Assembly: GCA_022565665.1 (NCBI GenBank)
Contig: JAIUMI010000011.1
Coordinates: 28,810 to 92,809 of the forward strand
From: Glycocaulis sp.
GTDB lineage: Bacteria > Pseudomonadota > Alphaproteobacteria > Caulobacterales > Maricaulaceae
Direction: 5' to 3'
DNA: 64,000 nucleotides
In this document: positions 1-64,000 of the stretch, in pieces
Layout: each line of letters opens with the position of its first letter
Numbering within the stretch: the stretch's first letter is position 1
Position numbers and translations under genes: made by a program
Notes under the pieces: generated by a model
Seen by the model: only the letters and a program-made list of their open reading frames with translations
What the model was told of the DNA's origin: nothing
Database searches by the model: none

Positions 1-1
1 C

Positions 2-1090
2 TGGATACCGGGCGTGAACGCGACGGACTGGGCAGGACTGAATCCGAAGGCGCGCTCCGAGCAGATTTTCCTCGGCAGTGAATGGCGGGAGAGCTTTGAA
101 GCGGGCCGGGCGCGCTTTCTGCCCTTCACCTACACCCGCGCCTGGCGCTGGCTGGAGGAAGCGCGCGTCGATGCCGCCTTCGTCACGGTATCCATGCCGG
201 ATGCGAAAGGACGCGCGAGCCTTGGCGCTGCGAGTGATTTCACCCCGGCATTGTGGGCGCGCGCACCGCTGAGATTCGCCATTGTGAACCCCAACATGCC
301 GTTTATCGCGTCGGCACCCTTCATCGATCTTGCCGCATGTGACGGGGTGATCGAGGCTGATACACCCCTGCCCGGCTATGACGCGGGCGCGCTCGCCCCG
401 GAATTTGCCGCAATCGCCCGCCATATCGCAGGTGTGGTGAGGGACGGCGATGCGGTGCAGTTCGGCCTCGGCAAGGTGCAACTGGCCGTCCTGCCCGCCC
501 TCAAGGCGCATAAAGGCCTCACCATCCATTCCGGCATGGTGTCCGATCCGCTGCTGGACATTCTGGACGGGGGTCAGGTCGCGGCCATCCGCACCGGTGC
601 GATCCTGGGCAGCCCGGCCTTGAATGCCCGCCTTGCCCATGATCCACGCCTTGCCATGCGCACCGTGCGGCAAACGCATTTTCCAGACTGTTTCCCACCG
701 CTGAACGGCTTCTGCGCCATCAACTCGCTGATCGAACTGGATCTGTTCGGTCAGGGCAATGGCGAGTTTGTCGGCAACCGGCAGGTTTCGGGCGGCGGCG
801 GACTGCTCGACTTTGCGCGGGGCGCGCAGATTGCACCCGGTGGCCGGGCCGTGTTCGCGCTGGTTTCCACGGCGAGGAACGGTGCCGTGAGCCGCATCGT
901 GCCGCGCCTCAAATCAGGGGCCGTCACCCTCACCCGCAGCGATATCGCGATTGTCGTGACCGAGCACGGCGTGGCGTATCTGGACGGCCTTGATATCGAC
1001 GCGCGCGCTGAAGCCCTGATCAGCGTGGCGGCACCGCAGCATCGCGACGCGCTGGCAGACGCGTGGGCGCGGATGCGCCGGGAGATGTAA
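2..1090 (+). CDS. acetyl-CoA hydrolase/transferase family protein (5' partial)
   Basis: Enzymes of this family move CoA between acids through a glutamyl-CoA intermediate, or hydrolyse acyl-CoA. The frame is open from the first bases of the window, before any start codon, and begins WIPGVN, a motif found well inside family members, so the N-terminal part lies outside the window. Visible family signatures are the glycine-rich FGLGKVQLAVLPAL and, near the C-terminus, VVTEHGVAYLDG. The stop codon abuts the stop of the convergent CoA-transferase gene with no gap. The internal GTG at 14 is open but is probably not the true start. Substrate is unknown; a 4-hydroxybutyrate- or butyrate-type CoA-transferase is possible. 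Confidence 0.8.
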   Translation, partial: WIPGVNATDWAGLNPKARSEQIFLGSEWRESFEAGRARFLPFTYTRAWRWLEEARVDAAFVTVSMPDAKGRASLGAASDFTPALWARAPLRFAIVNPNMPFIASAPFIDLAACDGVIEADTPLPGYDAGALAPEFAAIARHIAGVVRDGDAVQFGLGKVQLAVLPALKAHKGLTIHSGMVSDPLLDILDGGQVAAIRTGAILGSPALNARLAHDPRLAMRTVRQTHFPDCFPPLNGFCAINSLIELDLFGQGNGEFVGNRQVSGGGGLLDFARGAQIAPGGRAVFALVSTARNGAVSRIVPRLKSGAVTLTRSDIAIVVTEHGVAYLDGLDIDARAEALISVAAPQHRDALADAWARMRREM

Positions 1091-2260
1091 TCAGATCACC
1101 TTGCGGGCAATGAGATCGGCGATGCCCGCCTCGCTGAAACCGGCCGCCCTTGCGAGCTCTTCCGAATGCTCGCCAAAACCCGGCACGGACGGGTCTGGCG
1201 TGCCCGGCTCATCGGCAAAGCGGATCGGCAGGCCGATATGGCGGTTTCCGTCAGCGTCTGTGAAGACCAGCCCGCGCGCCGCCGTGTGAGGATCGTCAAA
1301 CGCGTCTTTCAGCGTACGCACCGGTGCCCAGCAGCAATCCACGTTTTTGAGGAACGCCGCCCACTCTTCCAGCGTACGGCTGGCGAAAGTATCGCGAAAG
1401 AAGGCGCGCACCGGCTCCTGGTGGGGGCCCGGCTCCAGTAGCGCGACCGCCACCAGATCCGGCCGTCCAAGGGCTGTGAGCAGGTTCTCGGTGAACTTCG
1501 CTTCCGACCCGCCGAGCACAAGGAAGCGGCCATCCTTGGTCTCATAGACATGATACATCGCCGCGCCGCCAAAGCTGCGCATGTCCTTGACGGGCGGGTG
1601 AGCATCCTCAGCAAACACAGGTCCGGTGACGTTCGGCGTCCAGCTCAGCGCCGCGTCATACATGGCCATGTCGATATAATCGCCCTTACCCGTCTCATGG
1701 CGGCGATAGAGCGCCATCAGAATGGCCGATAGCGCCATCAGCGAGGCTGCCATGTCGGCCACCGGCATGTTGGGGCTGGCGGGCTTGCCGTCCTCCAGCC
1801 CGCGATTGAGATCAACCAGTCCGGCGAGAGCCTGCACGGTCAGGTCATGGGCGGGCTTCATCGCATAGGCGCCCTCCTGCCCGAAGGCGGAGATGGAGCA
1901 ATAGACGAGGCGCGGATTGAGGGCCTTTAGCGTCTCGTAATCCACGCCCAGCCGCTTCACGACGCCGGGGCGGAACGCCTCCACGAACACATCGGCCTCT
2001 TTCGCGAGCGCCTGCACCAGCTTCTGCCCGGCAGGGTCTTTCAAATTCACTTTCAGCGAGCGCTTGCCGCGCGCGATATTGCGAAACCAGACCGAAACAC
2101 CGCCAGCCGTCTTCCAGCCGATCTCGCGCGTCGGCTCGCCAATGGCATTGGCCGGCTCGATCATGACCACGTCCGCGCCATGGTCCGCCATCATCATGGT
2201 CATGTGCGGACCAGGCAGAAAGGCAGACAGATCAAGGACTTTGAGGCCGGAAAGCTTCAT
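1091..2260 (-). CDS. class III CoA-transferase (CaiB/BaiF family)
   Basis: A 389-residue protein, the usual size for family III CoA-transferases, which transfer CoA between carboxylic acids through an aspartyl-CoA intermediate. The N-terminal MKLSGLKVLDLSAFLPGP and the motif VADMAASLMALSAIL are typical. Asp169 is the expected catalytic residue, and its surroundings resemble alpha-methylacyl-CoA racemases, which share the fold, so racemase activity is an alternative. It is the last gene of a long minus-strand run and lies 10 bases downstream of the DUF5615 toxin gene. The substrate cannot be read from the sequence. Confidence 0.88.
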   Translation of the reverse strand: MKLSGLKVLDLSAFLPGPHMTMMMADHGADVVMIEPANAIGEPTREIGWKTAGGVSVWFRNIARGKRSLKVNLKDPAGQKLVQALAKEADVFVEAFRPGVVKRLGVDYETLKALNPRLVYCSISAFGQEGAYAMKPAHDLTVQALAGLVDLNRGLEDGKPASPNMPVADMAASLMALSAILMALYRRHETGKGDYIDMAMYDAALSWTPNVTGPVFAEDAHPPVKDMRSFGGAAMYHVYETKDGRFLVLGGSEAKFTENLLTALGRPDLVAVALLEPGPHQEPVRAFFRDTFASRTLEEWAAFLKNVDCCWAPVRTLKDAFDDPHTAARGLVFTDADGNRHIGLPIRFADEPGTPDPSVPGFGEHSEELARAAGFSEAGIADLIARKVI

Positions 2261-2270
2261 GGGTGGCTCG

Positions 2271-2609
2271 TCAGGAAGAAAGTGGACGGATGCGGACGCG
2301 GTCGTCGGACACGACGATCAGATTGCCATGAACCTGATCGAGATGTTCCAGAATTGCGGCTGTACAGAGGGATACGCTCACGGAGCGGAGCAGGAATGCG
2401 CCCGTCCTCGCCGTGGTTGCCGCGAGCAAGAGCGGACCGAAATCCTTGTCGTGAGTGATCAGGATGCTCCCCGTCTCCACGGCGCGCTCCAGCACCACGG
2501 CGTCCATGATCCCCGGCTCGGTCTCCAGGATTGAGAGAACATCATGGCCTGCCCCGCGCAGCTGTCGCACGACGCGCATGTCGACGCACTCATCAGCGAG
2601 AAGCCTCAT
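2271..2609 (-). CDS. DUF5615 PIN-like toxin of a DUF433/DUF5615 pair
   Basis: A 112-residue protein beginning MRLLADECVD, with acidic residues in the PIN-like arrangement (DE near residues 7-8, then THDKDFG near the middle). The DUF5615 family is paired with DUF433 proteins in putative type II toxin-antitoxin modules, the PIN-like partner being the presumed RNase. Its ATG overlaps the stop of the upstream DUF433 gene by one base (TGATG), which implies translational coupling. A GTG one codon upstream is an alternative start. The module sits between two metabolic genes of the same strand. Confidence 0.8.
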   Translation of the reverse strand: MRLLADECVDMRVVRQLRGAGHDVLSILETEPGIMDAVVLERAVETGSILITHDKDFGPLLLAATTARTGAFLLRSVSVSLCTAAILEHLDQVHGNLIVVSDDRVRIRPLSS

Positions 2610-2854
2610 CACTCGGCGGCGGGCAGAACGCTGTCAGCCGTCCGGTCCGCCGCGTAGGCCAGCGCCGCGCGTACATCCTCCGCCGTCAGGTGCGGATAGG
2701 CGGACAGAACGTCGGCCATTGTCTCACCTTCGGAGAACATCATCACAATCAGATAGACCGGCACACGTGTGCCCTTGATGCAGGGCTTGCCGCCCATGAT
2801 CGCCGGGTCTGCGGATATCCGCGGATGATCGTGTTCAAGGTTCATGACCGTCAT
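2609..2854 (-). CDS. DUF433 antitoxin-like protein
   Basis: An 81-residue protein with the DUF433 hallmarks ISADPAIMGGKPCIKGTRVPV and a C-terminal helical part containing LTAEDVRAALAYAAD. DUF433 proteins are predicted DNA-binding antitoxins for PIN-like DUF5615 toxins. It lies immediately upstream of, and is coupled to, its partner. A second ATG three codons in is a possible alternative start. The AT-rich bases just upstream (2855-2880) are all the space available for a promoter, so the module may also be read from the metabolic genes upstream. Confidence 0.8.
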   Translation of the reverse strand: MTVMNLEHDHPRISADPAIMGGKPCIKGTRVPVYLIVMMFSEGETMADVLSAYPHLTAEDVRAALAYAADRTADSVLPAAE

Positions 2855-2880
2855 TCTACCACATCACCACCTGAAAACAC

Positions 2881-3294
2881 TCACCCCTTCGGCCACATGT
2901 TTAGCTGGGTCTGGGTGGTCAGCGAGACGAGCTTGCCGTCCTCGCGCTCGATCCGCGTCTGCCAGACCTGGCTCGTGCGGCCCTTGTGAACCGGCGTCGC
3001 GGTCGCGATGACTTTCGTGCCCACTGGCGGGCTGGAGATCATGTTGGTCTTGCTCTCGGTCGTGGTGGTGCCGATGGAACCTTCGGGCAGCGACAGGAAG
3101 GCGCCGGTCGCACCCGCAATGTCCGCCAGGCTCATCATCGCGCCGCCATGGAGCGTGTTTCCGAGCGTGCAGATCTCCTCGCGGACAATCATCTCCGCAA
3201 CGACGCGCTCCGGCCCGGCCTCCACCATCACGATGCCCAGCGTGCGCGAGAGCGGAACCGCGTGTTCGTTCAACTGTTCAACCGTCAGCTTCAT
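2881..3294 (-). CDS. PaaI-family hot-dog thioesterase
   Basis: A 137-residue single hot-dog-fold protein of the PaaI/YbgC-like thioesterase class, expected to hydrolyse acyl- or aryl-CoA thioesters in the cytoplasm. The signature is GNTLHGGAMMSLADIAGA (residues 45-62), with Asn46, His49-Gly-Gly and Asp58 in the catalytic region. I chose the ATG at 3294 over upstream in-frame starts because MKLTVEQLNEHAVPLSRTLG matches where family members begin. It overlaps the 3' end of the upstream CoA-transferase gene by 17 bases. It could release CoA from stalled pathway intermediates. Confidence 0.85.
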   Translation of the reverse strand: MKLTVEQLNEHAVPLSRTLGIVMVEAGPERVVAEMIVREEICTLGNTLHGGAMMSLADIAGATGAFLSLPEGSIGTTTTESKTNMISSPPVGTKVIATATPVHKGRTSQVWQTRIEREDGKLVSLTTQTQLNMWPKG

Positions 3295-4453
3295 CCCGTT
3301 TCCCGTCCCGGCCCTGCCTTGCTGGCCCCAGCAGCGCGTCCGTGTGCTCGCCAAGCTTTGGCGCACGGCGGCCCGTGGGGCGTTCGCCATTGATGGCGAA
3401 AGGCTCGCGCAGCAGCTTCAATCCGTCCAGCCTGTCTGGATGTTCGATGGTTTCGATGAGGTGCGCGGCGGTAGGCGCGTCGAGCGCCGAGGCAATGTCG
3501 TGCACCGGCGCGACCGGCACCTTGCCGCCCAGCAGCTTTACCCAGTGCGCGGTCGGCTGCGTCATGAAGAGCGCGTCGAGCTCGCCTTGCAGCGCATCGC
3601 GGTTTTCCCGGCGCGCGGCGACATCAGCATATTCCGGGCGAGCGGCCAGATCATTGCGGCCCACCGCCTCGCAGAACACAGCCCAGAATTTCGGCAGCTG
3701 GCACATCAGGAACACCCAGCCATCGGCGGTGCGGAAAAGCTGGCTGGGCACGACGGAGGGGTGGGAGGAGCGCGAAAGCCGCGTCGTCTCCGCTCCTTCA
3801 TTCAGATACCACGTCGCCGGATAGGAAAGCTGGTGCAGGGCGGTGTCGAGAAGGCTGACATCCACATCGCATCCCACGCCCCTGGAGCGCGCGCCGTGAA
3901 TTGCGGCGAGCAGGCTCATCGCCATCATCGTGCCGGTCATGAAATCGACCATGGAGAGGCCAAAGCGCGCGGGCGGGCCATCGGGCTCGCCTGTCAGCGA
4001 CAAAAAGCCTGCTTCAGCCTGCATGAGATAGTCATAGCCGGGCCACGCCTCGCGCTCATAGCCGCGTCCATAGGCGGAGAGATGCACGCACACAATGTCG
4101 CCCTTGATGGCTTTGAGCGCCGGATAATCGACCTTCATCTTCGCCGGCAGATCACCGCGCAGATTGTTGGCCACCGCGTCGGCGGTTTTCACCAGCGCCT
4201 CAAAGCCCGCCCGGCCTTCGGGCGATTTCAGGTCCAGCACGACCGACTTCTTGCCCCGGTTGAAGGTCTGGAAGAACTGGCTGTCGTTTTCACCGAGATA
4301 ATACGGCCCCGCCGCGCGCGAAGTATCGCCGCCGTCCGGGTTCTCGATCTTGATCACTTCCGCGCCGAGGGCAGCAAGAAGCTGGGTGCCATAGGGTGCC
4401 GCGCCATACTGCTCGATGGTCAAAATGCGCAGGCCTTCAAGGGGTTGGTGCAT
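3278..4453 (-). CDS. class III CoA-transferase (CaiB/BaiF family)
   Basis: A 391-residue family III CoA-transferase. It begins with the typical PLEGLRILTIEQYGAAP, and the expected nucleophile is Asp170 in LSMVDFMTG. It is only distantly like the second CaiB-type protein at 1091-2260, so the two probably have different substrates. It is followed closely by the thioesterase gene and preceded, after a repeat-containing 146-base gap, by the acyl-CoA dehydrogenase. Together with the MaoC hydratase and CitE-type lyase upstream it makes a set seen in C5-dicarboxylate (mesaconate, itaconate or citramalate) CoA-ester metabolism; this link is inference. Confidence 0.88.
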   Translation of the reverse strand: MHQPLEGLRILTIEQYGAAPYGTQLLAALGAEVIKIENPDGGDTSRAAGPYYLGENDSQFFQTFNRGKKSVVLDLKSPEGRAGFEALVKTADAVANNLRGDLPAKMKVDYPALKAIKGDIVCVHLSAYGRGYEREAWPGYDYLMQAEAGFLSLTGEPDGPPARFGLSMVDFMTGTMMAMSLLAAIHGARSRGVGCDVDVSLLDTALHQLSYPATWYLNEGAETTRLSRSSHPSVVPSQLFRTADGWVFLMCQLPKFWAVFCEAVGRNDLAARPEYADVAARRENRDALQGELDALFMTQPTAHWVKLLGGKVPVAPVHDIASALDAPTAAHLIETIEHPDRLDGLKLLREPFAINGERPTGRRAPKLGEHTDALLGPARQGRDGKRDEADG

Positions 4454-4469
4454 GGGGTTTCCTTACTTT

Positions 4470-4573
4470 TCCTCCCCGCTTGCGGGGGAGGTGGTCCGAA
4501 GGACCGGAGGGGGGGAGTTTGTTTCACTACCCCCCTCGCCGCTTCGCGGCCCTCCCCCAGTGAACGGGGGAGA
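4470..4573. repeat. palindromic intergenic repeat inside the CoA operon
   Basis: About 100 bases between the acyl-CoA dehydrogenase and the CoA-transferase genes, made of short GC-rich inverted repeats: CTCCCCGC-TTGC-GGGGGAG near 4472-4490, GGTCCGAAGGACC near 4493-4505, CGCCGCTTCGCGG near 4537-4549 and CTCCCCC (4552-4558) with GGGGGAG (4566-4572). It resembles REP-type elements scattered in alphaproteobacterial intergenic DNA. As RNA it would fold strongly, and it could tune the ratio of upstream to downstream transcript in this same-strand gene run. Confidence 0.7.
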
Positions 4574-4599
4574 CAGAAGGGACTTGCTACGCTTGCCCG

Positions 4600-5796
4600 T
4601 CAGACCGGGTTACGCTTGACCAGCTGCTTGGCGATGATGATGCGCTGCATCTCGTTCGTGCCCTCGCCAATGCACATTAGCGGCGCATCGCGGTAGAGCC
4701 GCTCGATCGGATATTCCTTCGAATAGCCATAGCCGCCATGGATGCGCATGGCTTCGGTGGCCACCTCGACAGCGGTTTCGGAGGCAAAATACTTCGCCAT
4801 GCCGGCTTCCATGTCGATGCGCGCGCCGGTGTCATAGGCACGGGCAGCATCTTCTACCAGCAGCTCGGCGGCGCGCGTCTTGGCCGCCATCTCGCCCAGC
4901 TTCAGCTGGATCGCCTGATGCTCGCAGATCGGCTTGCCCATCGTCTTGCGGGTCTGGGCGTAGGCGACGCTTTCGCGCAAAGCCCGGCGCGCAATACCGA
5001 CCGAGCGCGCGGCTATATTGATACGCCCGATCTCCAGCCCGCCTGTGGCCATGAAGAAGCCCTGCCCCTCCTCACCGCCGACCAGCGACAGCTCGGCATC
5101 GCACTCATAGTTTTCGAAGATGAACTCGCCGGAATCGATGCCCTTGTATCCGAGCTTTTCCAGCTTCTTGCCGTTGCGGATGCCCGGCAGCGCCTCGCCC
5201 GTCTCCGGGTTCATCTTGGTGACGATCAGCATGCTCATCCCCTTGTAACGGGGCTGGGCAGCAGGGTCGGTCTTCACCAGAAGCGCGCTCGCATGGCCTT
5301 CAATGGCGTTGGAAATCCAGGTCTTCGCGCCATTGACGACATATTTGTCGCCCACACGCTTTGCCGTGGTGCGGATGGCCTGCAGATCGGTCCCGGCATC
5401 AGGCTCGGTCAAACCCAGCCCGCCACGGAACTCGCCGGTCGCAAAGCGCGGCAGCCAGTATTCCTTCTGGCGGGCTGTGCCAAAGCGCTGGACGATCTGG
5501 GCCATCATCAGATGCGAATTGAAGATGCCGGTCAGGCTCATCCACTCTTCCGCGATCATGGTGACGATTTTGGAATAGGTAGCCGCCGTCAGGCCAAGCC
5601 CGCCATATTCAGGATCGATGAGCGCGCCGAACAGGCCCAGCTCCTTCATGTCCTCCACGAGCTCGGCCGGCCAGATATCGTCATGCTCCAGCTGCATGGC
5701 GACGGGCGCGACCTTCTTCTCGATCCATTTGGCGATGGCATCGAGCATCTGGCGCTCATCGGCGTCGGTCATGTGATGGTTTTCGGCAGCGGCCAT
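4600..5796 (-). CDS. acyl-CoA dehydrogenase
   Basis: A 398-residue FAD-dependent acyl-CoA dehydrogenase of normal length, introducing an alpha-beta double bond and passing electrons to ETF. The N-terminal helical domain is followed by GGLGLTEPDAGTDLQA (FAD/substrate signature) and by the C-terminal GEGTNEMQRIIIAKQL, where Glu378 stands at the catalytic-base position. The ATG at 5796 has a GGAGA ribosome site about 10 bases upstream. The gene lies 25 bases after the MaoC gene on the same strand. Chain length or branching preference cannot be told from the sequence. Confidence 0.92.
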   Translation of the reverse strand: MAAAENHHMTDADERQMLDAIAKWIEKKVAPVAMQLEHDDIWPAELVEDMKELGLFGALIDPEYGGLGLTAATYSKIVTMIAEEWMSLTGIFNSHLMMAQIVQRFGTARQKEYWLPRFATGEFRGGLGLTEPDAGTDLQAIRTTAKRVGDKYVVNGAKTWISNAIEGHASALLVKTDPAAQPRYKGMSMLIVTKMNPETGEALPGIRNGKKLEKLGYKGIDSGEFIFENYECDAELSLVGGEEGQGFFMATGGLEIGRINIAARSVGIARRALRESVAYAQTRKTMGKPICEHQAIQLKLGEMAAKTRAAELLVEDAARAYDTGARIDMEAGMAKYFASETAVEVATEAMRIHGGYGYSKEYPIERLYRDAPLMCIGEGTNEMQRIIIAKQLVKRNPV

Positions 5797-5821
5797 GATC
5801 GGTGTCTCCGTTGGGGGCGCT

Positions 5822-6343
5822 TTAGTAGTTTTCGACCTTGTCCTCGACCGCGTTGCCGCGCGCCGGGATCAGCATGTTGCGCTTGAAGGTGCACACCATC
5901 TCGCCATTCTGGTTGTGGCCGCGCGTCAGGATGGTGACGATGCCCTGCCCGGGGCGGGACTGGCTCTCGCGCTTGGCCAGCACCTCGCTCTCGCCATAGA
6001 TCGTGTCGCCTGCAAAGACCGGCGCGGTGAACTTCACCTCGTCCATGCCCAGATTGGCGATGGCTTTCTGGGAGACGTCGGTCACGCTCATGCCGATCAG
6101 CAGGGCGAGCGTATAGGGGCTCACCACCAGATTCTGCTTGAATTCCGAGGCCTTGGCGAACTCCGCATCGAAGTGCATCGGATGCGTGTTCAGCGTCAGC
6201 AGGGTGAAGAGGTGATTATCGTACTCGGTCACCGTCTTGCCGGGCCGATGCTCGTAGATATCGCCGACATGGAAGTCCTCGAAATAACGGCCAAACGTTT
6301 CGCGGTACCGGTTCGGGCCCACTTCCTTCCAGTTCTGCACCAT
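5822..6343 (-). CDS. MaoC-family enoyl-CoA hydratase (mesaconyl-CoA hydratase-like)
   Basis: A 173-residue MaoC-type hot-dog hydratase that would add water to an enoyl-CoA. The N-terminus GRYFEDFHVGDIYEHRPGKTV and the segment LNTHPMHFD (51-59) are characteristic of the branch that includes mesaconyl-CoA hydratase (Mch) and itaconyl-CoA hydratase. The gene starts 3 bases after the stop of the CitE-type lyase. Hydration of a C4/C5 dicarboxylyl-CoA followed by lyase cleavage is therefore the most economical reading, but the precise substrate is inference. Confidence 0.85.
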   Translation of the reverse strand: MVQNWKEVGPNRYRETFGRYFEDFHVGDIYEHRPGKTVTEYDNHLFTLLTLNTHPMHFDAEFAKASEFKQNLVVSPYTLALLIGMSVTDVSQKAIANLGMDEVKFTAPVFAGDTIYGESEVLAKRESQSRPGQGIVTILTRGHNQNGEMVCTFKRNMLIPARGNAVEDKVENY

Positions 6344-6346
6344 GAC

Positions 6347-7168
6347 TTACTCCACAAGGCCGGCCGCCTGGAGCGTTCGCTCCGCCGCGCGGATCACCGG
6401 CAGTTCCACAAGTTTTCCATCCAGCAGCGCCGCCCCGCCCTTGCTCTGCGCAAAGGCAGCCAGCACGCGGCGCGCCTGTTCAATCTCGGTGTTCGTAGGC
6501 GTGAAGGCGGCGTTGACGCCCGCAATCTGCTTGGGGTGGATACAGGCCCGCCCGGTAAAGCCCAGCGCCTTCACGCGCGCCGTGCTGGCGGCAAGCCCCT
6601 CATCGTCATTCACATCGAGATACGGAACATCCAGCAGCTGGATGCCCGCCGCAGCCGCAGCAGCGGACAGCGTGCCGCGCGCATGGAAGAGCGGCTCCCA
6701 CTCCATCGTCGTGCCAAGATCAGCGGCAAAGTCCGCTCCGCCAAACAGCATGCCCTGCACGCGAGGCCCCGCAGCGATATCGTAAGCGCGCGACAAACCT
6801 TCGGCGCTTTCCACGATGGGCCACAGATGGGGGCGCTCATGGCTTTCCAGCGCACCGGCGATGATCTCCAGCTCCACCGGGTGGGAGACTTTTGGGATCA
6901 TGATGAAATCGGCGGCGGCGCTGGATGCGCTGTAGGCGGCAAGATCAGCGAGCCCGTTCGGGGTGCGCACCGGATTGATGCGGAAACCGAGGCGGGGCGT
7001 TTGCGCGCGCGGCTCTGACAGCGCCGCCATCACGCTGGCGCGTGCCTCGGTCTTGCCGTCAGGCGGAACGGCGTCCTCAAGGTCGATACATACCGCATCC
7101 GCGCCGGCGCCCAGCGCCTTGGCGATACGGTCTGGGCGCGAGCCCGGGACAAACAGAAGCGATCGCAT
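6347..7168 (-). CDS. HpcH/HpaI aldolase/CitE-family acyl-CoA lyase
   Basis: A 273-residue CitE-like protein. The family cleaves or forms 3-hydroxyacyl-CoA thioesters such as malyl-, beta-methylmalyl- or citramalyl-CoA in a Mg-dependent reaction. Features are RSLLFVPGSRPDRIAKA at the start, CIDLEDAVPP (27-36), Glu120 in PIVESAEGL and Asp146 in GGADFAADLG, the last two being the expected metal ligands. It is the first gene of the CitE-MaoC-dehydrogenase-CoA-transferase-thioesterase run. There is no ribosome-binding site at normal distance, and a promoter fits 9 bases upstream of the ATG, so a leaderless mRNA is likely. Confidence 0.87.
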   Translation of the reverse strand: MRSLLFVPGSRPDRIAKALGAGADAVCIDLEDAVPPDGKTEARASVMAALSEPRAQTPRLGFRINPVRTPNGLADLAAYSASSAAADFIMIPKVSHPVELEIIAGALESHERPHLWPIVESAEGLSRAYDIAAGPRVQGMLFGGADFAADLGTTMEWEPLFHARGTLSAAAAAAGIQLLDVPYLDVNDDEGLAASTARVKALGFTGRACIHPKQIAGVNAAFTPTNTEIEQARRVLAAFAQSKGGAALLDGKLVELPVIRAAERTLQAAGLVE

Positions 7169-7173
7169 GGGTT

Positions 7174-7189
7174 TAAGGATATATCCTTG
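7174..7189. promoter_or_regulatory. regulon palindrome, site 1 (citE promoter)
   Basis: The sequence TAAGGATATATCCTTG contains the perfect 14-base palindrome AAGGATATATCCTT at 7175-7188. It matches the core of five other intergenic sites in the first 27 kb (consensus AAATGATATATCATTT). On the minus strand TTGTCC (7206-7201), a 17-base spacer and TATATC (7183-7178) form a promoter whose -10 lies inside the palindrome, 9 bases before the citE ATG. A second palindrome, TGTCCGGACA at 7196-7205, covers the -35, and ATGTCCG is repeated at 7195 and 7210. Confidence 0.6.
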
Positions 7190-7260
7190 CCGAAATGTCC
7201 GGACAAATTATGTCCGCGCCCCGCAAAGGTCAAGGAAGGGATGTGCGGAGGGGCTAACCC

Positions 7261-7833
7261 TCAATCCCACTCCAGCGGCGGGGAGATGAGATGGTTCAGC
7301 TCCACGATATGCCCGTCAGGATCGCGCAGCATCGACACCATCACCTGAAACGTCACCCCGTCGCCCGGATACTCGCGATAGGCAGGCTCGCTCATGACGG
7401 TGACGCCGGGTACCGCGGCGGCGGCGGGAAACACCGTGTCGAGCTCGGGCGTATTGAACAGCAGGACAATCTCGCCGGTGCGAAAGCCCGTTTCCGGCAC
7501 GTCCGGCGGCGGCGCATCGCCCGCATTCTCCAGTTCCCACAGGCCCAGCATGCCGATCCGGTCATCATTGGCTTTCAGCAGGACAAGGCGCGACTGGCTG
7601 GTGCCATCGCGGCTGGTGATGATCTGGTCGTAGCTGACCTCCATCCCCATCGCATCGCGATAGAGCGCCAGTGACGCCTCCAGATCGCGCACCAATAGCG
7701 TGGTACGGCGCAGATCGAGCGGATTGCGCGTCGAGGCTGCTTCCTGCGCATCAGCGCTGGCAGACGGCGCGGCGTTGCAGGCGCCCAGCGCCAGTGCGGC
7801 CAGCCCTGCGGTGATGAGCGATAGCGTCTTCAT
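7261..7833 (-). CDS. VOC/glyoxalase-fold lipoprotein
   Basis: A 190-residue protein with a lipoprotein signal (hydrophobic residues 3-18, lipobox ALGAC with Cys19) followed by one vicinal-oxygen-chelate domain at about residues 43-185, ending in RDPDGHIVELNHL, a typical VOC C-terminal strand with a metal-ligand Glu. VOC proteins include lyases, dioxygenases and binding proteins; a lipid-anchored form outside the cytoplasm is less usual. The gene follows the CpcT/CpeT-like gene in the same orientation. Function beyond the fold is unknown. Confidence 0.75.
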   Translation of the reverse strand: MKTLSLITAGLAALALGACNAAPSASADAQEAASTRNPLDLRRTTLLVRDLEASLALYRDAMGMEVSYDQIITSRDGTSQSRLVLLKANDDRIGMLGLWELENAGDAPPPDVPETGFRTGEIVLLFNTPELDTVFPAAAAVPGVTVMSEPAYREYPGDGVTFQVMVSMLRDPDGHIVELNHLISPPLEWD

Positions 7834-7856
7834 GGCGGTCTCCCCTGCCCCTGTTT

Positions 7857-8489
7857 CTAGTTCACCCGGTCAAACACATAGCCGCCGCGCGCCGGGCCCC
7901 AGATGAGGGTGCCTTCGGCGTCAAAGCCCCGGTCCCAGTTGGCATGGCCTTGCGGGGTGTGGATGGAGCGCGAGACCGTGCGCACCGCGCCGCGCAGGCC
8001 CGACGGGCAGGTGTCGAAGTTCGATTGCCAGTAGCCGTGGGCGATGCGGTGCACCTCGCCCGAACAGCTCACGGCGCCCAGCTGGTCTTCGGCGATACGT
8101 TCCGGCTCGGCATAGGCACCCACAACGCTCGCCGGATCGTTGAGGGTGTAGATCGTGCGCAGCACCAGCCGGTTATTCAGCTCCCAGATGCGGATGATGC
8201 GCTGGAAGTACGGGCGCTGCTTGATGGCAGGGTCGAAGTCCTCGGGGCTGGAGCCCAGAAAGGCGTTTTCCTGATAGAGCCAGATGCCGTCCTCGCGGTG
8301 CGGCCAGATGCGCACCGTCTCGCTCTCCACATAGCCCCAACCCTCGATGCGGGACTGTTCCAGCGTCGAGAACGAGCCGATCAGCAGGCCCGCCAGCTCG
8401 TTGGCACCGGGAAACCCCGGCTCATCCTCCTGCGCAAGCGCCATCGGCGCGGCAAGGCACAAGGCAAGGGCGGCAATGAGCATACGCAT
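7857..8489 (-). CDS. CpcT/CpeT-like secreted protein
   Basis: A 210-residue protein with a signal peptide (about residues 1-19, ending MALAQ) and a body resembling the CpcT/CpeT (DUF1001) fold: the N-terminal LAGLLIGSFSTLEQSR, then RPYFQRIIRIWELNNRLVLRTIYTL. In cyanobacteria this fold attaches bilins to phycobiliproteins. This organism shows no phycobiliprotein genes, and the protein is exported, so a different ligand or role is likely. A longer protein of the same kind lies at 22342-23391. It is the third gene downstream of the SDR in the same run. Confidence 0.65.
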   Translation of the reverse strand: MRMLIAALALCLAAPMALAQEDEPGFPGANELAGLLIGSFSTLEQSRIEGWGYVESETVRIWPHREDGIWLYQENAFLGSSPEDFDPAIKQRPYFQRIIRIWELNNRLVLRTIYTLNDPASVVGAYAEPERIAEDQLGAVSCSGEVHRIAHGYWQSNFDTCPSGLRGAVRTVSRSIHTPQGHANWDRGFDAEGTLIWGPARGGYVFDRVN

Positions 8490-8510
8490 GGACTATCTCC
8501 CCGTTGGTTT

Positions 8511-9404
8511 TCAGATTTTGGGCGCGGGCACGGCGGCGGCAAAGGCCTCGGCGATCTGCTCGCGCGTAGCGAGCCACACGCCGGATTTTTCCGACACGTA
8601 TTGCAGGAAATCGCGAAACGCCCCGATCCGCCCCGGACGCCCGATGATACGCAAGTGCAGGCCAAGGCTCATCATGCGCGCGCCATCGGCCTGCGCCTCG
8701 GCGTGCAGCCAGTCGAACGTATCAATGGCGTATTGCAGCCAGTCGCGCGTGGTGAGCGAGGGCGCGAGCCAGAACTTCATGTCATTGGTATCAAGCGCGT
8801 AGGGAAGGACGATGATCGGCTTTTGCCCGCCACCCGGCAGATCGACGACATCCCAGTAGGGAAAATCGTCTGAATAATCGTCCATGTGATAGGTGTAGCC
8901 AGCCTCGGCCAGAAGCCCGCGCGTAATGTCGGTATGCAGATAGCGCGACAGCCAGCCCGCCGGGCGGCGCCCGCAGGTCTGCGCAATGCTGTCCGTGCCC
9001 TTCTTGATGAACTCGCGCTCGCGCTCTTCGTCCATGAAGGCCTGAAACTTCCAGCGCCAGCCATGGCAGCACGGCTCATCGCCCCGCGCCGTGATGGCCT
9101 TGGCTACCCAGGGCGCGCGCTCCAGCGCCTGCGAGCACGCCGTCCAGGTGGCGGGGACGTTGTACTCATCGAGCAGCTTTAGCACCCGGCCCGCACCGCG
9201 ATTGATGCCGTACTGATAGTTCGTCTCATTGCCGTGAATGCGGATCGGGGCTTTCAGCGATACGCCCAGCTCATCAACCGGCTCCGGGCCCTTGTCCCCG
9301 TCACGGATATTGGCCTCCGCCCCCTCCTCGACATTGACGACGATGGAGAGCGCGAGTTTCGCGCCATTTGGCCAGCTGAAACCGGGCGGGGGATTATGGG
9401 TCAT
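8511..9404 (-). CDS. polysaccharide deacetylase-family hydrolase (PuuE-like)
   Basis: A 297-residue NodB-fold protein without an evident signal peptide. The motifs VNVEEGAE near the N-terminus and CCHGWRWKFQ in the middle resemble PuuE-type, metal-light members that act on cyclic amides such as allantoin rather than on polysaccharides, so a C-N hydrolase role is plausible. I chose the ATG at 9404; an in-frame TTG at 9425 would add seven residues but starts at the foot of a long inverted repeat. It is separated from the SDR gene upstream by that repeat. Confidence 0.75.
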   Translation of the reverse strand: MTHNPPPGFSWPNGAKLALSIVVNVEEGAEANIRDGDKGPEPVDELGVSLKAPIRIHGNETNYQYGINRGAGRVLKLLDEYNVPATWTACSQALERAPWVAKAITARGDEPCCHGWRWKFQAFMDEEREREFIKKGTDSIAQTCGRRPAGWLSRYLHTDITRGLLAEAGYTYHMDDYSDDFPYWDVVDLPGGGQKPIIVLPYALDTNDMKFWLAPSLTTRDWLQYAIDTFDWLHAEAQADGARMMSLGLHLRIIGRPGRIGAFRDFLQYVSEKSGVWLATREQIAEAFAAAVPAPKI

Positions 9405-9428
9405 GGTGGCAATGGTCCAGTTCAACTT

Positions 9429-9511
9429 CCGGGGTCCCGGCCCCCGAGCCGGGATCCAACTTCAAAATGCGACGGCGCTGATGGGTCCCGGCTCGGGGGC
9501 CGGGACCCCGG
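9429..9511. repeat. 26-bp perfect inverted repeat
   Basis: Arms at 9429-9454 and 9486-9511 are exact reverse complements over 26 bases, separated by 31 bases. Key parts are CCGGGGTCCCGG and its mirror CCGGGACCCCGG. The element lies between the SDR and deacetylase-like genes, both on the minus strand. The same GGGTCCCGG/CCGGGACCC module recurs at 51447-51481, so this is a dispersed family rather than a gene-specific terminator. A transcript would form a very stable stem. Confidence 0.85.
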
Positions 9512-9520
9512 TATTGGGTA

Positions 9521-10357
9521 TTAATGCGGCTCCTCACCGCCGGAGACATTCATGCTTTCAGCCGTGATGTATTCGGCCTCGTCGGAGCACAGGAAGGCAA
9601 CCGCCTTGGCGGTGTCCTCCGGCTTGCCGGGGCGTTTTAGCGGAATACGCTCGGCCATGGCCTTGAGGTAGTCATCGACGCTGGCCGCGCCGACCACTTT
9701 CGAGAAATACTCGTTCTGCCACGCGCCCAGCCCCGTGGTGACATGGTTCGGGCAGACATTGTTGACGGTGATGGCGTGCGGGCCCAGCTCAATCGCCGCG
9801 GAGCGCACGAGGCCGACGAGGCCGTGCTTGGAGCTGGTATAGGCCTGCGCATGGGGGAAGCCGGATTTCGCCGCCTGGCTCGCGATATTGACGATGCGCC
9901 CGCCCTTGCCGGCCTTCACCATCACTTCAGCGGCGGCCTTGATGCCGAAGAAGCAGCCCGTCAGGTTCACATCGATCACCGCGCGCCAGTCATCGGCCGT
10001 CACATCCAGCAGCGGCTTCATGATGTAGCCGATACCGGCATTATTCACCCAGATATCGAGCGAGCCGTGCGTATCGACCGCGTGTCTGGCCAGCGCGCGC
10101 ATCTGTTCCAGATCGCGCACATCACACACCTTCGTTGACGCCGCAACGCCGGTTTTTCGGATATCGGCGGCAATCGCCTCCATCTCGTCGGTCGCGCCAA
10201 TATGTTCGGCAGGGGTGGCGAGGTCTGCTGCCTTGCCGATATCGGAGATGACGATATTGGCGCCCTCCGCAGCGAGGCGCAGGGCGATGGCTTCGCCTAA
10301 GCCCTTCCGCCGTCCCGAACCGGTGATGACCGCCGTCTTGCCGCTGAAACGTCCCAT
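9521..10357 (-). CDS. short-chain dehydrogenase/reductase
   Basis: A 278-residue classical SDR, oxidising an alcohol or reducing a ketone with NAD(P). The cofactor loop is near residues 11-21 (TGSGRRKGLG), followed by NNAG (105-108) and the catalytic Ser160, Tyr173 and Lys177 (AYTSSKHG). The acidic residue after the second strand (SDIG, 38-41) suggests NAD preference. It begins 9 bases downstream of the HapK-like gene and is probably in one transcript with it. Substrate unknown. Confidence 0.88.
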   Translation of the reverse strand: MGRFSGKTAVITGSGRRKGLGEAIALRLAAEGANIVISDIGKAADLATPAEHIGATDEMEAIAADIRKTGVAASTKVCDVRDLEQMRALARHAVDTHGSLDIWVNNAGIGYIMKPLLDVTADDWRAVIDVNLTGCFFGIKAAAEVMVKAGKGGRIVNIASQAAKSGFPHAQAYTSSKHGLVGLVRSAAIELGPHAITVNNVCPNHVTTGLGAWQNEYFSKVVGAASVDDYLKAMAERIPLKRPGKPEDTAKAVAFLCSDEAEYITAESMNVSGGEEPH

Positions 10358-10366
10358 GCCTGCCCC

Positions 10367-10681
10367 CTAGCCGAGCTTGTCGGTGAGGATGAAGGCCAGA
10401 TCATCGGTCATGGCCTGAAACTCCGCCGCAATGGCCTGCATGGTGGAGGTGGAGACGTCCGCGCCAAACTGGGTCATGTCGTTCACATCAATGATCTCGA
10501 CATAGGCGTAAGGCGGCTTTGCGTCAGAGCCCAGCAGGCCCACCGACTTGAAGACGGCAAAGTCGTCCACCGATTTCAGGCCGTTGACCGTGGGAATGTC
10601 CTTGGCCTTCGCCCAGGCTTCATAATCAGCCTCGCTGATGCCGGGCTTCAGATTGAACAGGGCAATGATGCGCGTCGTCAT
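10367..10681 (-). CDS. REDY-like/HapK-family small protein
   Basis: A 104-residue protein beginning MTTRIIALFNLKPG and continuing with DYEAWAKAKDIPTV, a pattern I recall from HapK (REDY-like), a dimeric alpha-beta barrel protein of uncertain function found near prodigiosin-type and other biosynthetic or catabolic genes. EthD-like monooxygenase-type barrels are the alternative. The frame stays open upstream as antisense to the methyltransferase, but the ATG at 10681 is where the conserved N-terminus starts. The palindrome at 10755-10770 lies 74 bases upstream and is shared with the divergent methyltransferase. Confidence 0.6.
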   Translation of the reverse strand: MTTRIIALFNLKPGISEADYEAWAKAKDIPTVNGLKSVDDFAVFKSVGLLGSDAKPPYAYVEIIDVNDMTQFGADVSTSTMQAIAAEFQAMTDDLAFILTDKLG

Positions 10682-10754
10682 GGGCTCGTCTCCTCCGGTT
10701 TTTGTCTGGCGCGCCTGCGACACACTGGCACTTGCATGTGACGGCGCAACGCTC

Positions 10755-10770
10755 AAATGATATATCATTA
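10755..10770. promoter_or_regulatory. regulon palindrome, site 2 (hapK-like / methyltransferase)
   Basis: AAATGATATATCATTA includes the perfect 14-base palindrome AATGATATATCATT (10756-10769). It sits between two divergent genes whose starts are at 10681 and 10868. Of the six sites it is the closest to the consensus AAATGATATATCATTT, differing only in the last base. Operators of this size and symmetry are used by GntR-, TetR- and IclR-type dimers; the regulator is not in the surrounding 27 kb. Confidence 0.65.
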
Positions 10771-10867
10771 GATCGGAGCGCGCTTGCCAAGCCCTGATCG
10801 GCGCGTCAGATGAGAAAAGTGTGGGCAGTGATGCCCGATATCGGCTCGCAATGCCGGGGAGAATGTG

Positions 10868-12091
10868 ATGGCCAAGGACAGCGCAGACCCGAAATCTTCC
10901 GTGCCGGCCTATGACGGCCCGCCCGACTATCGCCTTGTCGGCCAGCACGATGTCTTCCCGCAGGTCACCCATGACGAGGCCGAACGGTTCAACTATCTCG
11001 CCCACATGAACCGGCATCTGGCCGCGCGCGTCCTGCCGGGCGTCAAGGCCGCCTTCGAGCAACGCATCGCGCCCAAAGCCGGGGACGGCTTCAAATCGCG
11101 CCACGATGTCAGGAAGGCGCTCCTGAAAGACCCTGCCTTCCAGACCTGGAGCGCGCTGCGCCGGGCCACCATGGAACAGCGCCAGCAGGCGGGGCGCTGG
11201 GTGACGCTGCGTCAGGGCGAAGCCCTGACCGCCAGAGCCCGCGAACTGACCGAGGGCGATGGCCGGCTGCAGCTGGAGCCGAGCTTCACCGTGCCGAACT
11301 ATCTCACCGCCGTGGATCATCACTGCATGCCCGGCAGCTATCATGGCGAGATCGTTGAGGGTGACGTCACCGGCCCGGCCAATTACGATTGCGGCATCTT
11401 CGCCACCACGGGCGGAGCGCTCGGTCGCTACAATGATGGCGGCGGTCATGCGGTGGTCGCGTGGCTGAAAAAGCACCTGCCGGACTTCCAGCCCAAGCGC
11501 ATTCTCGATCTCGGCTGCGGGCTGGGCCACAACGTGCTGCCCATCGCGCAGGCCTTCCCGGACGCCGAAGTGATTGCGGTGGATTCCGGCGCGCCCATGC
11601 TGCGCTATGGCCTGGCGCGCGCCAAATCGCTCGGCATCAACAATGTGACATTCATTCAGGCCAATGCCGAGGATCTGTCCCGGTTTGCCGATGAGAGCTT
11701 TGACTGGGTGCAGACCACCATGTTCCTGCACGAGACCAGCCGCTCGGCCATGGGCCGCATCTTCGCCGAGAGCCGCCGCGTGCTGAAGCCCGGCGGCATC
11801 GTGCTCCATGTCGAGCAGCCGCAATATGCCGAGGATATGCCGCTTTTCGAACAGGCCATCCGCGACTGGGACGCGTTCTACAATAACGAGCCCTTCTGGA
11901 CGACCATGCACGAGATCGATCTTGATGATCTGATGATCAAGGCAGGCTTCAAGCCGGGCAGCGCCATCCATGGCGGCGTCGCGGCGGTGGTCGATACCAC
12001 GCTGTTCCCCTCTGCCGGTGACGACAAGGTGGAAGACTATGGCCGCAAGGCCGCGTGGGAGCTGATCGGTGCGAAGAAGGAGGCCGCGTGA
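10868..12091 (+). CDS. class I SAM-dependent methyltransferase with N-terminal extension
   Basis: A 407-residue protein whose C-terminal half is a Rossmann methyltransferase: motif I ILDLGCGLGHN at 212-222, then VIAVDSGAPML and a LKPGG turn. About 190 residues precede this domain and resemble nothing I recognise, containing LTAVDHHCMPGSY; they may bind substrate. The ATG at 10868 has GGGGAGA six bases upstream. The stop overlaps the next gene by one base. The palindrome at 10755-10770 lies about 100 bases upstream. Acceptor substrate is unknown. Confidence 0.82.
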   Translation: MAKDSADPKSSVPAYDGPPDYRLVGQHDVFPQVTHDEAERFNYLAHMNRHLAARVLPGVKAAFEQRIAPKAGDGFKSRHDVRKALLKDPAFQTWSALRRATMEQRQQAGRWVTLRQGEALTARARELTEGDGRLQLEPSFTVPNYLTAVDHHCMPGSYHGEIVEGDVTGPANYDCGIFATTGGALGRYNDGGGHAVVAWLKKHLPDFQPKRILDLGCGLGHNVLPIAQAFPDAEVIAVDSGAPMLRYGLARAKSLGINNVTFIQANAEDLSRFADESFDWVQTTMFLHETSRSAMGRIFAESRRVLKPGGIVLHVEQPQYAEDMPLFEQAIRDWDAFYNNEPFWTTMHEIDLDDLMIKAGFKPGSAIHGGVAAVVDTTLFPSAGDDKVEDYGRKAAWELIGAKKEAA

Positions 12092-12450
12092 TGGCCGGTT
12101 TTGATCCGCTTTCCCAGGCAGGCAACAAGGCCAAGGGCAAGCGCCCCTGGTTCTTCGAGGACCGTGAAGCCGAGCGCGTGATGAACATCGTCATGGCGCT
12201 GGCGCAGGAAGTTTCCGTCATGCGCATGCGCCTCGACACGGTCGAGCGCCTGCTGGAGGAGAAAGGCGCCCTCACCCGCGCCGATATCGAAGCGTTTGCG
12301 CCTGACAAGGCGGAGGCCGCCGAGCGCGGCGCGTGGAACCAGGAATTCATCGCCCGTATCCTGCGCATCGTGCAGCAGGAGAACGAAGCCATCGAGGCCG
12401 GCGCAGAAATGAGCTCTGAGGACGCCGGCAAGGAGCTGGGGCTGAGCTAG
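12091..12450 (+). CDS. small helical protein coupled to the methyltransferase
   Basis: A 119-residue protein of unknown function. Its ATG overlaps the last base of the methyltransferase stop codon (TGATG), which suggests the two are made together and may form a complex. Residues 25-65 (EREAERVMNIVMAL..., VSVMRMRLDTVERLLEEK) look like a coiled-coil or long helix. There is no signal peptide or membrane segment. An in-frame upstream ATG at 12055 lies within the methyltransferase and is rejected. Confidence 0.7.
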   Translation: MAGFDPLSQAGNKAKGKRPWFFEDREAERVMNIVMALAQEVSVMRMRLDTVERLLEEKGALTRADIEAFAPDKAEAAERGAWNQEFIARILRIVQQENEAIEAGAEMSSEDAGKELGLS

Positions 12451-12459
12451 GCGTCAAGG

Positions 12460-12861
12460 TCAGGCGTCGAGTCCTTCGCGGATTGCCTTGCGGGCCGCCG
12501 CGGCCAGCAGTCCGGAGCGCGTGAAGCCGTGGTCGCTCGCATAGCGGTCAATCTCGCGCAGCGTGTCGTCCGGCAGGGTGATATTGACCCGCACCGTCTT
12601 CGGTTCGGCTTTCAGCGCGACCAGCACCGCGACGCCGTCACGGTTCTGCGGATCGGCCATGATGTCGGTCAGGCTGGACGGTTCGGGGATCGCCTCGCCA
12701 TCCTCCAGCATGCCCTCGACATGAAAGGCCAGCGCCTCCTCGGCCATGGCTCGCGCTTCATCCAGCGTTGACCCTGCCGTGATGCAGCCGGAGAAATCGG
12801 GGAAGGACACGCCAAAATCGCTGTCGGCGTCCTTGTGGATCAGAGCGATATATTCAGCCAC
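12460..12861 (-). CDS. hicB: HicB-family antitoxin
   Basis: A 133-residue HicB antitoxin. The N-terminal half has the partial RNase-H-like fold (YIALIHKDADSDFGVSFPDF, then GCITAGSTLDEA). The C-terminal half from about residue 90 (VRVNITLPDDTLREIDRYA) is a ribbon-helix-helix domain for binding the module's operator. It starts 4 bases after hicA. HicB neutralises HicA and represses the operon. The module is inserted between the methyltransferase unit and the next metabolic gene. Confidence 0.9.
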   Translation of the reverse strand: MAEYIALIHKDADSDFGVSFPDFSGCITAGSTLDEARAMAEEALAFHVEGMLEDGEAIPEPSSLTDIMADPQNRDGVAVLVALKAEPKTVRVNITLPDDTLREIDRYASDHGFTRSGLLAAAARKAIREGLDA

Positions 12862-12865
12862 GGGG

Positions 12866-13057
12866 CTATTTCCTGAGCTTCATGTCTGCCTGCTGCTCGA
12901 TGGAGCGCAGCGTGCCGATGGGCACGTCCTTTTTCGGATGCGGTACGGTAACGCGGCCCGGCTTTGCCGGATGCTTGAACTGGAGGTGCGAGCCCTTGCT
13001 TGCTACCAGCTCCCACCCCTCACGCTTGAGGGCCGCGATGATCGACCTGCTATCCAT
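12866..13057 (-). CDS. hicA: HicA-family mRNA interferase toxin
   Basis: A 63-residue double-stranded-RNA-binding-fold toxin that cleaves mRNA during translation. The motif KGSHLQFKHP contains the catalytic His24, and VTVPHPKKDVPIGTLRSI is the usual C-terminal part. The ATG at 13057 is embedded in the foot of the operator, and no ribosome-binding site is visible, so translation may be leaderless. Toxin before antitoxin is the normal hicAB order. Confidence 0.9.
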   Translation of the reverse strand: MDSRSIIAALKREGWELVASKGSHLQFKHPAKPGRVTVPHPKKDVPIGTLRSIEQQADMKLRK

Positions 13058-13099
13058 GTGTATTTATGCGCACTCGATGCGAATGTCAATAAATACACA
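13057..13099 (-). promoter_or_regulatory. hicAB operator and promoter
   Basis: Two exact 11-base inverted arms, TGTGTATTTAT (13057-13067) and ATAAATACACA (13089-13099), are spaced 21 bases apart, so their centres are about three helical turns apart, as expected for two ribbon-helix-helix dimers. On the minus strand TTGACA lies at 13089-13084, with a -10-like CATAAA/TAAATA at 13068-13061. The transcript would then start at or next to the A of the hicA ATG. Confidence 0.75.
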
Positions 13100-13105
13100 C
13101 TAACA

Positions 13106-13846
13106 TCACTCCCCCAGCACGAACAGGCTCTCCTCCATGGGGGCGTTGAGGGTGTAGGACGTCCAGATGGTCTCATTGGCCTTTACGCCATTATAGAACA
13201 GGCGCACCCGGCCGGGCTGGACCCATGAATCGCCCGGATTGGAGTAGAAGTCCGAATAGATGCGCTCATGCCAGCCGCGCGCGGTCTGGAAGCCGACGCG
13301 CAGGATGGCGTGATCATCGTGCGCAATCGCAAACAGCGCCTGCCCGCCCACCGCATCGGTGACGCGGATCACATAGACCTCGCGCCCATCGACATAATCA
13401 TCCGGCAAACGGTGCAGGCTGTATTCGGGATCAAGCGCATAGCGGATCGCGCCGAAGCCGAAATTATTGGCCCATTCGGCGCTTGCCTCCGCCCCCGGCA
13501 CGAGGCCGTTCTGGTTGTAGGTGTTCACCCCGTCAAAGGCGAGCTGGAACACGATCTCTCCGTCCCTGAACGCGTCGATGCGCACACGCCCATCGGCGAT
13601 ATGGGCATCATCCTTGCCTTCAGGATACACGCGCCACATCCGGTAGGGTTCATAGATGACCGGCTCATGCCCGCCACCGGAGAAGAACACGCCATGGCCC
13701 TCCATCAGCAGGGTCTGCGGGGATACCCATTCCGCCCCGCCAGCGGCCTCGTGAGCGCGCGCCACGATGTCGCGGGGGCCGAGCCCCTCATCAGCGGCAG
13801 ACGGCGCTGTAAGGGCCACACAGACGGCAATAGCGGCAAAACGCAT
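13106..13846 (-). CDS. secreted protein of unknown function
   Basis: A 246-residue protein with a signal peptide (MRFAAIAVCVALTAPSAA, about 18 residues). The mature start ARAHEAAGGAEWVSPQTLLMEGHG resembles proteins with a LolA-like half-barrel, and the rest is beta-rich with many Tyr and Trp. I do not recognise a specific family. The ATG at 13846 has GAGGAAG upstream. It diverges from the VOC gene across a regulon palindrome at 13905-13920, so it is probably part of the same pathway, perhaps as a periplasmic carrier or sensor. Confidence 0.65.
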   Translation of the reverse strand: MRFAAIAVCVALTAPSAADEGLGPRDIVARAHEAAGGAEWVSPQTLLMEGHGVFFSGGGHEPVIYEPYRMWRVYPEGKDDAHIADGRVRIDAFRDGEIVFQLAFDGVNTYNQNGLVPGAEASAEWANNFGFGAIRYALDPEYSLHRLPDDYVDGREVYVIRVTDAVGGQALFAIAHDDHAILRVGFQTARGWHERIYSDFYSNPGDSWVQPGRVRLFYNGVKANETIWTSYTLNAPMEESLFVLGE

Positions 13847-13904
13847 GGAAAGGCTTCCTCCGGCATCCTCCGGGCGCTGAGCGAAGGGGCTGGCGCACCG
13901 GATC

Positions 13905-13920
13905 AAATGATATAACCTTT
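13905..13920. promoter_or_regulatory. regulon palindrome, site 3
   Basis: AAATGATATAACCTTT lies midway between the divergent starts at 13846 and 13982. It differs from the consensus AAATGATATATCATTT at two positions, and its left half is exact. Alone it would be weak evidence; its position in a divergent promoter and the shared invariant bases support it as a member of the set. Confidence 0.5.
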
Positions 13921-13981
13921 TACATAGTGCACCGTGAAAGTGCTGTCTGACAATCACCTCAGGAACCGGGGGACAGGGGCC

Positions 13982-14863
13982 ATGAAATGCCTGCGCGCCG
14001 CGACACTGACCGTCGCCAATCTCGATGCCAGCGAAGCGCTTTACCGCGACGTTCTGGACTATCGCACCATCGCCAGCGGGCCTTTGCCGGCGGACCTGGC
14101 GGCCAGCTGGGGCGCACCAAAGTCTGCAGGCGCGCGCCATGTGGTGATGCAGCCCTCATCCGGAGCAGAGATTTATCTGCGCCTGGTCGAGCAGGTCCCG
14201 CACCCCGATTTCGTGCCGCTGCGCAGCTATGGCTGGGCAGCCATCGAAATCTGCGTGCAGGATGTGCTGGCCGCCAATGAGCGGGTGAAGGGCACGCCGT
14301 TTGAGGTGATCGGCCCGCCGCGCGAGATCGAGGGTCTGCCGGCCATCTATCCCATGCAGGTGAAGGGCCCCGATGGCGAGATCGTCTATCTGACCCAGAT
14401 CCGCGATGATCTCCCGGCCTATGATCTGCCGCGCGCGCAGAGCCCCATCGACAAGCTCTTCATCCTCGTGATTGCCTGCAGCGACATGCACGCCTCGCTG
14501 GACTGGTTTGAGAAGAATATTGGCTTCCCGACCGGGCGCGTGATGGATATCGAGTATCACATGCTCGCGAACGCCTTCGGCACGCCGACAAACGAGCTGC
14601 ACACCATCTCCACCGCCATCCACGGGCGCGACGTGTTCCTGGAGCTGGACCAGTATCCGGAGAACGCCACCGTGCGCCCGAGGCATCCCGGCATGCTGGC
14701 GCCGGGCTGCGCCGTCGGCAGCTTCATCCACCCGGACTTTGACAGCGTGACCGGTGAATGGGTGAGCAAACCCGTCATCCGCTCCGGCGCGCCCTATACC
14801 GGCAAGCGGGCAGGCACGCTCAAAGCCCCTGACGGTACGCTGGTCGAGATCATCGAGCTTTAG
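13982..14863 (+). CDS. two-domain VOC (glyoxalase/extradiol dioxygenase-like) protein
   Basis: A 293-residue cytoplasmic protein with two VOC domains, at about residues 1-125 (starting LRAATLTVANLDASEALYRDVL) and 145-290 (starting KLFILVIACSDMHASLDWFE). The second ends in APDGTLVEIIEL, carrying the usual C-terminal ligand Glu. The arrangement fits ring-cleaving dioxygenases or glyoxalase-type lyases. I chose the ATG at 13982, which has a GGGGGACAGG site, over a GTG at 13934. It leads a three-gene unit with the reductase and hydrolase, 8 bases and then an overlap apart. Confidence 0.75.
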   Translation: MKCLRAATLTVANLDASEALYRDVLDYRTIASGPLPADLAASWGAPKSAGARHVVMQPSSGAEIYLRLVEQVPHPDFVPLRSYGWAAIEICVQDVLAANERVKGTPFEVIGPPREIEGLPAIYPMQVKGPDGEIVYLTQIRDDLPAYDLPRAQSPIDKLFILVIACSDMHASLDWFEKNIGFPTGRVMDIEYHMLANAFGTPTNELHTISTAIHGRDVFLELDQYPENATVRPRHPGMLAPGCAVGSFIHPDFDSVTGEWVSKPVIRSGAPYTGKRAGTLKAPDGTLVEIIEL

Positions 14864-14871
14864 GCCGCGCC

Positions 14872-15879
14872 ATGACCGGCAAGATGCAGCAGGGCGTTCT
14901 GAGAGCCGCGATTGATCGCCGCCCGGTGGCAAGCGACATCGCCATCATCGAGACACCGCGCCCAGACTGCCCTGAAGACGGTGTGCTGGTGAAGCTCGCC
15001 GCCATCTCGCTTGATCCTTATGTCGGCACGCGCCTGCGCGGCAAGCATATGGGCGAGCCGGCGCCGGTGCCGATGCGCGATGCCATCCCGGCCCACGGTG
15101 TCGGCCAGATCGCGCAGAGCCGGGCAGACGGCCTGAAGGAAGGTGACTGGGTTCATACCACCGAAGCAGGCTGGCGGGACTATGCCGCCCTGCCCGCCAG
15201 CGCGGTGCGCACAATCGACATGACCGGGCTCGACCCGGCGGACCATCTCGGTCCCTTGGGCATGCCGGGCCTCACCGCCTGGGCGGCGATGGCGAAACGC
15301 GCCGAGGTGCAACCGGGCGATAGCGTGCTCATCGATGCGGCGGCTGGCGCGGTGGGCGGCACAGCAGGCCAGATCGCGCGGGCGCTGGGTGCATCACGTA
15401 TCACCGGCATTGCGGGCGGGCCGGAAAAGTGCGCGGCCGTAACCGGCACCTACCGCTTTGACGCCTGCATCGACTACCGCACTGAAGGCTGGCGAGACGC
15501 GCTGGCAGCCGCCCTGCCGGACGGGCTCAACGTGCATCTGGAAAATGTGAGTATGGACCTCCTCACCCTCGCCCTCACCCATATGCGCCCCTATGGCCGC
15601 GCGGTCCTGTGCGGGCTGGCAGACCAGTACCACGCAGACGCCCCTCCGCCGGGCATTCCAGCAGGGCTCATCATCGGCAAGCGGGCGAGCCTGATGGGGC
15701 TTGTCGTCTATGACTTCTATGATCGCTGGAACGAGTTCACCGAATTTGCCGCGCCTCTGGTCCGTTCTGGCGATCTGAAAATCGCGAAAGACAGCGTGAC
15801 CGGCTGGGCCGACGCCCCTGCCTTGTTCGAGCGCATGCTGGCGGGGAAGCATATCGGAAAAGCGATGGTGCGATTGTGA
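14872..15879 (+). CDS. medium-chain NADP-dependent oxidoreductase (PTGR/CurA-like)
   Basis: A 335-residue zinc-free medium-chain dehydrogenase/reductase, of the type that reduces carbon-carbon double bonds of enones with NADPH. The N-terminal GroES-like domain contains SLDPYVGTRLRG (46-57), and the Rossmann loop is AAAGAVGG (156-163). The C-terminal GLVVYDFYDRWNEF is typical of leukotriene B4 dehydrogenase-like members. It follows the VOC gene by 8 bases, and its stop overlaps the next start. An enone produced by ring cleavage or hydration would be a fitting substrate; this is inference. Confidence 0.82.
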   Translation: MTGKMQQGVLRAAIDRRPVASDIAIIETPRPDCPEDGVLVKLAAISLDPYVGTRLRGKHMGEPAPVPMRDAIPAHGVGQIAQSRADGLKEGDWVHTTEAGWRDYAALPASAVRTIDMTGLDPADHLGPLGMPGLTAWAAMAKRAEVQPGDSVLIDAAAGAVGGTAGQIARALGASRITGIAGGPEKCAAVTGTYRFDACIDYRTEGWRDALAAALPDGLNVHLENVSMDLLTLALTHMRPYGRAVLCGLADQYHADAPPPGIPAGLIIGKRASLMGLVVYDFYDRWNEFTEFAAPLVRSGDLKIAKDSVTGWADAPALFERMLAGKHIGKAMVRL

Positions 15880-16955
15880 GTGCTCCCGACCATGTCTGGG
15901 GCCAGCGCGGCGCGGTGCGCGTGCAGGGCCGCCCGGTCCATTACCGGCGGACGGGGCAGAGCGGCGCGCCGGTCGCAATCCTGCTGCATGGCTCACCGGA
16001 AAGCGCCAGCGCGCTGCACGCCATCGCTCATCGTCTGGCAGACCGGTTCGACGTGATCGGCATCGACACGCCCGGCAATGGCCTCAGCGCGCCACTCGAC
16101 CATCCTGCGCCCGAACGCGCCGACTATGCCCGCCACCTCCTCGGCTTCATGGACGCGATAGGCGTCGCGCGCGCCGCGCTCTACGGCTTTCATACCGGCG
16201 CAGGCACGGCGATGGTGGCGGCCACGCTCGCCCCGGAGCGCGTCAGTGCGCTGGCGCTCGACGGCTATGCGGTGTGGACCGAAGCCGAGCGCGCTGATCT
16301 CGTCAGCCGCTATTGCGTGGTCTATCCGCCCGTCTGGGACGGCTCGCATCTGGCGCAGATCTGGGCGCGGCTGGAAGAGCAGACGATCTTCTTTCCCTGG
16401 AATACACCGCGCCTTGATGCGCGCATGGCCCTGCCGCCCACACCCATCGACATTCGCCTGCGCCGCCTGCGCGACTGGCTGACCGCATGGGACACCTATC
16501 CCGCGCCGTATCTGGCTGCTTTCCGCGCGGTGGGGCAGGACGGTCCGGACCGGGTGGAAGTGCCAACCCTGATCGGCGCGATGGCGCGCGATCCGCTCAG
16601 CATTCATCTGGATCGGCTGACCGATGTGTCGCCGCAAGTGCGCCTCGTGAACTGGGGCGATGACCGCGACCAGGCGCTTGCCGGGATGACGGCCCACCTC
16701 ACCGCTTATCCCGGCGAACCGGCCACACGCCCCGACCCGTCCGATGCGGCGCTGCTGGCAAGCCTTGCGAGGCCGGAGCCTCGCGAAAGCTGGGAGCCGG
16801 ATGATCATGGCGGCTTCCTCCTGCAGCTCTGGCATGAGCTCCGCCGGGAGGTGATCGCGAGCGCAGAGACACAAGACGCGCTGGACGCTGGCCTCGACCC
16901 GATGGCGCTGCAGGCCCGCCTCACCGCGATCATCCAGGCGCGAACGGGGGTTTAG
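15876..16955 (+). CDS. alpha/beta-hydrolase-fold protein with His at the nucleophile position
   Basis: A 359-residue alpha/beta-hydrolase-fold protein of the epoxide hydrolase/haloalkane dehalogenase-like branch, starting at a GTG that overlaps the reductase stop (GTGA). The oxyanion-side motif is LLHGSPES (37-44) and GIDTPGNGLS (62-71). The nucleophile elbow, normally G-x-S/D-x-G, reads GFHTG at 104-108, so His106 replaces Ser or Asp. I recall GHHTG-type relatives with the same change. It may be non-hydrolytic, for example a lyase or binding protein. Its 3' end overlaps the convergent HNH gene by 4 bases. Confidence 0.75.
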   Translation: MSAPDHVWGQRGAVRVQGRPVHYRRTGQSGAPVAILLHGSPESASALHAIAHRLADRFDVIGIDTPGNGLSAPLDHPAPERADYARHLLGFMDAIGVARAALYGFHTGAGTAMVAATLAPERVSALALDGYAVWTEAERADLVSRYCVVYPPVWDGSHLAQIWARLEEQTIFFPWNTPRLDARMALPPTPIDIRLRRLRDWLTAWDTYPAPYLAAFRAVGQDGPDRVEVPTLIGAMARDPLSIHLDRLTDVSPQVRLVNWGDDRDQALAGMTAHLTAYPGEPATRPDPSDAALLASLARPEPRESWEPDDHGGFLLQLWHELRREVIASAETQDALDAGLDPMALQARLTAIIQARTGV

Positions 16956-17872
16956 GGGCGGAACCGTTCTTCGTTATGCCATCGCAGCGCTTCAGCATCA
17001 GGATGTTTCAACCGGTCGTCCGGAGCGAAAATCTTTTGCCCATGTAATGCGTAATAGTGCTTGCCGTTCTCAAACTCTTCCCGAATTCGGCGGCTAACCT
17101 CGAACGAAAGGTCTGGGGTCACCGTGACGTAACCAGCATCAAAAAGGCTGTGAATGTCGCGCCGTAGAAGCAGGCCATTGCGTACATCGTGTGTGCCACC
17201 GTCTCCGTAGGGTCGAATATGAGCCGCCTCTAGGGCGGGCAACGTACGTTCCTTTGTAATGGCGCATCGGCGCTGATAGCTATCGGTCACGACAACTCGG
17301 AACGCACCCTGCCCCAAGCGTGGACGAATGAGCTGTGGTTCTCCGAAGCGCGCCTGCGTCTCAGCGACACCGAATGGTGTTGTCCCGGAGAGTCTCTCGT
17401 GCGCGAACTCCCAAAGAGCTGCGCCCTCTTCGTCAGAAGTCGTGTAGGTCTTGAACGCTACAACGTGTTTGGAGAGACTAGCAGGCGGGTCTATCCAGTC
17501 ACGCTCTTCAAGAAAAAATGGCTGGGTGAGAATCCTGCACCCAATCTCAAAGTTTGTCCTGTCGCCGGCATCTGCTCGCCGGTAACGGGCGATCCTGTCG
17601 CGCATCTCGCCAGCAGAATTTGCGCCATTGGCGCGTCCAAATGCTTCCCAAGCCATGGTCCATGGCAACATCGTTGAATAAGCAAATACACCGCCGCCGA
17701 CGATTTTATTGTAGGGCGCATGAAGCTTGAACAAGAACAGCTCACCAGGCTCCAGGGCACGAAAATCCCTTGCCGACGGCGACCAGAAATTGACCTCGGC
17801 AATCTCTGGCGAGGCCCGAAGCAACTCGAACCAATCATAGTCTGTTATGGCAACGATGAGCTTTAGCGTCAT
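16952..17872 (-). CDS. HNH endonuclease with PUA/EVE-like N-terminal domain
   Basis: A 306-residue protein. Residues 1-100 (AITDYDWFELL, EVNFWSPS, LEPGELFLFKL, IVGGGVFA) look like a PUA/EVE-type module, which in other proteins reads modified bases. Residues 200-255 carry an HNH nuclease core with His218 (AAHIRPYGDGG), Asn232 and His241. This resembles predicted restriction endonucleases of the COG3440 kind. No methyltransferase partner is nearby, so a type IV-like, modification-dependent role is possible. The gene is visibly less GC-rich than its neighbours and starts 12 bases after the TRAP permease stop, suggesting acquisition. Confidence 0.75.
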   Translation of the reverse strand: MTLKLIVAITDYDWFELLRASPEIAEVNFWSPSARDFRALEPGELFLFKLHAPYNKIVGGGVFAYSTMLPWTMAWEAFGRANGANSAGEMRDRIARYRRADAGDRTNFEIGCRILTQPFFLEERDWIDPPASLSKHVVAFKTYTTSDEEGAALWEFAHERLSGTTPFGVAETQARFGEPQLIRPRLGQGAFRVVVTDSYQRRCAITKERTLPALEAAHIRPYGDGGTHDVRNGLLLRRDIHSLFDAGYVTVTPDLSFEVSRRIREEFENGKHYYALHGQKIFAPDDRLKHPDAEALRWHNEERFRP

Positions 17873-17884
17873 CGTAAGAGCGTA

Positions 17885-19144
17885 CTAACGCACAAAGAAC
17901 AGCGCAATCTGCGGGAAGGCGGCGATGATCCACAGCCCCACCAGCATCAGCCCGATAAACGGCAGCACCGCCTTGCAGACCGTGCCGAAACTCTCCCGGA
18001 AGGCGGCCATCGCCACGATCAGGTTGAGCCCCAACGGCGGGGTCAGATAGCCGATCCCCAGATTGACGATCATCATGATGCCGAAATGGACAGGGTGAAT
18101 GCCCTGCGCCTCGGCCAGCGGCTGCAATAGCGGGGCCAGCACCAGCGTCGCAGAACCCACATCGATGACCATGCCGACAACCAGCAACAAGGCGTTGGCA
18201 GCGATCAGGAATTCGACCGGCGAGGAAATCACGTCGGCGAGCTGCGCAACCAGCGCCTGTGGCACGCCTTCGGCGGTCAGGAACACGTTGAGGGCAAAGG
18301 CAAAGGCGAGGATGGGATAGAGGCTGCCGAGGAGCTTGGCCGAATCCACCGCCACGTCCTTGAGCTGCACGAAGCTGAGATCGCGGTGGATGAACACTTC
18401 CACGATTACCGCCAGCGCCACGGCGACGGCTGCTGCCTCTGTGACGGTGAAGACGCCGGTATAGATACCGCCGAGTATCACGAAGGGTACCGGCAGGGCA
18501 AAGCCTGCCCGGCCGAAGGCGCGCACGATCTGCCTGGGCCGCCAGCCGCCTTCCCGGTTCTTCCGGTTCAGCACCACCGCATAGACCGAGAAGATGGCGA
18601 TCAGCACCAGCGCCGGGCCGATGCCGGCAAGGAAAAGCTGCGAGATCGAGACCTGGGTGATGTAGCCATAGAGGATGAGCGGGATGGAGGGCGGGATGAT
18701 GATGCCGAGCACGCCGCCGGCGCATAGCGCGCCGATGGAGAAGGTCTTCGAATACCCGCACTCGATCAGCGCGCGGTACATGATCCCGCCGACGGCCAGC
18801 AGCGTGACGGCAGCAGAGCCGGAAATCGCGGCAAAGCCCGCACATGAGAGGACCGCCGCCAGCGCCAGCCCGCCGGGGATGGGCCGGGTCAGCTCGCGCA
18901 TGAAGGCGATGATGCGCTCGGCTATCGCGCCAGCCGACATCACCGCGCCCGCCAGCACGAAAAGCGGGATTGCCAGCAGCACATCCTGGTTGACGGCAAA
19001 CCACACATCGTAAAGCGCGTATTCGGGCCGGCCATCATTCCAGACCGCGTAGACAAAGAGCGCGGCCACACCCAGCAGCACCAGAACCGGCTGGCGCAGG
19101 AAGGCGAGCACCACAATGGCGGCGATGAGGATCCAGATTTCCAT
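17885..19144 (-). CDS. TRAP transporter large permease (DctM-like)
   Basis: A 419-residue membrane protein made of about 12 hydrophobic segments, with the family motifs ALIECGYSKTFSIGALCAGGVLGIIIPPS (split around residues 125-155) and TPPLGLNLIVA near the C-terminus. DctM is the 12-helix, sodium-coupled transport subunit of TRAP systems that import organic acids with a periplasmic binding protein. It overlaps the small-permease stop by one base. Family members handle C4-dicarboxylates, keto acids and sugar acids; the substrate here is unknown. Confidence 0.92.
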   Translation of the reverse strand: MEIWILIAAIVVLAFLRQPVLVLLGVAALFVYAVWNDGRPEYALYDVWFAVNQDVLLAIPLFVLAGAVMSAGAIAERIIAFMRELTRPIPGGLALAAVLSCAGFAAISGSAAVTLLAVGGIMYRALIECGYSKTFSIGALCAGGVLGIIIPPSIPLILYGYITQVSISQLFLAGIGPALVLIAIFSVYAVVLNRKNREGGWRPRQIVRAFGRAGFALPVPFVILGGIYTGVFTVTEAAAVAVALAVIVEVFIHRDLSFVQLKDVAVDSAKLLGSLYPILAFAFALNVFLTAEGVPQALVAQLADVISSPVEFLIAANALLLVVGMVIDVGSATLVLAPLLQPLAEAQGIHPVHFGIMMIVNLGIGYLTPPLGLNLIVAMAAFRESFGTVCKAVLPFIGLMLVGLWIIAAFPQIALFFVR

Positions 19145-19692
19145 CAGCGCGCCTCCCCGTTTTGCGGGGCAGCAACGTCCGCTGTCTCATCCACCGGCGG
19201 TCCATCACCGCCCACGCGTTCGACCGGTTTGAGGGCCGGATTGGCGAAATAGATCAGGAAGCGCACTGCATTGCTGGCGAAGGCGAGCAGCAGGATGAGC
19301 TGCAAGGCCCAGACCGGCGCGCGCAGGATCGGCGTGCGGTCGCCCAGCGCGAAGGATTCCGCCACGATCCACACCGCAAATCCCGTCAGGACGAGGAAGA
19401 AGATTCCGGTCAGAAGGCTGGCGAAGCGTTCCACCCCGCCGCGCAAGGGCTTGGGGACCAGCGCATCAAACACGGTCGGGCGCAGATGCGCGCCGTGATC
19501 GGTGGCAACACCGATACCGAACATGGCCAGCGCAATCATGCCGAACACGGCAATCTCCACCGCGCCGATCAGCCCGGTCTGGAACAGGCGCCGCGAGATC
19601 ACATCAGCCAGCAGGGCGAGCGTCATGATGGCGAAGGCGAACACCGCCGCCCAGCGCTCTGCACCGGCGATGAATTTCAGGATCGCGTTCAT
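19144..19692 (-). CDS. TRAP transporter small permease (DctQ-like)
   Basis: A 182-residue protein with four membrane segments (about residues 12-35, 45-65, 88-112, 130-150), the DctQ topology. AEIAV-type residues in GLIGAVEIAVFGMIALA match the family. It is coupled to both neighbours: 4-base overlap with the binding-protein gene and 1-base overlap with dctM. The C-terminal 30 residues are an acidic, proline-rich cytoplasmic tail. Confidence 0.88.
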   Translation of the reverse strand: MNAILKFIAGAERWAAVFAFAIMTLALLADVISRRLFQTGLIGAVEIAVFGMIALAMFGIGVATDHGAHLRPTVFDALVPKPLRGGVERFASLLTGIFFLVLTGFAVWIVAESFALGDRTPILRAPVWALQLILLLAFASNAVRFLIYFANPALKPVERVGGDGPPVDETADVAAPQNGEAR

Positions 19693-20777
19693 GCCGCACC
19701 GCCAGAGCGCTCGGCAGCAAAGGCCGCCTTGCCCGCAAGGATGGCCTCATAGACCTCGCGTGAACGCCCGCCGACATCATCAATCAGCTGGTCGATGACA
19801 TTCTCCGTCGCACGCCGCCAGGCCGCCAGCTGGGCCGCATCTAGGTCGTGGACATGAATTTCCTCACCGCGCGAGGTGCGCAGTTCGCGCACTACACTGC
19901 CATCGGGCCCGCGCTGCACGCCGGAACGCATAGCGCCTTCAAGAATCCCGGTCATCTGCCGCACGCCCGCGCGCGCATCGGCGGACGAGCCCCAGGCGGT
20001 GTCGATGGTTTCACGCTGGGAGGCGGTCGCGCGCCCATACCAGTCCCGGTTCAGCACGATGGCGCCGGTATCAAAGGAGTGGCGCGTCAGGGTGAAGTCG
20101 GTCGACAGCTCCAGCGTGGAAAAGAAGTGGAAGGGCAGGCTGGAAAGCCCGCCTTCGACGAGGCCTGTCTGCAGCGCGGGGATCACGTCGGAAATCCCCA
20201 GCGCTATGGCGTCCATCCCGGCAGCCTCGCAGAAAAAGCGCGCGGCAGCATTCGGCGAGGTGCGGATTTTCAGGCCCGCAGCATCGTCCGGCGTCAGGAG
20301 CGGGCGGTTGGCGAAGATGTGCGTCCAGCCCACCTCCACCCATTGCAGGATGAGCAGGTTCTGCGCCAGCGCCAGCTCATTGATGATGTCATAGAGATGG
20401 TTGTCATAGACATAGTCCACCTCCTCGTAACTATCGAAAAGATAGGGCGATATGGCGATGGAGAGCTCGGGGATGCTCGACGCCAGCCCTTGCAGGCTCA
20501 TGCCTCCGATATGAGCCCGGCCGCGCCGGAGATCGTGGAGCATGCGCTCCTCATTGCCGAGCTCGGCCTTGGTGAAATAGTCGATATTGAGCGTCGGATT
20601 CTCGGCCATGCGGGCCTCGAAGGCGAGCCATTGCGCATCCCACGGCGTACGGGGCGGGGCCTGCGCCACGGCGCGGCCATAGAGCGTTCCAGGCGGATCA
20701 TTGCGCCGCCCGCACCCGGCAAGAGTGCCCGCGCCCGCCAGCCCGGCAAGGGCCAGGAATTCCCGGCGTTTCAACAT
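19689..20777 (-). CDS. TRAP substrate-binding protein (DctP-like), Tat lipoprotein
   Basis: A 362-residue periplasmic solute-binding protein. The N-terminus MLKRREFLALAGLAG carries a twin-arginine motif, followed by LAGC with Cys22 as a lipobox, so it is predicted to be Tat-exported and lipid-anchored. The conserved arginine region is LLTPDDAAGLKIRTSPN; a TRAP protein normally uses such an Arg to clamp a carboxylate. The frame is open farther upstream but the ATG at 20777 gives the signal sequence. It diverges from the amine oxidase over a regulon palindrome. Confidence 0.88.
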   Translation of the reverse strand: MLKRREFLALAGLAGAGTLAGCGRRNDPPGTLYGRAVAQAPPRTPWDAQWLAFEARMAENPTLNIDYFTKAELGNEERMLHDLRRGRAHIGGMSLQGLASSIPELSIAISPYLFDSYEEVDYVYDNHLYDIINELALAQNLLILQWVEVGWTHIFANRPLLTPDDAAGLKIRTSPNAAARFFCEAAGMDAIALGISDVIPALQTGLVEGGLSSLPFHFFSTLELSTDFTLTRHSFDTGAIVLNRDWYGRATASQRETIDTAWGSSADARAGVRQMTGILEGAMRSGVQRGPDGSVVRELRTSRGEEIHVHDLDAAQLAAWRRATENVIDQLIDDVGGRSREVYEAILAGKAAFAAERSGGAA

Positions 20778-20832
20778 TGGCTCTGGCCTCTCCCCAACGC
20801 TTGACCGCAGCGATTGAACGCCGTCATTCTGC

Positions 20833-20848
20833 AAAAGATATAACATTT
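20833..20848. promoter_or_regulatory. regulon palindrome, site 4 (dctP / amine oxidase)
   Basis: AAAAGATATAACATTT lies between the divergent dctP (start 20777) and amine oxidase (start 20911) genes. It differs from the consensus AAATGATATATCATTT at two positions. A single bound dimer here could control uptake and oxidation together. Confidence 0.5.
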
Positions 20849-20910
20849 CATCCGGGCGGCGATGGCAAGGCCATCCGCGCAGATGTTTGCACAGTTTGGT
20901 GGAGGCCCCC

Positions 20911-22338
20911 ATGAGATTATCACGCCGCACAATGCTGGCCGGAAGCGCCGCTCTGACTGGCAGTTTCGCCATTGGCGGCTGTGGCCCTCGCGGAGATCGT
21001 GCGGCGAGGGACGCCGATGTCATCGTGCTGGGCGCAGGCCTGTCGGGGCTTCATGCAGCACGCATCCTTTCTGCTGCCGGCATGGACGTGCTGGTGCTGG
21101 AGGCATCAAGCCGGATTGGCGGGCGCATGGTGACGCTGGATCATCTGCCCGGAGCCCCCGAAGCCGGCGGCGAGCAGGTCGGGCGCGGCTATGCGCGCGC
21201 TCACGCAGAGGCCGCCGCGCTGGGCCTGGAGTTCGAGGATTTCGCGCCCTCGCGCTTTGGCGAACAGCTGGTGGTGGACGGGCAAAGAATTGCTGCCAGC
21301 GAATGGCCGGCATCGCAGCTAAACCAGCTGCCTGAAGCCATGCGGGGTTTAAGCCCGCATCAGCTCTTCTTCGGGCTGGTCGCACGCCATAACCCGCTGC
21401 CCGATGTCTACGCCTGGCGCGAGGAGGCCTGGCAGAGCCATGACATCGCTGCAGAGGACTTCGTGCGGTCGCTGGGTGCCAATGACGCGGCGGTCAGTCT
21501 GATGGATGCGACGCTCAATGCCGGGCGGCTTTCCACCTACTCGATGATGAATGTGTGGCGCTCGCTGACGCTGTACAATTCCGAGCGCGAGCTGGGCCCG
21601 TCACAGCGCGTCCGCGGCGGCTCGCAGCGCCTGCCTGAAGCCATGGCGGCGAGCCTTCCAAGGCCTGTACGCACCGATGCGCGGGTGGTGGCAATCGAAA
21701 CCGACGATACCGGGGCAGCGGTGCGTCTGGAGAGCGGTGAGACGCTGCGGGCAGACTTCCTCGTCAGCGCCCTGCCCTTCCCGGTGCTTCGTGCGCTGGA
21801 TGTCTCGGCGCCCGTCTCGGCGGCACAGGCCGAAGCCATTGACGGCCTGCCCTACACGCCGATCGTGCAGCTTCACCTGGAGGCCGAGACACCCTTCTGG
21901 GAAGAGGATGGCCTTGCGCCCGAAATGTGGACCAACTCTCCGCTGAACCGGATTTTCGCACGCCGTGATGCGGACGGGCCGACGGGCATGTTCACCTGCT
22001 GGATCGATGGCATGGACGCCCTCGCGGCTGACGGTCGAAGCGAGGCCGAACTGCAGGCGCTGGTGTCAGAGATATTCGCCGCCGCCCGCCCGGCCAGCGA
22101 AGGGCGCTTGCGCTTGCGTGAGGTGATCCGCTGGACACCGTCCAATGCGCACGCAGGCGGGGCCTACATGCACTGGGCGCCGGGGCAGATCAGCCACTGG
22201 GCCGAACCGATGATCCGGCCTGCCGGGCGGCTCTTCATCGCAGGCGAGCACGCCAGCCATTTGCACACCGGCATGGAAGGCGCGATGGAGGCCGGCGAAC
22301 GCGCTGGTGTCGACATTCTGGATATGGCAGGGGCTTGA
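20911..22338 (+). CDS. FAD-dependent amine oxidase family protein, Tat lipoprotein
   Basis: A 475-residue flavoprotein of the monoamine oxidase/polyamine oxidase fold. The start MRLSRRTMLAGSAAL has a twin-arginine motif, and IGGC supplies a lipobox Cys24, so a folded FAD protein would be exported and lipid-anchored. The dinucleotide loop is VLGAGLSG (39-46) followed by LEASSRIGGRM; the C-terminal FAD motif is FIAGEHASHLHTGMEGAMEAG. The ATG at 20911 has GGTGGAGG upstream. Family members oxidise amines, amino acids, thioethers or C-C bonds, so the reaction is not fixed. Confidence 0.85.
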   Translation: MRLSRRTMLAGSAALTGSFAIGGCGPRGDRAARDADVIVLGAGLSGLHAARILSAAGMDVLVLEASSRIGGRMVTLDHLPGAPEAGGEQVGRGYARAHAEAAALGLEFEDFAPSRFGEQLVVDGQRIAASEWPASQLNQLPEAMRGLSPHQLFFGLVARHNPLPDVYAWREEAWQSHDIAAEDFVRSLGANDAAVSLMDATLNAGRLSTYSMMNVWRSLTLYNSERELGPSQRVRGGSQRLPEAMAASLPRPVRTDARVVAIETDDTGAAVRLESGETLRADFLVSALPFPVLRALDVSAPVSAAQAEAIDGLPYTPIVQLHLEAETPFWEEDGLAPEMWTNSPLNRIFARRDADGPTGMFTCWIDGMDALAADGRSEAELQALVSEIFAAARPASEGRLRLREVIRWTPSNAHAGGAYMHWAPGQISHWAEPMIRPAGRLFIAGEHASHLHTGMEGAMEAGERAGVDILDMAGA

Positions 22339-22341
22339 GGC

Positions 22342-23391
22342 CTACCGCCCCAAGCTCTCCGGCGTGTGGGTGCAGCTTGCCTGTAGCCAGCGCAGATTGA
22401 TGCCCAGTCGCTCTGCGCCCGCCTCTCCCCAAGCATAGGACAGCGCCCGGTCATCACCCGCCTCATGGACATAGAGGGTCAGCGAGCCCCGGCGGTCCCG
22501 TGCAGGCCATTCCACATCGCGCAGGCGTAGCTCGATCTGGCGTGGCGGGGTCTCGTCGGTGGTGACAATCGCGCTGCCACCCTGATCATGCAGCCAGACA
22601 TCGCGCAGGAACTGCCAGTCGGACGAACCCGCCCCGCTATCGCCGTGCGAGGCCCCGCGCAATACCGCCATCCAGCACTCGAAGGGGCGCACCTTGAGCA
22701 GGCGATGCGGCAGGCCAAGCCGGTTGCCATAGACATACTCGCCCTCAGCCGTTTCGGCCCGGTCGCGGATCCAGATCGCATCCGGCGTCAGGACCAGATC
22801 ATCCTCGATGACAAGCGTGCGCCCCGACTGGCGGCTTTCCACCACACAAACCCCGCGCACGGTCTCGCCGACAAACTGGTTTTCACGGCGACGCCAATAC
22901 ACTTCGCAGCCGGGATAGCTGAGCGTGGCCGCTGGCGTCAGCCCTGCCAGCAGCGATGGATCACGCCACGCACCGCGCAACGCCGCCACGTCACGCGGCG
23001 CATAAATGTCCAGCCGGATGGCGTTGGCCTCGTGATCGGCGGTGAAGGTGTAGATACGCTGGCGATAGATGTTTTCGGGGTCATTGCCCGAATACTGCTC
23101 GACATAGAATACGTGCTCGCCAAAGGCGGGTAGCTCCACACGGGCGAAGATGGAATGGATACGGCCATTGCGGCCCTCTTCAGGAATGCCCGCGGCCTCG
23201 GCGAAGAAGACCTCGCGGTCATTGTCGAACCGGCCTTCAAACCATTCCAGCATCAAGGCGAGGTCGGCCTCCAGCACGGCCTGCGCTGAACGGTTCTCCG
23301 TTACCGGGTGGGTGTGGGGTAGTTGCGCCGGGGCAGGGCTGCTGCCTGCTGCCAACGCTCCCACTATCAGCCATGTCCTAAACCCGTTCAT
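22342..23391 (-). CDS. long CpcT/CpeT-like secreted protein
   Basis: A 349-residue protein with a signal peptide (about residues 1-22). Residues 40-200 look CpcT/CpeT-like: LEWFEGRFDNDREVFF, ELPAFGEHVFYVEQYSGND and IYRQRIYTF match the conserved lyase-fold segments, and GCEVYWRRRENQFVG continues it. About 120 residues are added at the C-terminus compared with the 210-residue relative at 7857-8489. No bilin protein is evident. It is convergent with the amine oxidase, with 3 bases between their stops. Confidence 0.62.
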   Translation of the reverse strand: MNGFRTWLIVGALAAGSSPAPAQLPHTHPVTENRSAQAVLEADLALMLEWFEGRFDNDREVFFAEAAGIPEEGRNGRIHSIFARVELPAFGEHVFYVEQYSGNDPENIYRQRIYTFTADHEANAIRLDIYAPRDVAALRGAWRDPSLLAGLTPAATLSYPGCEVYWRRRENQFVGETVRGVCVVESRQSGRTLVIEDDLVLTPDAIWIRDRAETAEGEYVYGNRLGLPHRLLKVRPFECWMAVLRGASHGDSGAGSSDWQFLRDVWLHDQGGSAIVTTDETPPRQIELRLRDVEWPARDRRGSLTLYVHEAGDDRALSYAWGEAGAERLGINLRWLQASCTHTPESLGR

Positions 23392-23423
23392 GCCGCACCT
23401 CTCCCATTCCTTGACTTCCCCGT

Positions 23424-23461
23424 GAAAAGGAAAAGGCCGGGCAGCGTGATGCTGCCCGGCC
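23424..23461 (-). terminator. rho-independent terminator after the TonB receptor gene
   Basis: A perfect stem GCCGGGCAGC (23436-23445), 5-base loop and GCTGCCCGGC (23451-23460), extendable by one more pair, is followed on the minus strand by CCTTTTCCTTTT. It lies 30 bases past the receptor stop and before the CpcT/CpeT-like gene, so the two are separate transcripts. Confidence 0.85.
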
Positions 23462-23490
23462 CGTCCCAGTCCCCCGGCCTGTTGGCCGTA

Positions 23491-25959
23491 CTAGAAGCGG
23501 TAACGCGCTTCGATGCCGTAGCTTGCCCCGCGGCGCAGCGTGCCGAAGAAGGCACGCGGAGCGCTTTGGGAAGCACCCGCAGGCGCAATGTTCGGCGAGA
23601 AGCCGGTGCTGATATACGGCGTCTGGAGCCAGCGCGTGGCCATCACGATGGAGTCCTCGTCAAGGATGTTCCGGCCATAGGCAAGAAGGGTCCAGTTGCC
23701 GCTCTCAATACCGAGTTGAGCGCCCAGGATCGAGGCATCCCCCGTCTCGGCAAGATTGTGAACCTGCACGTATTTCGACGATTCATAGGTGTAGTCGCCG
23801 CGCAGGAACCACTCCAGCATGCCTGCCGAGCCCAACGGAGCGCGCAGTTCGGCGTTCAAAGAGAGCTGGTGTTCGGAGGTGAGCGGAATGCGATTGCCCG
23901 CGATGGAGCAATTGCCGGTCTGACCGAAGAAGGATGTACCCGTGCCCGGCGCACTGGATCCCGGCGCCAGAAGGCCGCCACCGGAGGTGAGTTGCCACTG
24001 GTCCTCGTCGCAGCCTTCGGTGAACTCCGGCCGCGTCCAGGCATAGGTCGCGCCAATCGTCAGCATGTCATTGACGCGCTGGCGGTATTCCAGTTCCACG
24101 CCCCAGATTTCAGCAGAGCCCTGGTTGGTGGCCACCGAGTTGACCGCACCGGTCGGCGCCGCCACCGCCGTGGTTAGCTGCACATCAGAGGCATCGATAT
24201 AATATACCGAACCGGCGAAGTAGCCGCTGCCGCCAAACAGGAAGCGCTTCAGACCAATCTCGAAATTGTCCGACGTTTCCTGATCATAGGTCGGGCGGCC
24301 AACGGTCTCACCGATCTGGCCATTTTGACCACCCGGCTTCACACCGCGCGAATAGACCGCAAACAGCGTCGTATCAGCGTCGACATTCCAGTTCACCGTG
24401 AGACGGGGGGTGAAGTTGTTGAACGTATCCGCCCGGCTGAACTGCGTAGTGGCGCTCAGCCCGTCAACCGTCGTTTTTTCCTCTTCCGCGTAACGGCCTT
24501 CCAGCGTCACGGTAAGCGCGTCGGTAAGGTCATACTCCAGCAGTGCAAACACTGCCTGGTTGGTCGTCGTCAACCGGCTGGACGGGTTGCCCTGCGGATT
24601 GGAGAAGGTGATGCTGCGGCCGTTATTGGTCTGGTCGTAATAATACAGGCCCGCCATCCAGCGGAAGCGGTCGGTGACAGGCGAGGCCAGACGGACCTCG
24701 ATCGAGTAGTCCTCGACCAGATTGCGCGTGGTGTTGGCAAAGAAGGCGCCAGTATCAGCCATGCCGACCGGCTGCAGAACGAAGTTCACCGCCGAATGAT
24801 CGGAGTCCGAGCCGAAGCGGCGTTCCTCATCACGATACCCGCCTGATACGGTCAGGACATAGCCCGAACCGCCCAGATCCCAGTTCATGATGGCCGAGAG
24901 CAGAAGTGTGTCGTTCGATACGCCATCGAATGCCGTGCCATCAGCCGTCGAGTAGAGCTGGAACGGCAGGAAGGGGTGCAGCGCGTTAGCCGGAACACCC
25001 GGTATCGGTACCGGCTGGCCTGGTTGGGCCGGGCCGGTGTTAAGCGCCACCGGTGCGGGGCGGATCACGCCGCAGAAATACTGATTGTTGTTGGTGCTGC
25101 CCGAACGCGGCCAGGACGCCAGCGAGCGATGGCCAGGCGAACAGTTGTTCGATGCGGCCGGCTGCAGGAAGAGCGGCAGGGTGCCGTCACGGGACTCCGA
25201 GTACTGGGCGCGCAAACGGATATCGATATTGCTGGACGGATTGAAATCCAGCAGGCCGGAGATTGACGTGGTGGATTGTGAGCCCACCGTCTGGCCGGTC
25301 ACCTGATTGGTCCACTCACCATCATAATTATAATCGCGTACCGACAGGCGGAAACCCGCATTGGGGCCGAGCGGGCCGGAGACGCCGCCGGCAATCTCAT
25401 GCTCGCCATAAGAGCCATACCGGCCGCGCAGGTTGCCCTCAAGCGTGTCGGTGGCGCCGCGCGTGATAAAATTGATCGCGCCGGCATAGGTGTTGCGGCC
25501 ATAGAGCGCGCTCTGCGGGCCGCGGATCACTTCCACGCGGGCCAGATCGTTCGGATCGAGATTCTGGATCGATCCGGGATAGTAGACGCCATCCACAAAG
25601 TAGGCCGTGCCGGACTCCACCCCGAACTGCACGCCAGCCAGCACGTTGGCCTGGCCACGGATCACCGGGCGCTCCGAGGTGCGCCCAAAGGCGGCCGAAA
25701 AGGACAGGCCCGGCGTGAACCGCGCCACATCGTCCACCGTCTGGAGACCAAGGCTGAGAATGTCTTCCTCGCCAAATGCGGTCACGGACACCGGCGCATC
25801 AAGGATGGTTTCCTCGCGGCGGCGCGCGGTCACTGTGATGATGTCACGCGCGCTGCGCTGATCGGCTTCGGTATCAGCCTGACGCGCAACACCCGGCGCG
25901 CTGACAAGCGCGGTCATGGCCAGCGCGGCGGCCGAGCTCAGTAGAATGGTTTTCTTCAC
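23491..25959 (-). CDS. TonB-dependent outer-membrane receptor
   Basis: An 822-residue receptor with a signal peptide (about 25 residues), a plug domain at about 45-160 (APVSVTAFGEEDIL, then GPQSALYGRNTYAGAINF) and a 22-strand barrel ending in the aromatic EARYRF. TonB/ExbBD energise import of a bound ligand through it. It starts at GTG (25959) with GGGGAGAG upstream. The barrel does not reveal the ligand; close siderophore-specific features are not evident, and Sphingomonad-type receptors of this class often serve plant-derived or aromatic compounds. The regulon palindrome lies 55 bases upstream. Confidence 0.92.
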   Translation of the reverse strand: MKKTILLSSAAALAMTALVSAPGVARQADTEADQRSARDIITVTARRREETILDAPVSVTAFGEEDILSLGLQTVDDVARFTPGLSFSAAFGRTSERPVIRGQANVLAGVQFGVESGTAYFVDGVYYPGSIQNLDPNDLARVEVIRGPQSALYGRNTYAGAINFITRGATDTLEGNLRGRYGSYGEHEIAGGVSGPLGPNAGFRLSVRDYNYDGEWTNQVTGQTVGSQSTTSISGLLDFNPSSNIDIRLRAQYSESRDGTLPLFLQPAASNNCSPGHRSLASWPRSGSTNNNQYFCGVIRPAPVALNTGPAQPGQPVPIPGVPANALHPFLPFQLYSTADGTAFDGVSNDTLLLSAIMNWDLGGSGYVLTVSGGYRDEERRFGSDSDHSAVNFVLQPVGMADTGAFFANTTRNLVEDYSIEVRLASPVTDRFRWMAGLYYYDQTNNGRSITFSNPQGNPSSRLTTTNQAVFALLEYDLTDALTVTLEGRYAEEEKTTVDGLSATTQFSRADTFNNFTPRLTVNWNVDADTTLFAVYSRGVKPGGQNGQIGETVGRPTYDQETSDNFEIGLKRFLFGGSGYFAGSVYYIDASDVQLTTAVAAPTGAVNSVATNQGSAEIWGVELEYRQRVNDMLTIGATYAWTRPEFTEGCDEDQWQLTSGGGLLAPGSSAPGTGTSFFGQTGNCSIAGNRIPLTSEHQLSLNAELRAPLGSAGMLEWFLRGDYTYESSKYVQVHNLAETGDASILGAQLGIESGNWTLLAYGRNILDEDSIVMATRWLQTPYISTGFSPNIAPAGASQSAPRAFFGTLRRGASYGIEARYRF

Positions 25960-26013
25960 GGTGTCTCTCCCCTGTTACCCGGCCGACCCGCAGGATTCGG
26001 AACTCGGTCGGTA

Positions 26014-26029
26014 TATTGATATATCATTT
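26014..26029. promoter_or_regulatory. regulon palindrome, site 5 (TonB receptor promoter)
   Basis: TATTGATATATCATTT contains the perfect core TGATATATCA (26017-26026) and differs from the consensus at two outer positions. It is in the 166-base gap upstream of the receptor gene, the only other gene border there being the end of the DUF1838 gene at 26126. Confidence 0.6.
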
Positions 26030-26125
26030 AACATGTGGCGTCAGGCCATTTTCGCCAACCGTCGCGAAGGCGCGGCGAAGTGTTGCAATTCGGTGACAAA
26101 CCCCGCCGCGCCTCGCGTTTTTCCT

Positions 26126-27013
26126 TTAGTTGCTGCGGTCGGGCGCTTCGATCTCGCCACGCGCCACGCCAAGGAAATAGGACCAGCTCGTCACGTTCGG
26201 ACGGGTGTCATCCAGCGGCGGCGCCTGATTGTATTCGGGATAATGGCGTTCGATTTCCGCACGGAAGAATTCAGGAAGGGCGTCATAGCCGCCTTCCAGC
26301 TTGCGCCCTGCCGTGGAGAAATAGATCACGCCTTCGCGGCCCTGCATGCGCATCCAGGGAAGCCAGTCGGACATGCGCACCCAGCCGACCCAGGCTTCTG
26401 CTGTGGTCGTTTCGGGATCGAGCACGTCAGCATCATTGCCGAAGAAATTGAACATCTCGGTCGCATGATAGGTGCCGCCAATCTCGCTCTGGAACTCGCT
26501 GGCCAGCGGGTTTGAGTAGAAGAGCGGGACCGTGTTGGTGAACCACCAGCCGCCATCAGTGGACTGGCCGTTCCAGCGCAGCGGGCCGCGCGGCCCGTTC
26601 ACATAGGCGGTGAAGTTCACCGGATCGTTGGCAACGTGGAGGACGTCCACCGTCTCGCCCGTCCACGGATTGTCCCAGGTGGAGAGGATTTCGTTGGTCT
26701 CCGGATCGAGATAGAGAAGGATTTCGCGCGATACGAGGCGATACCCGTCGCCATACTCAGGATGACTGATGGACGCGCAGGCACGGATATTCATGCCCTC
26801 GACCCGGAACAGGCGCCGGTCCGCCTCGCCTTGACGGCGTGAAAAGGCATAGCCGTTCCAGTAATAGACCACCGGCTCGCCATCGACCGTGGAGCACTGG
26901 ATCTTGCGATTGATCTGCAACACGTCCTCGGGATTGTCGAAGCTCAGCGGCTCTGCGGCCCATGCCGTACTGCTCATTGCAAGGACGCAGCCCGCAATCA
27001 TGATCTGTTTCAT
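26126..27013 (-). CDS. DUF1838 family secreted protein
   Basis: A 295-residue protein with a signal peptide (MKQIMIAGCVLAMSSTAWA). The mature part follows the DUF1838 pattern: NPEDVLQINRKIQCSTVDGEP at the start, then YWNGYAFSR, SWSYFLGVARGE near the end, and many Trp and Tyr. The function of DUF1838 is not established. The open frame extends upstream, but the ATG at 27013 precedes the signal peptide. The regulon palindrome at 27051-27066 is 38 bases upstream, which places it in the same regulon as the TonB receptor. Confidence 0.75.
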   Translation of the reverse strand: MKQIMIAGCVLAMSSTAWAAEPLSFDNPEDVLQINRKIQCSTVDGEPVVYYWNGYAFSRRQGEADRRLFRVEGMNIRACASISHPEYGDGYRLVSREILLYLDPETNEILSTWDNPWTGETVDVLHVANDPVNFTAYVNGPRGPLRWNGQSTDGGWWFTNTVPLFYSNPLASEFQSEIGGTYHATEMFNFFGNDADVLDPETTTAEAWVGWVRMSDWLPWMRMQGREGVIYFSTAGRKLEGGYDALPEFFRAEIERHYPEYNQAPPLDDTRPNVTSWSYFLGVARGEIEAPDRSN

Positions 27014-27050
27014 ATCACTCTCCCCGTTGGGTCCGCTTATCGGACATTTC

Positions 27051-27066
27051 AAATGGTATATCATTT
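27051..27066. promoter_or_regulatory. regulon palindrome, site 6 (DUF1838 promoter)
   Basis: AAATGGTATATCATTT differs from the consensus AAATGATATATCATTT at one base. A plausible minus-strand -35 (TTGCCC, 27086-27081) would put the -10 inside the palindrome, as at citE. Just downstream is a second inverted repeat GTCCG-CTTAT-CGGAC (27031-27045), whose CGGACAT heptamer also occurs in the citE promoter. Confidence 0.62.
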
Positions 27067-27132
27067 CAAAATGCCCGCCGGGGCAAGTTCTTTTGGGCAC
27101 CCGGCCCGTTAACCCCTCGCTTACCAACCTCC

Positions 27133-27147
27133 TTAACGCGCCTCTAA
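27133..27147. promoter_or_regulatory. possible CtrA-like box
   Basis: TTAA (27133-27136), seven bases, then CTAA (27144-27147) is one base from the CtrA consensus TTAA-N7-TTAA. A second weaker match, TTAA at 27109 with TTAC at 27121, lies beside it. Both are upstream of the gene pair that ends in pleC. Short motifs like this occur by chance, less often in GC-rich DNA. Confidence 0.35.
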
Positions 27148-27211
27148 ACCCCGATAGGCCATGATGCTTGGCAAGTTCGCGCCAGACGCGAACGAAAAGG
27201 GGCATTTCGTC

Positions 27212-27775
27212 ATGGCCAAGGCCGTCTTTCACAAGCACCAGCGAGTCTATGTGCACCCTGTGGGCACCTGGGCGCTGATTGAGAAGGTGAAGCCGCAATG
27301 GGTGCGTGACGTGGAAGAGCCGGTGAAGGTCTTCTACGATTGCGGCCTTGGCCGCGATTTTCAGGCTCACGAGCTGGCCGTGGAAGACAGTGGCGGGGAA
27401 CAGCCGGGCGCGCATTGGCGCATATTGCGCGCCGCCAACAAATGGCAGACCCCGGAAGAATGCGCCCACCACCCCTTCCCCGGTACCTATCCGGTCGTGG
27501 TGACCGACCAGCAGAACTGGGGCGGCTGGCGCACGCCCGGCGCAGAATATGACCGCGACCCCCACAGGATAGAGGCGCAAGCCCGCCTGATTGCGCAAGC
27601 GCCCCGCCTTCTGGCGCTGGCTGAGGCCTTTGCCCGCGCTGTGGCGGACAACCCTGAATGCGGGCCTGAGCTCGTCAATCTGGCGCGCCAAGCCGGCCAG
27701 ACAGTCAAGACCGTGCGCGCGCGGCCCGGTGAGCCGGGCCAAGGCAGCGAGGATGCGCTTCACGCCGCCGAATAA
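27212..27775 (+). CDS. conserved hypothetical protein upstream of pleC
   Basis: A 187-residue soluble protein with no signal peptide. The N-terminus (KAVFHKHQRVYVHPVGTWALIEKV) looks like a small beta-barrel domain, and residues 90-125 contain PFPGTYPVVVTDQQNWGGWR. The C-terminal third is helical. I do not recognise a named family. I chose the ATG at 27212 because AAAAGGGG lies just upstream; an in-frame ATG at 27161 is the alternative. The gene precedes pleC by 53 bases on the same strand. Confidence 0.7.
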   Translation: MAKAVFHKHQRVYVHPVGTWALIEKVKPQWVRDVEEPVKVFYDCGLGRDFQAHELAVEDSGGEQPGAHWRILRAANKWQTPEECAHHPFPGTYPVVVTDQQNWGGWRTPGAEYDRDPHRIEAQARLIAQAPRLLALAEAFARAVADNPECGPELVNLARQAGQTVKTVRARPGEPGQGSEDALHAAE

Positions 27776-27828
27776 CCGGCAGGGTCTGCGCTGGACGCCA
27801 GCCTGTCCGCGCACTTAATCTGCAATCG

Positions 27829-30366
27829 ATGATTCGAACCCGGCCAGCGACCGGCGCCGCTCCCCGGCGCCAGCATGACCGGCTGGCTGCAGACGGGCAG
27901 CCGGCCGGACGGCGTGCGCTGTCCCGGCTGGTGCTGCTGGCCCTGATCGTGTTCGGCGCGGTATTCGGCGCGGTGATCTGGGCCAAGCTTCAGATGGAGT
28001 GGACCACCGCGCGCGCGGAGGCAGAGAACCGGCAGGCGCGCAGCGCGGCCTTTCTGGCGGAAAGCGTGACCGGGCGTCTCTCCGAAGCGCGCGGCGCGCT
28101 CAGCTTTGCAGCCGCCGGCCTGCGCGGCGATGACAATCCCGAAAGCCAGCTTCAGGTGGTGGAGAGCCTGGCCAGCTCCTCCTACATCGCTGGCGCGGCG
28201 CTATGGCTGCCCGATAGCGTGCCGGTAACGGCCGGGGCCCTGCCACCTGACATCGCGCTGGCCGCCGATGCGGCGCTGGGCAGTCCGCAATGGATCGCGG
28301 CCATGGCCGGACCAGACGGATTCGTGGTGCTCGCCGCACCGGTTCAGGGCACGGACAGCCAGGTGGGTACGCTGCTGGCCTTTGCCGAACCGGCTCGCCT
28401 GATGGGCAGCGTGGATGGCAATCGCATAGCGGTGCTGACCGACGGGCTGGGCCGTACACTTGCCCTGCGCCCGGAGGCTCAGATTTCCGGTGCTCCGCTG
28501 GCTGCCGAGCGGTTCGGGATCGAGACACGCCGGGCCCGTGCCATTGGCGATGCGGGCGGCGGCGCGATCTCGGGTGCGCAGCTGGGCGATAGCGAGCATA
28601 TTCTCGGCGTGGCACGGCTCGGCGAGGCACCGCTTTATGTCTACGCCCTCGCCCCCAGCGGGCTGGATACCGGCGCGTGGAATGCCACGCTGGTCTTCCA
28701 CGCGCTCCTGTTCTTTGGCCCGCTCTTCACCGCGATCGCGTTCTACGTCGTGTTGCTGATGCAGTCGGGCGCGCTGAAGAAAACCGAGGCGCAATTGCGC
28801 GACTCCGCCCGCCGCTTCCGTCTGGCCATCGAGGGCGCGCGCTGCGGGGTCTGGGACTGGGATATGGAGACCGACGAGGTGTTCATCACCGACTCCTTTG
28901 CCCGCATGCTTGGCCTGACCGATACCAGCCGGCTGGCCGGGACCGACTTCCTGCAATTGCTCGGTTCGGAGGACCGTTCACGCCTGCGTACCGCCATACG
29001 GGGCGCCGCGCGCGAGGGCGAGGTCGATCTGGAGGTGCGCGCGCAGCATCTGGCGGTCTGGGTGCAGATGCGCGGGCGGCTTCTGTCCAGCGAAAGCTCG
29101 GCGGCGGGCCCGCGCCTTGTCGGCGTTGCCATCGACGTGACCGAACGCAAGGGCGCGCAGGCACGGGTGGCTGCGGCAGAGACACGTCTGCGCGCGGCTC
29201 TGGAATCGATGACCGAAAGCTTTGCGCTGTGGGACTCCCGCCGGCGGCTGGTCCTGTGGAACCGCAAGTTCCGGGACTTCTTCCACCTGCCGGAGGGCTC
29301 CTTGCGGCCGGGCATGGCCTATGAGGCCGTGGAAGCGGCAGCCGCCCCCTCCATCCGTGATGTGCACAATAGCGAGAATGACGGGGAGTCCTACCAGATG
29401 GAACTCGCCGACGGGCGCTGGCTGCACTATTCGGAGCGGCAGACGGCCGATGGCGGTCTGGTCAGTGTGGGCGCCGACATCACTCTGCTCAAGCAGCAGG
29501 AAGCCGAGCTGATGGACAGTGAACGCGAGCTGCGCCGTACGGTGGAAACGCTTGAGCAATCCCGCGCGCAGATCCACGAGCTGGCCGAAAGCCATCGCCG
29601 CGAGAAACTGCGCGCCGAGGAAGCCAATCGCTCCAAGTCTGAATTTCTCGCCAATATGAGCCATGAGCTGCGTACCCCGCTCAACGCCATTATCGGCTTT
29701 TCGGAGATGATGAAGACGCAGATGTTCGGCGCGCTCGGCCATGACCGCTATGTCGAATATGCCGGCGACATTCATAGCTCCGGCACGCACCTGCTCTCGC
29801 TGATCAACGATATTCTCGATATGTCCAAGGTGGAGGCTGGCAAGTTCAACCTGCAGACCGAGCCGGTCGATGCGGGCGAGATCATCGAACAATGCCTGCG
29901 TCTTATCTCGGCGCGCGCGCAGGAAAAGAGCCTGCAGATGCGCGTGGAAGCCCGGGACCTGCCCGAGGTGGAGGCTGACCCGCGCGCCCTCAAGCAGATA
30001 CTCATAAATCTGATGACCAATGCAGTGAAATTCACCCCCGCTGGCGGACAGGTGGTCGTGCGCGGCTTCGAGGCGGCAGACGGGATCGTGCTACAGGTCG
30101 CCGATACCGGCATCGGCATTGCCGAGGAAGACCTACCACGGCTTGGCCGCCCGTTCGAGCAGATCGAAAGCCAGCATTCCAAGAGCCATCAGGGCTCAGG
30201 CCTCGGACTTGCCCTGTCGAAATCCCTTATCGAGCTGCATGGCGGGGAGTTGCGCATCGATTCCGCGCTTGGAAAGGGCACGACCGTGTCCTTCACCATT
30301 CCGGCCACACCGGTCAGCCAGAACCCGCAAGGTGATGGTGAAACGATGATCGAGGCGGCAGAATAG
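27829..30366 (+). CDS. pleC: PleC-type sensor histidine kinase/phosphatase
   Basis: An 845-residue hybrid-free kinase closely matching Caulobacter PleC in length (842 there, as I recall) and in the H-box. Membrane segments at about 28-52 and 291-313 enclose a periplasmic sensor; two PAS-like domains follow at about 325-440 and 455-560, then HisKA with His612 in SHELRTPLNAI and an ATPase domain (NLMTNAVKF, ADTGIGI, GSGLGLALSKSL). PleC acts at a cell pole as kinase or phosphatase of DivK and PleD, controlling polar development. The sequence QMFGALGHDRYVEYAGDIH after the H-box is typical of the PleC/DivJ group. Confidence 0.85.
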   Translation: MIRTRPATGAAPRRQHDRLAADGQPAGRRALSRLVLLALIVFGAVFGAVIWAKLQMEWTTARAEAENRQARSAAFLAESVTGRLSEARGALSFAAAGLRGDDNPESQLQVVESLASSSYIAGAALWLPDSVPVTAGALPPDIALAADAALGSPQWIAAMAGPDGFVVLAAPVQGTDSQVGTLLAFAEPARLMGSVDGNRIAVLTDGLGRTLALRPEAQISGAPLAAERFGIETRRARAIGDAGGGAISGAQLGDSEHILGVARLGEAPLYVYALAPSGLDTGAWNATLVFHALLFFGPLFTAIAFYVVLLMQSGALKKTEAQLRDSARRFRLAIEGARCGVWDWDMETDEVFITDSFARMLGLTDTSRLAGTDFLQLLGSEDRSRLRTAIRGAAREGEVDLEVRAQHLAVWVQMRGRLLSSESSAAGPRLVGVAIDVTERKGAQARVAAAETRLRAALESMTESFALWDSRRRLVLWNRKFRDFFHLPEGSLRPGMAYEAVEAAAAPSIRDVHNSENDGESYQMELADGRWLHYSERQTADGGLVSVGADITLLKQQEAELMDSERELRRTVETLEQSRAQIHELAESHRREKLRAEEANRSKSEFLANMSHELRTPLNAIIGFSEMMKTQMFGALGHDRYVEYAGDIHSSGTHLLSLINDILDMSKVEAGKFNLQTEPVDAGEIIEQCLRLISARAQEKSLQMRVEARDLPEVEADPRALKQILINLMTNAVKFTPAGGQVVVRGFEAADGIVLQVADTGIGIAEEDLPRLGRPFEQIESQHSKSHQGSGLGLALSKSLIELHGGELRIDSALGKGTTVSFTIPATPVSQNPQGDGETMIEAAE

Positions 30367-30372
30367 ACCGGC

Positions 30373-30894
30373 TTACTCTTCGGAGGCATCCCTGCCCTGG
30401 CGGCGTTCGCGCTCACGCCGGCCGCGCCCCTCACGCCCGCGCGGAGCATAAGCCGCTTCCAGCGCAGCGGCACGGGTTTCGGGATCCAGATCGGCCACGA
30501 TGGCCAGAATGACCTGCTCGCCCGCCGCGTCGATTTCGGCGCGAAGGGCCCGGAACTCGGCCATGGAAGCCAGCACGGCATCACGATCGAACTCGGCAGC
30601 CGCCATGGCCTGATTGGCCCGGCGGCGCGCCTCGAAGGACTGCCGCAATAGCGGGCGCATATCGCGCAGGCCTTCGCGCAGCTCACGCCGGGCGACTTCC
30701 TGCCTGTCCTCGGGCAGCGCTGCGATGAAGGCGCGCGGATTGAAGGACCCGCGGATCAGCACGCGTTCGGCAGGCGCTTCCACCCGCGCTTCGTTCACCT
30801 TGCGCTGTATCAGCACCCCGGCCAGCACGCCATTGGCGAGCAGGGAGACAATCAGCAATATGATCCAGACCCTGCGGCCCGCGAACACGCCCAT
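30373..30894 (-). CDS. periplasmic heavy-metal-sensor-like protein (CnrX/Metal_resist fold)
   Basis: A 173-residue protein with an N-terminal membrane anchor (about residues 9-28) and a periplasmic helical-hairpin domain rich in Arg, Glu and Ala with REELREGLRDMR-type segments, ending in an Arg-rich tail. This matches the CpxP/CnrX-like group. In cnrYXH systems such a protein senses metal and controls the anti-sigma factor. It is the last gene of a four-gene operon, overlapping the anti-sigma stop by one base. It lacks the usual run of His or Cys ligands, so the signal may not be a metal. Confidence 0.72.
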   Translation of the reverse strand: MGVFAGRRVWIILLIVSLLANGVLAGVLIQRKVNEARVEAPAERVLIRGSFNPRAFIAALPEDRQEVARRELREGLRDMRPLLRQSFEARRRANQAMAAAEFDRDAVLASMAEFRALRAEIDAAGEQVILAIVADLDPETRAAALEAAYAPRGREGRGRRERERRQGRDASEE

Positions 30895-31316
30895 CAGCGC
30901 GCCTCCTCCTGCACCCAGTCGGCGATATAGTCATACCCGTCATCGGCAAAGCCTGAATAGGCCGCCGCATAGGCCGCACTGTCGAGATTGCCGCCTTCAA
31001 GGCTCGCCCCGCCCCAGCCAAGGCCAAGCCCGGCGGAGAGGGCCAGCACCGCCGCGAGCTGCATCCAGCGCGGAGCAAAGCGCGTCTCGGCCAGACCGGC
31101 CTCGAGAATGCGCGCTGCCAGTGCGTCAGACGGTTCCGGGGTGTGGGCACCTGCCAAAAGCGTGTCCAGCCCGGCTGCCGCCTCTCGGATGGCCTTGGCC
31201 GTGTCCGGCTCGGCGCACTCAAAGGCGAGCGCATCGGCGCGCTCGGCCGGTGGCCAGCGCGACGGATCGGCTCCGTAGGCCGTCAGAATGGCTTCAAAGC
31301 GCTGTGCGTCCATCAT
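30894..31316 (-). CDS. putative anti-sigma factor
   Basis: A 140-residue protein with a cytoplasmic N-terminal part (FEAILTAYGADPSRWPPAERA), one membrane segment at about 85-103 and a short periplasmic tail. Its position, size and topology fit an anti-sigma factor for the ECF sigma gene just upstream, overlapping it by 4 bases (ATGA). There is no zinc-binding HxxxCxxC motif, so it is not of the ZAS type. The identification rests mainly on context. Confidence 0.65.
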   Translation of the reverse strand: MMDAQRFEAILTAYGADPSRWPPAERADALAFECAEPDTAKAIREAAAGLDTLLAGAHTPEPSDALAARILEAGLAETRFAPRWMQLAAVLALSAGLGLGWGGASLEGGNLDSAAYAAAYSGFADDGYDYIADWVQEEAR

Positions 31317-32008
31317 GTTGGGTCTCCCCGGCTCTGGCTCAGCGAGCCGATCAGTTCCTGCGCCTCGCCCATCAGGGCCTGCCGCAATGTGCGTCTTGCG
31401 CGCGAGAGAAGCGATTCCACCGCCTCGACACTCACCTCCATCACTTCGGCTGCCTCGATATTGGACATTTCCTGGAAGTGACAGAGTTCAAGGGCCAGTC
31501 TCTGGCGCTCCGGCAGGGCCGCAATCGCGGCGTGCACCTGAAGCGCGCTATCGGTTCCAGCCATCACCGCTTCGGCGTTCGCCGCGCCATCAGGCTGGTC
31601 GTAATCTTCCGGCAGGGCCGCCTCGCGGCGCTTGCGCAGCCGGTCATAGCAAAGATTGACCGCGATGCGCAGAACCCAGCTTTCAAACCTTGCGGTGCCG
31701 GGCGTCCAGCTGTTCGCCTTGCGCCAGACCCGCAAATACGTCTCCTGCGCCACATCTTCGGCCTCGGCCCGGTCGCCCAGAAGGCGGAAGGCCGTGCCGG
31801 TAATGCGTGGCAGGGTGCGCGCGATGAAAGCCTGCATGGTGCTGTCATCACCGCGCGCGAGTGCCTTTGCCAGCGCCGCGTCGCTGTCAGGGGGGCTGGC
31901 CCGTCCGGACCCGGTAATGACGCGCAGAACCGGCCGGATGGGGGCCTCCCTGACAAACGCGCTGGCGGGTAAGGGCCTAGTCGCGGCTGCGGCGTTGACG
32001 GCGTTCAC
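31313..32008 (-). CDS. ECF RNA polymerase sigma factor
   Basis: A 231-residue sigma-70-family ECF factor. Region 2 lies at about 58-125 (GDRAEAEDVAQETYLRVWRKA, then FESWVLRIAVNLCYDRLRKRR) and region 4 at about 165-215 (LPERQRLALELCHFQEMSNIEAAEVM, then SLLSRARRTLR). A roughly 50-residue N-terminal extension is unusual, and the start is a GTG at 32008 inside the upstream EF-hand gene, overlapping it by 32 bases. Target promoters are unknown; autoregulation of this operon would be usual. Confidence 0.88.
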   Translation of the reverse strand: MNAVNAAAATRPLPASAFVREAPIRPVLRVITGSGRASPPDSDAALAKALARGDDSTMQAFIARTLPRITGTAFRLLGDRAEAEDVAQETYLRVWRKANSWTPGTARFESWVLRIAVNLCYDRLRKRREAALPEDYDQPDGAANAEAVMAGTDSALQVHAAIAALPERQRLALELCHFQEMSNIEAAEVMEVSVEAVESLLSRARRTLRQALMGEAQELIGSLSQSRGDPT

Positions 32009-32573
32009 CGCGCTCGCCCCTTTGACCGCGCTGGGCCCGCATCTCGGCCATACGCTCCTGCACCGCCTCGACGCTTACTGAATCATTGCCTTCACCGGCC
32101 CAGCGGTCAAACATCGCATTGCCGCGCGCCTCGAAATCGGCCCGGGTGATCTCCCGGTCGGCCCACTCACGGCGCTCGCCGGAGCGCTGGCCCCACTGAC
32201 GCCGCTCGACAGTGCGCCCGGCCCGTTCGCCGCGCTCGGCCCGGCGCTCTGCCCAGCGTTCGCGCATAAGCTCACGGTCCTCCGCATTGATGACGCCATC
32301 ATTATTGACGTCCATGCGGTCGAACTGGGCGTTGTGGTGGGCGAGGAATTCCTCACGGGTGATGATGCCGTCATCATTGGCGTCCATACGGTTCAGACGC
32401 TCCGCAAACGCCTCCGGGCTCCAGCGGCGCTGCATGTAGCGCCCGCGGCGCTCGGTGCGCTCGCCCGCCTCGGCTTCCTGGGCCACAGACGCGGCATGGG
32501 CGCCCACGGCAACAGCCGGAACGGCCGTAAAGCCCAGCGCCAGCGCGGTAACGAGTTTCAGGGAAGTTTTCAT
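31977..32573 (-). CDS. secreted EF-hand protein
   Basis: A 198-residue exported protein with a signal peptide (about 27 residues) and two good EF-hand loops, DANDDGIITREE and DVNNDGVINAED, plus a degenerate third in the C-terminal half. It is extremely rich in Arg and Glu, ending in RQRRSRD. The ATG at 32573 precedes the signal peptide. It leads the operon EF-hand, ECF sigma, anti-sigma, CnrX-like. Calcium or another divalent ion binding in the periplasm is expected, possibly linked to the signal read by the sigma system. Confidence 0.8.
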   Translation of the reverse strand: MKTSLKLVTALALGFTAVPAVAVGAHAASVAQEAEAGERTERRGRYMQRRWSPEAFAERLNRMDANDDGIITREEFLAHHNAQFDRMDVNNDGVINAEDRELMRERWAERRAERGERAGRTVERRQWGQRSGERREWADREITRADFEARGNAMFDRWAGEGNDSVSVEAVQERMAEMRAQRGQRGERGERRQRRSRD

Positions 32574-32642
32574 GGGGATTGTCTCCAGATGCTTGGTCCA
32601 GCAGTTGTCCCTCTGCACCTGGAATAACGCGGGCTGACCGGC

Positions 32643-35525
32643 CTATCCGTCGCCCGTCTCTGACAAATCACCTATCTGGCTGATAAATATGTCCCTTACC
32701 GCATGGGCGGTCTCGTTCAGCCCGTCGGACAACGCCTCCAGCGTGTCAAAACCGGCCTCGCGGGCGAGCCTGCCGGCAAAAGGCCCGCTGGCCTCGCCGG
32801 CATCAAACCCGCTGCCATGAGCCAGCCGCGTCAGCTGGGTCACATCGCCATAGAGCCGGTGCGCATCCGCCAGCGCCTTCGCATCGGCCTTGTCCAGCAC
32901 GCCCTTACTGGCCAGCAGATCCAGCGCCTCGCGGGTAGACGGATATGGCCCCATCTGATGTGCCACCAGCCCCGCCTGCACAATGAACTCGATATCAATC
33001 AGACCACCGGGGCGCATTTTGAGATCCCAGGTGGACCCTGCCGGCTTGTCGCGCTCCAGCCGCGCGCGCATGTCCAGCGCCGCCTTGCGGATATCGCCTT
33101 GCGACAGGCCGTGCGCGTTCACTGCCGCGCGAATTGCCCCCTCCATGGCCTTGTCCTTGCCACTTGACGCAATGATGGCCGCGCGCGTCATCGCCATGCG
33201 CTCCCACACCCAGGCCTCCTCCCGGTAATAGGTCCCGAAGCGTTGCAGGGAGACCGCGACCGGCCCGGCCGATCCGGACGGCCTCAGCGCCAGATCAACC
33301 GGATAGAGCTCACCTTCCTCGGTCGGCGCAGAGAGCGCTGCGACCAGCCTCTGCGTAAAGCGGGCAAACCAGACTGACGCCTCCAGAGGCCGTTCGCCCG
33401 AAGAGCGCTCCTTGCTCGCCTCGTAGACCACGATGAGATCGAGATCGGAATCAGCCGAAAGCTCGCCGCCGCCGAGCTTGCCCATGCCCAGCACATGCCA
33501 GCGGCCCGGCGCAGGGCCGTGACGGGCGGCGATCTCTGCTTCGGCAGCCCTCGCCATGGCCCTTACCGAGATCGCGGCCAGCACCGAATAGGCGTTTGCC
33601 GCCTCGCTCGCCCTGGCCCGCCCGCGCAATAGCTGCGCCCCGATGCGCAGGCGCTCCTCGCGCACGATGCGGCGGGCCTCGTTGATCTGCCCTTCAAACC
33701 CGTCCGCCCGTTTCAGGCGGGCGGTGTAGGCGTCTTCGTCCATCGGCCCGGTTTCAGACAGCGGGGTGGTGAAGACCGGCTCCAGCATCACATCGAGCAG
33801 AGCCGGGCGTTGACCGATCTGCTCGGCAAGGCGCGGAGCAAGGCCCAATATGGTGATCAGCTCGTCGGCGAGCTCCGGATGATTGATCAGCAAGGAGAGC
33901 GGCTGCACGCCGGACGGCAGGCCCTCGAAGAAGACCGCAAACCGGGTGAAGGTGGCGTCAGGATCGCCCGTGGCGCCAATAGCTTCCACAAGGCGCGGGG
34001 CGAGGCGGGAGAAAAGCCGTCTTGCCCGTTCGGTGCGCGCGGCCCGCGCCCGGCCCGCCGCCCATCCGGCCAGCTGGTGCCAGATGCGCACCGGGTCGGA
34101 GAAGCCGAGCTTTTCCAGCGTCGCCAGCGTATCCGGCTCCGGCTCCACGCCGGTGAGCACCAGGCTACCCGCGCTGGTGGCAAGGCTCTCGCCATCGGCA
34201 AACTGCTCGGAGAAGGCCGTGTGGACGGCCTTAAGCGCCTCCTCGACGCGTGCATCGAACGCACCGAGCTCTGCATCCCCGGACAGCGCGGCGACCGCCC
34301 TGCGGCGTTCAGCATCGGCGGGCAGAACTTGCGTCTGTGCATCGTCGAGCATCTGGATCCGGTGCTCGCAATGGCGCAGGAAGGTGTAGGCTCCCCTCAG
34401 GCGCTTCGCCTCGTCTGCATCGACCAGCTCGGCGTCCGCCAATGCTGCCAGCGCTTTCAGCGTGCCGGGCACGCGTACGCTGGCTCTGCGGCCGCCAAAA
34501 ACAAGCTGGATCACCTGAGCGTAGAACTCCACCTCGCGAATGCCGCCAAGGCCGAGTTTCAGATCATGACCCGCCACTTCCAGCACCGCCCGGTTGCCCA
34601 CCGCCTGCATCTGCTTGGCCAGCGCGCGGATGTCCTCAACGGCGGCATAGTCCAGCGTGCGCCGCCAGATGAAGGGTTCCAGATCACCGATAAAGGCATT
34701 CCCGGCCCGGATATCGCCCGCGATCGCGCGCGCCTTGGCATAGGCGGCCCGCTCCCAGTTCTGGCCCCCGGCCTCGAAATAGTGCCGGGCCATATCGGCA
34801 TTGATGCACAAGGGCGTGGAGGACGGATCAGGGCGCAGACGCAGATCGGTGCGAAAGACGTAGCCCGCCGGCGTCATTTCGCTCAGCAGGCGCACAAGGC
34901 TCTGGGCGAGCTTGGTGGCCGTGCGCTGGGCCTCCCGCCCCTCCGGCGGCGTGAACAGCTCCGGCTCATAGGCCAGAACCAGATCAATGTCGGAGGAATA
35001 GTTGAGCGAACGCGTTCCCAGCTTGCCCAATGCCAGCACGATGAGCCCCGGCACGGGATTGTCCTCGTTCCCCTCAAACCCCGCCACCCGCGCCGCATAG
35101 CCGAGCGCGCCCTTCACGGCGGCATCGGCAAAGTCCGATAGCGCGGCCGTAGTCTCTTCCAGCGTCCACGCGCCAGAGAGGTCGGCCAGCGCGGTGATGA
35201 GGTGGATGTCGGCCTTGGCATGACGCAATGCCGTCATCGCATCGGCCTCATTGGTGCAGGCACGCGCGGCCAGCGCCAGATCGCACGCGGCTCTGGCAAG
35301 GCTCTCCGGGCTCTTGCGGGCGAGGGCGGTGAGCGTATCGGCCCGTTTCACACTCAATCGCGCGAGATAGGGCGAAGCAGCCAGCACGCCATCGAGAAGG
35401 CCCTGCGCGCTCTTCGGCCAGGCTTTCAGTGCGGTGGCAGGAATATCGGCGCGCGCATGGCTCACCGCCTGCGCGTCCAGCACGGGCAGATCCACACGCA
35501 GGCGTGACGGGACAGGGCCGCTCAT
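32643..35525 (-). CDS. glnE: bifunctional glutamine synthetase adenylyltransferase/adenylyl-removing enzyme
   Basis: A 960-residue GlnE of normal length. Two nucleotidyltransferase domains are marked by SSDIDLVLAYE at about residue 177 (adenylyl-removing half) and SDSDLDLIVVYEA at about 692 (adenylylating half), each followed by a helical domain. GlnE adds or removes AMP on glutamine synthetase in answer to PII and glutamine. It is monocistronic here, separated from the EF-hand operon by about 70 bases. Its closeness to degP and the ccm genes is a familiar alphaproteobacterial arrangement. Confidence 0.95.
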   Translation of the reverse strand: MSGPVPSRLRVDLPVLDAQAVSHARADIPATALKAWPKSAQGLLDGVLAASPYLARLSVKRADTLTALARKSPESLARAACDLALAARACTNEADAMTALRHAKADIHLITALADLSGAWTLEETTAALSDFADAAVKGALGYAARVAGFEGNEDNPVPGLIVLALGKLGTRSLNYSSDIDLVLAYEPELFTPPEGREAQRTATKLAQSLVRLLSEMTPAGYVFRTDLRLRPDPSSTPLCINADMARHYFEAGGQNWERAAYAKARAIAGDIRAGNAFIGDLEPFIWRRTLDYAAVEDIRALAKQMQAVGNRAVLEVAGHDLKLGLGGIREVEFYAQVIQLVFGGRRASVRVPGTLKALAALADAELVDADEAKRLRGAYTFLRHCEHRIQMLDDAQTQVLPADAERRRAVAALSGDAELGAFDARVEEALKAVHTAFSEQFADGESLATSAGSLVLTGVEPEPDTLATLEKLGFSDPVRIWHQLAGWAAGRARAARTERARRLFSRLAPRLVEAIGATGDPDATFTRFAVFFEGLPSGVQPLSLLINHPELADELITILGLAPRLAEQIGQRPALLDVMLEPVFTTPLSETGPMDEDAYTARLKRADGFEGQINEARRIVREERLRIGAQLLRGRARASEAANAYSVLAAISVRAMARAAEAEIAARHGPAPGRWHVLGMGKLGGGELSADSDLDLIVVYEASKERSSGERPLEASVWFARFTQRLVAALSAPTEEGELYPVDLALRPSGSAGPVAVSLQRFGTYYREEAWVWERMAMTRAAIIASSGKDKAMEGAIRAAVNAHGLSQGDIRKAALDMRARLERDKPAGSTWDLKMRPGGLIDIEFIVQAGLVAHQMGPYPSTREALDLLASKGVLDKADAKALADAHRLYGDVTQLTRLAHGSGFDAGEASGPFAGRLAREAGFDTLEALSDGLNETAHAVRDIFISQIGDLSETGDG

Positions 35526-35565
35526 CGCCCTAGCTGTAGCGCCCTGACTTCCTGATGCAAGCGGG

Positions 35566-36987
35566 CTAGTCTCGCCGCAGCGGCATGGTCAGGCAGTGCG
35601 GGCCGCCATGATGAGCCCACAGCTCGCGCGCATCGAAGCTGGTCACGCTGATACCATCACGCTCCAGCGCGGCCCGGGTGCGCGGCGATCCGGCATAGGC
35701 CAGCACCTCGCCCGGCGCAGTGGCGACCACGTTGGAGGCCTGCCTGCGCAGCTCGCCCAGCGAGACATTCATGAAGTGGGTGAAGGCCTCGGCGCTGTCT
35801 TCCGGCTCGCGCCCGCCGACATAGGTGACGCGGTAGCCGCGCGCCTTCACATAATCGAGGAGCTTCATCTCCTCCATGTCTTCTTTCGCGCCGGTCCCGG
35901 CCCGGTAGACGGTCACCTTGCCGAACTCCTTCAGGAAGTTGAGGCCGGCCTCCGCGTCTGACGCGTCTATGGCGGTGTCGGCACGCGCACCCCGTATGAA
36001 CTGGCTGAGCGGGTCTTCGCCCGAATGCTCCATCTCCAGGAACCACGGCACGGCCAGCACGTGCTCATGGTTCACATGGGTGAAGAAGGTATCGAGATGC
36101 AGGAAGAGCACGCGCAACTGCCCCACCGCACCCGGCCCCATCAGCGTCGGCGAGCGGGTCAGGAAGTCGGTCTTGTGAATCTGCACCGCCACTACATCGA
36201 GATTGAGGCGGCGGGCCAGCTCCGGCGCGGTACGCGGATCGGAGCGTTGACCAACGCCGAGGAAGAGCGTGTTGCGGTCCACCATCTGCGCATCGCCGCC
36301 TTCCACGATCAGGCCTTCGGCCACGGCATCGAACGCCACCGGATATTCAGCCAGCTCCGGAGCATGCATGGCGATGAAGCGCAGCGTCATGTTCTCGCGC
36401 AGCCGGCCTTCAGAGGCCGAGTTGCAGATCACCAGCCCGCCCGGCGTCATGAAGCTGGCATCGCGCGTCCACATGGTGGAGGTGGTGCCGCTGGCGAAAT
36501 GGGAGTAGCTGCCATCCCCGCGCCGCTGGAACTGATAGGCCGGATCGCGGCCCAGCAGCGTGTCGGCTGTCACCGCGTCGGGGTCGAGCGACAGGCGCGG
36601 ATGCGCCGCCGACAGCCAGGCCCGCCAGCTGCCGTCAGACTTCGCCACCTCGATGGCCGAAGCCAGAACGTCCTCGATCTCCAGCGTATTCGCACCGGCA
36701 TCACGCAGCAATTGCGCAAAGACCTGCTGCTGGCGGGAAGCCACTTCCCAGTCGAGATCAAGATAGGGCACCAGGCCCCGGCGGAGCCGGTCGATCTGGT
36801 AATCGCGCTCAGTTGAGGTGTGGATCAGCACCTCGCGCAAGCGGCCAATATCGTCGCGCACGAAGGCCGGGCCGTCCGAGTTGCGCTGACTACGCTCCTG
36901 CCGGGCGCAGGCGACTTGCGGAAGGACAAGGCTCAAAGCCGCCCCGCCTGCAAGGCCCAGGGCGGCGCGTCGGCTGATGAAAGTCAT
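35566..36987 (-). CDS. Tat-exported arginine deiminase-family protein
   Basis: A 473-residue protein of the guanidine-modifying superfamily closest to arginine deiminase, which turns arginine into citrulline and ammonia. Motifs are TRDASF, EGGDAQ, HLDTFFTHVNHE and, at the C-terminus, HHGGPHCLTMPL with the nucleophile at Cys465. Unlike standard cytosolic ArcA, it begins FISRRAALGLAGGAALSL, a twin-arginine signal with a possible LPQVAC lipobox (Cys27). No arcB or arcC gene is nearby. Its substrate may be free arginine, agmatine-like compounds or peptidyl arginine outside the cytoplasm. Confidence 0.82.
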   Translation of the reverse strand: MTFISRRAALGLAGGAALSLVLPQVACARQERSQRNSDGPAFVRDDIGRLREVLIHTSTERDYQIDRLRRGLVPYLDLDWEVASRQQQVFAQLLRDAGANTLEIEDVLASAIEVAKSDGSWRAWLSAAHPRLSLDPDAVTADTLLGRDPAYQFQRRGDGSYSHFASGTTSTMWTRDASFMTPGGLVICNSASEGRLRENMTLRFIAMHAPELAEYPVAFDAVAEGLIVEGGDAQMVDRNTLFLGVGQRSDPRTAPELARRLNLDVVAVQIHKTDFLTRSPTLMGPGAVGQLRVLFLHLDTFFTHVNHEHVLAVPWFLEMEHSGEDPLSQFIRGARADTAIDASDAEAGLNFLKEFGKVTVYRAGTGAKEDMEEMKLLDYVKARGYRVTYVGGREPEDSAEAFTHFMNVSLGELRRQASNVVATAPGEVLAYAGSPRTRAALERDGISVTSFDARELWAHHGGPHCLTMPLRRD

Positions 36988-36993
36988 GGTTCC

Positions 36994-37020
36994 AGCTCCC
37001 CTGTATCTCGGAAGGGAGCT
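36994..37020 (-). promoter_or_regulatory. hairpin that covers the deiminase ribosome-binding site
   Basis: On the minus strand AGCTCCC (37020-37014) can pair with GGGAGCT (37000-36994) across a 13-base loop. The second arm contains the Shine-Dalgarno GGGGAG, eight bases before the ATG at 36987. Base pairing would hide the site, as in simple RNA thermometers or attenuated leaders. Seven pairs is modest, and function is untested. Confidence 0.35.
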
Positions 37021-37055
37021 TGAAGCCTGCCGCTCAAAGCGCCAAGCGTTATCGG

Positions 37056-38504
37056 TCAGCGCACGGAAGGAAAGCGCAGGGCGACCCGCAGACCGGACCC
37101 TTCGCCGCTGGAAGAGCCGGGACCGTCATCCAGCGTCAGTTCGGCGCCGTGAACCTCTGCGATGGCATGGACCAGCGACAGGCCGAGCCCGATGCCCGGC
37201 AGATTCCGGCTGGCCTCCAGGCGTACGAAGCGCTCCAGCACGCGGGAGCGGTCTTCCTCGGGTATGCCGGGACCGGTATCGGTCACCGATATCTCGGTAT
37301 CGCCGGTGGATGTCACGCGGGCGCGCAGCATGATCGCGCCGCCTTCGGGCGTGTACTTGATGGCATTGTCCACCAGATTGGCCACCGCCTGCGCGACCAG
37401 TTCGCGGTCGCCCAGAATGGCGAGGCCACAGGGCACATCGAGCGCAAAGTCATGCCCGGTCTCCTCGCACACCGGCTCGTATAGCTCCGACACGTCGGCG
37501 AGCAGCTCCGACAGGTCGAGCGTCTCGAAGGCGCGGCGGCGTTCCCCTGTCTGCAGACGGGAGAGCGAGAGAACCGCATTGAACGTCTTCAAAAGCTCGT
37601 CGGCATCCGAAATCGCCTGTGCCAGCGCGGCCTCGCGGTCGGCCAGATCACCCGCCTCGACCAGGGAGGCCTCCAGCCGTCCGCGCATCCGGGTCAGCGG
37701 CAGGCGCAGATCGTGGGCAATCGAATCGCCCGCCGACCGCATGCGCTGCATGAGCCGCTCCACCCGGTCGAGCATGTCATTGAAATTGGCCGAAAGGTCG
37801 TCCAGTTCGTCGCCGGAGAAGGTACGCGGAGCGCGCGTCTGCAACCGTCCTGCCATGACCTCGCGCGCGGCCTCGTTGATCGCTTCCAGACGGCGCGAGA
37901 AGCGCCGCGAGACCACCGCGCCCGATACTATACCCAGCGCCACGGCGAGCCCTGACGCGATCAGCACCGAGTTCAAGATGTAGGTGACGAAGCGTTCCTC
38001 ATCCTCAACGTCCAGCCCGACAAAGAGCTTGTAGCCCCCTTCCAGCTCGGTGATCAGGCCGCGCGCCGCGCGGCCCTGCTCACTGGCACTCTGACCGCCA
38101 ACGGGCGCGCGCTGATAGGTGAAGCGCACCCTGCCCTGCGCGTCTGCCGGGGTGGCGGGAAGGTTGGAGATATTGCCCGACAGGCGCCGCCCGGCCGGCT
38201 GGTTCATCAGGTAGAGGAACTCGCCGCCTGCGACAGAGCGCTGCACGATGTAGCGGTTGGCCGCCGCGGCGCCTTCGGCCCGGAAGCGCGCCTCGATGGT
38301 CACGCTTTCCTGTGCGATGGCGTTATCGGCGCGGCGCAGCCCCGCAGTTACTGTCGCGGCGTAGACCAGCGCCAGAATGACAAAGCTGGAGAATGCAAAC
38401 AGGGCCGCAGAGAGCAGCGTCAGCCGGAAGGCTGTCGTGCGCGCGAAATCCGGCAGGCGGAACCATCCGCCCGGCCGGATATCGTCGGTTGCGGTGTCGC
38501 TCAC
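37056..38504 (-). CDS. sensor histidine kinase
   Basis: A 482-residue kinase with membrane segments at about 27-50 and 180-202, a periplasmic sensor between them, a HAMP domain, HisKA with His264 in SIAHDLRLPLTRM and an ATPase domain (NLVDNAIKY, DTGPGIP, GIGLGLSLV). It starts at a GTG that overlaps the stop of its response regulator (GTGA). The pair lies downstream of the degP-like protease, which suggests envelope-stress control; the signal is unknown. Confidence 0.88.
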   Translation of the reverse strand: MSDTATDDIRPGGWFRLPDFARTTAFRLTLLSAALFAFSSFVILALVYAATVTAGLRRADNAIAQESVTIEARFRAEGAAAANRYIVQRSVAGGEFLYLMNQPAGRRLSGNISNLPATPADAQGRVRFTYQRAPVGGQSASEQGRAARGLITELEGGYKLFVGLDVEDEERFVTYILNSVLIASGLAVALGIVSGAVVSRRFSRRLEAINEAAREVMAGRLQTRAPRTFSGDELDDLSANFNDMLDRVERLMQRMRSAGDSIAHDLRLPLTRMRGRLEASLVEAGDLADREAALAQAISDADELLKTFNAVLSLSRLQTGERRRAFETLDLSELLADVSELYEPVCEETGHDFALDVPCGLAILGDRELVAQAVANLVDNAIKYTPEGGAIMLRARVTSTGDTEISVTDTGPGIPEEDRSRVLERFVRLEASRNLPGIGLGLSLVHAIAEVHGAELTLDDGPGSSSGEGSGLRVALRFPSVR

Positions 38505-39172
38505 GCCTGCAGCCGGTAGCCGGCCCCGCGCACCGTGTGCAGCATGGTGGTGCCGAACGGCTTGTCGATTTTCGAGCGCAGGCGGGAAATATGCACGTCG
38601 ATCACATTGGTCTGGGGATCAAAGTGATAGTCCCACACCTTTTCCAGCAGCATGGTGCGCGTCACTACCTGCCCGGCATGACGCATGAGGAACTCCAGAA
38701 GGCGGAATTCGCGCGGCTGCAGGAGCACGTCCTCCCCGCCGCGTTTCACGGTGCGGGCCAGTAGGTCCATTTCCAGATCGCCAACGGTCAGCTGGGTCTG
38801 CACCGAACCGGGATCGCGGCGGCGGGCCAGCACCTCGATGCGGGCGAGCAGTTCGGCAAAGGCGTAGGGCTTCACCAGATAGTCGTCCGCGCCGGATTTC
38901 AGGCCATCGACGCGGTCATCGACCTCGCCCAGCGCGGAAAGGATGAGAATGGGTGTAGCCAGCCCGTCACCGCGCAGGGTCTCGATCACCGAGAGCCCGT
39001 CGCGGCGCGGCATCATCCGGTCCACCACCAGCACGTCGTACTGGCTGTTGCGGGCCATCTCCAGGCCATCTTCCCCGTCATGCGCGCAATCACAGACGTG
39101 ACCGGCTTCCTTCAGGCCACGGCTCATGAAGGCCGCCACCTGTTTGTCATCTTCCATGATCAGTACGCGCAT
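38501..39172 (-). CDS. OmpR-family response regulator
   Basis: A 223-residue regulator with a receiver domain (acidic EDD at 7-9, phosphoacceptor Asp51 in VVDRMMP, Lys in VKPYAF) and a C-terminal winged-helix DNA-binding domain (LLEFLMRHAGQVVTR, then DVHISRLRSKID). It is paired with the kinase downstream and lies 38 bases after the protease gene. Regulation of degP by this pair is a reasonable but unproved inference. Confidence 0.9.
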   Translation of the reverse strand: MRVLIMEDDKQVAAFMSRGLKEAGHVCDCAHDGEDGLEMARNSQYDVLVVDRMMPRRDGLSVIETLRGDGLATPILILSALGEVDDRVDGLKSGADDYLVKPYAFAELLARIEVLARRRDPGSVQTQLTVGDLEMDLLARTVKRGGEDVLLQPREFRLLEFLMRHAGQVVTRTMLLEKVWDYHFDPQTNVIDVHISRLRSKIDKPFGTTMLHTVRGAGYRLQA

Positions 39173-39210
39173 GTCCGGAGCTCCCGATCCGACAGGTTGA
39201 TTGAAGTTCG

Positions 39211-40689
39211 CTATTCTGCGTCCAGGCTGAGCGCTACATAGCGCACCCCGCCCTGCTGACGCGCGACCAGCACGAGCACGGCGTTGCGGTTGCGGCTGCG
39301 CGCTTCCTCGACGGCATTGCGCAGGTCTTCCACGCGGCTGACATCACGCCCGCCCGCTTCCAGAACCACGTCGCCGGTACGGATGTCCCGGCGGGCGGCT
39401 TCCGAATTGCTCCGCACCGCATTGACCAGAAGGCCGCGATTGCCGGTAACGCCCACGCGCTCGCGCGCCGCCTCGTCAGCCGGTGCCAGCGTCATGCCGA
39501 ACAGCTCGTTCTGCGCCGGCGCGGGTTCGGACGGGGTCGTGGCCTGCTCGGTCTCCGGGCGCTCTGCCAGACGGACACGCACATTGCGTTCACGCCCTTC
39601 GCGGATGACGCGCAGTTCGACGCGCTCTCCGGGCGGCACCGCACCGATGCGCTGGAACAGCTCACGCTGGTCGGTCACGGTCTCGTTATTGATACGGATG
39701 ATCACATCGCCATTGCGCAGACCCGCCTCGGCTGCGGGCGTGCCCGCGATCACCTCGGCCACCAGCACGCCGCGACGGTCACGCGGCAGGCCAAGGCTTT
39801 CGGCGAGGTCTGCCGTCAGCGATTGCGGGGCGATACCCAGATAGCCGCGGCGCACCTCGCCGCGCTCGATAAGCTGATCGACCACGGTCGCAGCCAGATC
39901 GGAGGGGATGGCAAAACCGATGCCGACATTGCCGCCCGTCGGCGAGAAGATGGCAGAGTTCACGCCCACCACATTGCCGTTCAGGTCAAAGGCCGGACCG
40001 CCGGAATTACCCCGGTTGATGGGCGCATCGATCTGCAGGAAGTTGGTGTAAAGCTGGGTATTGCCCAGGGGCCGGCCCATCGCGGACACGATGCCCGCCG
40101 TTGCCGTGCCGCCAAGGCCAAACGGATTGCCCACCGCCACCACCCAGTCACCCACACGGATGCTGGGGCTGCGGTCCAGGCTGACATAGGCGAAAGTGCG
40201 GTCCGTGCCGGTGACGCGCAGAAGCGCGATATCGGTCGCTGCGTCGCGGCCCACCACCTCGGCGCTGTACTCGGCGCCATCGGGCAGGGTCACGGAGATC
40301 TCGTCAGCGCCGGAAATGACATGCTCATTGGTGACGAGCAGGCCCTCGGCAGAGATGAAGAAGCCCGAACCTTGCGAGCGGCGCGGACGCTGCGGCTGCT
40401 GGCCGCCCGGCCCGCCAAAGCGCTCGAAGAACTCGCGGAACTGGGGCGGGATGTCATCCAGATCAGGCACGGCGCGCGGATCGACACTGCCGGTCGCCTC
40501 AATGGAGACCACCGCAGGGCTGACGCGCTCGATGAGGTCGGCAAACGACATCGGCGTGCCCGGCGGCATGGCCGCAGCGTTGCGATTGTTCTGCGCCTCT
40601 GCCGGAGCCGGGGTCAACGGCATGAGGCAGACCGCGCCGGCCAGAAGGACCGGAGCGAAAAAGCGGCTAAAGGCTCGCGATGACATCAT
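39211..40689 (-). CDS. degP: DegP/HtrA-family periplasmic serine protease (Do-like)
   Basis: A 492-residue protease-chaperone with a signal peptide (about 32 residues), a trypsin-like domain with His123 (TNEHVISGA), Asp153 (TDIALLRV) and Ser229 (NRGNSGGPAF), and two PDZ domains at about 280-370 and 390-485. It degrades or refolds damaged envelope proteins. Two adjacent ATGs (40689 and 40686) are both possible starts. It is followed by the two-component pair. Confidence 0.92.
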   Translation of the reverse strand: MMSSRAFSRFFAPVLLAGAVCLMPLTPAPAEAQNNRNAAAMPPGTPMSFADLIERVSPAVVSIEATGSVDPRAVPDLDDIPPQFREFFERFGGPGGQQPQRPRRSQGSGFFISAEGLLVTNEHVISGADEISVTLPDGAEYSAEVVGRDAATDIALLRVTGTDRTFAYVSLDRSPSIRVGDWVVAVGNPFGLGGTATAGIVSAMGRPLGNTQLYTNFLQIDAPINRGNSGGPAFDLNGNVVGVNSAIFSPTGGNVGIGFAIPSDLAATVVDQLIERGEVRRGYLGIAPQSLTADLAESLGLPRDRRGVLVAEVIAGTPAAEAGLRNGDVIIRINNETVTDQRELFQRIGAVPPGERVELRVIREGRERNVRVRLAERPETEQATTPSEPAPAQNELFGMTLAPADEAARERVGVTGNRGLLVNAVRSNSEAARRDIRTGDVVLEAGGRDVSRVEDLRNAVEEARSRNRNAVLVLVARQQGGVRYVALSLDAE

Positions 40690-40809
40690 GTGAAGGCTTT
40701 CCTCTGACGGTTGGAATCACTGGACCGCTGCAAGCAGCGAGCCACTTGTCCCTGTCTCCCTATTGAAGGAGGCAGGCTCTACGTTCTATTACCAAATCAT
40801 GACGCTACT

Positions 40810-40824
40810 GTAATGTTGCATTAC
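40810..40824. promoter_or_regulatory. small inverted repeat upstream of degP
   Basis: GTAATG-TTG-CATTAC is a perfect 6-base inverted repeat that overlaps the stop codon of the hydrolase-OsmC gene and lies about 120 bases before degP. It could be a weak terminator or an operator for degP. No other copy was noticed. Confidence 0.25.
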
Positions 40825-42026
40825 GCGTCAGTTGATCCGGCCTCATAGGCGGTACGTATCTGGGCGCCCCGCTCCAGCGTGCGGTGGACCGGGCATTTAC
40901 TGGCAATCTCGACCAGCTTGTCCTGCAGCTCAGCCGGCACCTCGCCTTCCACCGAGATGGCGCGGGAGAAGACGTCCGCGCCTTCTTCCTTCGCATGCTT
41001 CACGCGCGTGGTGATGCGGCCAAGCTCCAGCTCCTTGTGCCCGGCATACATGCGCAGCGTCATCGTGGTGCATGCCGCCAGCGCCACCGAGAGCAGTTCG
41101 AACGGGGACGGACCGGCGTCCAGCCCGCCCACATCTTCGGGCTCATCGACAAGGAAGCGGGCCTGCCCCGCCGCAGCCCAGCTCAGGAATTTTCCGGCGC
41201 CAGTCTCGCTGACCACCGCACTGTTCTTTTCTGGCGGAGCATCGGGCGCTTCGGGCAGCGGGTCGGCAGGCAGATAACGCTCCGCCCAGGCGGCGATAAC
41301 GCGCGCGGCATGATCGGCGTCCTCGCGCCGGGTCAGCAGATGGTCCGCACCTTCAAGCCCGATAAAGCTTTTCGGGTGCCGGGCCGCTACAAACAGCCGT
41401 GTCGCATTCTCAATCCCCACAGTGGCATCGGTCGGTGAGTGGGCGATCAGCAGCGCGGCTTTGAGCGCCCTGGCCGCATCTTCCACCTTGGCTTCGGCAA
41501 TATCATCGAGAAACTGCCGGCGGATGGTGAAGGGACGGCCCTCCAGCTGGACCAGCGCCTCGCCCTCTCGGGCGATTTTCTCTACGTCCCCGGCAAACTG
41601 CCTGGTGACATTGGTGGCATCGGCGGGCGCGGCGATGGTGGCCACGGCCTTCACGCCGGGAACCTTCTCCGCCGCAACAATCACGGCCGCGCCGCCCAGC
41701 GAATGCCCCACCAGCAGGGACGGCGCCTCATACTCATCACGCAGGAATTCGGCAGCGCGGATCAGGTCGTCCACATTGGAAGAGAAATTCGTGTTGGCGA
41801 AATCGCCCTCTGACGCGCCAAGCCCGGTAAAATCAAAGCGCAGCACCGCAATACCGTGCTCGGCCAGTGCCTTGGAGACACGCGTGGCGGCAAGGTTGTT
41901 CTTCGAACAGGAAAAGCAGTGCGCAAACAGCGCATAGGCGCGCGGCGGTCCAGCAGGCAGTTCCAGACGCGCATCCAGCATCGCGCCCTGACTGCCCTCA
42001 AAGCTGACTCTCTCCGATTTCGCCAT
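40821..42026 (-). CDS. alpha/beta hydrolase-OsmC fusion protein
   Basis: A 401-residue two-domain protein. Residues 1-250 are an alpha/beta hydrolase with the nucleophile Ser109 in GHSLGG; residues 270-400 are an OsmC-like domain with the two redox cysteines in LAACTTMTLRMYA and KCPVHRTLE. OsmC domains reduce organic hydroperoxides. The fusion is known in many proteobacteria and may handle esterified or lipid peroxides. The ATG at 42026 gives the normal start MAKSERVSFEG; an upstream in-frame start is rejected. Confidence 0.88.
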   Translation of the reverse strand: MAKSERVSFEGSQGAMLDARLELPAGPPRAYALFAHCFSCSKNNLAATRVSKALAEHGIAVLRFDFTGLGASEGDFANTNFSSNVDDLIRAAEFLRDEYEAPSLLVGHSLGGAAVIVAAEKVPGVKAVATIAAPADATNVTRQFAGDVEKIAREGEALVQLEGRPFTIRRQFLDDIAEAKVEDAARALKAALLIAHSPTDATVGIENATRLFVAARHPKSFIGLEGADHLLTRREDADHAARVIAAWAERYLPADPLPEAPDAPPEKNSAVVSETGAGKFLSWAAAGQARFLVDEPEDVGGLDAGPSPFELLSVALAACTTMTLRMYAGHKELELGRITTRVKHAKEEGADVFSRAISVEGEVPAELQDKLVEIASKCPVHRTLERGAQIRTAYEAGSTDA

Positions 42027-42083
42027 GATGCGCTCCGTCTGCCGTGTACCCCAATGTCGGGACGGCACACGGCCGGCGCAAGC

Positions 42084-42452
42084 TCAGCCCTTGGCGGACT
42101 TGCGCCGCATTGCCGTGAACAGCAGCAGTCCGCCCAGCCCAAGGAACAGCAGGGGCGCGATCCAGAGCGGCAGGGTGCGTGTTTCCACCGGCGGACGCAT
42201 CAGCACTTCATGCCCGAAGCGGACCACCAGCGCGTCACGCACGCCCCTGTCATCGGACCCGGCCGCGATTTCCTCGCGGATGAAGCGGCGCATGTCGGCG
42301 GCCATGGGCGCGCTGGAATCCAGCACCGACTCGCCCGCACACACCATGCAGCGCACTTCGCGCATCAGGCCTTGTGCGCGCGCCTCGTCCTCGGGCGGCA
42401 ATTCCGGCCCGGAGACCTGAAGGACGAGCGCTGCGATGAGGGCCGCGATCAT
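42084..42452 (-). CDS. ccmH: cytochrome c maturation protein CcmH (CycL)
   Basis: A 122-residue periplasm-facing membrane protein with a signal-like N-terminus, the redox motif RCMVCAGESVLDS (Cys35 and Cys38) and a membrane segment at about 96-113. CcmH keeps apocytochrome c haem-binding cysteines reduced and works with CcmF and CcmI in haem attachment. Its start overlaps the ccmF stop by 4 bases. Confidence 0.93.
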   Translation of the reverse strand: MIAALIAALVLQVSGPELPPEDEARAQGLMREVRCMVCAGESVLDSSAPMAADMRRFIREEIAAGSDDRGVRDALVVRFGHEVLMRPPVETRTLPLWIAPLLFLGLGGLLLFTAMRRKSAKG

Positions 42453-44377
42453 GCCACGCCCTCCTGCCTGCCGCGCCGGATGAGTATTTGCGAGGCCACG
42501 GCCAGCAATCCGCCAATCACGATCATCAGCGCGCCAAGGCCCAGCATCCAGACCAGCGGATGGAAGGCGGCGCGCACCTCATAGGCCGCAGAGCCGTCCT
42601 CGCGCGGACGCGCTTCACCGATCGACAGATAGAGATCACCGGCGAGCGAGGAACCCAGCCCCACCTCACGCGTGTGCTGCCCCGCCGCCCAGTAATAGCG
42701 CCGCTCAGGCGCGATCGTGCCGCCACCGGCGACGTCAAGCGTTGCCCGGTCGGCGAGGAAGTTCGGGCCATCGGCGCGGCGCACATCTCTCAGCGTCAGC
42801 GTACGTCCGGCGATCTCGATGGCCTCACCCGGTGCCATCACGCGGTTCACATCCGCCGGGCGCGAGGCATCGGCCGCTGCGCCAATGGCGATGAAGCCCA
42901 GCCCGGCATGGGCGAGTGTGCGGCCCGAAAGGGCCAGGCGCAGAGCGCGTGATTTCGCGGTTCGCCAGTGATTGGCCACATCCATCACCGCGCCGCACAG
43001 TGCCCACGCGCCGAGCGCGCCTGCGATCACCGCCATGACCGGCGCGCCGAACAGGATGAAGGCGATACCCGTAGCCGCGACAGGGATCAGCAGGAAGACA
43101 GCCCGCAACTGTTTCAGGGCCGGTTTTGCCCCGCCATTGGCCCAGGGCAGGAAGGGCGCGAGCGGCACCAGAAGCAAGAGCACCATCAGAAGCGGGGTTG
43201 CCGCCGCGTCGAAATAGGGCGGGCCAACGGATACAGGCGCACCGCCCGCCAGTTCGATGAAGAGCGGATAGATCGTACCGACCAGCACAACGCCCGCCGT
43301 CGCCGCCAGCAGGAGATTGTTCGCGCCGATAAAGGCCTCGCGGCTGGTCGGTTCAAAGCCTTCCCCCTCACCCAGCGAGCCGGCCCGAGCGGCGAACAGG
43401 CCAAGGCCCGCCACCGCCGATACGCCGAGCATGCCCAATATCCACACGCCGCGTTCGGGATCGAGCGCGAAGGCATGCACCGAGGTGATGACGCCGGAGC
43501 GCACGAGGAATGCGCCGAGAATAGAGAGTACATAGGCCAGAAGGGCGAGGAATATCGTCCAGCCGGGGAAAGCGCCGCGCTTTTCGGTGGCGATGGATGA
43601 ATGGATGAGCGCCGCGCCGAGCAGCCAGGGCATGAAGCTGGCGTTTTCGACCGGATCCCAGAACCACCAGCCGCCCCAGCCCAGCTCGTAATAGGCCCAC
43701 CAGGCACCCAGCGAGATGCCGGCGGTCAGGCTGGTCCACGCGCCCAGCGCCCAGGGGCGCAGCGCCCGCGCCAGCGCCCGGCCGGGTGTCTTCTGGATCA
43801 GCCCCGCCGCGGCAATCGCGAAGGCTGCCGAAAGGCCCACATAGCCGATGTAAAGAAGCGGCGGATGGAAGGCGAGCGCGGGGTCTTGCAGGATCGGGTT
43901 GAGATCGAGCCCCTGCAGCGGCGCCGGATCCAGCCGGTCAAACGGATTGGAGGCAAAGGCCAGAAAGGCGAAGAAGAGCGTCTGCAGCAGGCCCTGAATG
44001 GACACCGCGCGCGTGCGCAGGTTTACGTCCATCGGACCGATGCGCGCCAGCCCGTAGCCGAACAGGGCGAGGACGCCGCACCAGAGCAGCATGGAGCCCT
44101 CATGCCCGCCCCAGGCCGCCGTCACCTTGTAGAACAAGGGTTTGTCGACATGGGAATGGCCCGCCACATAGGCGATGGAGAAGTCCGACTGGATGAAGGC
44201 AGCGATCAGCAGGGCAAAGGCCGCAGCAGACGAGGCCAATGCAGCCAACGTCGCGGCACGCCCTGCGCGGGCAAAGGCATCACGCCCGGCAGAGGCCCCC
44301 ACCCAGCTCAGCGCCATCTGCGCGAAGGACGCGACCAGCGCGAGCGCGATCAGGAAACGGCCAAGTTCTGCGATCAT
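42449..44377 (-). CDS. ccmF: haem lyase CcmF
   Basis: A 642-residue integral membrane protein with about 15 hydrophobic segments and the tryptophan-rich haem-handling motif GWGGWWFWDPVENAS. Conserved His residues flank it. CcmF takes haem from CcmE and ligates it to apocytochrome c with CcmH and CcmI. It overlaps ccmE and ccmH by 4 bases each. Confidence 0.95.
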   Translation of the reverse strand: MIAELGRFLIALALVASFAQMALSWVGASAGRDAFARAGRAATLAALASSAAAFALLIAAFIQSDFSIAYVAGHSHVDKPLFYKVTAAWGGHEGSMLLWCGVLALFGYGLARIGPMDVNLRTRAVSIQGLLQTLFFAFLAFASNPFDRLDPAPLQGLDLNPILQDPALAFHPPLLYIGYVGLSAAFAIAAAGLIQKTPGRALARALRPWALGAWTSLTAGISLGAWWAYYELGWGGWWFWDPVENASFMPWLLGAALIHSSIATEKRGAFPGWTIFLALLAYVLSILGAFLVRSGVITSVHAFALDPERGVWILGMLGVSAVAGLGLFAARAGSLGEGEGFEPTSREAFIGANNLLLAATAGVVLVGTIYPLFIELAGGAPVSVGPPYFDAAATPLLMVLLLLVPLAPFLPWANGGAKPALKQLRAVFLLIPVAATGIAFILFGAPVMAVIAGALGAWALCGAVMDVANHWRTAKSRALRLALSGRTLAHAGLGFIAIGAAADASRPADVNRVMAPGEAIEIAGRTLTLRDVRRADGPNFLADRATLDVAGGGTIAPERRYYWAAGQHTREVGLGSSLAGDLYLSIGEARPREDGSAAYEVRAAFHPLVWMLGLGALMIVIGGLLAVASQILIRRGRQEGVA

Positions 44378-44862
44378 GAGCCGCTGCGTCCATAGCCTTC
44401 GCGGTAGGCGTCATGGCCCGCAGCCGGCAGGCCCGCCCCCTCGACCCGTGCCCGCTCCAGAGCCGCGGCCACTTCGGGCGGCATATAGGCTTCATCGTGC
44501 TTTGCCAGCACGCGGCTGGCGATGAACAGGCCGGTCTCGTCAAACGCGCCCTCGGCAACAATCCCCTGCCCCTCGCGGAACAGGTCGGGCAGCGAACCGG
44601 CATAGGTGATGCGGATATCGGCCAGCGTATCGGTGACGGTGAAATCAGCGCCGCCCGTTGCCGGACGGGCCACCGAGCCATCCACCACCAGACCGCCCAC
44701 GCGCACGCGCTGTCCGGGCGGGGGCGGGTTTTCCGCGACCATGGCCGGGGAGTGGAAGAAAGTCATGGCATCGCGCAGCGCAAAGCCTGCCAGCACCGCC
44801 GCGCAGACAAGCACGCCAGCCGAGGCCAGCACGATCCAGAGCCGTTTGCGAGCCTTGATCAC
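44374..44862 (-). CDS. ccmE: haem chaperone CcmE
   Basis: A 162-residue membrane-anchored periplasmic protein (anchor about residues 8-30) with an OB-fold body (QRVRVGGLVVDGS). His122 and Tyr126 in LAKHDEAYMPPE are the conserved pair; the His binds haem covalently. It passes haem from CcmC to CcmF. Coupled to ccmI and ccmF by 4-base overlaps. Confidence 0.95.
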   Translation of the reverse strand: MIKARKRLWIVLASAGVLVCAAVLAGFALRDAMTFFHSPAMVAENPPPPGQRVRVGGLVVDGSVARPATGGADFTVTDTLADIRITYAGSLPDLFREGQGIVAEGAFDETGLFIASRVLAKHDEAYMPPEVAAALERARVEGAGLPAAGHDAYREGYGRSGS

Positions 44863-45803
44863 TCTTCGCTCTCCTCCACCTGAATGGCGCGTTCCAGCGC
44901 ATCAAGAATAGCGCCCGTGCCGTCATCATCGCCAGAGCGGGTACGCGCTTCGGCGATGGCCGCGCGGGCACCGGCAGGGTTTTCCATCACCGCACGCACG
45001 CGCGCCAGCACCATCCAGCGCGCAACATCGTCAGGATAGGCCTCAAGTCCAGCCTCCAGCCCTGCGACCATTCGCGACACCATCTGCTCAGGCGTCTCGT
45101 CTTCGGGCATTTCGCCATCGCCCAGCATTTGCGGCCCGCCCGCCGGGCGCGACAGCAGATCAGCTGCACGCACCGAGATCACCTCGCGGAACGGATCAGC
45201 CGGCGGCAGGCGGCGGATAATGCCGGACCAGTATTCCAGCGCCGTTTCCCGGTCTCCGGCCTCATAGGCGGCCACGCCCAGAAAGAAGGCCGGCTCGGGC
45301 AGGGTTTCGTCACGCGCATGGGCGGCGGCAAAGGCGCGCTCGGCCTCTGGCGTGACATTGCCCTCATTCAGTTCGACCAGCGCCTGTCCAAGATCGGTGA
45401 GCACACGGGCGTTCTCATTGACGCGCAGCGAACGCTCCAGCATGGCGATGGCTTCAAGATGGCGGCCGTCAAAGGCGAGAAAACGGCCGAGATAGGCCAG
45501 CGCCTCGGCATTGGCAGGCTCCCGGCGCACGATGGCGCGCAGGCGCTCTTCCTGCTCCTCCGGCGACAGCTCTTCGGGGTCCATCGCGGCCAGGCGCGCC
45601 TCGGTGACGCTATAGGGCTGGCCGGGCAGGCCCGGCGAACCACCCGCCAGATAGGCCCCAAGCGCGGCCAGCGCGACAAAGGCCATCACGCCAAAAGCCG
45701 CCAGACGCTGCATGGGTTCAAGAGCGCTGCGCGCCAGCGGCGACGCGATCCACAGCGCGGTCAGCATGCCGAGCGCGGCGATGATGAGGGTCAGCGCAAT
45801 CAT
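44859..45803 (-). CDS. ccmI: cytochrome c maturation protein CcmI (CycH)
   Basis: A 314-residue protein with two N-terminal membrane segments (about 1-22 and 38-58), an acidic stretch (DPEELSPEEQEERLRAIV) and TPR-type repeats from about residue 90 (NAEALAYLGRFLAFDGRHLEA). CcmI chaperones apocytochrome c to the haem lyase. It is coupled to the DUF938 gene upstream and to ccmE downstream by 4-base overlaps. Confidence 0.9.
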   Translation of the reverse strand: MIALTLIIAALGMLTALWIASPLARSALEPMQRLAAFGVMAFVALAALGAYLAGGSPGLPGQPYSVTEARLAAMDPEELSPEEQEERLRAIVRREPANAEALAYLGRFLAFDGRHLEAIAMLERSLRVNENARVLTDLGQALVELNEGNVTPEAERAFAAAHARDETLPEPAFFLGVAAYEAGDRETALEYWSGIIRRLPPADPFREVISVRAADLLSRPAGGPQMLGDGEMPEDETPEQMVSRMVAGLEAGLEAYPDDVARWMVLARVRAVMENPAGARAAIAEARTRSGDDDGTGAILDALERAIQVEESEE

Positions 45804-46450
45804 GGCGCCCCTTTCACGAAGAGGAGGGTGAGATTGTTTGCCGGCATGGCGATGCGCTGGCTTAGCGAAAAGCCGTGGCTACCGGCCAGCGCCTCCACAT
45901 CGTCAAGTGCGCGCACACCCCATTCCGGGTTCCGGCCCTTCAGGCTTTCATCAAAGGCGAGATTGGACGGGGCGGTGTCACCGCCCTCCAGGAACGGCCC
46001 GTAGAGAACCAGCAACGCGCCATCGGGGAGCAGGGCGCCTGCGCCCTCGAACAGGCCTTCAGCGGCCCTCCAGGGCGCGATATGGATCATGTTGGCGCAG
46101 AAGATGGCATTGACCGCTTCGGGGAGTGTCTGCCACCAGCCCACCTGCATCACATCCAGATTCAGCGCAGGCGTGATGCGGCCCGGCGCCTCCCTCGCCC
46201 AATCATCACAGCTGGCACGCGAGCGGGCATCGGGATCGCTGGGCGTCCAGTAAAGATCAGGGCGTTTCAGGACCGCCGCCAGTGCGTGCTCGCCGGTGCC
46301 GCTGGCAATCTCCAGCACCCGCGTGCGGTCAGGCAGAAGCCCGGCGAGCGTCTGCGCAATCACATCCCGGTTCCGCCCGGCGCTGGGCGAACTCAGGCGC
46401 GCACCTTCACTGGCGCGGTCTTCAAGGGCGAGAGGGCGGGAAGACGTCAT
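45800..46450 (-). CDS. DUF938 SAM-dependent methyltransferase-like protein
   Basis: A 216-residue Rossmann-fold protein with motif I VLEIASGTGEHA and the DUF938 features FCANMIHIAPW and PFLEGGD. The family's acceptor is not established. It is the first gene of the ccm operon, overlapping ccmI by 4 bases, so a link to cytochrome maturation deserves thought, though the pairing may simply be historical. Confidence 0.85.
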   Translation of the reverse strand: MTSSRPLALEDRASEGARLSSPSAGRNRDVIAQTLAGLLPDRTRVLEIASGTGEHALAAVLKRPDLYWTPSDPDARSRASCDDWAREAPGRITPALNLDVMQVGWWQTLPEAVNAIFCANMIHIAPWRAAEGLFEGAGALLPDGALLVLYGPFLEGGDTAPSNLAFDESLKGRNPEWGVRALDDVEALAGSHGFSLSQRIAMPANNLTLLFVKGAP

Positions 46451-46491
46451 GCCCGCCGATATAGGGCTTAAGGCCCGTCACATAAAGCACA

Positions 46492-47862
46492 TCACGCCGC
46501 GCGGACTGCGGCAGTCCGGCGCAGGAATATCGAAGCGGCCTCCTGCTGGCCCAGTGCGGTCATCAGCCGGGCGATCACGGCCGCGCGTTCATCAACATGG
46601 TCTTCGGCGCTGCCATTGCGCAGCGCGGACAGAATGCCCCCGGCGCTGAACTCCAGCCTCTGCATGAGCCGGTCCATCACCTGGCCATGGGCGCCGCCTG
46701 CCGCCGCACGCGAGGAGTCATCACGTGTCAGCCGTATGAAAACACACAAGATTTCGGCCCGGCTGGCAGCCTTCTCCAGCGCCTCTCCGTGCAGCTTCAG
46801 CCGCGCCGCAACCGGCTTGTGGGGATCAGGCACCGCCTTGTCCATCCGCAGCAGGGCTTCGGCATGAATGGCTTCCATCTGCTGGGCCGCGCGTTGGCGC
46901 AGGGCCATGATCTGCCGGCCCCAGCCGCCATCCTTGCGAATGCCGATCTCGCGCGTCATGCCTATGGTGATCTGGGCAAACTGCGCCAGAGCGCGCGCCG
47001 CCTCATGCGCGGCATCCAGCGTGGGGGGCGGGTCGGCAAAACCGTTCAGGAAAAATCCGGCATCCTCCAGCATCGCATCCCCGATGGAAGCGACATCGGT
47101 ACGCGACAGCAGGAAGTCGTCATCGCGCCGCACGATCTTTTCAAAGACCCGCAGGATCACCCAGGGCCGTTTCAGGCGCGCCATGAGCAGGTAGAGAAAC
47201 CACACCCCGGCGTCCGGGTCCTTGCTGTAAGCCAGATCATAGCGGTCGCGGATATGCTGGGCGAGTTCTTCGGATATGTCGCCAATCTCGCCGGGTAAAC
47301 CGTCCAGCGCCTCACGCAGCACGGGCGCCACCCGCAAAATGACCGCGATCTCCAGTACCGCGCGGAAGTCGGCAATACCGAGCCGGTGACGCAATTGCTT
47401 GCCCGCGCGCGGATCTTCCTTCACGGCCGTCACAGCCTCTTCAATGCGGGCTGCGGCGCGGGCGCGCAGCGGATCGTCGTGAGCAGGATCATCCTCGGCC
47501 AGCGGATCGGCCGTCACCGCCACCATGGCGGCGGCGATATCAGGCGCCAGCACCTCCTCGATCCAGTTCCACGCACTCTCCAGCATCGCTGGCGGGGCAT
47601 GAGAGAGCGAGGGGCGGGCAATGGCCGGATCGGCGCTCAGCGGCTCAAGAGGACGGAAAAACCGCTCGCGCGCGAGCGTGCGGGCATCTTTCGCACAGGC
47701 TTCCAGCAGCCGGCCCATCGTCTCATCGCCCGCGCTGACCGCGCCGATCAGGCGCTGGCGCAGCTCTTCGGGCACCGCACGCATCAGCGCGCGCAGCTGG
47801 GCAAGTTTTTGTGGTGCAAGCGCTGTCATCTCGCGGTCAAGGCCGGGTTTACCAAACTTCAA
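46492..47862 (-). CDS. unknown 456-residue alpha-helical protein
   Basis: A 456-residue protein with no signal peptide or membrane segment and an almost wholly helical composition. Segments include LRALMRAVPEELRQRLIGAV, LYLLMARLKRPWVILRVFEKI and a C-terminal MDRLMQRLEFSAGG. I do not recognise it; similar helical proteins occur in alphaproteobacteria. The first ATG (47862) is used here, but the one at 47829 is equally possible. It stands alone between the ccm operon and a two-component pair. Confidence 0.7.
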   Translation of the reverse strand: MKFGKPGLDREMTALAPQKLAQLRALMRAVPEELRQRLIGAVSAGDETMGRLLEACAKDARTLARERFFRPLEPLSADPAIARPSLSHAPPAMLESAWNWIEEVLAPDIAAAMVAVTADPLAEDDPAHDDPLRARAAARIEEAVTAVKEDPRAGKQLRHRLGIADFRAVLEIAVILRVAPVLREALDGLPGEIGDISEELAQHIRDRYDLAYSKDPDAGVWFLYLLMARLKRPWVILRVFEKIVRRDDDFLLSRTDVASIGDAMLEDAGFFLNGFADPPPTLDAAHEAARALAQFAQITIGMTREIGIRKDGGWGRQIMALRQRAAQQMEAIHAEALLRMDKAVPDPHKPVAARLKLHGEALEKAASRAEILCVFIRLTRDDSSRAAAGGAHGQVMDRLMQRLEFSAGGILSALRNGSAEDHVDERAAVIARLMTALGQQEAASIFLRRTAAVRAA

Positions 47863-47877
47863 CCTTGCAGATGGCGG

Positions 47878-49299
47878 TTAATGGCGCGTTTCCCCTGACC
47901 GGAGCGCGCCGGGCAGGAAAAGGCGGGCGCGCAGACCGCCCTTGTCGCCCTCGCCCAGCTCGATCGTGCCGCCATAGGCCCGGGCCAGCTCGCTCACGAT
48001 CGACAGGCCGAAACCGGTTCCCGGCGCCTGTTCGTCCAGCCGCACACCACGCTCGAGCGCCCGCGCCCGTTCCTCGGGCGGCAGGCCGGGACCATCGTCC
48101 TCGACCACGATTGCGATCTGACCATCAGACAGTTCGTCCGCATGCACGGTCACGACCGTGCGCGCCCATTTGCAGGCATTGTCGACGAGATTGCCCACGA
48201 GGTCCTCAAGGTCCTGGCGTTCACCACGGAAGACCGGCCGGCCCTCTACCGTCCAGTCCAGCGCGATCTGGCGGCGGCCATAAATCTTGCGCAGCGTGCG
48301 CCCCAGATCGTCGAGCACATCGCCGACCGGCGTTCTGGCGCCTATCGCCTGCGCATTGGCCGCCGCGCGGGCCCGGCGCAGATGATGCTCCACCTGGGCC
48401 GACATCGTGTCGGTCTGGCGGCGCACCAGCTCGCCTAGCCGGCTATCATCCTGACGGGCTTCATTGGACAGGACGGTGATTGGCGTTTTCAGCGCATGGG
48501 CGAGATTGCCCACATGGGTGCGGGCGCGCTCCACCACTTCGCGCGAATGGTCCAGAAGCGCGTTCAGCTCGCTGGCCAGCGGCAGCAGCTCCACCGGATA
48601 GCGCCCTTCTACCCGCTCGGCTTCACCATCGCGTACGCGCGCCACGGCGCGCCGCATCTTCAGCACCGGGGACAGGCCGACCCGCACCTGAATGACCACC
48701 CCCGCAGCCAGAAGAATGGCAAACACGCCCATCAAGCCCCCGGCAACAAGACCGAATGTCCAGACACGCCGGTCAGATGGCCTGCGGTCTTCGGCCGCAA
48801 GGATCAGAACCGGATCTTCAAGGCCCGGCAGCACCACCGCACGCACCGACAGGCGCAGCGGCTCGCCGTCAGGCCCCACCGAATCGCCCGCCACGGGCTG
48901 ACCGGTGGCCGCAATGGCTGCGCTGCGTACCGCACGCGGGATCACGATGGTTTCGTCCCAGAGCGATCGTGACCGGATAACAGGCTCGGCTGACGGCGGT
49001 GCGTCAGCGTCAGTTACCTGCCAGTAGCGGCCGGAAAACACCTGCCCGAAACGCGGGTCAAGAAGGTCGCGGGTGAGCAGGATGTCGCCATCGCCGTTCA
49101 CTTCCAGCGATACGAGCAGAAATTCGGCGATATTGGCCTGGCGGCCATCCAGATCGGTCAGCACGGTCTGGCGGAAGACGGCGGTCAGCGAAACCGCACC
49201 CACCGCCAGCAGCACCACACCCCAGCCGAGCGCGAGCAGAAAGAGACGCCTTACCAGCGACCCGTGCTGTGCGAGCGGTCCGGGAACCCTGGCGTTCAC
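47878..49299 (-). CDS. PhoQ/FeuQ-like sensor histidine kinase
   Basis: A 473-residue kinase with membrane segments at about 15-37 and 185-208, a periplasmic domain, a HAMP region and His268 in LAHALKTPITVL, the PhoQ-type H-box. The ATPase domain carries NLVDNACKW and DDGPGLPPEERAR. It starts at a GTG overlapping the regulator stop (GTGA). PhoQ-class kinases sense divalent cations, acidity or envelope stress; FeuQ in rhizobia is the nearest alphaproteobacterial comparison I can name. Confidence 0.86.
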   Translation of the reverse strand: MNARVPGPLAQHGSLVRRLFLLALGWGVVLLAVGAVSLTAVFRQTVLTDLDGRQANIAEFLLVSLEVNGDGDILLTRDLLDPRFGQVFSGRYWQVTDADAPPSAEPVIRSRSLWDETIVIPRAVRSAAIAATGQPVAGDSVGPDGEPLRLSVRAVVLPGLEDPVLILAAEDRRPSDRRVWTFGLVAGGLMGVFAILLAAGVVIQVRVGLSPVLKMRRAVARVRDGEAERVEGRYPVELLPLASELNALLDHSREVVERARTHVGNLAHALKTPITVLSNEARQDDSRLGELVRRQTDTMSAQVEHHLRRARAAANAQAIGARTPVGDVLDDLGRTLRKIYGRRQIALDWTVEGRPVFRGERQDLEDLVGNLVDNACKWARTVVTVHADELSDGQIAIVVEDDGPGLPPEERARALERGVRLDEQAPGTGFGLSIVSELARAYGGTIELGEGDKGGLRARLFLPGALRSGETRH

Positions 49300-49982
49300 C
49301 CGGCCCTGGCCCGTTCATTCGCCGCCGGGTCGACAAGCCGGTAGCCCAGCCCGCGCACCGTCTCGATCCGGTCCTGGCCAATCTTCTTGCGAAGACGGCC
49401 CACGAAAACCTCTATCGTGTTGGAATCGCGGTCGAAGTCCTGATCATAGATATGCTCCACCAGCTCGGTACGCGAGATGACGCGCTCGCGGTGATGGATC
49501 ATGTAGGAGAGGATGCGGAACTCGTGCGAGGTCAGCTTGACCAGCTTGTCGCCGACAAACACCCGCGCGCCGCGCGTATCGACCGACAGATTGCCGATCT
49601 CGATGGTCGAAGTGGTGTGCCCCGCGGCCCGGCGCGTCAGCGCGCGCAGACGCGCCAGCAATTCCTCCGGATGGAAGGGCTTGGTGAGATAATCGTCCGC
49701 CCCGGCATCAAACCCGGCGACCTTCTCGCTCCAGCGGTCGCGCGCGGTCAGGATCAGGACCGGGAAATCCTTGCCCGCACTGCGCCAGCGCTCCAGAACG
49801 CTCACCCCGTCAAGGCGCGGCAGGCCGAGATCCAGCACCACCGCGTCATAGGGCTCGGTATCGCCGAGGAACCAGCCCTCCTCGCCATCACCGGCTTCGT
49901 CAACGGCGTAACCGGCATGATCCAGCACATCTTTCAGCTGGCGGCGCAGATCGGGATCGTCTTCGACTATCAGGGCACGCAT
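49296..49982 (-). CDS. PhoP/FeuP-like response regulator
   Basis: A 228-residue OmpR-type regulator: receiver domain with EDD (7-9), Asp51 in VVLDLGLPR and TKPF, then a winged-helix domain (LTSHEFRILSYMIHHRERVISRTEL, split across residues 145-170, and EVFVGRLRKKIG). It is preceded by the PepSY gene 14 bases upstream and overlaps the kinase gene. Confidence 0.9.
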   Translation of the reverse strand: MRALIVEDDPDLRRQLKDVLDHAGYAVDEAGDGEEGWFLGDTEPYDAVVLDLGLPRLDGVSVLERWRSAGKDFPVLILTARDRWSEKVAGFDAGADDYLTKPFHPEELLARLRALTRRAAGHTTSTIEIGNLSVDTRGARVFVGDKLVKLTSHEFRILSYMIHHRERVISRTELVEHIYDQDFDRDSNTIEVFVGRLRKKIGQDRIETVRGLGYRLVDPAANERARAG

Positions 49983-49996
49983 TGCGGCCTCTCCTT

Positions 49997-50326
49997 CTAC
50001 ATGACCCGCCCGGTCCGGCCATCGACGCGCACATCAATGCGCCGGCCTTCCTGGGTAAGGATTTTGACGATGTAGAACGGGTTGCCGGAGCGCACGAGTT
50101 CCACATCAAGCACCTGCGCGCCGGGATACCGGCGGCGTACATTGTCTATCGCCACCCTTGCCGGGACGATCTGCCCGGTCTGGCTCTGCCCGCGCGCCTC
50201 GTCAGCGGAATAGCGCGAGCGCGGGTCGAAAGCCTGGGAGGAAACCTCCTGCAGGTCCGACGCACGTGCATCCGCCGCCGCCAGGGCGCCGATGCAGGCC
50301 AGAAGAAGGGTGTGGCGAGTGATCAT
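49997..50326 (-). CDS. periplasmic PepSY-domain protein
   Basis: A 109-residue exported protein with a signal peptide (about 22 residues, ending DARAS) and a C-terminal PepSY-like domain (VDNVRRRYPGAQVLDVEL-like, then FYIVKILTQEGRRIDVRVDGRTG). PepSY proteins often sit beside PhoPQ-class systems and can inhibit proteases or modulate the sensor. It leads the three-gene unit with the regulator and kinase. Confidence 0.82.
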   Translation of the reverse strand: MITRHTLLLACIGALAAADARASDLQEVSSQAFDPRSRYSADEARGQSQTGQIVPARVAIDNVRRRYPGAQVLDVELVRSGNPFYIVKILTQEGRRIDVRVDGRTGRVM

Positions 50327-50417
50327 GGAAATCCGTTTGCCACGCGCGCGCTGAACATCATCTGAACAGCTCTGTTATTGTGCAGTCATGCAGGCTCCGG
50401 GCCAAGGGGGTGACCCA

Positions 50418-51317
50418 TCAGCCTTTCAAACGCCTTCGCGGGTCATAACCCGTCGGCGGGGTCCAGCTTTCGGCAAACTCTTCCAGCGCAGGATCAGCCG
50501 GTGGCAGATCGATCATCAGCCGGACAAGCTGGTCGCCCCGGCTGCCATCACTCTTCACCGCGCCGCGCCCTTTCAGCCGCAACACCGCGCCGGAGCTGGC
50601 CCCGGCAGGGATGCGCACCTCCACATCGCCATCAAGCGTGGGCGCGCGCACCTGTCCGCCCAGCACCGCCTCCTTCAGCGAAACGGGAAGATCAAGGCGG
50701 ATATCATCACCCTCGCGCCGGAAATAAGGATGGGCGGCAATGTGGATTTCCACCAGCAGCGCGCCCGCAGGGCCGCCAGTCAGCGACGGCTGACCCTGGC
50801 CTTTCAAGCGTAGCACTTGCCCTTCGCTGACGCCCGCAGGGATACTCACATCCAGCGCCCGCCCGCCGGGTAAGGAGAGGCGCTTTCGTGCGCCCTTCAC
50901 CGCTTCGGGCAGGGAGATGGTGACGCGGGTGCGAATGTCGGCGCCCTTTTCCGGGGCGGGACGGCGCGGGCGCGCACCGCGTTCGGCCGCGAACAGATCA
51001 GCAAAGATGTCGCCCAGATCCTCAAACCGCCCCTGCGGCCCGCGCTGGCCCGGGCCCGCGCCGGGGTGCGTGCGGTAATGGAAGGGCGGGCGCTCGCGCC
51101 CCTGCGCATCGATCTCGCCCCGGTCGAACTTCGCGCGCGTCTCTGCGTTGGAAAGCAGCTTGAAGGCCGAAGTCACCTGCTTGAAGCGCTCTTCGGCGGC
51201 CTTGTCACCGGGGCGGGCATCGGGGTGCAAGTCCTTGGCGAGCTTGCGATAGGCCTTGCGGATCTCGTCCGCCGAGGCGCGCTCGCTGACACCAAGAATC
51301 GCATACGGGTTCTGCAT
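50418..51317 (-). CDS. DnaJ-family (CbpA-like) co-chaperone
   Basis: A 299-residue J-domain protein. Residues 1-65 are the J domain with HPD in KDLHPDARPGD; a Gly/Pro/Arg-rich linker follows; residues 125-290 are the two C-terminal peptide-binding beta domains (SLPEAVKGARKRLSLPGGRALD, then VSLKEAVLGGQVRAPTLDGD). No zinc-finger cysteines are present, so it is a class B/CbpA-type partner of DnaK rather than DnaJ itself. Confidence 0.9.
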   Translation of the reverse strand: MQNPYAILGVSERASADEIRKAYRKLAKDLHPDARPGDKAAEERFKQVTSAFKLLSNAETRAKFDRGEIDAQGRERPPFHYRTHPGAGPGQRGPQGRFEDLGDIFADLFAAERGARPRRPAPEKGADIRTRVTISLPEAVKGARKRLSLPGGRALDVSIPAGVSEGQVLRLKGQGQPSLTGGPAGALLVEIHIAAHPYFRREGDDIRLDLPVSLKEAVLGGQVRAPTLDGDVEVRIPAGASSGAVLRLKGRGAVKSDGSRGDQLVRLMIDLPPADPALEEFAESWTPPTGYDPRRRLKG

Positions 51318-51382
51318 GGCAAAGGAGATAGCAGCGCACAGGCTCGTTGGCGATGCGCGAGGGTGTTGCTGCCCCTTTCAAG

Positions 51383-51566
51383 CGTTTCACCGGCGAAAGC
51401 CGGTGCCCAGATGCGCCCGCTCGATACTGGCGAGTTGCGCCACCGAAATTGGGTCCCGGCTCGGGGACCGGGACCCCGGCGTTTGGCACGATTTCGCTAA
51501 GCCGGGTTCCCGGGCTTGCCCCGGGATCCAAAAAGAAGCTGGGCACCGGCTTGCGCCGGTGAAACG
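51383..51566. repeat. nested palindromic repeat
   Basis: The outer arms at 51383-51410 and 51539-51566 are reverse complements over 28 bases with one mismatch, and each arm is itself a hairpin (CACCGGC-GAAA-GCCGGTG on the left). Inside are two further GC-rich stems, GGGTCCCGG/CCGGGACCC (51450-51477) and one around CCGGG (51501-51527). The inner module is related to the repeat at 9429-9511, as if one element had entered another. It fills the gap between the chaperone gene and the last GTA gene. Confidence 0.85.
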
Positions 51567-51577
51567 ATGGAAGAAGG

Positions 51578-54500
51578 TTAGATTCCCACCACCGCTACCG
51601 CCCCTTCACCGATACTCTGGGAGAGCTGGGCCACGCTCCAGCGCGCACCAGCGGCCCCGCCCGGCAGGGCCGAGGCCAGTTCGCCAGAACTGACGATGGT
51701 GGAGGGAGTGGTTACCTCCCGCTCCAGCACCATTGCATCACCTGCATTAAAGAGGCGCACAATGTAGCCTTCAGACGCTTCACCCAGCGGCACGTCGCCT
51801 GGAGTCCATGCATCACCCTCAACGCGTGTGCGGCGTATCCAGGAGAGGTGCAGGTCACCGCCCTGCCAGCGGCTTGTGAGATGAACCGGACGAAGGGGGC
51901 GCCGGTCGACGCCTGCATAGACCGTCTCCACCTGGCGGGCGGAGAGGTCATCGAAGGTCCGCCCCGGCGGGACGGCAATAATTGTCAGGGCTTCGCCCCG
52001 CTCGTCCGGCTCCACCGGCAGCACGCGCACGGCGGCGTCCAGCACCACAAGGCGCGCGCCCTCGCCTGCGCCGCTTGAGAGACTGCCGCCAAGCGCGCGC
52101 AGGAGATGCGTCAATCGCCAGCGTCCGGGCGCGATCAATTGCGCATCGGCAAACTGGATCACTTCCCAGCCTTCGGCACCCTCAATCGCGACCCGGTTGG
52201 CACCAGCGAGCACGTTGAGCCGCGCCGCGCTTTCGAGAGTGCCGTCAAAGAGATTGAGTTCGATCACGCTGCCCCTGTCCCAGCGTCCTTCCTGGCCGGG
52301 CGGCAGGGCCGCTTCCAGACGGCCCATCAGGGCGGGGCTTGCAATCTCTGCGCGGGCGGTCGCCGACCCGGAGTCCGGCCCGGCAAAGAGGGTGAGCGCG
52401 CCCGGCCAGGGCGAGGCAAACGCCGCGACAGCCAGACCGTTGCGCGCTTCGCCCTCACCCGGCCTAATCGGCAGATCCATCACCGCCAGCAAGGGCCGCG
52501 AAGGCGGCAACACGGCATCGCCATCGGCCAACAAGGGCTCTGTGCCCGCCAGAACAGGCGCTCGGGAGACCAGCGGTTCCAGCCGCGCGGCGCGCCCGGA
52601 AAGCCCGTCACACGAGGTTACGCGCCAGCGCTCCGGCCCGCCATTGGTCGACGGCAGCATAACGACATCGCCGGGTTCCAACGCCATCAGGGAAGGCGGC
52701 AGCACGCCTTGCGCCGCGATGCCCGCCCCTTCCTCCTCGGCCAGCAGGTCCACTGCCCATCCCTTCGCACGCGCCGGATCGGCAAGCACCCGGCAGGAAA
52801 AAGCGGCAACGCCTTCCACCACGCCATCAAGCCCGCGCGCGCTGGCGATCGCGGGCTGGTAGTCTCCGCCATCGCCAATGTGGGTGATGCGCACCTCCCT
52901 CACCCGCCCCGCCAGCGCTGGCTGGGTAAAGGAAATCGGAGCGGAACTGCCTTCGCGCACCAAGCGGTCCGGCGCAAGAAGAGTGGCGGCTTCACCCCGG
53001 CGGGCAAGGGCGGCAACGCCGTCTGCCCGGTCAACGAGGTCGAAGCCGTAAAGGGTGCCCAGCTGGGCGAGCACGTCACGCGCCCGCGCCCCGCCCTCGA
53101 TGACAAGGCCGGTCACGACGCCATCAAGGCTCGCGGTGTCGATTGCTTCCAGCCCCGCATCTGCGGCGATGTCGCTGACGATGCGGGCAAGGCCGGACTG
53201 ACCCACCCGCCCCGTCAGCCAGTGGCCGAGCGCCCAGTTCGCGCCATCATCCCAGACATCGCCGCGCGTGGGAAATTCCGGGAAGGGCCGCGCATCCCAC
53301 GTCCAGGCGTGGCAGAGCGACAGATCAACCATCGGCCCGGCATAAAGCGGAGAGTGCGGATTATGGCCCGTCCCGGCCTGCCAGTAGCCCAACAGCGCCT
53401 CGATATAGCGGCGCTGGATGAGATCATCGCGGCGGCGGGTGGAGAAGTAAGGTGCGAAGCTTTCAGAGCTTTTCGGATCGATGAAGACTTTGGGCTGGTT
53501 TGCGCCCTTGTCCACCGCCGGGCAGCCATATTCGATGAAGCCCACCGGCTTGGAGCGTGGCACCCACTCGGTGGGCGTTTCGGACCGCACGCCGCCGACG
53601 CGCTCATGGTGAGGCTCGCTCCACCAGCTGCGTAAGTCCTTGTAGCGCCAGATCCAGGGTTCGCCCTGACCATCGGTAATGGGGATGCGGGTCTGGCTCT
53701 CCCGGCCGGCCTCGCTGGCATAAAACCAGTCATACCCCTCCCCGCCCTCGACCTGCGAGACGAGATAGTCCGGGTCATGGATTGCAGGGACGCCGGAAAG
53801 TGCATCTGCGTGGGCATTGCCCTCGCGCCAGTCAGAGAGCGGGATGTACCAGTCCAGCCCGACGAAATCGATATTCGCATCGGCCCAGAGCGGGTCGAGA
53901 TGGAAGCGGCGCTCATCACCGCCCGGCGCATGGCCCCAGTATTCGGACCAGTCGGCCGCGTAGGAAATCCAGCAGGTGCTGCCAAGAATGGCGCGGGCCT
54001 CGCCAGCCAGCGTCTTGAGGTGGGCTGTCGCCGGATAAACGCCGGAGGCGCTGCGCACGGTCGTCAGGCCGCGCATCTCAGACCCGATCAGGAAGGCATC
54101 CACCCCGCCCGCCGCCGCAGCGAGCGCCGCGTGATGCAGGATGAAGCGGGCAAAGCGCCATTCATCCGGACCCGAATAGCTGACGCTGCCGCCGGAGAGG
54201 GAGAAATGGGAGGCATTGGCCGCGCCGAAGAAGGCATCGACCTGCGTGCCCGCGCTCACTGTTGCATCGCTGGTGGCGGGCTGGCCCGGCGCGGGGTGAC
54301 AGGTGATGCGGCCCCGCCACGGAAACACGGCCTGCTCAGCCCCGCCATAGGGATCGGGCAGGCCGTTTCCCGGCGGCACGTCCATCAGGATGAAGGGGTA
54401 GAGCACCACTTTATAGCCTCTGGCCTTCAAGGCCTGAATGGTCGCGATCACGGTCTGGTCAGACGGTGTGCCGCCATAGACCGGCTCTTCCGGCCCGCCA

Positions 54501-55417
54501 GTGACGAGGTGTGCGTTGAGCCGGGTCAGCCCGGCCGCGCCCCTTGCAATCGGCCGCGTGGCCTTCAGGCGCGTCTCCACGCCGGGGCGTATCGTGCACT
54601 CCCCGCAGCGCAGATCATCGCCGAACCAGCTTGTCACCAGCGCCACCGACTTGCAGTTCGGCAGGCGCATGGCGAGATCATCAAGCGCCGCCTCGATGTC
54701 GCTTGAAGTGCGCAGCGTGTGGACGTTTTCGGCCCGCTCGCGCCCGTCGGCAATCTCGCGCATGACCGGGCCTGTCGCATAGGCAAACTCGCCAGAGGCC
54801 GGGATCAGGCATACGCCTTCGATCAGGCTTTCCATGGAACCGGGCCGGGTTTCCTCGCCTGCGCCAAACACCTCAAAGCTCAGCTGCGGCAGGCGCGCGC
54901 CGTATTCATCGAGCGGCATGTCCTCAAAGACCACGTAAGCCAGCCCGCGATAGGCAGGGGCCGCGCCCGATCCCTCGATCATCGCGATCAGCGGGTCGGG
55001 CAGCTCGTCCTCGGTGCCGCGATGGACGCGCGTGACAAGGCGGGAGGTATCCAGCGGCGAACCGTTCGCCCAGACCCGCCCAATGCCGGAGATGGGGCCT
55101 TCACTTAAGGCCACCGCGAAGCTCACCGAATAGCTGTACTCGACCACGCTCGGCCCGCCGCCCTTGCCGCCACCGGTCTTTTGTTTGGTGCGGGTCTCCC
55201 TGAAGCGTGAGGCCCAGATCACCTGCCCCGCCAGCCGCATCCGGCCATAGACGCGCGGTACGGGAGCGCCCTCGCTGGAGGTCTGGATCTCAAGCCCGTC
55301 CACACGCGAGCCCGGATCACGGGTGGAGGAAAACAGGCTGGATACGCTAAGCGCGGCAAGCGAACGCAGAGCGCCCGCCGCCATGCGGGCACGGGCGGCA
55401 AACGCCATCTGGGCCAT
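51578..55417 (-). CDS. GTA g15: baseplate megatron / tail-tip protein
   Basis: A 1279-residue protein, near the size of the Rhodobacter capsulatus g15 product. The middle third contains the GTA TIM-barrel (glycoside-hydrolase-like) domain, with ALKARGYKVVLYPFILMD and FVGLDWYIPLSDWREG; the C-terminal third is a tail-fibre-like beta-rich region. It forms the tail tip and takes part in host contact and wall penetration. The ATG at 55417 follows AGGAGG at ideal spacing; upstream in-frame codons overlap g14 and are rejected. Confidence 0.93.
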   Translation of the reverse strand: MAQMAFAARARMAAGALRSLAALSVSSLFSSTRDPGSRVDGLEIQTSSEGAPVPRVYGRMRLAGQVIWASRFRETRTKQKTGGGKGGGPSVVEYSYSVSFAVALSEGPISGIGRVWANGSPLDTSRLVTRVHRGTEDELPDPLIAMIEGSGAAPAYRGLAYVVFEDMPLDEYGARLPQLSFEVFGAGEETRPGSMESLIEGVCLIPASGEFAYATGPVMREIADGRERAENVHTLRTSSDIEAALDDLAMRLPNCKSVALVTSWFGDDLRCGECTIRPGVETRLKATRPIARGAAGLTRLNAHLVTGGPEEPVYGGTPSDQTVIATIQALKARGYKVVLYPFILMDVPPGNGLPDPYGGAEQAVFPWRGRITCHPAPGQPATSDATVSAGTQVDAFFGAANASHFSLSGGSVSYSGPDEWRFARFILHHAALAAAAGGVDAFLIGSEMRGLTTVRSASGVYPATAHLKTLAGEARAILGSTCWISYAADWSEYWGHAPGGDERRFHLDPLWADANIDFVGLDWYIPLSDWREGNAHADALSGVPAIHDPDYLVSQVEGGEGYDWFYASEAGRESQTRIPITDGQGEPWIWRYKDLRSWWSEPHHERVGGVRSETPTEWVPRSKPVGFIEYGCPAVDKGANQPKVFIDPKSSESFAPYFSTRRRDDLIQRRYIEALLGYWQAGTGHNPHSPLYAGPMVDLSLCHAWTWDARPFPEFPTRGDVWDDGANWALGHWLTGRVGQSGLARIVSDIAADAGLEAIDTASLDGVVTGLVIEGGARARDVLAQLGTLYGFDLVDRADGVAALARRGEAATLLAPDRLVREGSSAPISFTQPALAGRVREVRITHIGDGGDYQPAIASARGLDGVVEGVAAFSCRVLADPARAKGWAVDLLAEEEGAGIAAQGVLPPSLMALEPGDVVMLPSTNGGPERWRVTSCDGLSGRAARLEPLVSRAPVLAGTEPLLADGDAVLPPSRPLLAVMDLPIRPGEGEARNGLAVAAFASPWPGALTLFAGPDSGSATARAEIASPALMGRLEAALPPGQEGRWDRGSVIELNLFDGTLESAARLNVLAGANRVAIEGAEGWEVIQFADAQLIAPGRWRLTHLLRALGGSLSSGAGEGARLVVLDAAVRVLPVEPDERGEALTIIAVPPGRTFDDLSARQVETVYAGVDRRPLRPVHLTSRWQGGDLHLSWIRRTRVEGDAWTPGDVPLGEASEGYIVRLFNAGDAMVLEREVTTPSTIVSSGELASALPGGAAGARWSVAQLSQSIGEGAVAVVGI

Positions 55418-55433
55418 CACGGGCCTCCTTGAA

Positions 55434-55862
55434 TCAGCTGGAAAAGGGAAAGGCACCGGCCGCCACGCAGCGGCGTTGCCAGTATGGGGTGTATGGCGTT
55501 TCTGCGACCGCCCGGCCCTGCCAGGCATGGATAATCGCCTCGGGGCCGGAGAGGATCGCGCAATGCTTGGCCGGCGCGCCCTCCCGCATGCGAAAGACCA
55601 GCACATCGCCGGGCCCGGCCTCATGGGCCGCAACCGGGAACATGTGGCGGGAAAGCGCAGTCAGCAGGGTTTCCGCGTCCTGCCGCTCGGCCCAGTCCGG
55701 GCTGTAGGCGGGCGGGATTTCCGGCTCTACGCCGATCACTTCACGCCACACACCGCGTATCAGGCCGAGGCAGTCCGTGCCCGCGCCCCTGCAACTGGCC
55801 TGATGGATATAGGGCGTACCGATCCAGCCGCGCGCCGCAGCGATGATGGCGGCCCGGCTCAT
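55434..55862 (-). CDS. GTA g14: NlpC/P60-family tail peptidase
   Basis: A 142-residue NlpC/P60 cysteine peptidase with Cys31 in GTDCLGLIRGVW, His100 in AKHCAIL and His112 in IIHAW as the catalytic set. In GTA and tailed phages it cuts peptidoglycan during DNA entry. It overlaps g13 by 4 bases. Family length is normal. Confidence 0.92.
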   Translation of the reverse strand: MSRAAIIAAARGWIGTPYIHQASCRGAGTDCLGLIRGVWREVIGVEPEIPPAYSPDWAERQDAETLLTALSRHMFPVAAHEAGPGDVLVFRMREGAPAKHCAILSGPEAIIHAWQGRAVAETPYTPYWQRRCVAAGAFPFSS

Positions 55863-56740
55863 CTTTTACCTCCATCGCGCACCGGTTCAGACCCGGCATG
55901 GCGCACGAGCACATCATTGCCCGGAAGATGAGGACATCCCCGGAAGTTAATGAAATTACTGAACTTCGTGCGGCAGGTCAGGGCCTGCCCGTCACAACCC
56001 GCGGTCACCGTGAACGCATCCCCGGCCTTCGGGGAATGAAAGGGAGCGCGCACCAGCTCCAGCCGGGCGAGATCACCGGCAAGGCCATGTGCCCGGACCC
56101 GGGAGCGAGCGTCTTCATTGGCACCGCAGGTCCAGACAAGCTGGCCTTCGCCGAACCAGCCGGGCGCAAAACCGGAAAGCCCGCTCGCGGTGATGATACC
56201 GTCGGCCAGCGCCTCCACGACCACGCCAGTGCCGGTGAAGGCGGGCGTATCGAGATCAACCGTGCAGCGATGATCGCCCAGCTCGGCATCGCAGGTACGG
56301 GCAAACACCCTGCCGATGCGCCGGTTCAGCCGCGCCGAGAGCCCGGTCAACTCGGCCTCGAACGCGGCCCCGGCGCGGCGTATCTCGCCAATCTCGCCGG
56401 TGAACACGGTGACGGCCTGATCCGGGCTCTGCCAGTTTACGCGCATCACGCGCACTTCCGCGCCGTCATAAAGCCCGTTGGCGATGTCGGCGGCTTGAAT
56501 CGCGTCGGAATGCAGCGCCCCGAACGCCGCGCCGCGCGCAGGCGCGCCGGTCTCACTGCGCACAGGGCCGGAGGCAAAGCCCGATTGCGGCTCGCAGGTT
56601 ACGCCCACCACTTCGAGCGCGCGGTCATGGTCGGTAAAGCCCAGCACCGCGCCGTCATTGCGGGTAACGAGCCAGCACCAGCAGAGCGTCGTCACACCGC
56701 TATCAAGGCTGGCCTGAAAGCCAGCGGGAAGAGGGATCAT
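55859..56740 (-). CDS. GTA g13: hub protein (DUF2163)
   Basis: A 293-residue DUF2163 baseplate hub protein. Five cysteines fall in the C-terminal half: Cys150 and Cys159 (RTCDAELGDHRC) and Cys249, Cys256 and Cys269 (GCDGQALTC, FRGCPHLPG). The RcGTA hub has been described as carrying an iron-sulfur cluster, and these residues are the likely ligands. A repeat-containing gap of 166 bases separates it from g12, so it may begin a separately controlled g13-g14-g15 block. Confidence 0.92.
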   Translation of the reverse strand: MIPLPAGFQASLDSGVTTLCWCWLVTRNDGAVLGFTDHDRALEVVGVTCEPQSGFASGPVRSETGAPARGAAFGALHSDAIQAADIANGLYDGAEVRVMRVNWQSPDQAVTVFTGEIGEIRRAGAAFEAELTGLSARLNRRIGRVFARTCDAELGDHRCTVDLDTPAFTGTGVVVEALADGIITASGLSGFAPGWFGEGQLVWTCGANEDARSRVRAHGLAGDLARLELVRAPFHSPKAGDAFTVTAGCDGQALTCRTKFSNFINFRGCPHLPGNDVLVRHAGSEPVRDGGKR

Positions 56741-56774
56741 GGTGATGGTTCCTGTTCTTCGGAGCCCTCACGGC

Positions 56775-56880
56775 TGTCATCACCCGCTTCATGCGGGTGA
56801 CCCATGCCTGAGAGGGGCGTTCAGCTGGGAGGTTTGAGGCTTGGCTTCCCCGGATGGCTCACGCCACCGGGGAATGACAC
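56775..56880. repeat. GTA-associated ~105-base repeat, copy A
   Basis: This copy starts TGTCATCACCCGCTTCATGC and ends GGGGAATGACA. A hairpin CACCCGC-TTCAT-GCGGGTG lies at its left. It sits between g12 and g13. It is the most diverged of three copies, changed in the right half (GGCTTCCCCGGATGG), but keeps the outer TGTCAT/ATGACA ends. Confidence 0.8.
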
Positions 56881-56906
56881 TGGGGTTGGGCCGGAAGGAA
56901 AAGCCC

Positions 56907-57527
56907 CTACCCCCACCGCACCTCAACCAGCGGCACACTGGCCGCGAGGCCTGCGCCGAAATGATCGAGCGAAACTTCCAGCCGGTCGGTGTCAAAGCGC
57001 ACCGGCACATCAAAGTGGAAACCCGCCGTGACCGCCGCGCCATCAGCGGGCGGCGCATCGAACACGATCTCGCCGTCATCAAGTGTGAACGCGACGGTTG
57101 AGCCATTCACGGCCACCAGCACGTTTTCGGCCACAGGTAGATGAATGGGCCGCTGATAGGCGCTTTCGCCGGTGCCATAGCGCTTGAGCAACGCAAAGCG
57201 TGTGCGCACCCCGTCGCCAAGGCCCAGCAACTGGTCACCGGCAAAGGGCGTGCCCGAAGGTAGACAGGAGGCATGGTCTGCCGGATCACGAAAGCGAAAG
57301 GCATGAAGCCGCCCGCGCCGCGCCTCGAAGAAGGCGGTCAGCAAGGCCAGGTCATCGCGTGATCGCACGCCCGGCCCTGCATCCCAGCGGCGGCGCGAAT
57401 GCGCCCACGGGCTGTTGCGTTCTTCGTGGCCGCTTGCCAGCTCCACGATCTCGGTCAGGCGTTCCGGCCCGCCGCGCGCACCGAGCCGCACGCTCAACGG
57501 AAAGAGGACATCATGAAACGCGCTCAT
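56907..57527 (-). CDS. GTA g12: distal tail protein (DUF2460)
   Basis: A 206-residue DUF2460 protein, the ring that joins the tail tube to the baseplate. It begins FHDVLFPLSVRLGARGGPER and has the conserved EERNSPWAHSRRRWDAGPG and FFEARRGRLHAFRFRDPADH. Its ATG overlaps the g11 stop by 4 bases. Confidence 0.93.
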   Translation of the reverse strand: MSAFHDVLFPLSVRLGARGGPERLTEIVELASGHEERNSPWAHSRRRWDAGPGVRSRDDLALLTAFFEARRGRLHAFRFRDPADHASCLPSGTPFAGDQLLGLGDGVRTRFALLKRYGTGESAYQRPIHLPVAENVLVAVNGSTVAFTLDDGEIVFDAPPADGAAVTAGFHFDVPVRFDTDRLEVSLDHFGAGLAASVPLVEVRWG

Positions 57528-58033
57528 AGCCGGTCTGCTCCTGCCCTGACGGCGCGCGCGAGACTCGCCGCGATCTGGCTTTCAGACCGGCGCACCGAGG
57601 CAGCAGTGTCCGCGCCTGCATGAATGGTGATGTGGATGGGCGGCAGGCTGGCCATGGGCGACACCGCCCCGCCGGCCATCGGCGTGAACACTTCCGGGCC
57701 GCGCTCTCCGACGAGATAGCTTTGACCGCCGAGCACCGGCCCGCCTTCGGCGCGCTGGCCGATCACGCTGGCCATATCGCGCCCGGCGCGGCTGAAGAGG
57801 CCGGCGAGCGGGTCGATGATCAGCTGATCCACGGCCAGCCGGGCCAGCGATTGCAATATCTCTTCCACCATGGACTGGATGGACAGCGAGCCGGAGCGCC
57901 CTGCCCGCTCCAGCGAGCGGGCAATCGCCTCGCCGCTGGCGTCAAAGGCGCGCGCCATCCGGTCTGCGGCCTCTTCGGCTTCGCGGGTGGCCACGCGCAA
58001 CTCGCCGGTATCGAATGTCTTGTTCGGGCTCAT
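57524..58033 (-). CDS. GTA g11: tail tape measure protein (short)
   Basis: A 169-residue protein with helical N-terminal two-thirds and the C-terminal tape-measure signature RAEGGPVLGGQSYLVGERGP, then EVFTPMAGG. Such proteins set tail length. It is shorter than the RcGTA protein (about 219 residues as I recall), so the tail may be shorter. Overlaps both neighbours by 4 bases. Confidence 0.85.
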   Translation of the reverse strand: MSPNKTFDTGELRVATREAEEAADRMARAFDASGEAIARSLERAGRSGSLSIQSMVEEILQSLARLAVDQLIIDPLAGLFSRAGRDMASVIGQRAEGGPVLGGQSYLVGERGPEVFTPMAGGAVSPMASLPPIHITIHAGADTAASVRRSESQIAASLARAVRAGADRL

Positions 58034-58230
58034 GGTTGAGCGTCCTTCTGATCAGGAAATCGGGCCATCAGGGCTGTCAGGTCTGACCGGCTTATCGGCG
58101 CAGCGCTTGCGCCGGATACGGCGCGCACCAGTGCCAGCCATTCGGGCAGAGACAGCGCCCAGAATTCGGACGGGGAGAGGCCCAGCCGGACCACGCCAAA
58201 GACGAGCCGGGCCTGCCAGCGCGGGCTCAT
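58030..58230 (-). CDS. GTA g10.1: small tail-assembly chaperone
   Basis: A 66-residue protein with the conserved pattern FGVVRLGLSPSEFWALSLPEW, typical of the second small tail-assembly chaperone of alphaproteobacterial GTAs. Overlaps g10 and g11 by 4 bases each. Too short to score strongly alone; context makes the call. Confidence 0.8.
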   Translation of the reverse strand: MSPRWQARLVFGVVRLGLSPSEFWALSLPEWLALVRAVSGASAAPISRSDLTALMARFPDQKDAQP

Positions 58231-58511
58231 GACGCAGCCCTTGCCGAGCGGGTGAAAAGCTCGGTGAGCGCCGTCGCGGCCTCCACCGGATCCACCTCCA
58301 CGGGCCTTGTCTCGCCGCCCGCGCGCAAGAGGATCGCGATCACATCGTTCAGTTCAGCCATCGTCATCGCGGCAAGGCGCGGCCCCAGCGCGGAGAGGTC
58401 TTCCACGCCCAGCAGCGCCTCGATCTCAGCCAGCGCGGAAAGTGACAGGCGCAGCGGACGCGGGCCGATACTGGTCGCCAGTATCACTTCGCCCGCTTGC
58501 GGATTGGTCAT
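58227..58511 (-). CDS. GTA g10: tail-assembly chaperone (GTA_gp10)
   Basis: A 94-residue protein of the GTA_gp10 family (LRLSLSALAEIEALLG, then MTMAELNDVIAILLRAGG). It is thought to chaperone the tape measure during tail assembly. It begins 2 bases after the g9 stop and overlaps g10.1. Confidence 0.88.
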   Translation of the reverse strand: MTNPQAGEVILATSIGPRPLRLSLSALAEIEALLGVEDLSALGPRLAAMTMAELNDVIAILLRAGGETRPVEVDPVEAATALTELFTRSARAAS

Positions 58512-58513
58512 GG

Positions 58514-58930
58514 CTAAAGCGCCTCGAAATCAAGCGCCCCGGCAGAGGCGAGCGTGAGCGACCAGGTCGCCTCGCCATCATGCCGGCCGGCATATTCCAG
58601 CGCGCTGATCTGGAAGCGGCCCACAATCGCGCCAAAGCCCGGAATGACGAGCTGGAAGCGCGGTGCGTCGCCTGCAAAGAAGGCGCTGCGCAGGGCCGCA
58701 TCGCCTGCACTGTCCACGAACACGCCGGTGCCGGTGACGGCGGCGGATTTGACGCCCGCCCCGGCGATCAGCTCGCGCCACTGGCCGGGGCTGTCCGCGT
58801 GGGTGGCGTCAATCGTGCGGGCATTGAGCGAAAAGGATTTCGCGCGCAGCCCTGCAATGGTGGTGAAATTTTCCGGGCTCTGCCCGTCAGACAGCTTGAT
58901 CAGCATGTCCCGTCCGGCCTGGGCGGTCAT
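58514..58930 (-). CDS. GTA g9: major tail tube protein (TP901-1-like)
   Basis: A 138-residue tail tube protein with the TP901-1 major-tail pattern (AQAGRDMLIKLSDG at the start; FTTIAGLRAKSFSLN; GDAPRFQLVIPGFGAIVGRF). Many copies form the tail tube. It lies 24 bases after g8. Confidence 0.92.
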   Translation of the reverse strand: MTAQAGRDMLIKLSDGQSPENFTTIAGLRAKSFSLNARTIDATHADSPGQWRELIAGAGVKSAAVTGTGVFVDSAGDAALRSAFFAGDAPRFQLVIPGFGAIVGRFQISALEYAGRHDGEATWSLTLASAGALDFEAL

Positions 58931-58954
58931 GGCGTTCTCCTTGATTTTGTTGGG

Positions 58955-59368
58955 TTATTGCTGGGCCGCGACGAGCACCCTAACCCGGACCAGCCCATGC
59001 ACGGAGCGGCCATCGGCGCCGTCAAACACATCGGTGTAGACGGCCTGGCACAAGATGCCGGTGAAGGGCGCGGCGAGGGTCAGGCTGGCATTGTGCAAAG
59101 CGGCACTGACCGCGCCGGTGATGGCTTTGACTTCCGCGAAGTCGTGATTGCGGCTCCAGACATGCAGCGTCAGGCGGTGTTCGCCCAAACGCGCTTCATC
59201 GCCATCAACGGGGCGGCTTTCGGCCCGGCCCAGCGAGACATAAGGAAACGCTGCGCCGCCGGGTGCCCGGTCATGGAGCCGGGGCGGATCACCGAGCTGG
59301 CTCAGTACATCTGCATCGGCGGCGAGATGAGCAAGAATGGCGGCCTGCAGGGCCGCATCCGCGCTCAT
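58955..59368 (-). CDS. GTA g8: tail terminator-like protein (DUF3168)
   Basis: A 137-residue DUF3168 protein (ALQAAILAHLAADADVLSQLG, then VSLGRAESRPVDGDEARLG and HVWSRNHDFAEVKAI), the tail terminator at the head-tail joint. It overlaps g6 by 4 bases, leaving no room for g7, which lies between them in Rhodobacter. Confidence 0.9.
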   Translation of the reverse strand: MSADAALQAAILAHLAADADVLSQLGDPPRLHDRAPGGAAFPYVSLGRAESRPVDGDEARLGEHRLTLHVWSRNHDFAEVKAITGAVSAALHNASLTLAAPFTGILCQAVYTDVFDGADGRSVHGLVRVRVLVAAQQ

Positions 59369-59964
59369 AGCCGCACCTGACGGAAGGGCCGCAGCAGCGC
59401 GTCTACATCACTGGACAGGCGCGCCGGGCCGCGTGAGGTCCGTTCTGCCCGCTCCGCCCCCGCATAGCCTTTCGCGACGAGGCGCAGGATCGCTTCGATG
59501 AGGGGCGGCGGCACGGCGTCTGCCGTCCCGCCATAGCCTGCGGTGAAATCGATCTCGATGCCCGCTGCCAGCCGCCCCGGACGCGGGAAGGCATAGGGCG
59601 CGCGGGCGATGATCCGGCCGGGATCGGCGTTTACGTCGACGCGGTATTCCTCCGCGTCCCAGACCGCCGCCCCGTGCTGGCGGTCGAAGGTGCGGATCTC
59701 CTCCACGCTGACCAGCGGCGAGAGGCCCACCGCGAAGGCCGAGCCACAACCCGACAGGCGGCGCACCAGCCAGCCATCGAGCGTTTCGCGGACCTGGCGG
59801 GTGATCAGCGCCCGGCCCGTTTCGGCCTCCACCCGCGCGGTGGCGCTGGTGATGAGGGTTTCGACAAGAGCGTCCTCGCCCGCATGGCCGATCCGCAGCC
59901 AGGCCTTGGCATCGGACAGGGAAACGGGCGCTGCGGGGGCAGCCCCGAGCGTTTGCAATGCCAT
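59365..59964 (-). CDS. GTA g6: head-tail connector (adaptor) protein
   Basis: A 199-residue adaptor with the phage gp6/gp8-like pattern (VSLSDAKAWLRIGHAGEDAL, TSATARVEAETGRALITR, IEIDFTAGYGG). The ATG at 59964 starts MALQTLGAAPAAP, the family N-terminus; upstream in-frame sequence runs into the repeat and is rejected. The long gap before it carries copy B of the GTA repeat. Confidence 0.88.
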   Translation of the reverse strand: MALQTLGAAPAAPVSLSDAKAWLRIGHAGEDALVETLITSATARVEAETGRALITRQVRETLDGWLVRRLSGCGSAFAVGLSPLVSVEEIRTFDRQHGAAVWDAEEYRVDVNADPGRIIARAPYAFPRPGRLAAGIEIDFTAGYGGTADAVPPPLIEAILRLVAKGYAGAERAERTSRGPARLSSDVDALLRPFRQVRL

Positions 59965-60080
59965 GGTGATGTTCCTGTTTTTAGGTTCGCGAGAAGTCGC
60001 GGGCGCAAGGCCTGTCCCCGGCTTGACCGGGGATCGCGCTTGCGGCGCTTCGCGCCGGGGTGAGGCGAGCCCCCCTCCGC

Positions 60081-60184
60081 TGTCATCACCCGCTTCATGC
60101 GGGTGACCCATGCCTGAGAGCGACGTTCAAGCGGAGGCTTGAGGCATGGGTCCCCGGGACCGCTTCGCGGCCCGAGGATGACAG
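60081..60184. repeat. GTA-associated ~105-base repeat, copy B
   Basis: The copy between g5 and g6. It runs from TGTCATCACCCGCTTCATGC to GAGGATGACAG. Internal complementary segments (GACCCATGCCT with AGGCATGGGTC) and two side hairpins (CACCCGC/GCGGGTG; CCGCTTCGCGG) give a cloverleaf-like fold. Same orientation as copies A and C. Confidence 0.88.
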
Positions 60185-60225
60185 CACGGATAGGCGAGTG
60201 GGTAGGAAGACGTGCGAACCGCTCC

Positions 60226-61437
60226 CTACTCTTCCGCGAACTTCATCAGCTTGATGGCGTTGAAATCCTGCACCCCGCCGCCGACGCGCTTGGTGGTGTA
60301 GAAGAGCACGTAGGGCTTGGCCGAATAGGGATCGCGCAACACCTCGATGCCCTGACGATCCACGACCAGATAGCCGCGCTCGAAATCGCCAAAGGCAATT
60401 GCGAACTGGTTGGCGCCGATATCGGGCATGTCCTCGGCCTCGGTCAGCGGATAGCCCATGAGGCTTGCCGCCTCACCGGCCACGGTCGAAGGCTGCCAGA
60501 TATAGTGCCCGTCCGCGTCTTTCAGCTTGCGCACGCGCGACACCGTCTGGCGGTTCATCACGAAGCGCGCATTGGCGCGGTAGGCGGTGGCCGGCGCATA
60601 GACCAGATCGATCAGCGCATCGACAGGATCTTCGTCGAAATCACCGGCCGCGCCGCTGGCCACATAGCCGATCTCGCCCCAGCTCTGCGTGCCTTCGGGC
60701 TCCTTGTCATAGGAGAGGAAGCCGCGCGGCTGGTTGGTGCCATTGCCCGACACGAAGGCCTTGCCCTCTTCGGCGGCGAACACATCGCGCACCTCTTCGG
60801 CGAGCCACTGGTCCACATCGGCCAGCGCATCATCAAGGATGACCGGCGTTGCGGCCGGCATGGCATAAAGCTCGGCGGTCGGGAACTCGATCAGGGTCAG
60901 CTCCGGCGTATTGGTCTCGGTGCGCGAGCCGGTCTCGGCAGACCAGCCCGCCGCTGCGCCGCCCAGGCTGACCGGCTTGCGGAAGGTGTGGCTTGTCGTC
61001 TGGCGCACACTTGCTATGGCGCGGATGGGAGAGCTTTCAGAGATCAGGCGGTTGATCAGCGCCTCGGTTTCCGGCGGCGCGACATAGCCGCCATCGCCGG
61101 GCGAGCCAGCCGAGAGGGCTTTGGCCTCGATCAGGGCCGAGGCATCGCCCCGGCGCACATAAGCGTTCCAGCCGGGTTGGCTCACGCCCTTGCGGCCTGA
61201 CAGCGCCGGGCGCGAGGCATCCACATGCATGCGGTCGAGCGCGGCCTTCTGGCGGGTCAGCGCCGCGTCGATGCGCGCCACCTTCTCCTCCAGCAGCACG
61301 TCGGCGTTTCGGCGTTTCTCGATCTCGGAGAGGCGCTGGTCATTGGCCGACTTGAACTGCTCGAAGGCGGAGAGGAAGTCATGCAGGGCGGCGCGCGTCT
61401 GGCTGTTGGGCGCGCTCATCTTGGTTTCACGGGTCAT
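60226..61437 (-). CDS. GTA g5: major capsid protein (HK97 fold)
   Basis: A 403-residue HK97-type capsid precursor. Residues 15-75 form the coiled-coil delta domain that is cut away by the g4 protease; the shell-forming part follows (LSAGSPGDGGYVAPPETEAL, then GAAAGWSAETGSRTETNTP and NGTNQPRGFLSYD). The ATG at 61437 has AAGGAC upstream. It follows g4 after 40 bases. Confidence 0.95.
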   Translation of the reverse strand: MTRETKMSAPNSQTRAALHDFLSAFEQFKSANDQRLSEIEKRRNADVLLEEKVARIDAALTRQKAALDRMHVDASRPALSGRKGVSQPGWNAYVRRGDASALIEAKALSAGSPGDGGYVAPPETEALINRLISESSPIRAIASVRQTTSHTFRKPVSLGGAAAGWSAETGSRTETNTPELTLIEFPTAELYAMPAATPVILDDALADVDQWLAEEVRDVFAAEEGKAFVSGNGTNQPRGFLSYDKEPEGTQSWGEIGYVASGAAGDFDEDPVDALIDLVYAPATAYRANARFVMNRQTVSRVRKLKDADGHYIWQPSTVAGEAASLMGYPLTEAEDMPDIGANQFAIAFGDFERGYLVVDRQGIEVLRDPYSAKPYVLFYTTKRVGGGVQDFNAIKLMKFAEE

Positions 61438-61477
61438 GGGGAAGTCCTTTTATATTGAAGAAGTTGAGGGAGAAAAT

Positions 61478-61969
61478 TCAGGCGAGCACCGTGTCGAGGA
61501 AGGCCTCGACCTGCGTGTCTTCGGCCTCTGGTGCGGGCAGGATTTCCAGGCGCGCGCCCTCGGCCATCGGGAAGGTGACGATGGAGATTTCCCAGAGATC
61601 CAGCCGGGTCAGGACGCGGCCCTTGCCGTCAGCGCGCAACTTTTCATCAAGGACACGAAAGCCGATGGAGAGCCCGTCAACCGCGCCTTCACGGATCAGG
61701 GCTGCCGTGGCTGCGCCGCGTCCGGTGGTCTCCAGGATATGGCCGCGCACATAGAGGCCGCGCGCATCCTCATGAACCTCGTCCCACACGCCGACGGGCT
61801 CGTCCGCCTCGTGCTGGAACAGCATGCGGATGCCCTCCGCCCCGCGCTTTGCAAGGCTGTCGGCAAACGCGCCGGGGCGGACAATGTCGCCTGAATGATC
61901 CTCGATATTGAACACGCTGGCATAGCCGGCGATCTCGAGCCTTGCGCCCGAGCCGTTATCTGCTGTCAT
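61478..61969 (-). CDS. GTA g4: prohead protease
   Basis: A 163-residue HK97-type maturation protease with His53 in LFQHEADEPVG and Ser101 in VDGLSIGF as the likely catalytic pair. It starts at the ATG at 61969, which has a strong AAGGAGG site; the frame upstream is in repeat-bearing DNA. It cuts the delta domain from g5. Confidence 0.93.
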   Translation of the reverse strand: MTADNGSGARLEIAGYASVFNIEDHSGDIVRPGAFADSLAKRGAEGIRMLFQHEADEPVGVWDEVHEDARGLYVRGHILETTGRGAATAALIREGAVDGLSIGFRVLDEKLRADGKGRVLTRLDLWEISIVTFPMAEGARLEILPAPEAEDTQVEAFLDTVLA

Positions 61970-62035
61970 CCGACAGCCTCCTTCTTGTTGGGGGTGTTTG
62001 GGTGTTTGGTCGTTTGGTACGAAGCGGAAAATCGC

Positions 62036-62140
62036 TATCATCACCCGCTTTATGCGGGTGACCCATGCCGGCGAGGGGCGATCAGCCGGGAAGTTTCAGG
62101 CATGGGTCCCCGGGACCGCTACGCGGCCCGGGGATGACAC
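62036..62140. repeat. GTA-associated ~105-base repeat, copy C
   Basis: The copy between g3.5 and g4, from TATCATCACCCGCTTTATGC to GGGGATGACA. It differs from copy B at scattered positions, several of which keep pairing in the stems. The rest of the gap (62141-62279) holds two more hairpins, GGCGCGTAGCGCC and CCCCCGCGGAGGCGGGGG. Confidence 0.88.
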
Positions 62141-62279
62141 GTGTTGATAGGTGTTGGCTGAGACGTGCTCTCCGGCGCGTAGCGCCACTAGCGCGACCGC
62201 GCGCCCGCAGCTTCTGCGAGGAGCGAAGCCCGGCCTGCCCCCGCGGAGGCGGGGGATGGGCTGAGCACAGGAAAAGACG

Positions 62280-62531
62280 CTACTCCCCCGCCAGACGCCG
62301 CTCGATGCGTTCAAGGGCGATGCGGGTGTGGACCGAGTGCTCCTCCAGCCTCGCAAGGCGCTCGGAGACAGGCGCGGCAGCCTCCGCGCGCGCTTCAAGA
62401 TGGCGGATGCGCTCGCCGGTCGCCCCGGCCCAGATCAGCCCGCCCGCGGTCTGCAGCGCGATGGTGACAATCACGCCGAGTGTGACCTGGCGGTCGATCC
62501 GCCAGTTGAAGGGACGTTGCTCACTCATCAT
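62280..62531 (-). CDS. GTA g3.5: small membrane/coiled-coil protein
   Basis: An 83-residue protein with one hydrophobic segment (about residues 17-36) and a C-terminal coiled coil (IRHLEARAEAA, ERLARLEEH). It matches the position and form of RcGTA g3.5. Two adjacent ATGs (62531, 62528) are possible starts; both overlap the g3 end. Function is not established. Confidence 0.8.
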   Translation of the reverse strand: MMSEQRPFNWRIDRQVTLGVIVTIALQTAGGLIWAGATGERIRHLEARAEAAAPVSERLARLEEHSVHTRIALERIERRLAGE

Positions 62532-63681
62532 CCTCTCCTTGCGCTTCTTCTTTGAGGCCCACCATGCGGCGCTGCTCGGCGCGGCTCAGAAAATCCGCCT
62601 CGCCAATGCGCTTCCAGCGCGTCAGGCGCTCCTCGGAAAGTGCGGGCAGCGCATCCTCATCCGGCGCAATGGCAAAGCCTTCGCCCAGCCACGGCTCCAG
62701 CCAGTTCTGCAGGGACATCGCGGTCTTCCTCGCCAGCGGCAGCACGGTCTGGCGATAGAAGGCGAGATTGGCCTCGCGATAGTTGGCGTAGGTATTGTCA
62801 CCGGGCAGGCCCAGCATCATGGGCGGCACCCCGAAGGCGAGCGCGATCTCGCGCGCGGCTTCCCGCCGGGCGGCGATGAAGTCCATCTCGGCGGGCGAAT
62901 GCCCCATGGGTTTCCACTCCAGCCCGCCTTCCAGCAGGAGGGGGCGGCCTGCATTGGCAGGGCCGGAGTGGAGGCTTTCGAGCTCCGTCTTCAGGCGCTC
63001 ATATTGCTGATCGGTCAGGCGCGCTTCGCCGCCATCGCGGCTGGTGACCACCAGCGCGCCGGAGGGCCGGGCGGCGTTATCCAGAAGCGCTTTCGCCCAC
63101 GCCCCGCCCGCATTGTGCACATCGACGGCTTTCGCCGCCGCCTCCAGCGGCGGATGGCCGTAATGATCATCGGACGGGTTGAAGAGTTTGAGATGCAGGA
63201 CAGGGCTTTTGCCGCTCGCGCGATCGCGTTCGATTCTGCGCCGGTCAGAGCCATTGCGGTATTCCCAGGCATCCGCCCAGCCCTTCGGCCCCGGCATGAC
63301 GCGCATCCGGTCGGGGCGCAGGACGAACAGCCCGGACGGCCCGTCAAAGCCTTCCGCGATTTCCAGATACGCATTGCCCGCAACCTGCAAATGGCCGTGG
63401 AAGGTTTCAAACAGCTCCACGCCGGTCTGGTCGGGATTGGGGTGGGTCAGGAGCTGGCGCACCGCGCCCGCCGCCCTGCCCTCGCCCGCAATTGTCATCG
63501 GCACGCTGGCAGCGGCCTCGGCGATCAGGCGCACACAGCGATGGGCTACGGCGTTGCGGCCATAGCCCTCGCGGGCCAAGCCTGCATAGTCACGCGGGCT
63601 CCACGCAGCCCTTGGGGCAAGCGATAGCGCCACCAGCCTGCCCGCGCTCTTGCGCTGCAAGCCAAGCCATTGTCTCAGCAT
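62521..63681 (-). CDS. GTA g3: portal protein
   Basis: A 386-residue HK97-family portal, the dodecameric DNA gate at one capsid vertex. It begins MLRQWLGLQRKSAGRLVALS and carries YGRNAVAHRCVRLIAEAAAS, FETFHGHLQVAGNAYLEIAE and ALAFGVPPMMLGLPGDNTYA. The ATG at 63681 is the family start. It is the most upstream GTA gene in the window; the large terminase expected just before it is not present in the remaining sequence. Confidence 0.94.
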   Translation of the reverse strand: MLRQWLGLQRKSAGRLVALSLAPRAAWSPRDYAGLAREGYGRNAVAHRCVRLIAEAAASVPMTIAGEGRAAGAVRQLLTHPNPDQTGVELFETFHGHLQVAGNAYLEIAEGFDGPSGLFVLRPDRMRVMPGPKGWADAWEYRNGSDRRRIERDRASGKSPVLHLKLFNPSDDHYGHPPLEAAAKAVDVHNAGGAWAKALLDNAARPSGALVVTSRDGGEARLTDQQYERLKTELESLHSGPANAGRPLLLEGGLEWKPMGHSPAEMDFIAARREAAREIALAFGVPPMMLGLPGDNTYANYREANLAFYRQTVLPLARKTAMSLQNWLEPWLGEGFAIAPDEDALPALSEERLTRWKRIGEADFLSRAEQRRMVGLKEEAQGEDDE

Positions 63682-64000
63682 CGGTTTTTCTCTTTTTTGT
63701 TTGTGTTTTGAATACACCCGTCCCGTCGCCCCCGCGCAGGCGGGGGCCCAGAGATCGAAGGGCAAAGGCAGTGCCAGGCGGCTCTGGATCCCCGCCTGCG
63801 CGGGGATGACGCGGGGGGATGCTCCTTCACCTGCGTCACTTACGAAAGCTTTGGGGCGTCAGAAAAGATGGACCCCGGGGGGGGGGGCCGGGGCCCCGGG
63901 GGGGTGGGCCACCCCCGCCCCCCCCGGGGCCCCGCCCCCCGCCCGGGGCGAAGGGTAAGCACACCCCCGCGCCACGAGCCTGCCCCCCCCCCGGGGGGAG
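63682..64000. other. intergenic repeat and probable damaged contig end
   Basis: No gene is visible. A GC-rich palindromic element (CGCCCCCGCGCAGGCGGGGGC near 63727-63747 and CCCCGCCTGCGCGGGG near 63788-63804) precedes a normal stretch to about 63868. From 63871 the sequence is almost wholly runs of G and C, unlike any other part of the window. It reads as unreliable base-calling or assembly at a strong hairpin, so the g2/g1 terminase region is lost. Confidence 0.8.

Follow-up and report, generated by a model that had tools for sequence, protein, structure and literature searches.

A palindromic operator and a candidate HutC-type regulator of a dispersed, putatively catabolic gene set in Glycocaulis sp.

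The window studied here, a 64,000-nucleotide stretch of Glycocaulis sp. DNA, raises a simple question: which protein reads the six copies of a 16-base palindrome that lie in front of its gene runs, and what do these genes do together?

Six sites and the genes around them

The first-pass annotation had placed the copies at 7174, 10755, 13905, 20833, 26014 and 27051, with columns 2, 5, 7-10, 12, 14 and 15 invariant; we find both the positions and the invariant columns in all six. The flanking genes also agree with that description, the HapK-like gene having been identified by its orthologue. Sites (palindromic, hence listed without strand) and predicted genes are as follows.

14..1090, +: acetyl-CoA hydrolase/transferase-like gene (Pfam PF13336)
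1091..2260, -: CoA transferase family III (PF02515); closest to the NCBIfam model for succinate-glutarate CoA-transferase, whose cut-off it does not reach
2881..4453, -: 4HBT thioesterase-like gene and second CoA transferase III
4600..5796, -: acyl-CoA dehydrogenase
5822..7168, -: MaoC (RipB-like) hydratase and CitE (RipC-like) lyase; neither reaches the cut-off of its best NCBIfam model (RipB and RipC)
7174..7189, no strand: palindrome TAAGGATATATCCTTG before the CitE operon; 22.8-23.8 bits, weakest of the six
7195..7206, no strand: second palindrome, ATGTCCGGACAA, beside the CitE site
7261..8489, -: VOC-type gene and CpeT-family gene (PF00903, PF06206)
8511..9404, -: PuuE/imidase-like gene of the polysaccharide-deacetylase family (PF01522; allantoinase 3cl6, E 3.5e-61)
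9521..10357, -: short-chain dehydrogenase
10367..10681, -: HapK/RedY-like gene, leading its operon (placed via its orthologue; PF11639 in the G084 orthologue)
10755..10770, no strand: site between the HapK-SDR operon and the methyltransferase; 29.9-31.4 bits
10865..12450, +: methyltransferase (N-terminal 200 aa without assignment) and 120-aa partner
13106..13846, -: secreted 246-aa protein, no Pfam match
13905..13920, no strand: site between the secreted protein and the VOC operon; 27.5-28.6 bits
13934..16955, +: VOC protein, zinc-type dehydrogenase, alpha/beta hydrolase
17885..20777, -: TRAP transporter dctM, dctQ, dctP
20833..20848, no strand: site between dctPQM and the amine oxidase; 28 bits
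20932..22338, +: FAD amine-oxidase-family gene (PF01593)
22342..23277, -: CpeT-family gene (PF06206, E 4.4e-30)
23491..25959, -: TonB-dependent receptor
26014..26029, no strand: site before the TonB receptor; 26-28.8 bits
26126..26980, -: DUF1838 gene (PF08894; start corrected from orthologues)
27051..27066, no strand: site before the DUF1838 gene; 27.4-29.3 bits

In a scan of the window, a matrix built from the six sites scores each of them at 23.8-31.4 bits. The next-best place, at 11.4 bits, overlaps the 26014 site in a shifted register. Beyond 28 kb no score exceeds 9.1 bits, which bears out the earlier remark that the remaining 37 kb hold no further copy. With up to three mismatches, the consensus recovers five of the six sites (7174 diverges more); shuffled sequence yields 0.04 on average. 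A 14-base pattern, AARGRTATRWCMTT, allowing two mismatches, was discarded as too loose (55 and 48 places against 19 and 31 in the controls).

The 27051 site lies upstream of the DUF1838 gene because this gene, starting near 26980, is shorter than the longest open reading frame, as shown by the length of its orthologues (284-313 aa); gene-caller starts were likewise too long for the glutaryl-CoA dehydrogenase (GCDH) and methyltransferase genes of G097. The idea that the 408-aa methyltransferase has a DNA-binding N-terminus was rejected, there being no Pfam match in that region.

Extent and conservation of the sites

When the whole genome (G000) is scanned with the matrix, strong matches precede one coherent gene set. 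There are 11 convincing sites: the six of the window, two on contig C11 a short way upstream of it (C11:23109 and C11:28626, the latter between the acetyl-CoA hydrolase/transferase-like gene and the PrpD pair) and three on C6 (C6:45642, C6:48468 and C6:62583). Three matches with three mismatches were excluded from this count, namely C2:204940 (16.4 bits), C8:109038 (17.0 bits, intragenic) and C19:297, which scores 21.7 bits, near the weakest accepted site, but sits at the end of a contig without a recognisable target. A dispersed regulon reaching beyond the window is well supported, and the operator joins roughly 50 genes at several loci in one hypothesis, operon membership being taken from strand and spacing.

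Conservation of the sites extends to relatives that retain the genes. In five other genomes, from three genera, the palindrome stands ahead of many of the same orthologous operons at similar offsets, even where these operons are scattered. It precedes the methyltransferase gene in 6/6 genomes and the TonB receptor gene in all five genomes with an orthologue (17-29 bits); the VOC operon site was found too in G012 and G081, the dctPQM/amine oxidase site in G012 and the dctP site in G081. HapK was outside the gene set of this comparison, and the sites before DUF1838 orthologues (in G012, G084, G093 and G097) come from a separate one. The CitE site (7174) has a counterpart of 21 bits in G012, one of three other CitE-bearing genomes examined, and none in G081 and G097; in the other genera examined, neither the CitE nor the PrpD2 site is present. 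Eleven operon-internal genes gave nothing above 5 bits except one coordinate artefact (AMPlig in G097). The nine matches in G081 comprise six distinct ones, three lying at a contig start that is apparently an unresolved copy of the contig end; the equal sites are ~3,396,620 bp apart.

A candidate regulator and its predicted pathway

It had been proposed that the regulator is of GntR, TetR or IclR type and is encoded outside 1-28 kb. Of these families it is GntR, in its HutC/UTRA branch, that fits, and the two candidates weighed, RegA and RegB, are both HutC-type. Judged from sequence, the missing regulator is very probably RegA, a 281-aa protein with GntR and UTRA domains encoded on C6 (G000:C6:68863-69705), hence elsewhere as foreseen. 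Its N-terminal GntR winged helix scores 64.6 bits with PF00392 (cut-off 27) and its C-terminal UTRA domain 107.7 bits with PF07702 (cut-off 23.8), while the HutC equivalog TIGR02018 (NCBIfam) gives 107.5 bits against a cut-off of 220; the best PDB matches are 2ra5 (an unnamed regulator), DasR and YvoA. RegA shares the GntR winged helix plus UTRA domain of the repressors DasR, YvoA/NagR and HutC, a branch whose members act at palindromic operators of catabolic promoters. To our knowledge, the AAATGATATATCATTT operator and its spaced 24-bp form are unlike the operators described for this branch.

Among the 23 genomes of genera g1, g14 and g15, which are not independent of one another, a close RegA occurs in exactly 12, those with 3-12 one-mismatch sites; the other 11 have 0-1. 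Because RegA travels with the pathway, this co-occurrence cannot tell a regulator from a passenger. A search for an extra copy beside a GntR, TetR or IclR gene had been suggested, and the spaced 24-bp form of the operator does adjoin RegA in 12/12 RegA-bearing genomes (by pattern, in 6/6 searched); in G000 it is degenerate, its 13.3 bits being lower than two of the rejected matches (16.4 and 17.0). Autoregulation of RegA from its own promoter was rejected, the best score in the 5' flank of 12 RegA genes being 2.9 bits.

Relatives of RegA at 40-53% are found in G009, G010, G105, G112, G115 and G117. In G010 the homologue is divergent from an isochorismatase-imidase operon with the spaced operator form between them, and in Microvirga, Allopusillimonas and Saezia the same gene arrangement has a palindrome in between. 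In G060, from another genus, an exact site heads a run of DUF3598 and RegA-homologue genes, the 33% RegA lying ~550 bp from the match. At the distant loci examined (24 of 64), the isochorismatase gene has no upstream match of at least 13 bits in 13 of the 24, and 9 of 18 RegA-like genes there have no such match nearby.

We consider it probable that the sites are operators of one RegA-repressed catabolic regulon degrading a compound that yields cyclic imides. A RegA dimer would bind across the -10 region and repress, until an intermediate of the pathway (perhaps maleimide, maleamate or a related acid) occupied the UTRA domain and released it. Import would proceed via TonB, TRAP and SSF proteins, and processing via flavin, VOC, SDR, CpeT- and HapK-like proteins. 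In the order suggested by the enzyme families, PuuE-type imidases and an isochorismatase-fold amidase would convert disubstituted maleimides to maleates, from which a DmdAB-type hydratase and a dimethylmalate-lyase-type enzyme would produce pyruvate and a short acid; in the case of hematinic acid, this would be glutarate, passing to a GCDH under the same operator. Imidase-, maleamate-amidase-, dimethylmaleate-hydratase- and dimethylmalate-lyase-like enzymes, together with the GCDH, CpeT/HapK-like proteins and uptake functions, fit a breakdown of disubstituted maleimides.

Several of these enzyme names are matches below curated cut-offs. The DmdB-type small subunit passes TIGR02087 (168.1 bits, cut-off 108.95), a LeuD/DmdB subfamily model not specific for dimethylmaleate, and dialkylmaleate activity of this aconitase-type pair is predicted. 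The putative dimethylmalate-lyase-type enzyme carries at 113 the sequence KRCGH, which we take to be the active-site motif of the 2,3-dimethylmalate lyase / ICL-PEP mutase superfamily. It matches the 2,3-dimethylmalate lyase structure 3fa3, but methylisocitrate lyases and others match better, and it scores 294.2 bits against the 354.4 of the methylisocitrate lyase PrpB model TIGR02317. DmdAB and 2,3-dimethylmalate lyase act in nicotinate fermentation by Eubacterium barkeri; unlike there, hydratase and lyase would here be fed by imidase- and amidase-like enzymes, and no upstream enzyme of the nicotinate route was recognised among the genes scanned. Imid1, imid2 and imid3 score 228.5, 120.2 and 53.9 against the PuuE allantoinase cut-off of 424.6 (TIGR03212). 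Imid1 and imid2 match PuuE allantoinase structures, and in this they resemble cyclic imide hydrolases such as the P. putida imidase and HxnM, which have the PuuE/polysaccharide-deacetylase fold; imidases belong to this fold according to PMC9304392. The GCDH resembles solved 3gnc over its full length (E 3.7e-173, residues 10-398) and reaches 210 of the 470 set for GlutCoADH_Des, the sole NCBIfam model so named. A RipB-like hydratase and a RipC-like lyase, together with a CoA transferase, resemble the Rip route of itaconate degradation, although all score below their cut-offs. Three genes at the C11 and C6 loci pass PF06206 (59.9, 105.3 and 74.8 bits, cut-off 21), the family of the CpeT/CpcT chromophore lyases of cyanobacteria; in contrast to those, they occur in heterotrophic hosts among degradative genes, and no PDB sequence matches them at E 0.01.

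Disubstituted maleimides are ring fragments of bilins, chlorophyll or haem. It is about an even call whether the regulon serves aerobic catabolism of linear tetrapyrroles (phycobilins, possibly chlorophyll/haem bilins) under one HutC-type repressor that senses ring fragments. Imported bilins, held by CpeT- and HapK-like proteins, would be cut to methyl-ethyl-, methyl-vinyl- and carboxyethyl-methyl-maleimides. Hydrolysis and hydration of these would be followed by cleavage into pyruvate and a short acid, glutarate in the case of hematinic acid. No tetrapyrrole-cutting enzyme was recognised. We give a lower, though appreciable, chance to another cyclic-imide-forming substrate of the same RegA regulon, such as a prodiginine-like pyrrole, an alkylated pyridine, a small alkyl maleimide or an itaconate-like acid. 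RipB/RipC-like and PrpD-like enzymes are in keeping with itaconate-like acids, HapK is a component of prodiginine clusters, and the small G010 cassette combines imidases, DmdAB, dimethylmalate lyase and GCDH with no CpeT-family match in the stretch; however, the C11 and C6 loci hold the three CpeT-family genes, CpeT occurs in 10/12 RegA genomes against 7/125 others, and two carriers come from cyanobacterial sources.

The RegA hypothesis supplies a named regulator, along with predictions of the substrate class, the products and the inducer. Chlorophyll is made and degraded at the 10^12 kg scale yearly, according to PMC7318184. Searches of open-access papers, judged by titles and abstract openings, turned up none recognisable as an account of a gene set by which bacteria mineralise pyrrole-ring fragments.

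Sign of control and other explanations of the sites

A first, unfocused search for -35 elements gave a weak signal (mean 2.92 vs 2.64). In a window picked afterwards, -20 to -18 of the site, a -35-like TTG precedes 22 of 65 site-gene pairs, with ~3.2 expected (43/44 sites of at least 22 bits). Since the TTG often lies 18-20 nt ahead of the site, the -10 would fall under the operator, which is repressor geometry. Activation by RegA at these sites is unlikely, since it would have to operate from a site over the -10, and the nearest named structures, DasR and YvoA, are repressors.

We also regard it as improbable that RegB (HutC-type, G000:C2:195858-196577) or an unlinked protein reads the sites, with RegA as passenger. 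RegB is found in all 12 site-bearing genomes and adjoins the PrpD2 promoter region in G084, L121, L123 and L124; yet it was rejected as regulator because it is also present in seven g1/g15 genomes without sites and without close RegA. Moreover, the operator-like sequence adjoining RegB is a different one, TGTCCGGACA, while in distant bacteria RegA homologues adjoin the palindrome. A clean RegB regulon based on TGTCCGGACA was rejected too, as its counts exceed control only in G000 (9 vs 4) and G081 (15 vs 0), the others being 4 vs 4 in G097, 3 vs 4 in G009 and 1 vs 2 in G010; one copy stands before a bfd-bfr-like pair. The sequence is kept as a lead.

That the sites are AT-rich palindromes arising by chance, or copies of a mobile repeat, has a negligible probability: although seven genomes of the family outside g1, g14 and g15 (G014, G018, G019, G020, G049, G111 and G119) hold 5-13 scattered one-mismatch matches (controls 0-4), this explanation was rejected on the excess over shuffle, the genome scan and the fact that the 16-mer aligns and its flanks do not, and conservation at orthologous positions in three genera effectively refutes it. 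Single exact matches occur in G015, G019, G024, G034, G060 and G105, all without close RegA. A cultured carrier is Alkalicaulis satelles, whose source was a Geitlerinema culture.

Proposed operator sites and the genes behind them

The six palindromic 16-bp elements claimed by the first-pass annotation were found in the window at 7174, 10755, 13905, 20833, 26014 and 27051; they score 23.8–31.4 bits with a matrix built from the six, and the nine columns described as invariant are identical in all of them. The further remark that none was noticed in the remaining 37 kb was borne out: across the 64 kb the next places reach 11.4 bits (a shifted overlap) and 9.1 bits. Allowing up to three mismatches to the consensus recovers five of the six sites (0.04 expected) and returns 13 places in the whole genome G000 (2.74 Mb), versus none with the reversed control. 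Ten of these places plus the 7174 site constitute the 11 convincing sites. Three matches were set aside: C2:204940 (16.4 bits), C8:109038 (17.0 bits, inside a gene) and C19:297 (21.7 bits, at a contig end with no recognisable target). This genome scan, which the annotation had proposed, places the convincing sites in two regions, C11:23109-55875 (eight sites, six of them those of the window) and C6:45642-62598 (three sites).

Genes behind the sites
C11: DUF3598, then FAA hydrolase and GST-like genes
C11: PrpD pair, AMP-ligase-like enzyme, amidase
C11: CitE-MaoC-acyl-CoA dehydrogenase-CoA transferases
C11: HapK-SDR-imidase-CpeT-VOC
C11: methyltransferase
C11: secreted protein
C11: VOC-dehydrogenase-hydrolase
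C11: dctPQM
C11: amine oxidase
C11: TonB
C11: DUF1838
C6: second amine oxidase and a 230-aa membrane protein
C6: SSF symporter with DUF1330
C6: DUF1838-CpeT-isochorismatase-imidase-imidase-YjbR-nitrilase
C6: aconitase-type large and small subunits (DmdA, DmdB) with a PEP-mutase-type lyase, divergent from glutaryl-CoA dehydrogenase (GCDH)

The window cluster also contains genes of other kinds. A DUF5615/DUF433 pair of the PIN-like toxin and antitoxin type (2271-2854) lies between thioesterase and CoA-transferase genes, with homologues similarly placed in G097 and G084, while a HicB-like antitoxin gene (12460-12861) and an HNH endonuclease gene (16952-17872) have unusual codon use.

Conservation of the sites and their putative regulator

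The sites were then sought in 137 genomes of the family. Counts in the window's genus are 12, 9, 1, 0, 0 and 0. Conservation in relatives, as the annotation envisaged it, holds for the most part: orthologues of the same genes are preceded by sites in G012 (Oceanicaulis sp. HLUCCA04), G081, G084 (Alkalicaulis satelles G-192; both named from identical stretches), G093, where they lie as much as 1.6 Mb apart, and G097, but the sites before CitE and PrpD2, a gene of the PrpD pair, were seen solely in G000 and G012 among the genomes compared, which counts against conservation. A site lies upstream in six of six genomes for the methyltransferase (offsets −72 to −110), the 230-aa membrane protein (−48 to −81) and DmdA (−63 to −85), and the 16-mer is preserved although the flanking DNA differs. 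Apart from one coordinate artefact, 11 operon-internal genes gave no match above 5 bits in the same comparison. The start of the G081 contig (L069, G081:C1:1-20000) is a heavily frameshifted repeat of its end, probably because the circular overlap was left unresolved, and the G081 site counts are therefore inflated.

Two HutC-type proteins are found near regulon genes in one genome or another: RegA (G000:C6:68863-69705, a GntR/HutC-UTRA protein) and RegB (G000:C2:195858-196577). RegB, found at ≥56% identity in 20 of the 137 genomes, was rejected as main regulator: besides all 12 RegA genomes, it occurs in eight without a close RegA (seven of genera g1/g15 and one other). RegA has relatives at 67–92% identity in 11 other genomes. 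Within genera g1, g14 and g15, the 12 RegA genomes carry 3–12 one-mismatch and 1–7 exact sites, versus 0–1 and 0 in the other 11; such a split would arise by chance about once in 1.35 million if genomes were independent, but they are not, and RegA moves along with the pathway. RegA is 6.3 kb from the C6:62583 site in G000 and lies within the main cluster in G012 and G081.

Beside RegB, a fourth CpeT-family match was noted (L164, G000:C2:194986-196577); RegB has the same neighbours in G008, G009 and G010, genomes with 0–1 of the sites.

Operator layout and proposed mode of action

The operon adjoining RegA encodes a 219-aa membrane protein, an FAD oxidase and an aldehyde dehydrogenase; the intergenic DNA separating it from RegA contains, in all 12 RegA genomes, a related sequence of 13.3–19.0 bits, which by eye has the spaced 24-bp form AAATGATATA-NNNN-TATATCATTT. 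The G000 copy scores 13.3 bits, lower than two rejected matches; what counts in its favour is its conservation and place. A pattern search of six RegA genomes recovers the spaced form in every one, both next to RegA and in overlap with the DmdA/GCDH site; it also occurs at the DmdA promoter in Glycocaulis albus and several Brevundimonas loci. The spaced site common to G. albus and G010, together with G012, suggests that the window comes from a Glycocaulis/Oceanicaulis-like member of the Maricaulaceae. Comparison of the RegA 3′ flanks (L087-L098) with G000:C6:62583-62606 indicates that the half-site AAATGATATA is common to two layouts, one with overlapping halves (16 bp) and one with a 4-bp gap (24 bp), differing by an 8-bp shift. 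Some sites have three half-sites.

Read in gene orientation, 22 of the 65 site-gene pairs have TTG 18–20 nt before the site, where other positions would predict about 3.2; this window was picked after a broader test had proved weak. Thus a −35-like box often precedes the site, which would itself take in the −10, a repressor position. The nearest solved structures to RegA are the unnamed regulator 2ra5, then DasR and YvoA, which are repressors released by small ligands. RegA would accordingly be pictured as a repressor covering the −10 region of the regulon promoters.

A second palindrome, TGTCCGGACA, precedes CitE in G000, G012, G081 and G097, and PrpD2 in G000, G012, G081 and G084; in g15 it also lies near DUF1838b. 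It may be recognised by RegB, a core gene of HutC type.

Occurrences of TGTCCGGACA (L-numbers, stretches examined)
Window: 7195-7206
L001: 19772
L056: 8924, 15693
L064: 8464
L067: 15469
L068: 1421
L074: 4181

Elsewhere (L163, near 6802-6835; G000:C12:20801), ATATGGTATATTGATATATCAATA is followed immediately by TGTCCGGACA at the downstream end of a 1373-aa gene, with no recognisable member of the regulon alongside.

Candidate substrate and distant loci

The lyase has a KRCGH motif and best matches methylisocitrate lyases, with 2,3-dimethylmalate lyase at E 7e-47; the small hydratase subunit is above the LeuD/DmdB-family cut-off. The isochorismatase-fold enzyme, with candidate D, K and C residues by eye, matches N-carbamoylsarcosine amidohydrolase and 3ot4/3uao, the latter a maleamate amidohydrolase. 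Divergent from DmdA lies the gene of an acyl-CoA dehydrogenase, identified as glutaryl-CoA dehydrogenase by its match to 3gnc (E 3.7e-173). The PuuE-like proteins, listed above as imidases, have the fold that cyclic imidases use (PMC9304392). According to PMC7318184, oxidation of tetrapyrroles yields hematinic acid as well as methyl-, methyl-ethyl- and methyl-vinyl-maleimide, though its leaf samples showed hematinic acid alone and no maleimides. On chemical grounds, hematinic acid could pass through imidase, amidase, hydratase and lyase to pyruvate and glutarate; as this route would yield glutarate, a glutaryl-CoA dehydrogenase on the same operator would be explained. Among the 12 RegA genomes, all but G081 and G090 have CpeT-family genes (10 of 12), versus 7 of the 125 others. 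HLUCCA04 came from consortia that combine one cyanobacterium with heterotrophs (PMC5468372) and A. satelles from a Geitlerinema culture (PMC13029026); the latter paper also ascribes photosynthesis genes to A. satelles, which makes its own bacteriochlorophyll a further possible origin of the substrate.

An imidase profile search found 64 loci. Upstream of the isochorismatase gene, 11 of the 24 loci examined have a match of at least 13 bits and 13 have none. Three loci, in Microvirga (L142), Allopusillimonas (L151) and Saezia (L155), have a RegA homologue transcribed divergently from the isochorismatase operon, and the gap between the two contains a 20–27-bit palindrome; in Pusillimonas (L147) the palindrome is present without a RegA hit. 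Eight of 18 RegA-like genes (15 loci) have a match of at least 13 bits within 350 bp, or nine counting L142, whose site is just past this limit; of 10338 windows each 700 bp long, 474 reach that score. In G060, of another genus, 36 of 51 query proteins were matched within 60 kb, several weakly, and DmdB, the lyase and the TRAP genes were not found in that stretch; its single site above 22 bits, an exact one, heads a run of DUF3598 and a RegA homologue. Finally, G010 has a compact cassette (L171, G010:C1:790000-798000) of a RegA-like gene, the isochorismatase-fold gene, imidases, DmdAB, lyase and GCDH, possibly a minimal maleimide-degradation unit; each of its two divergent gaps contains the spaced form of the site.
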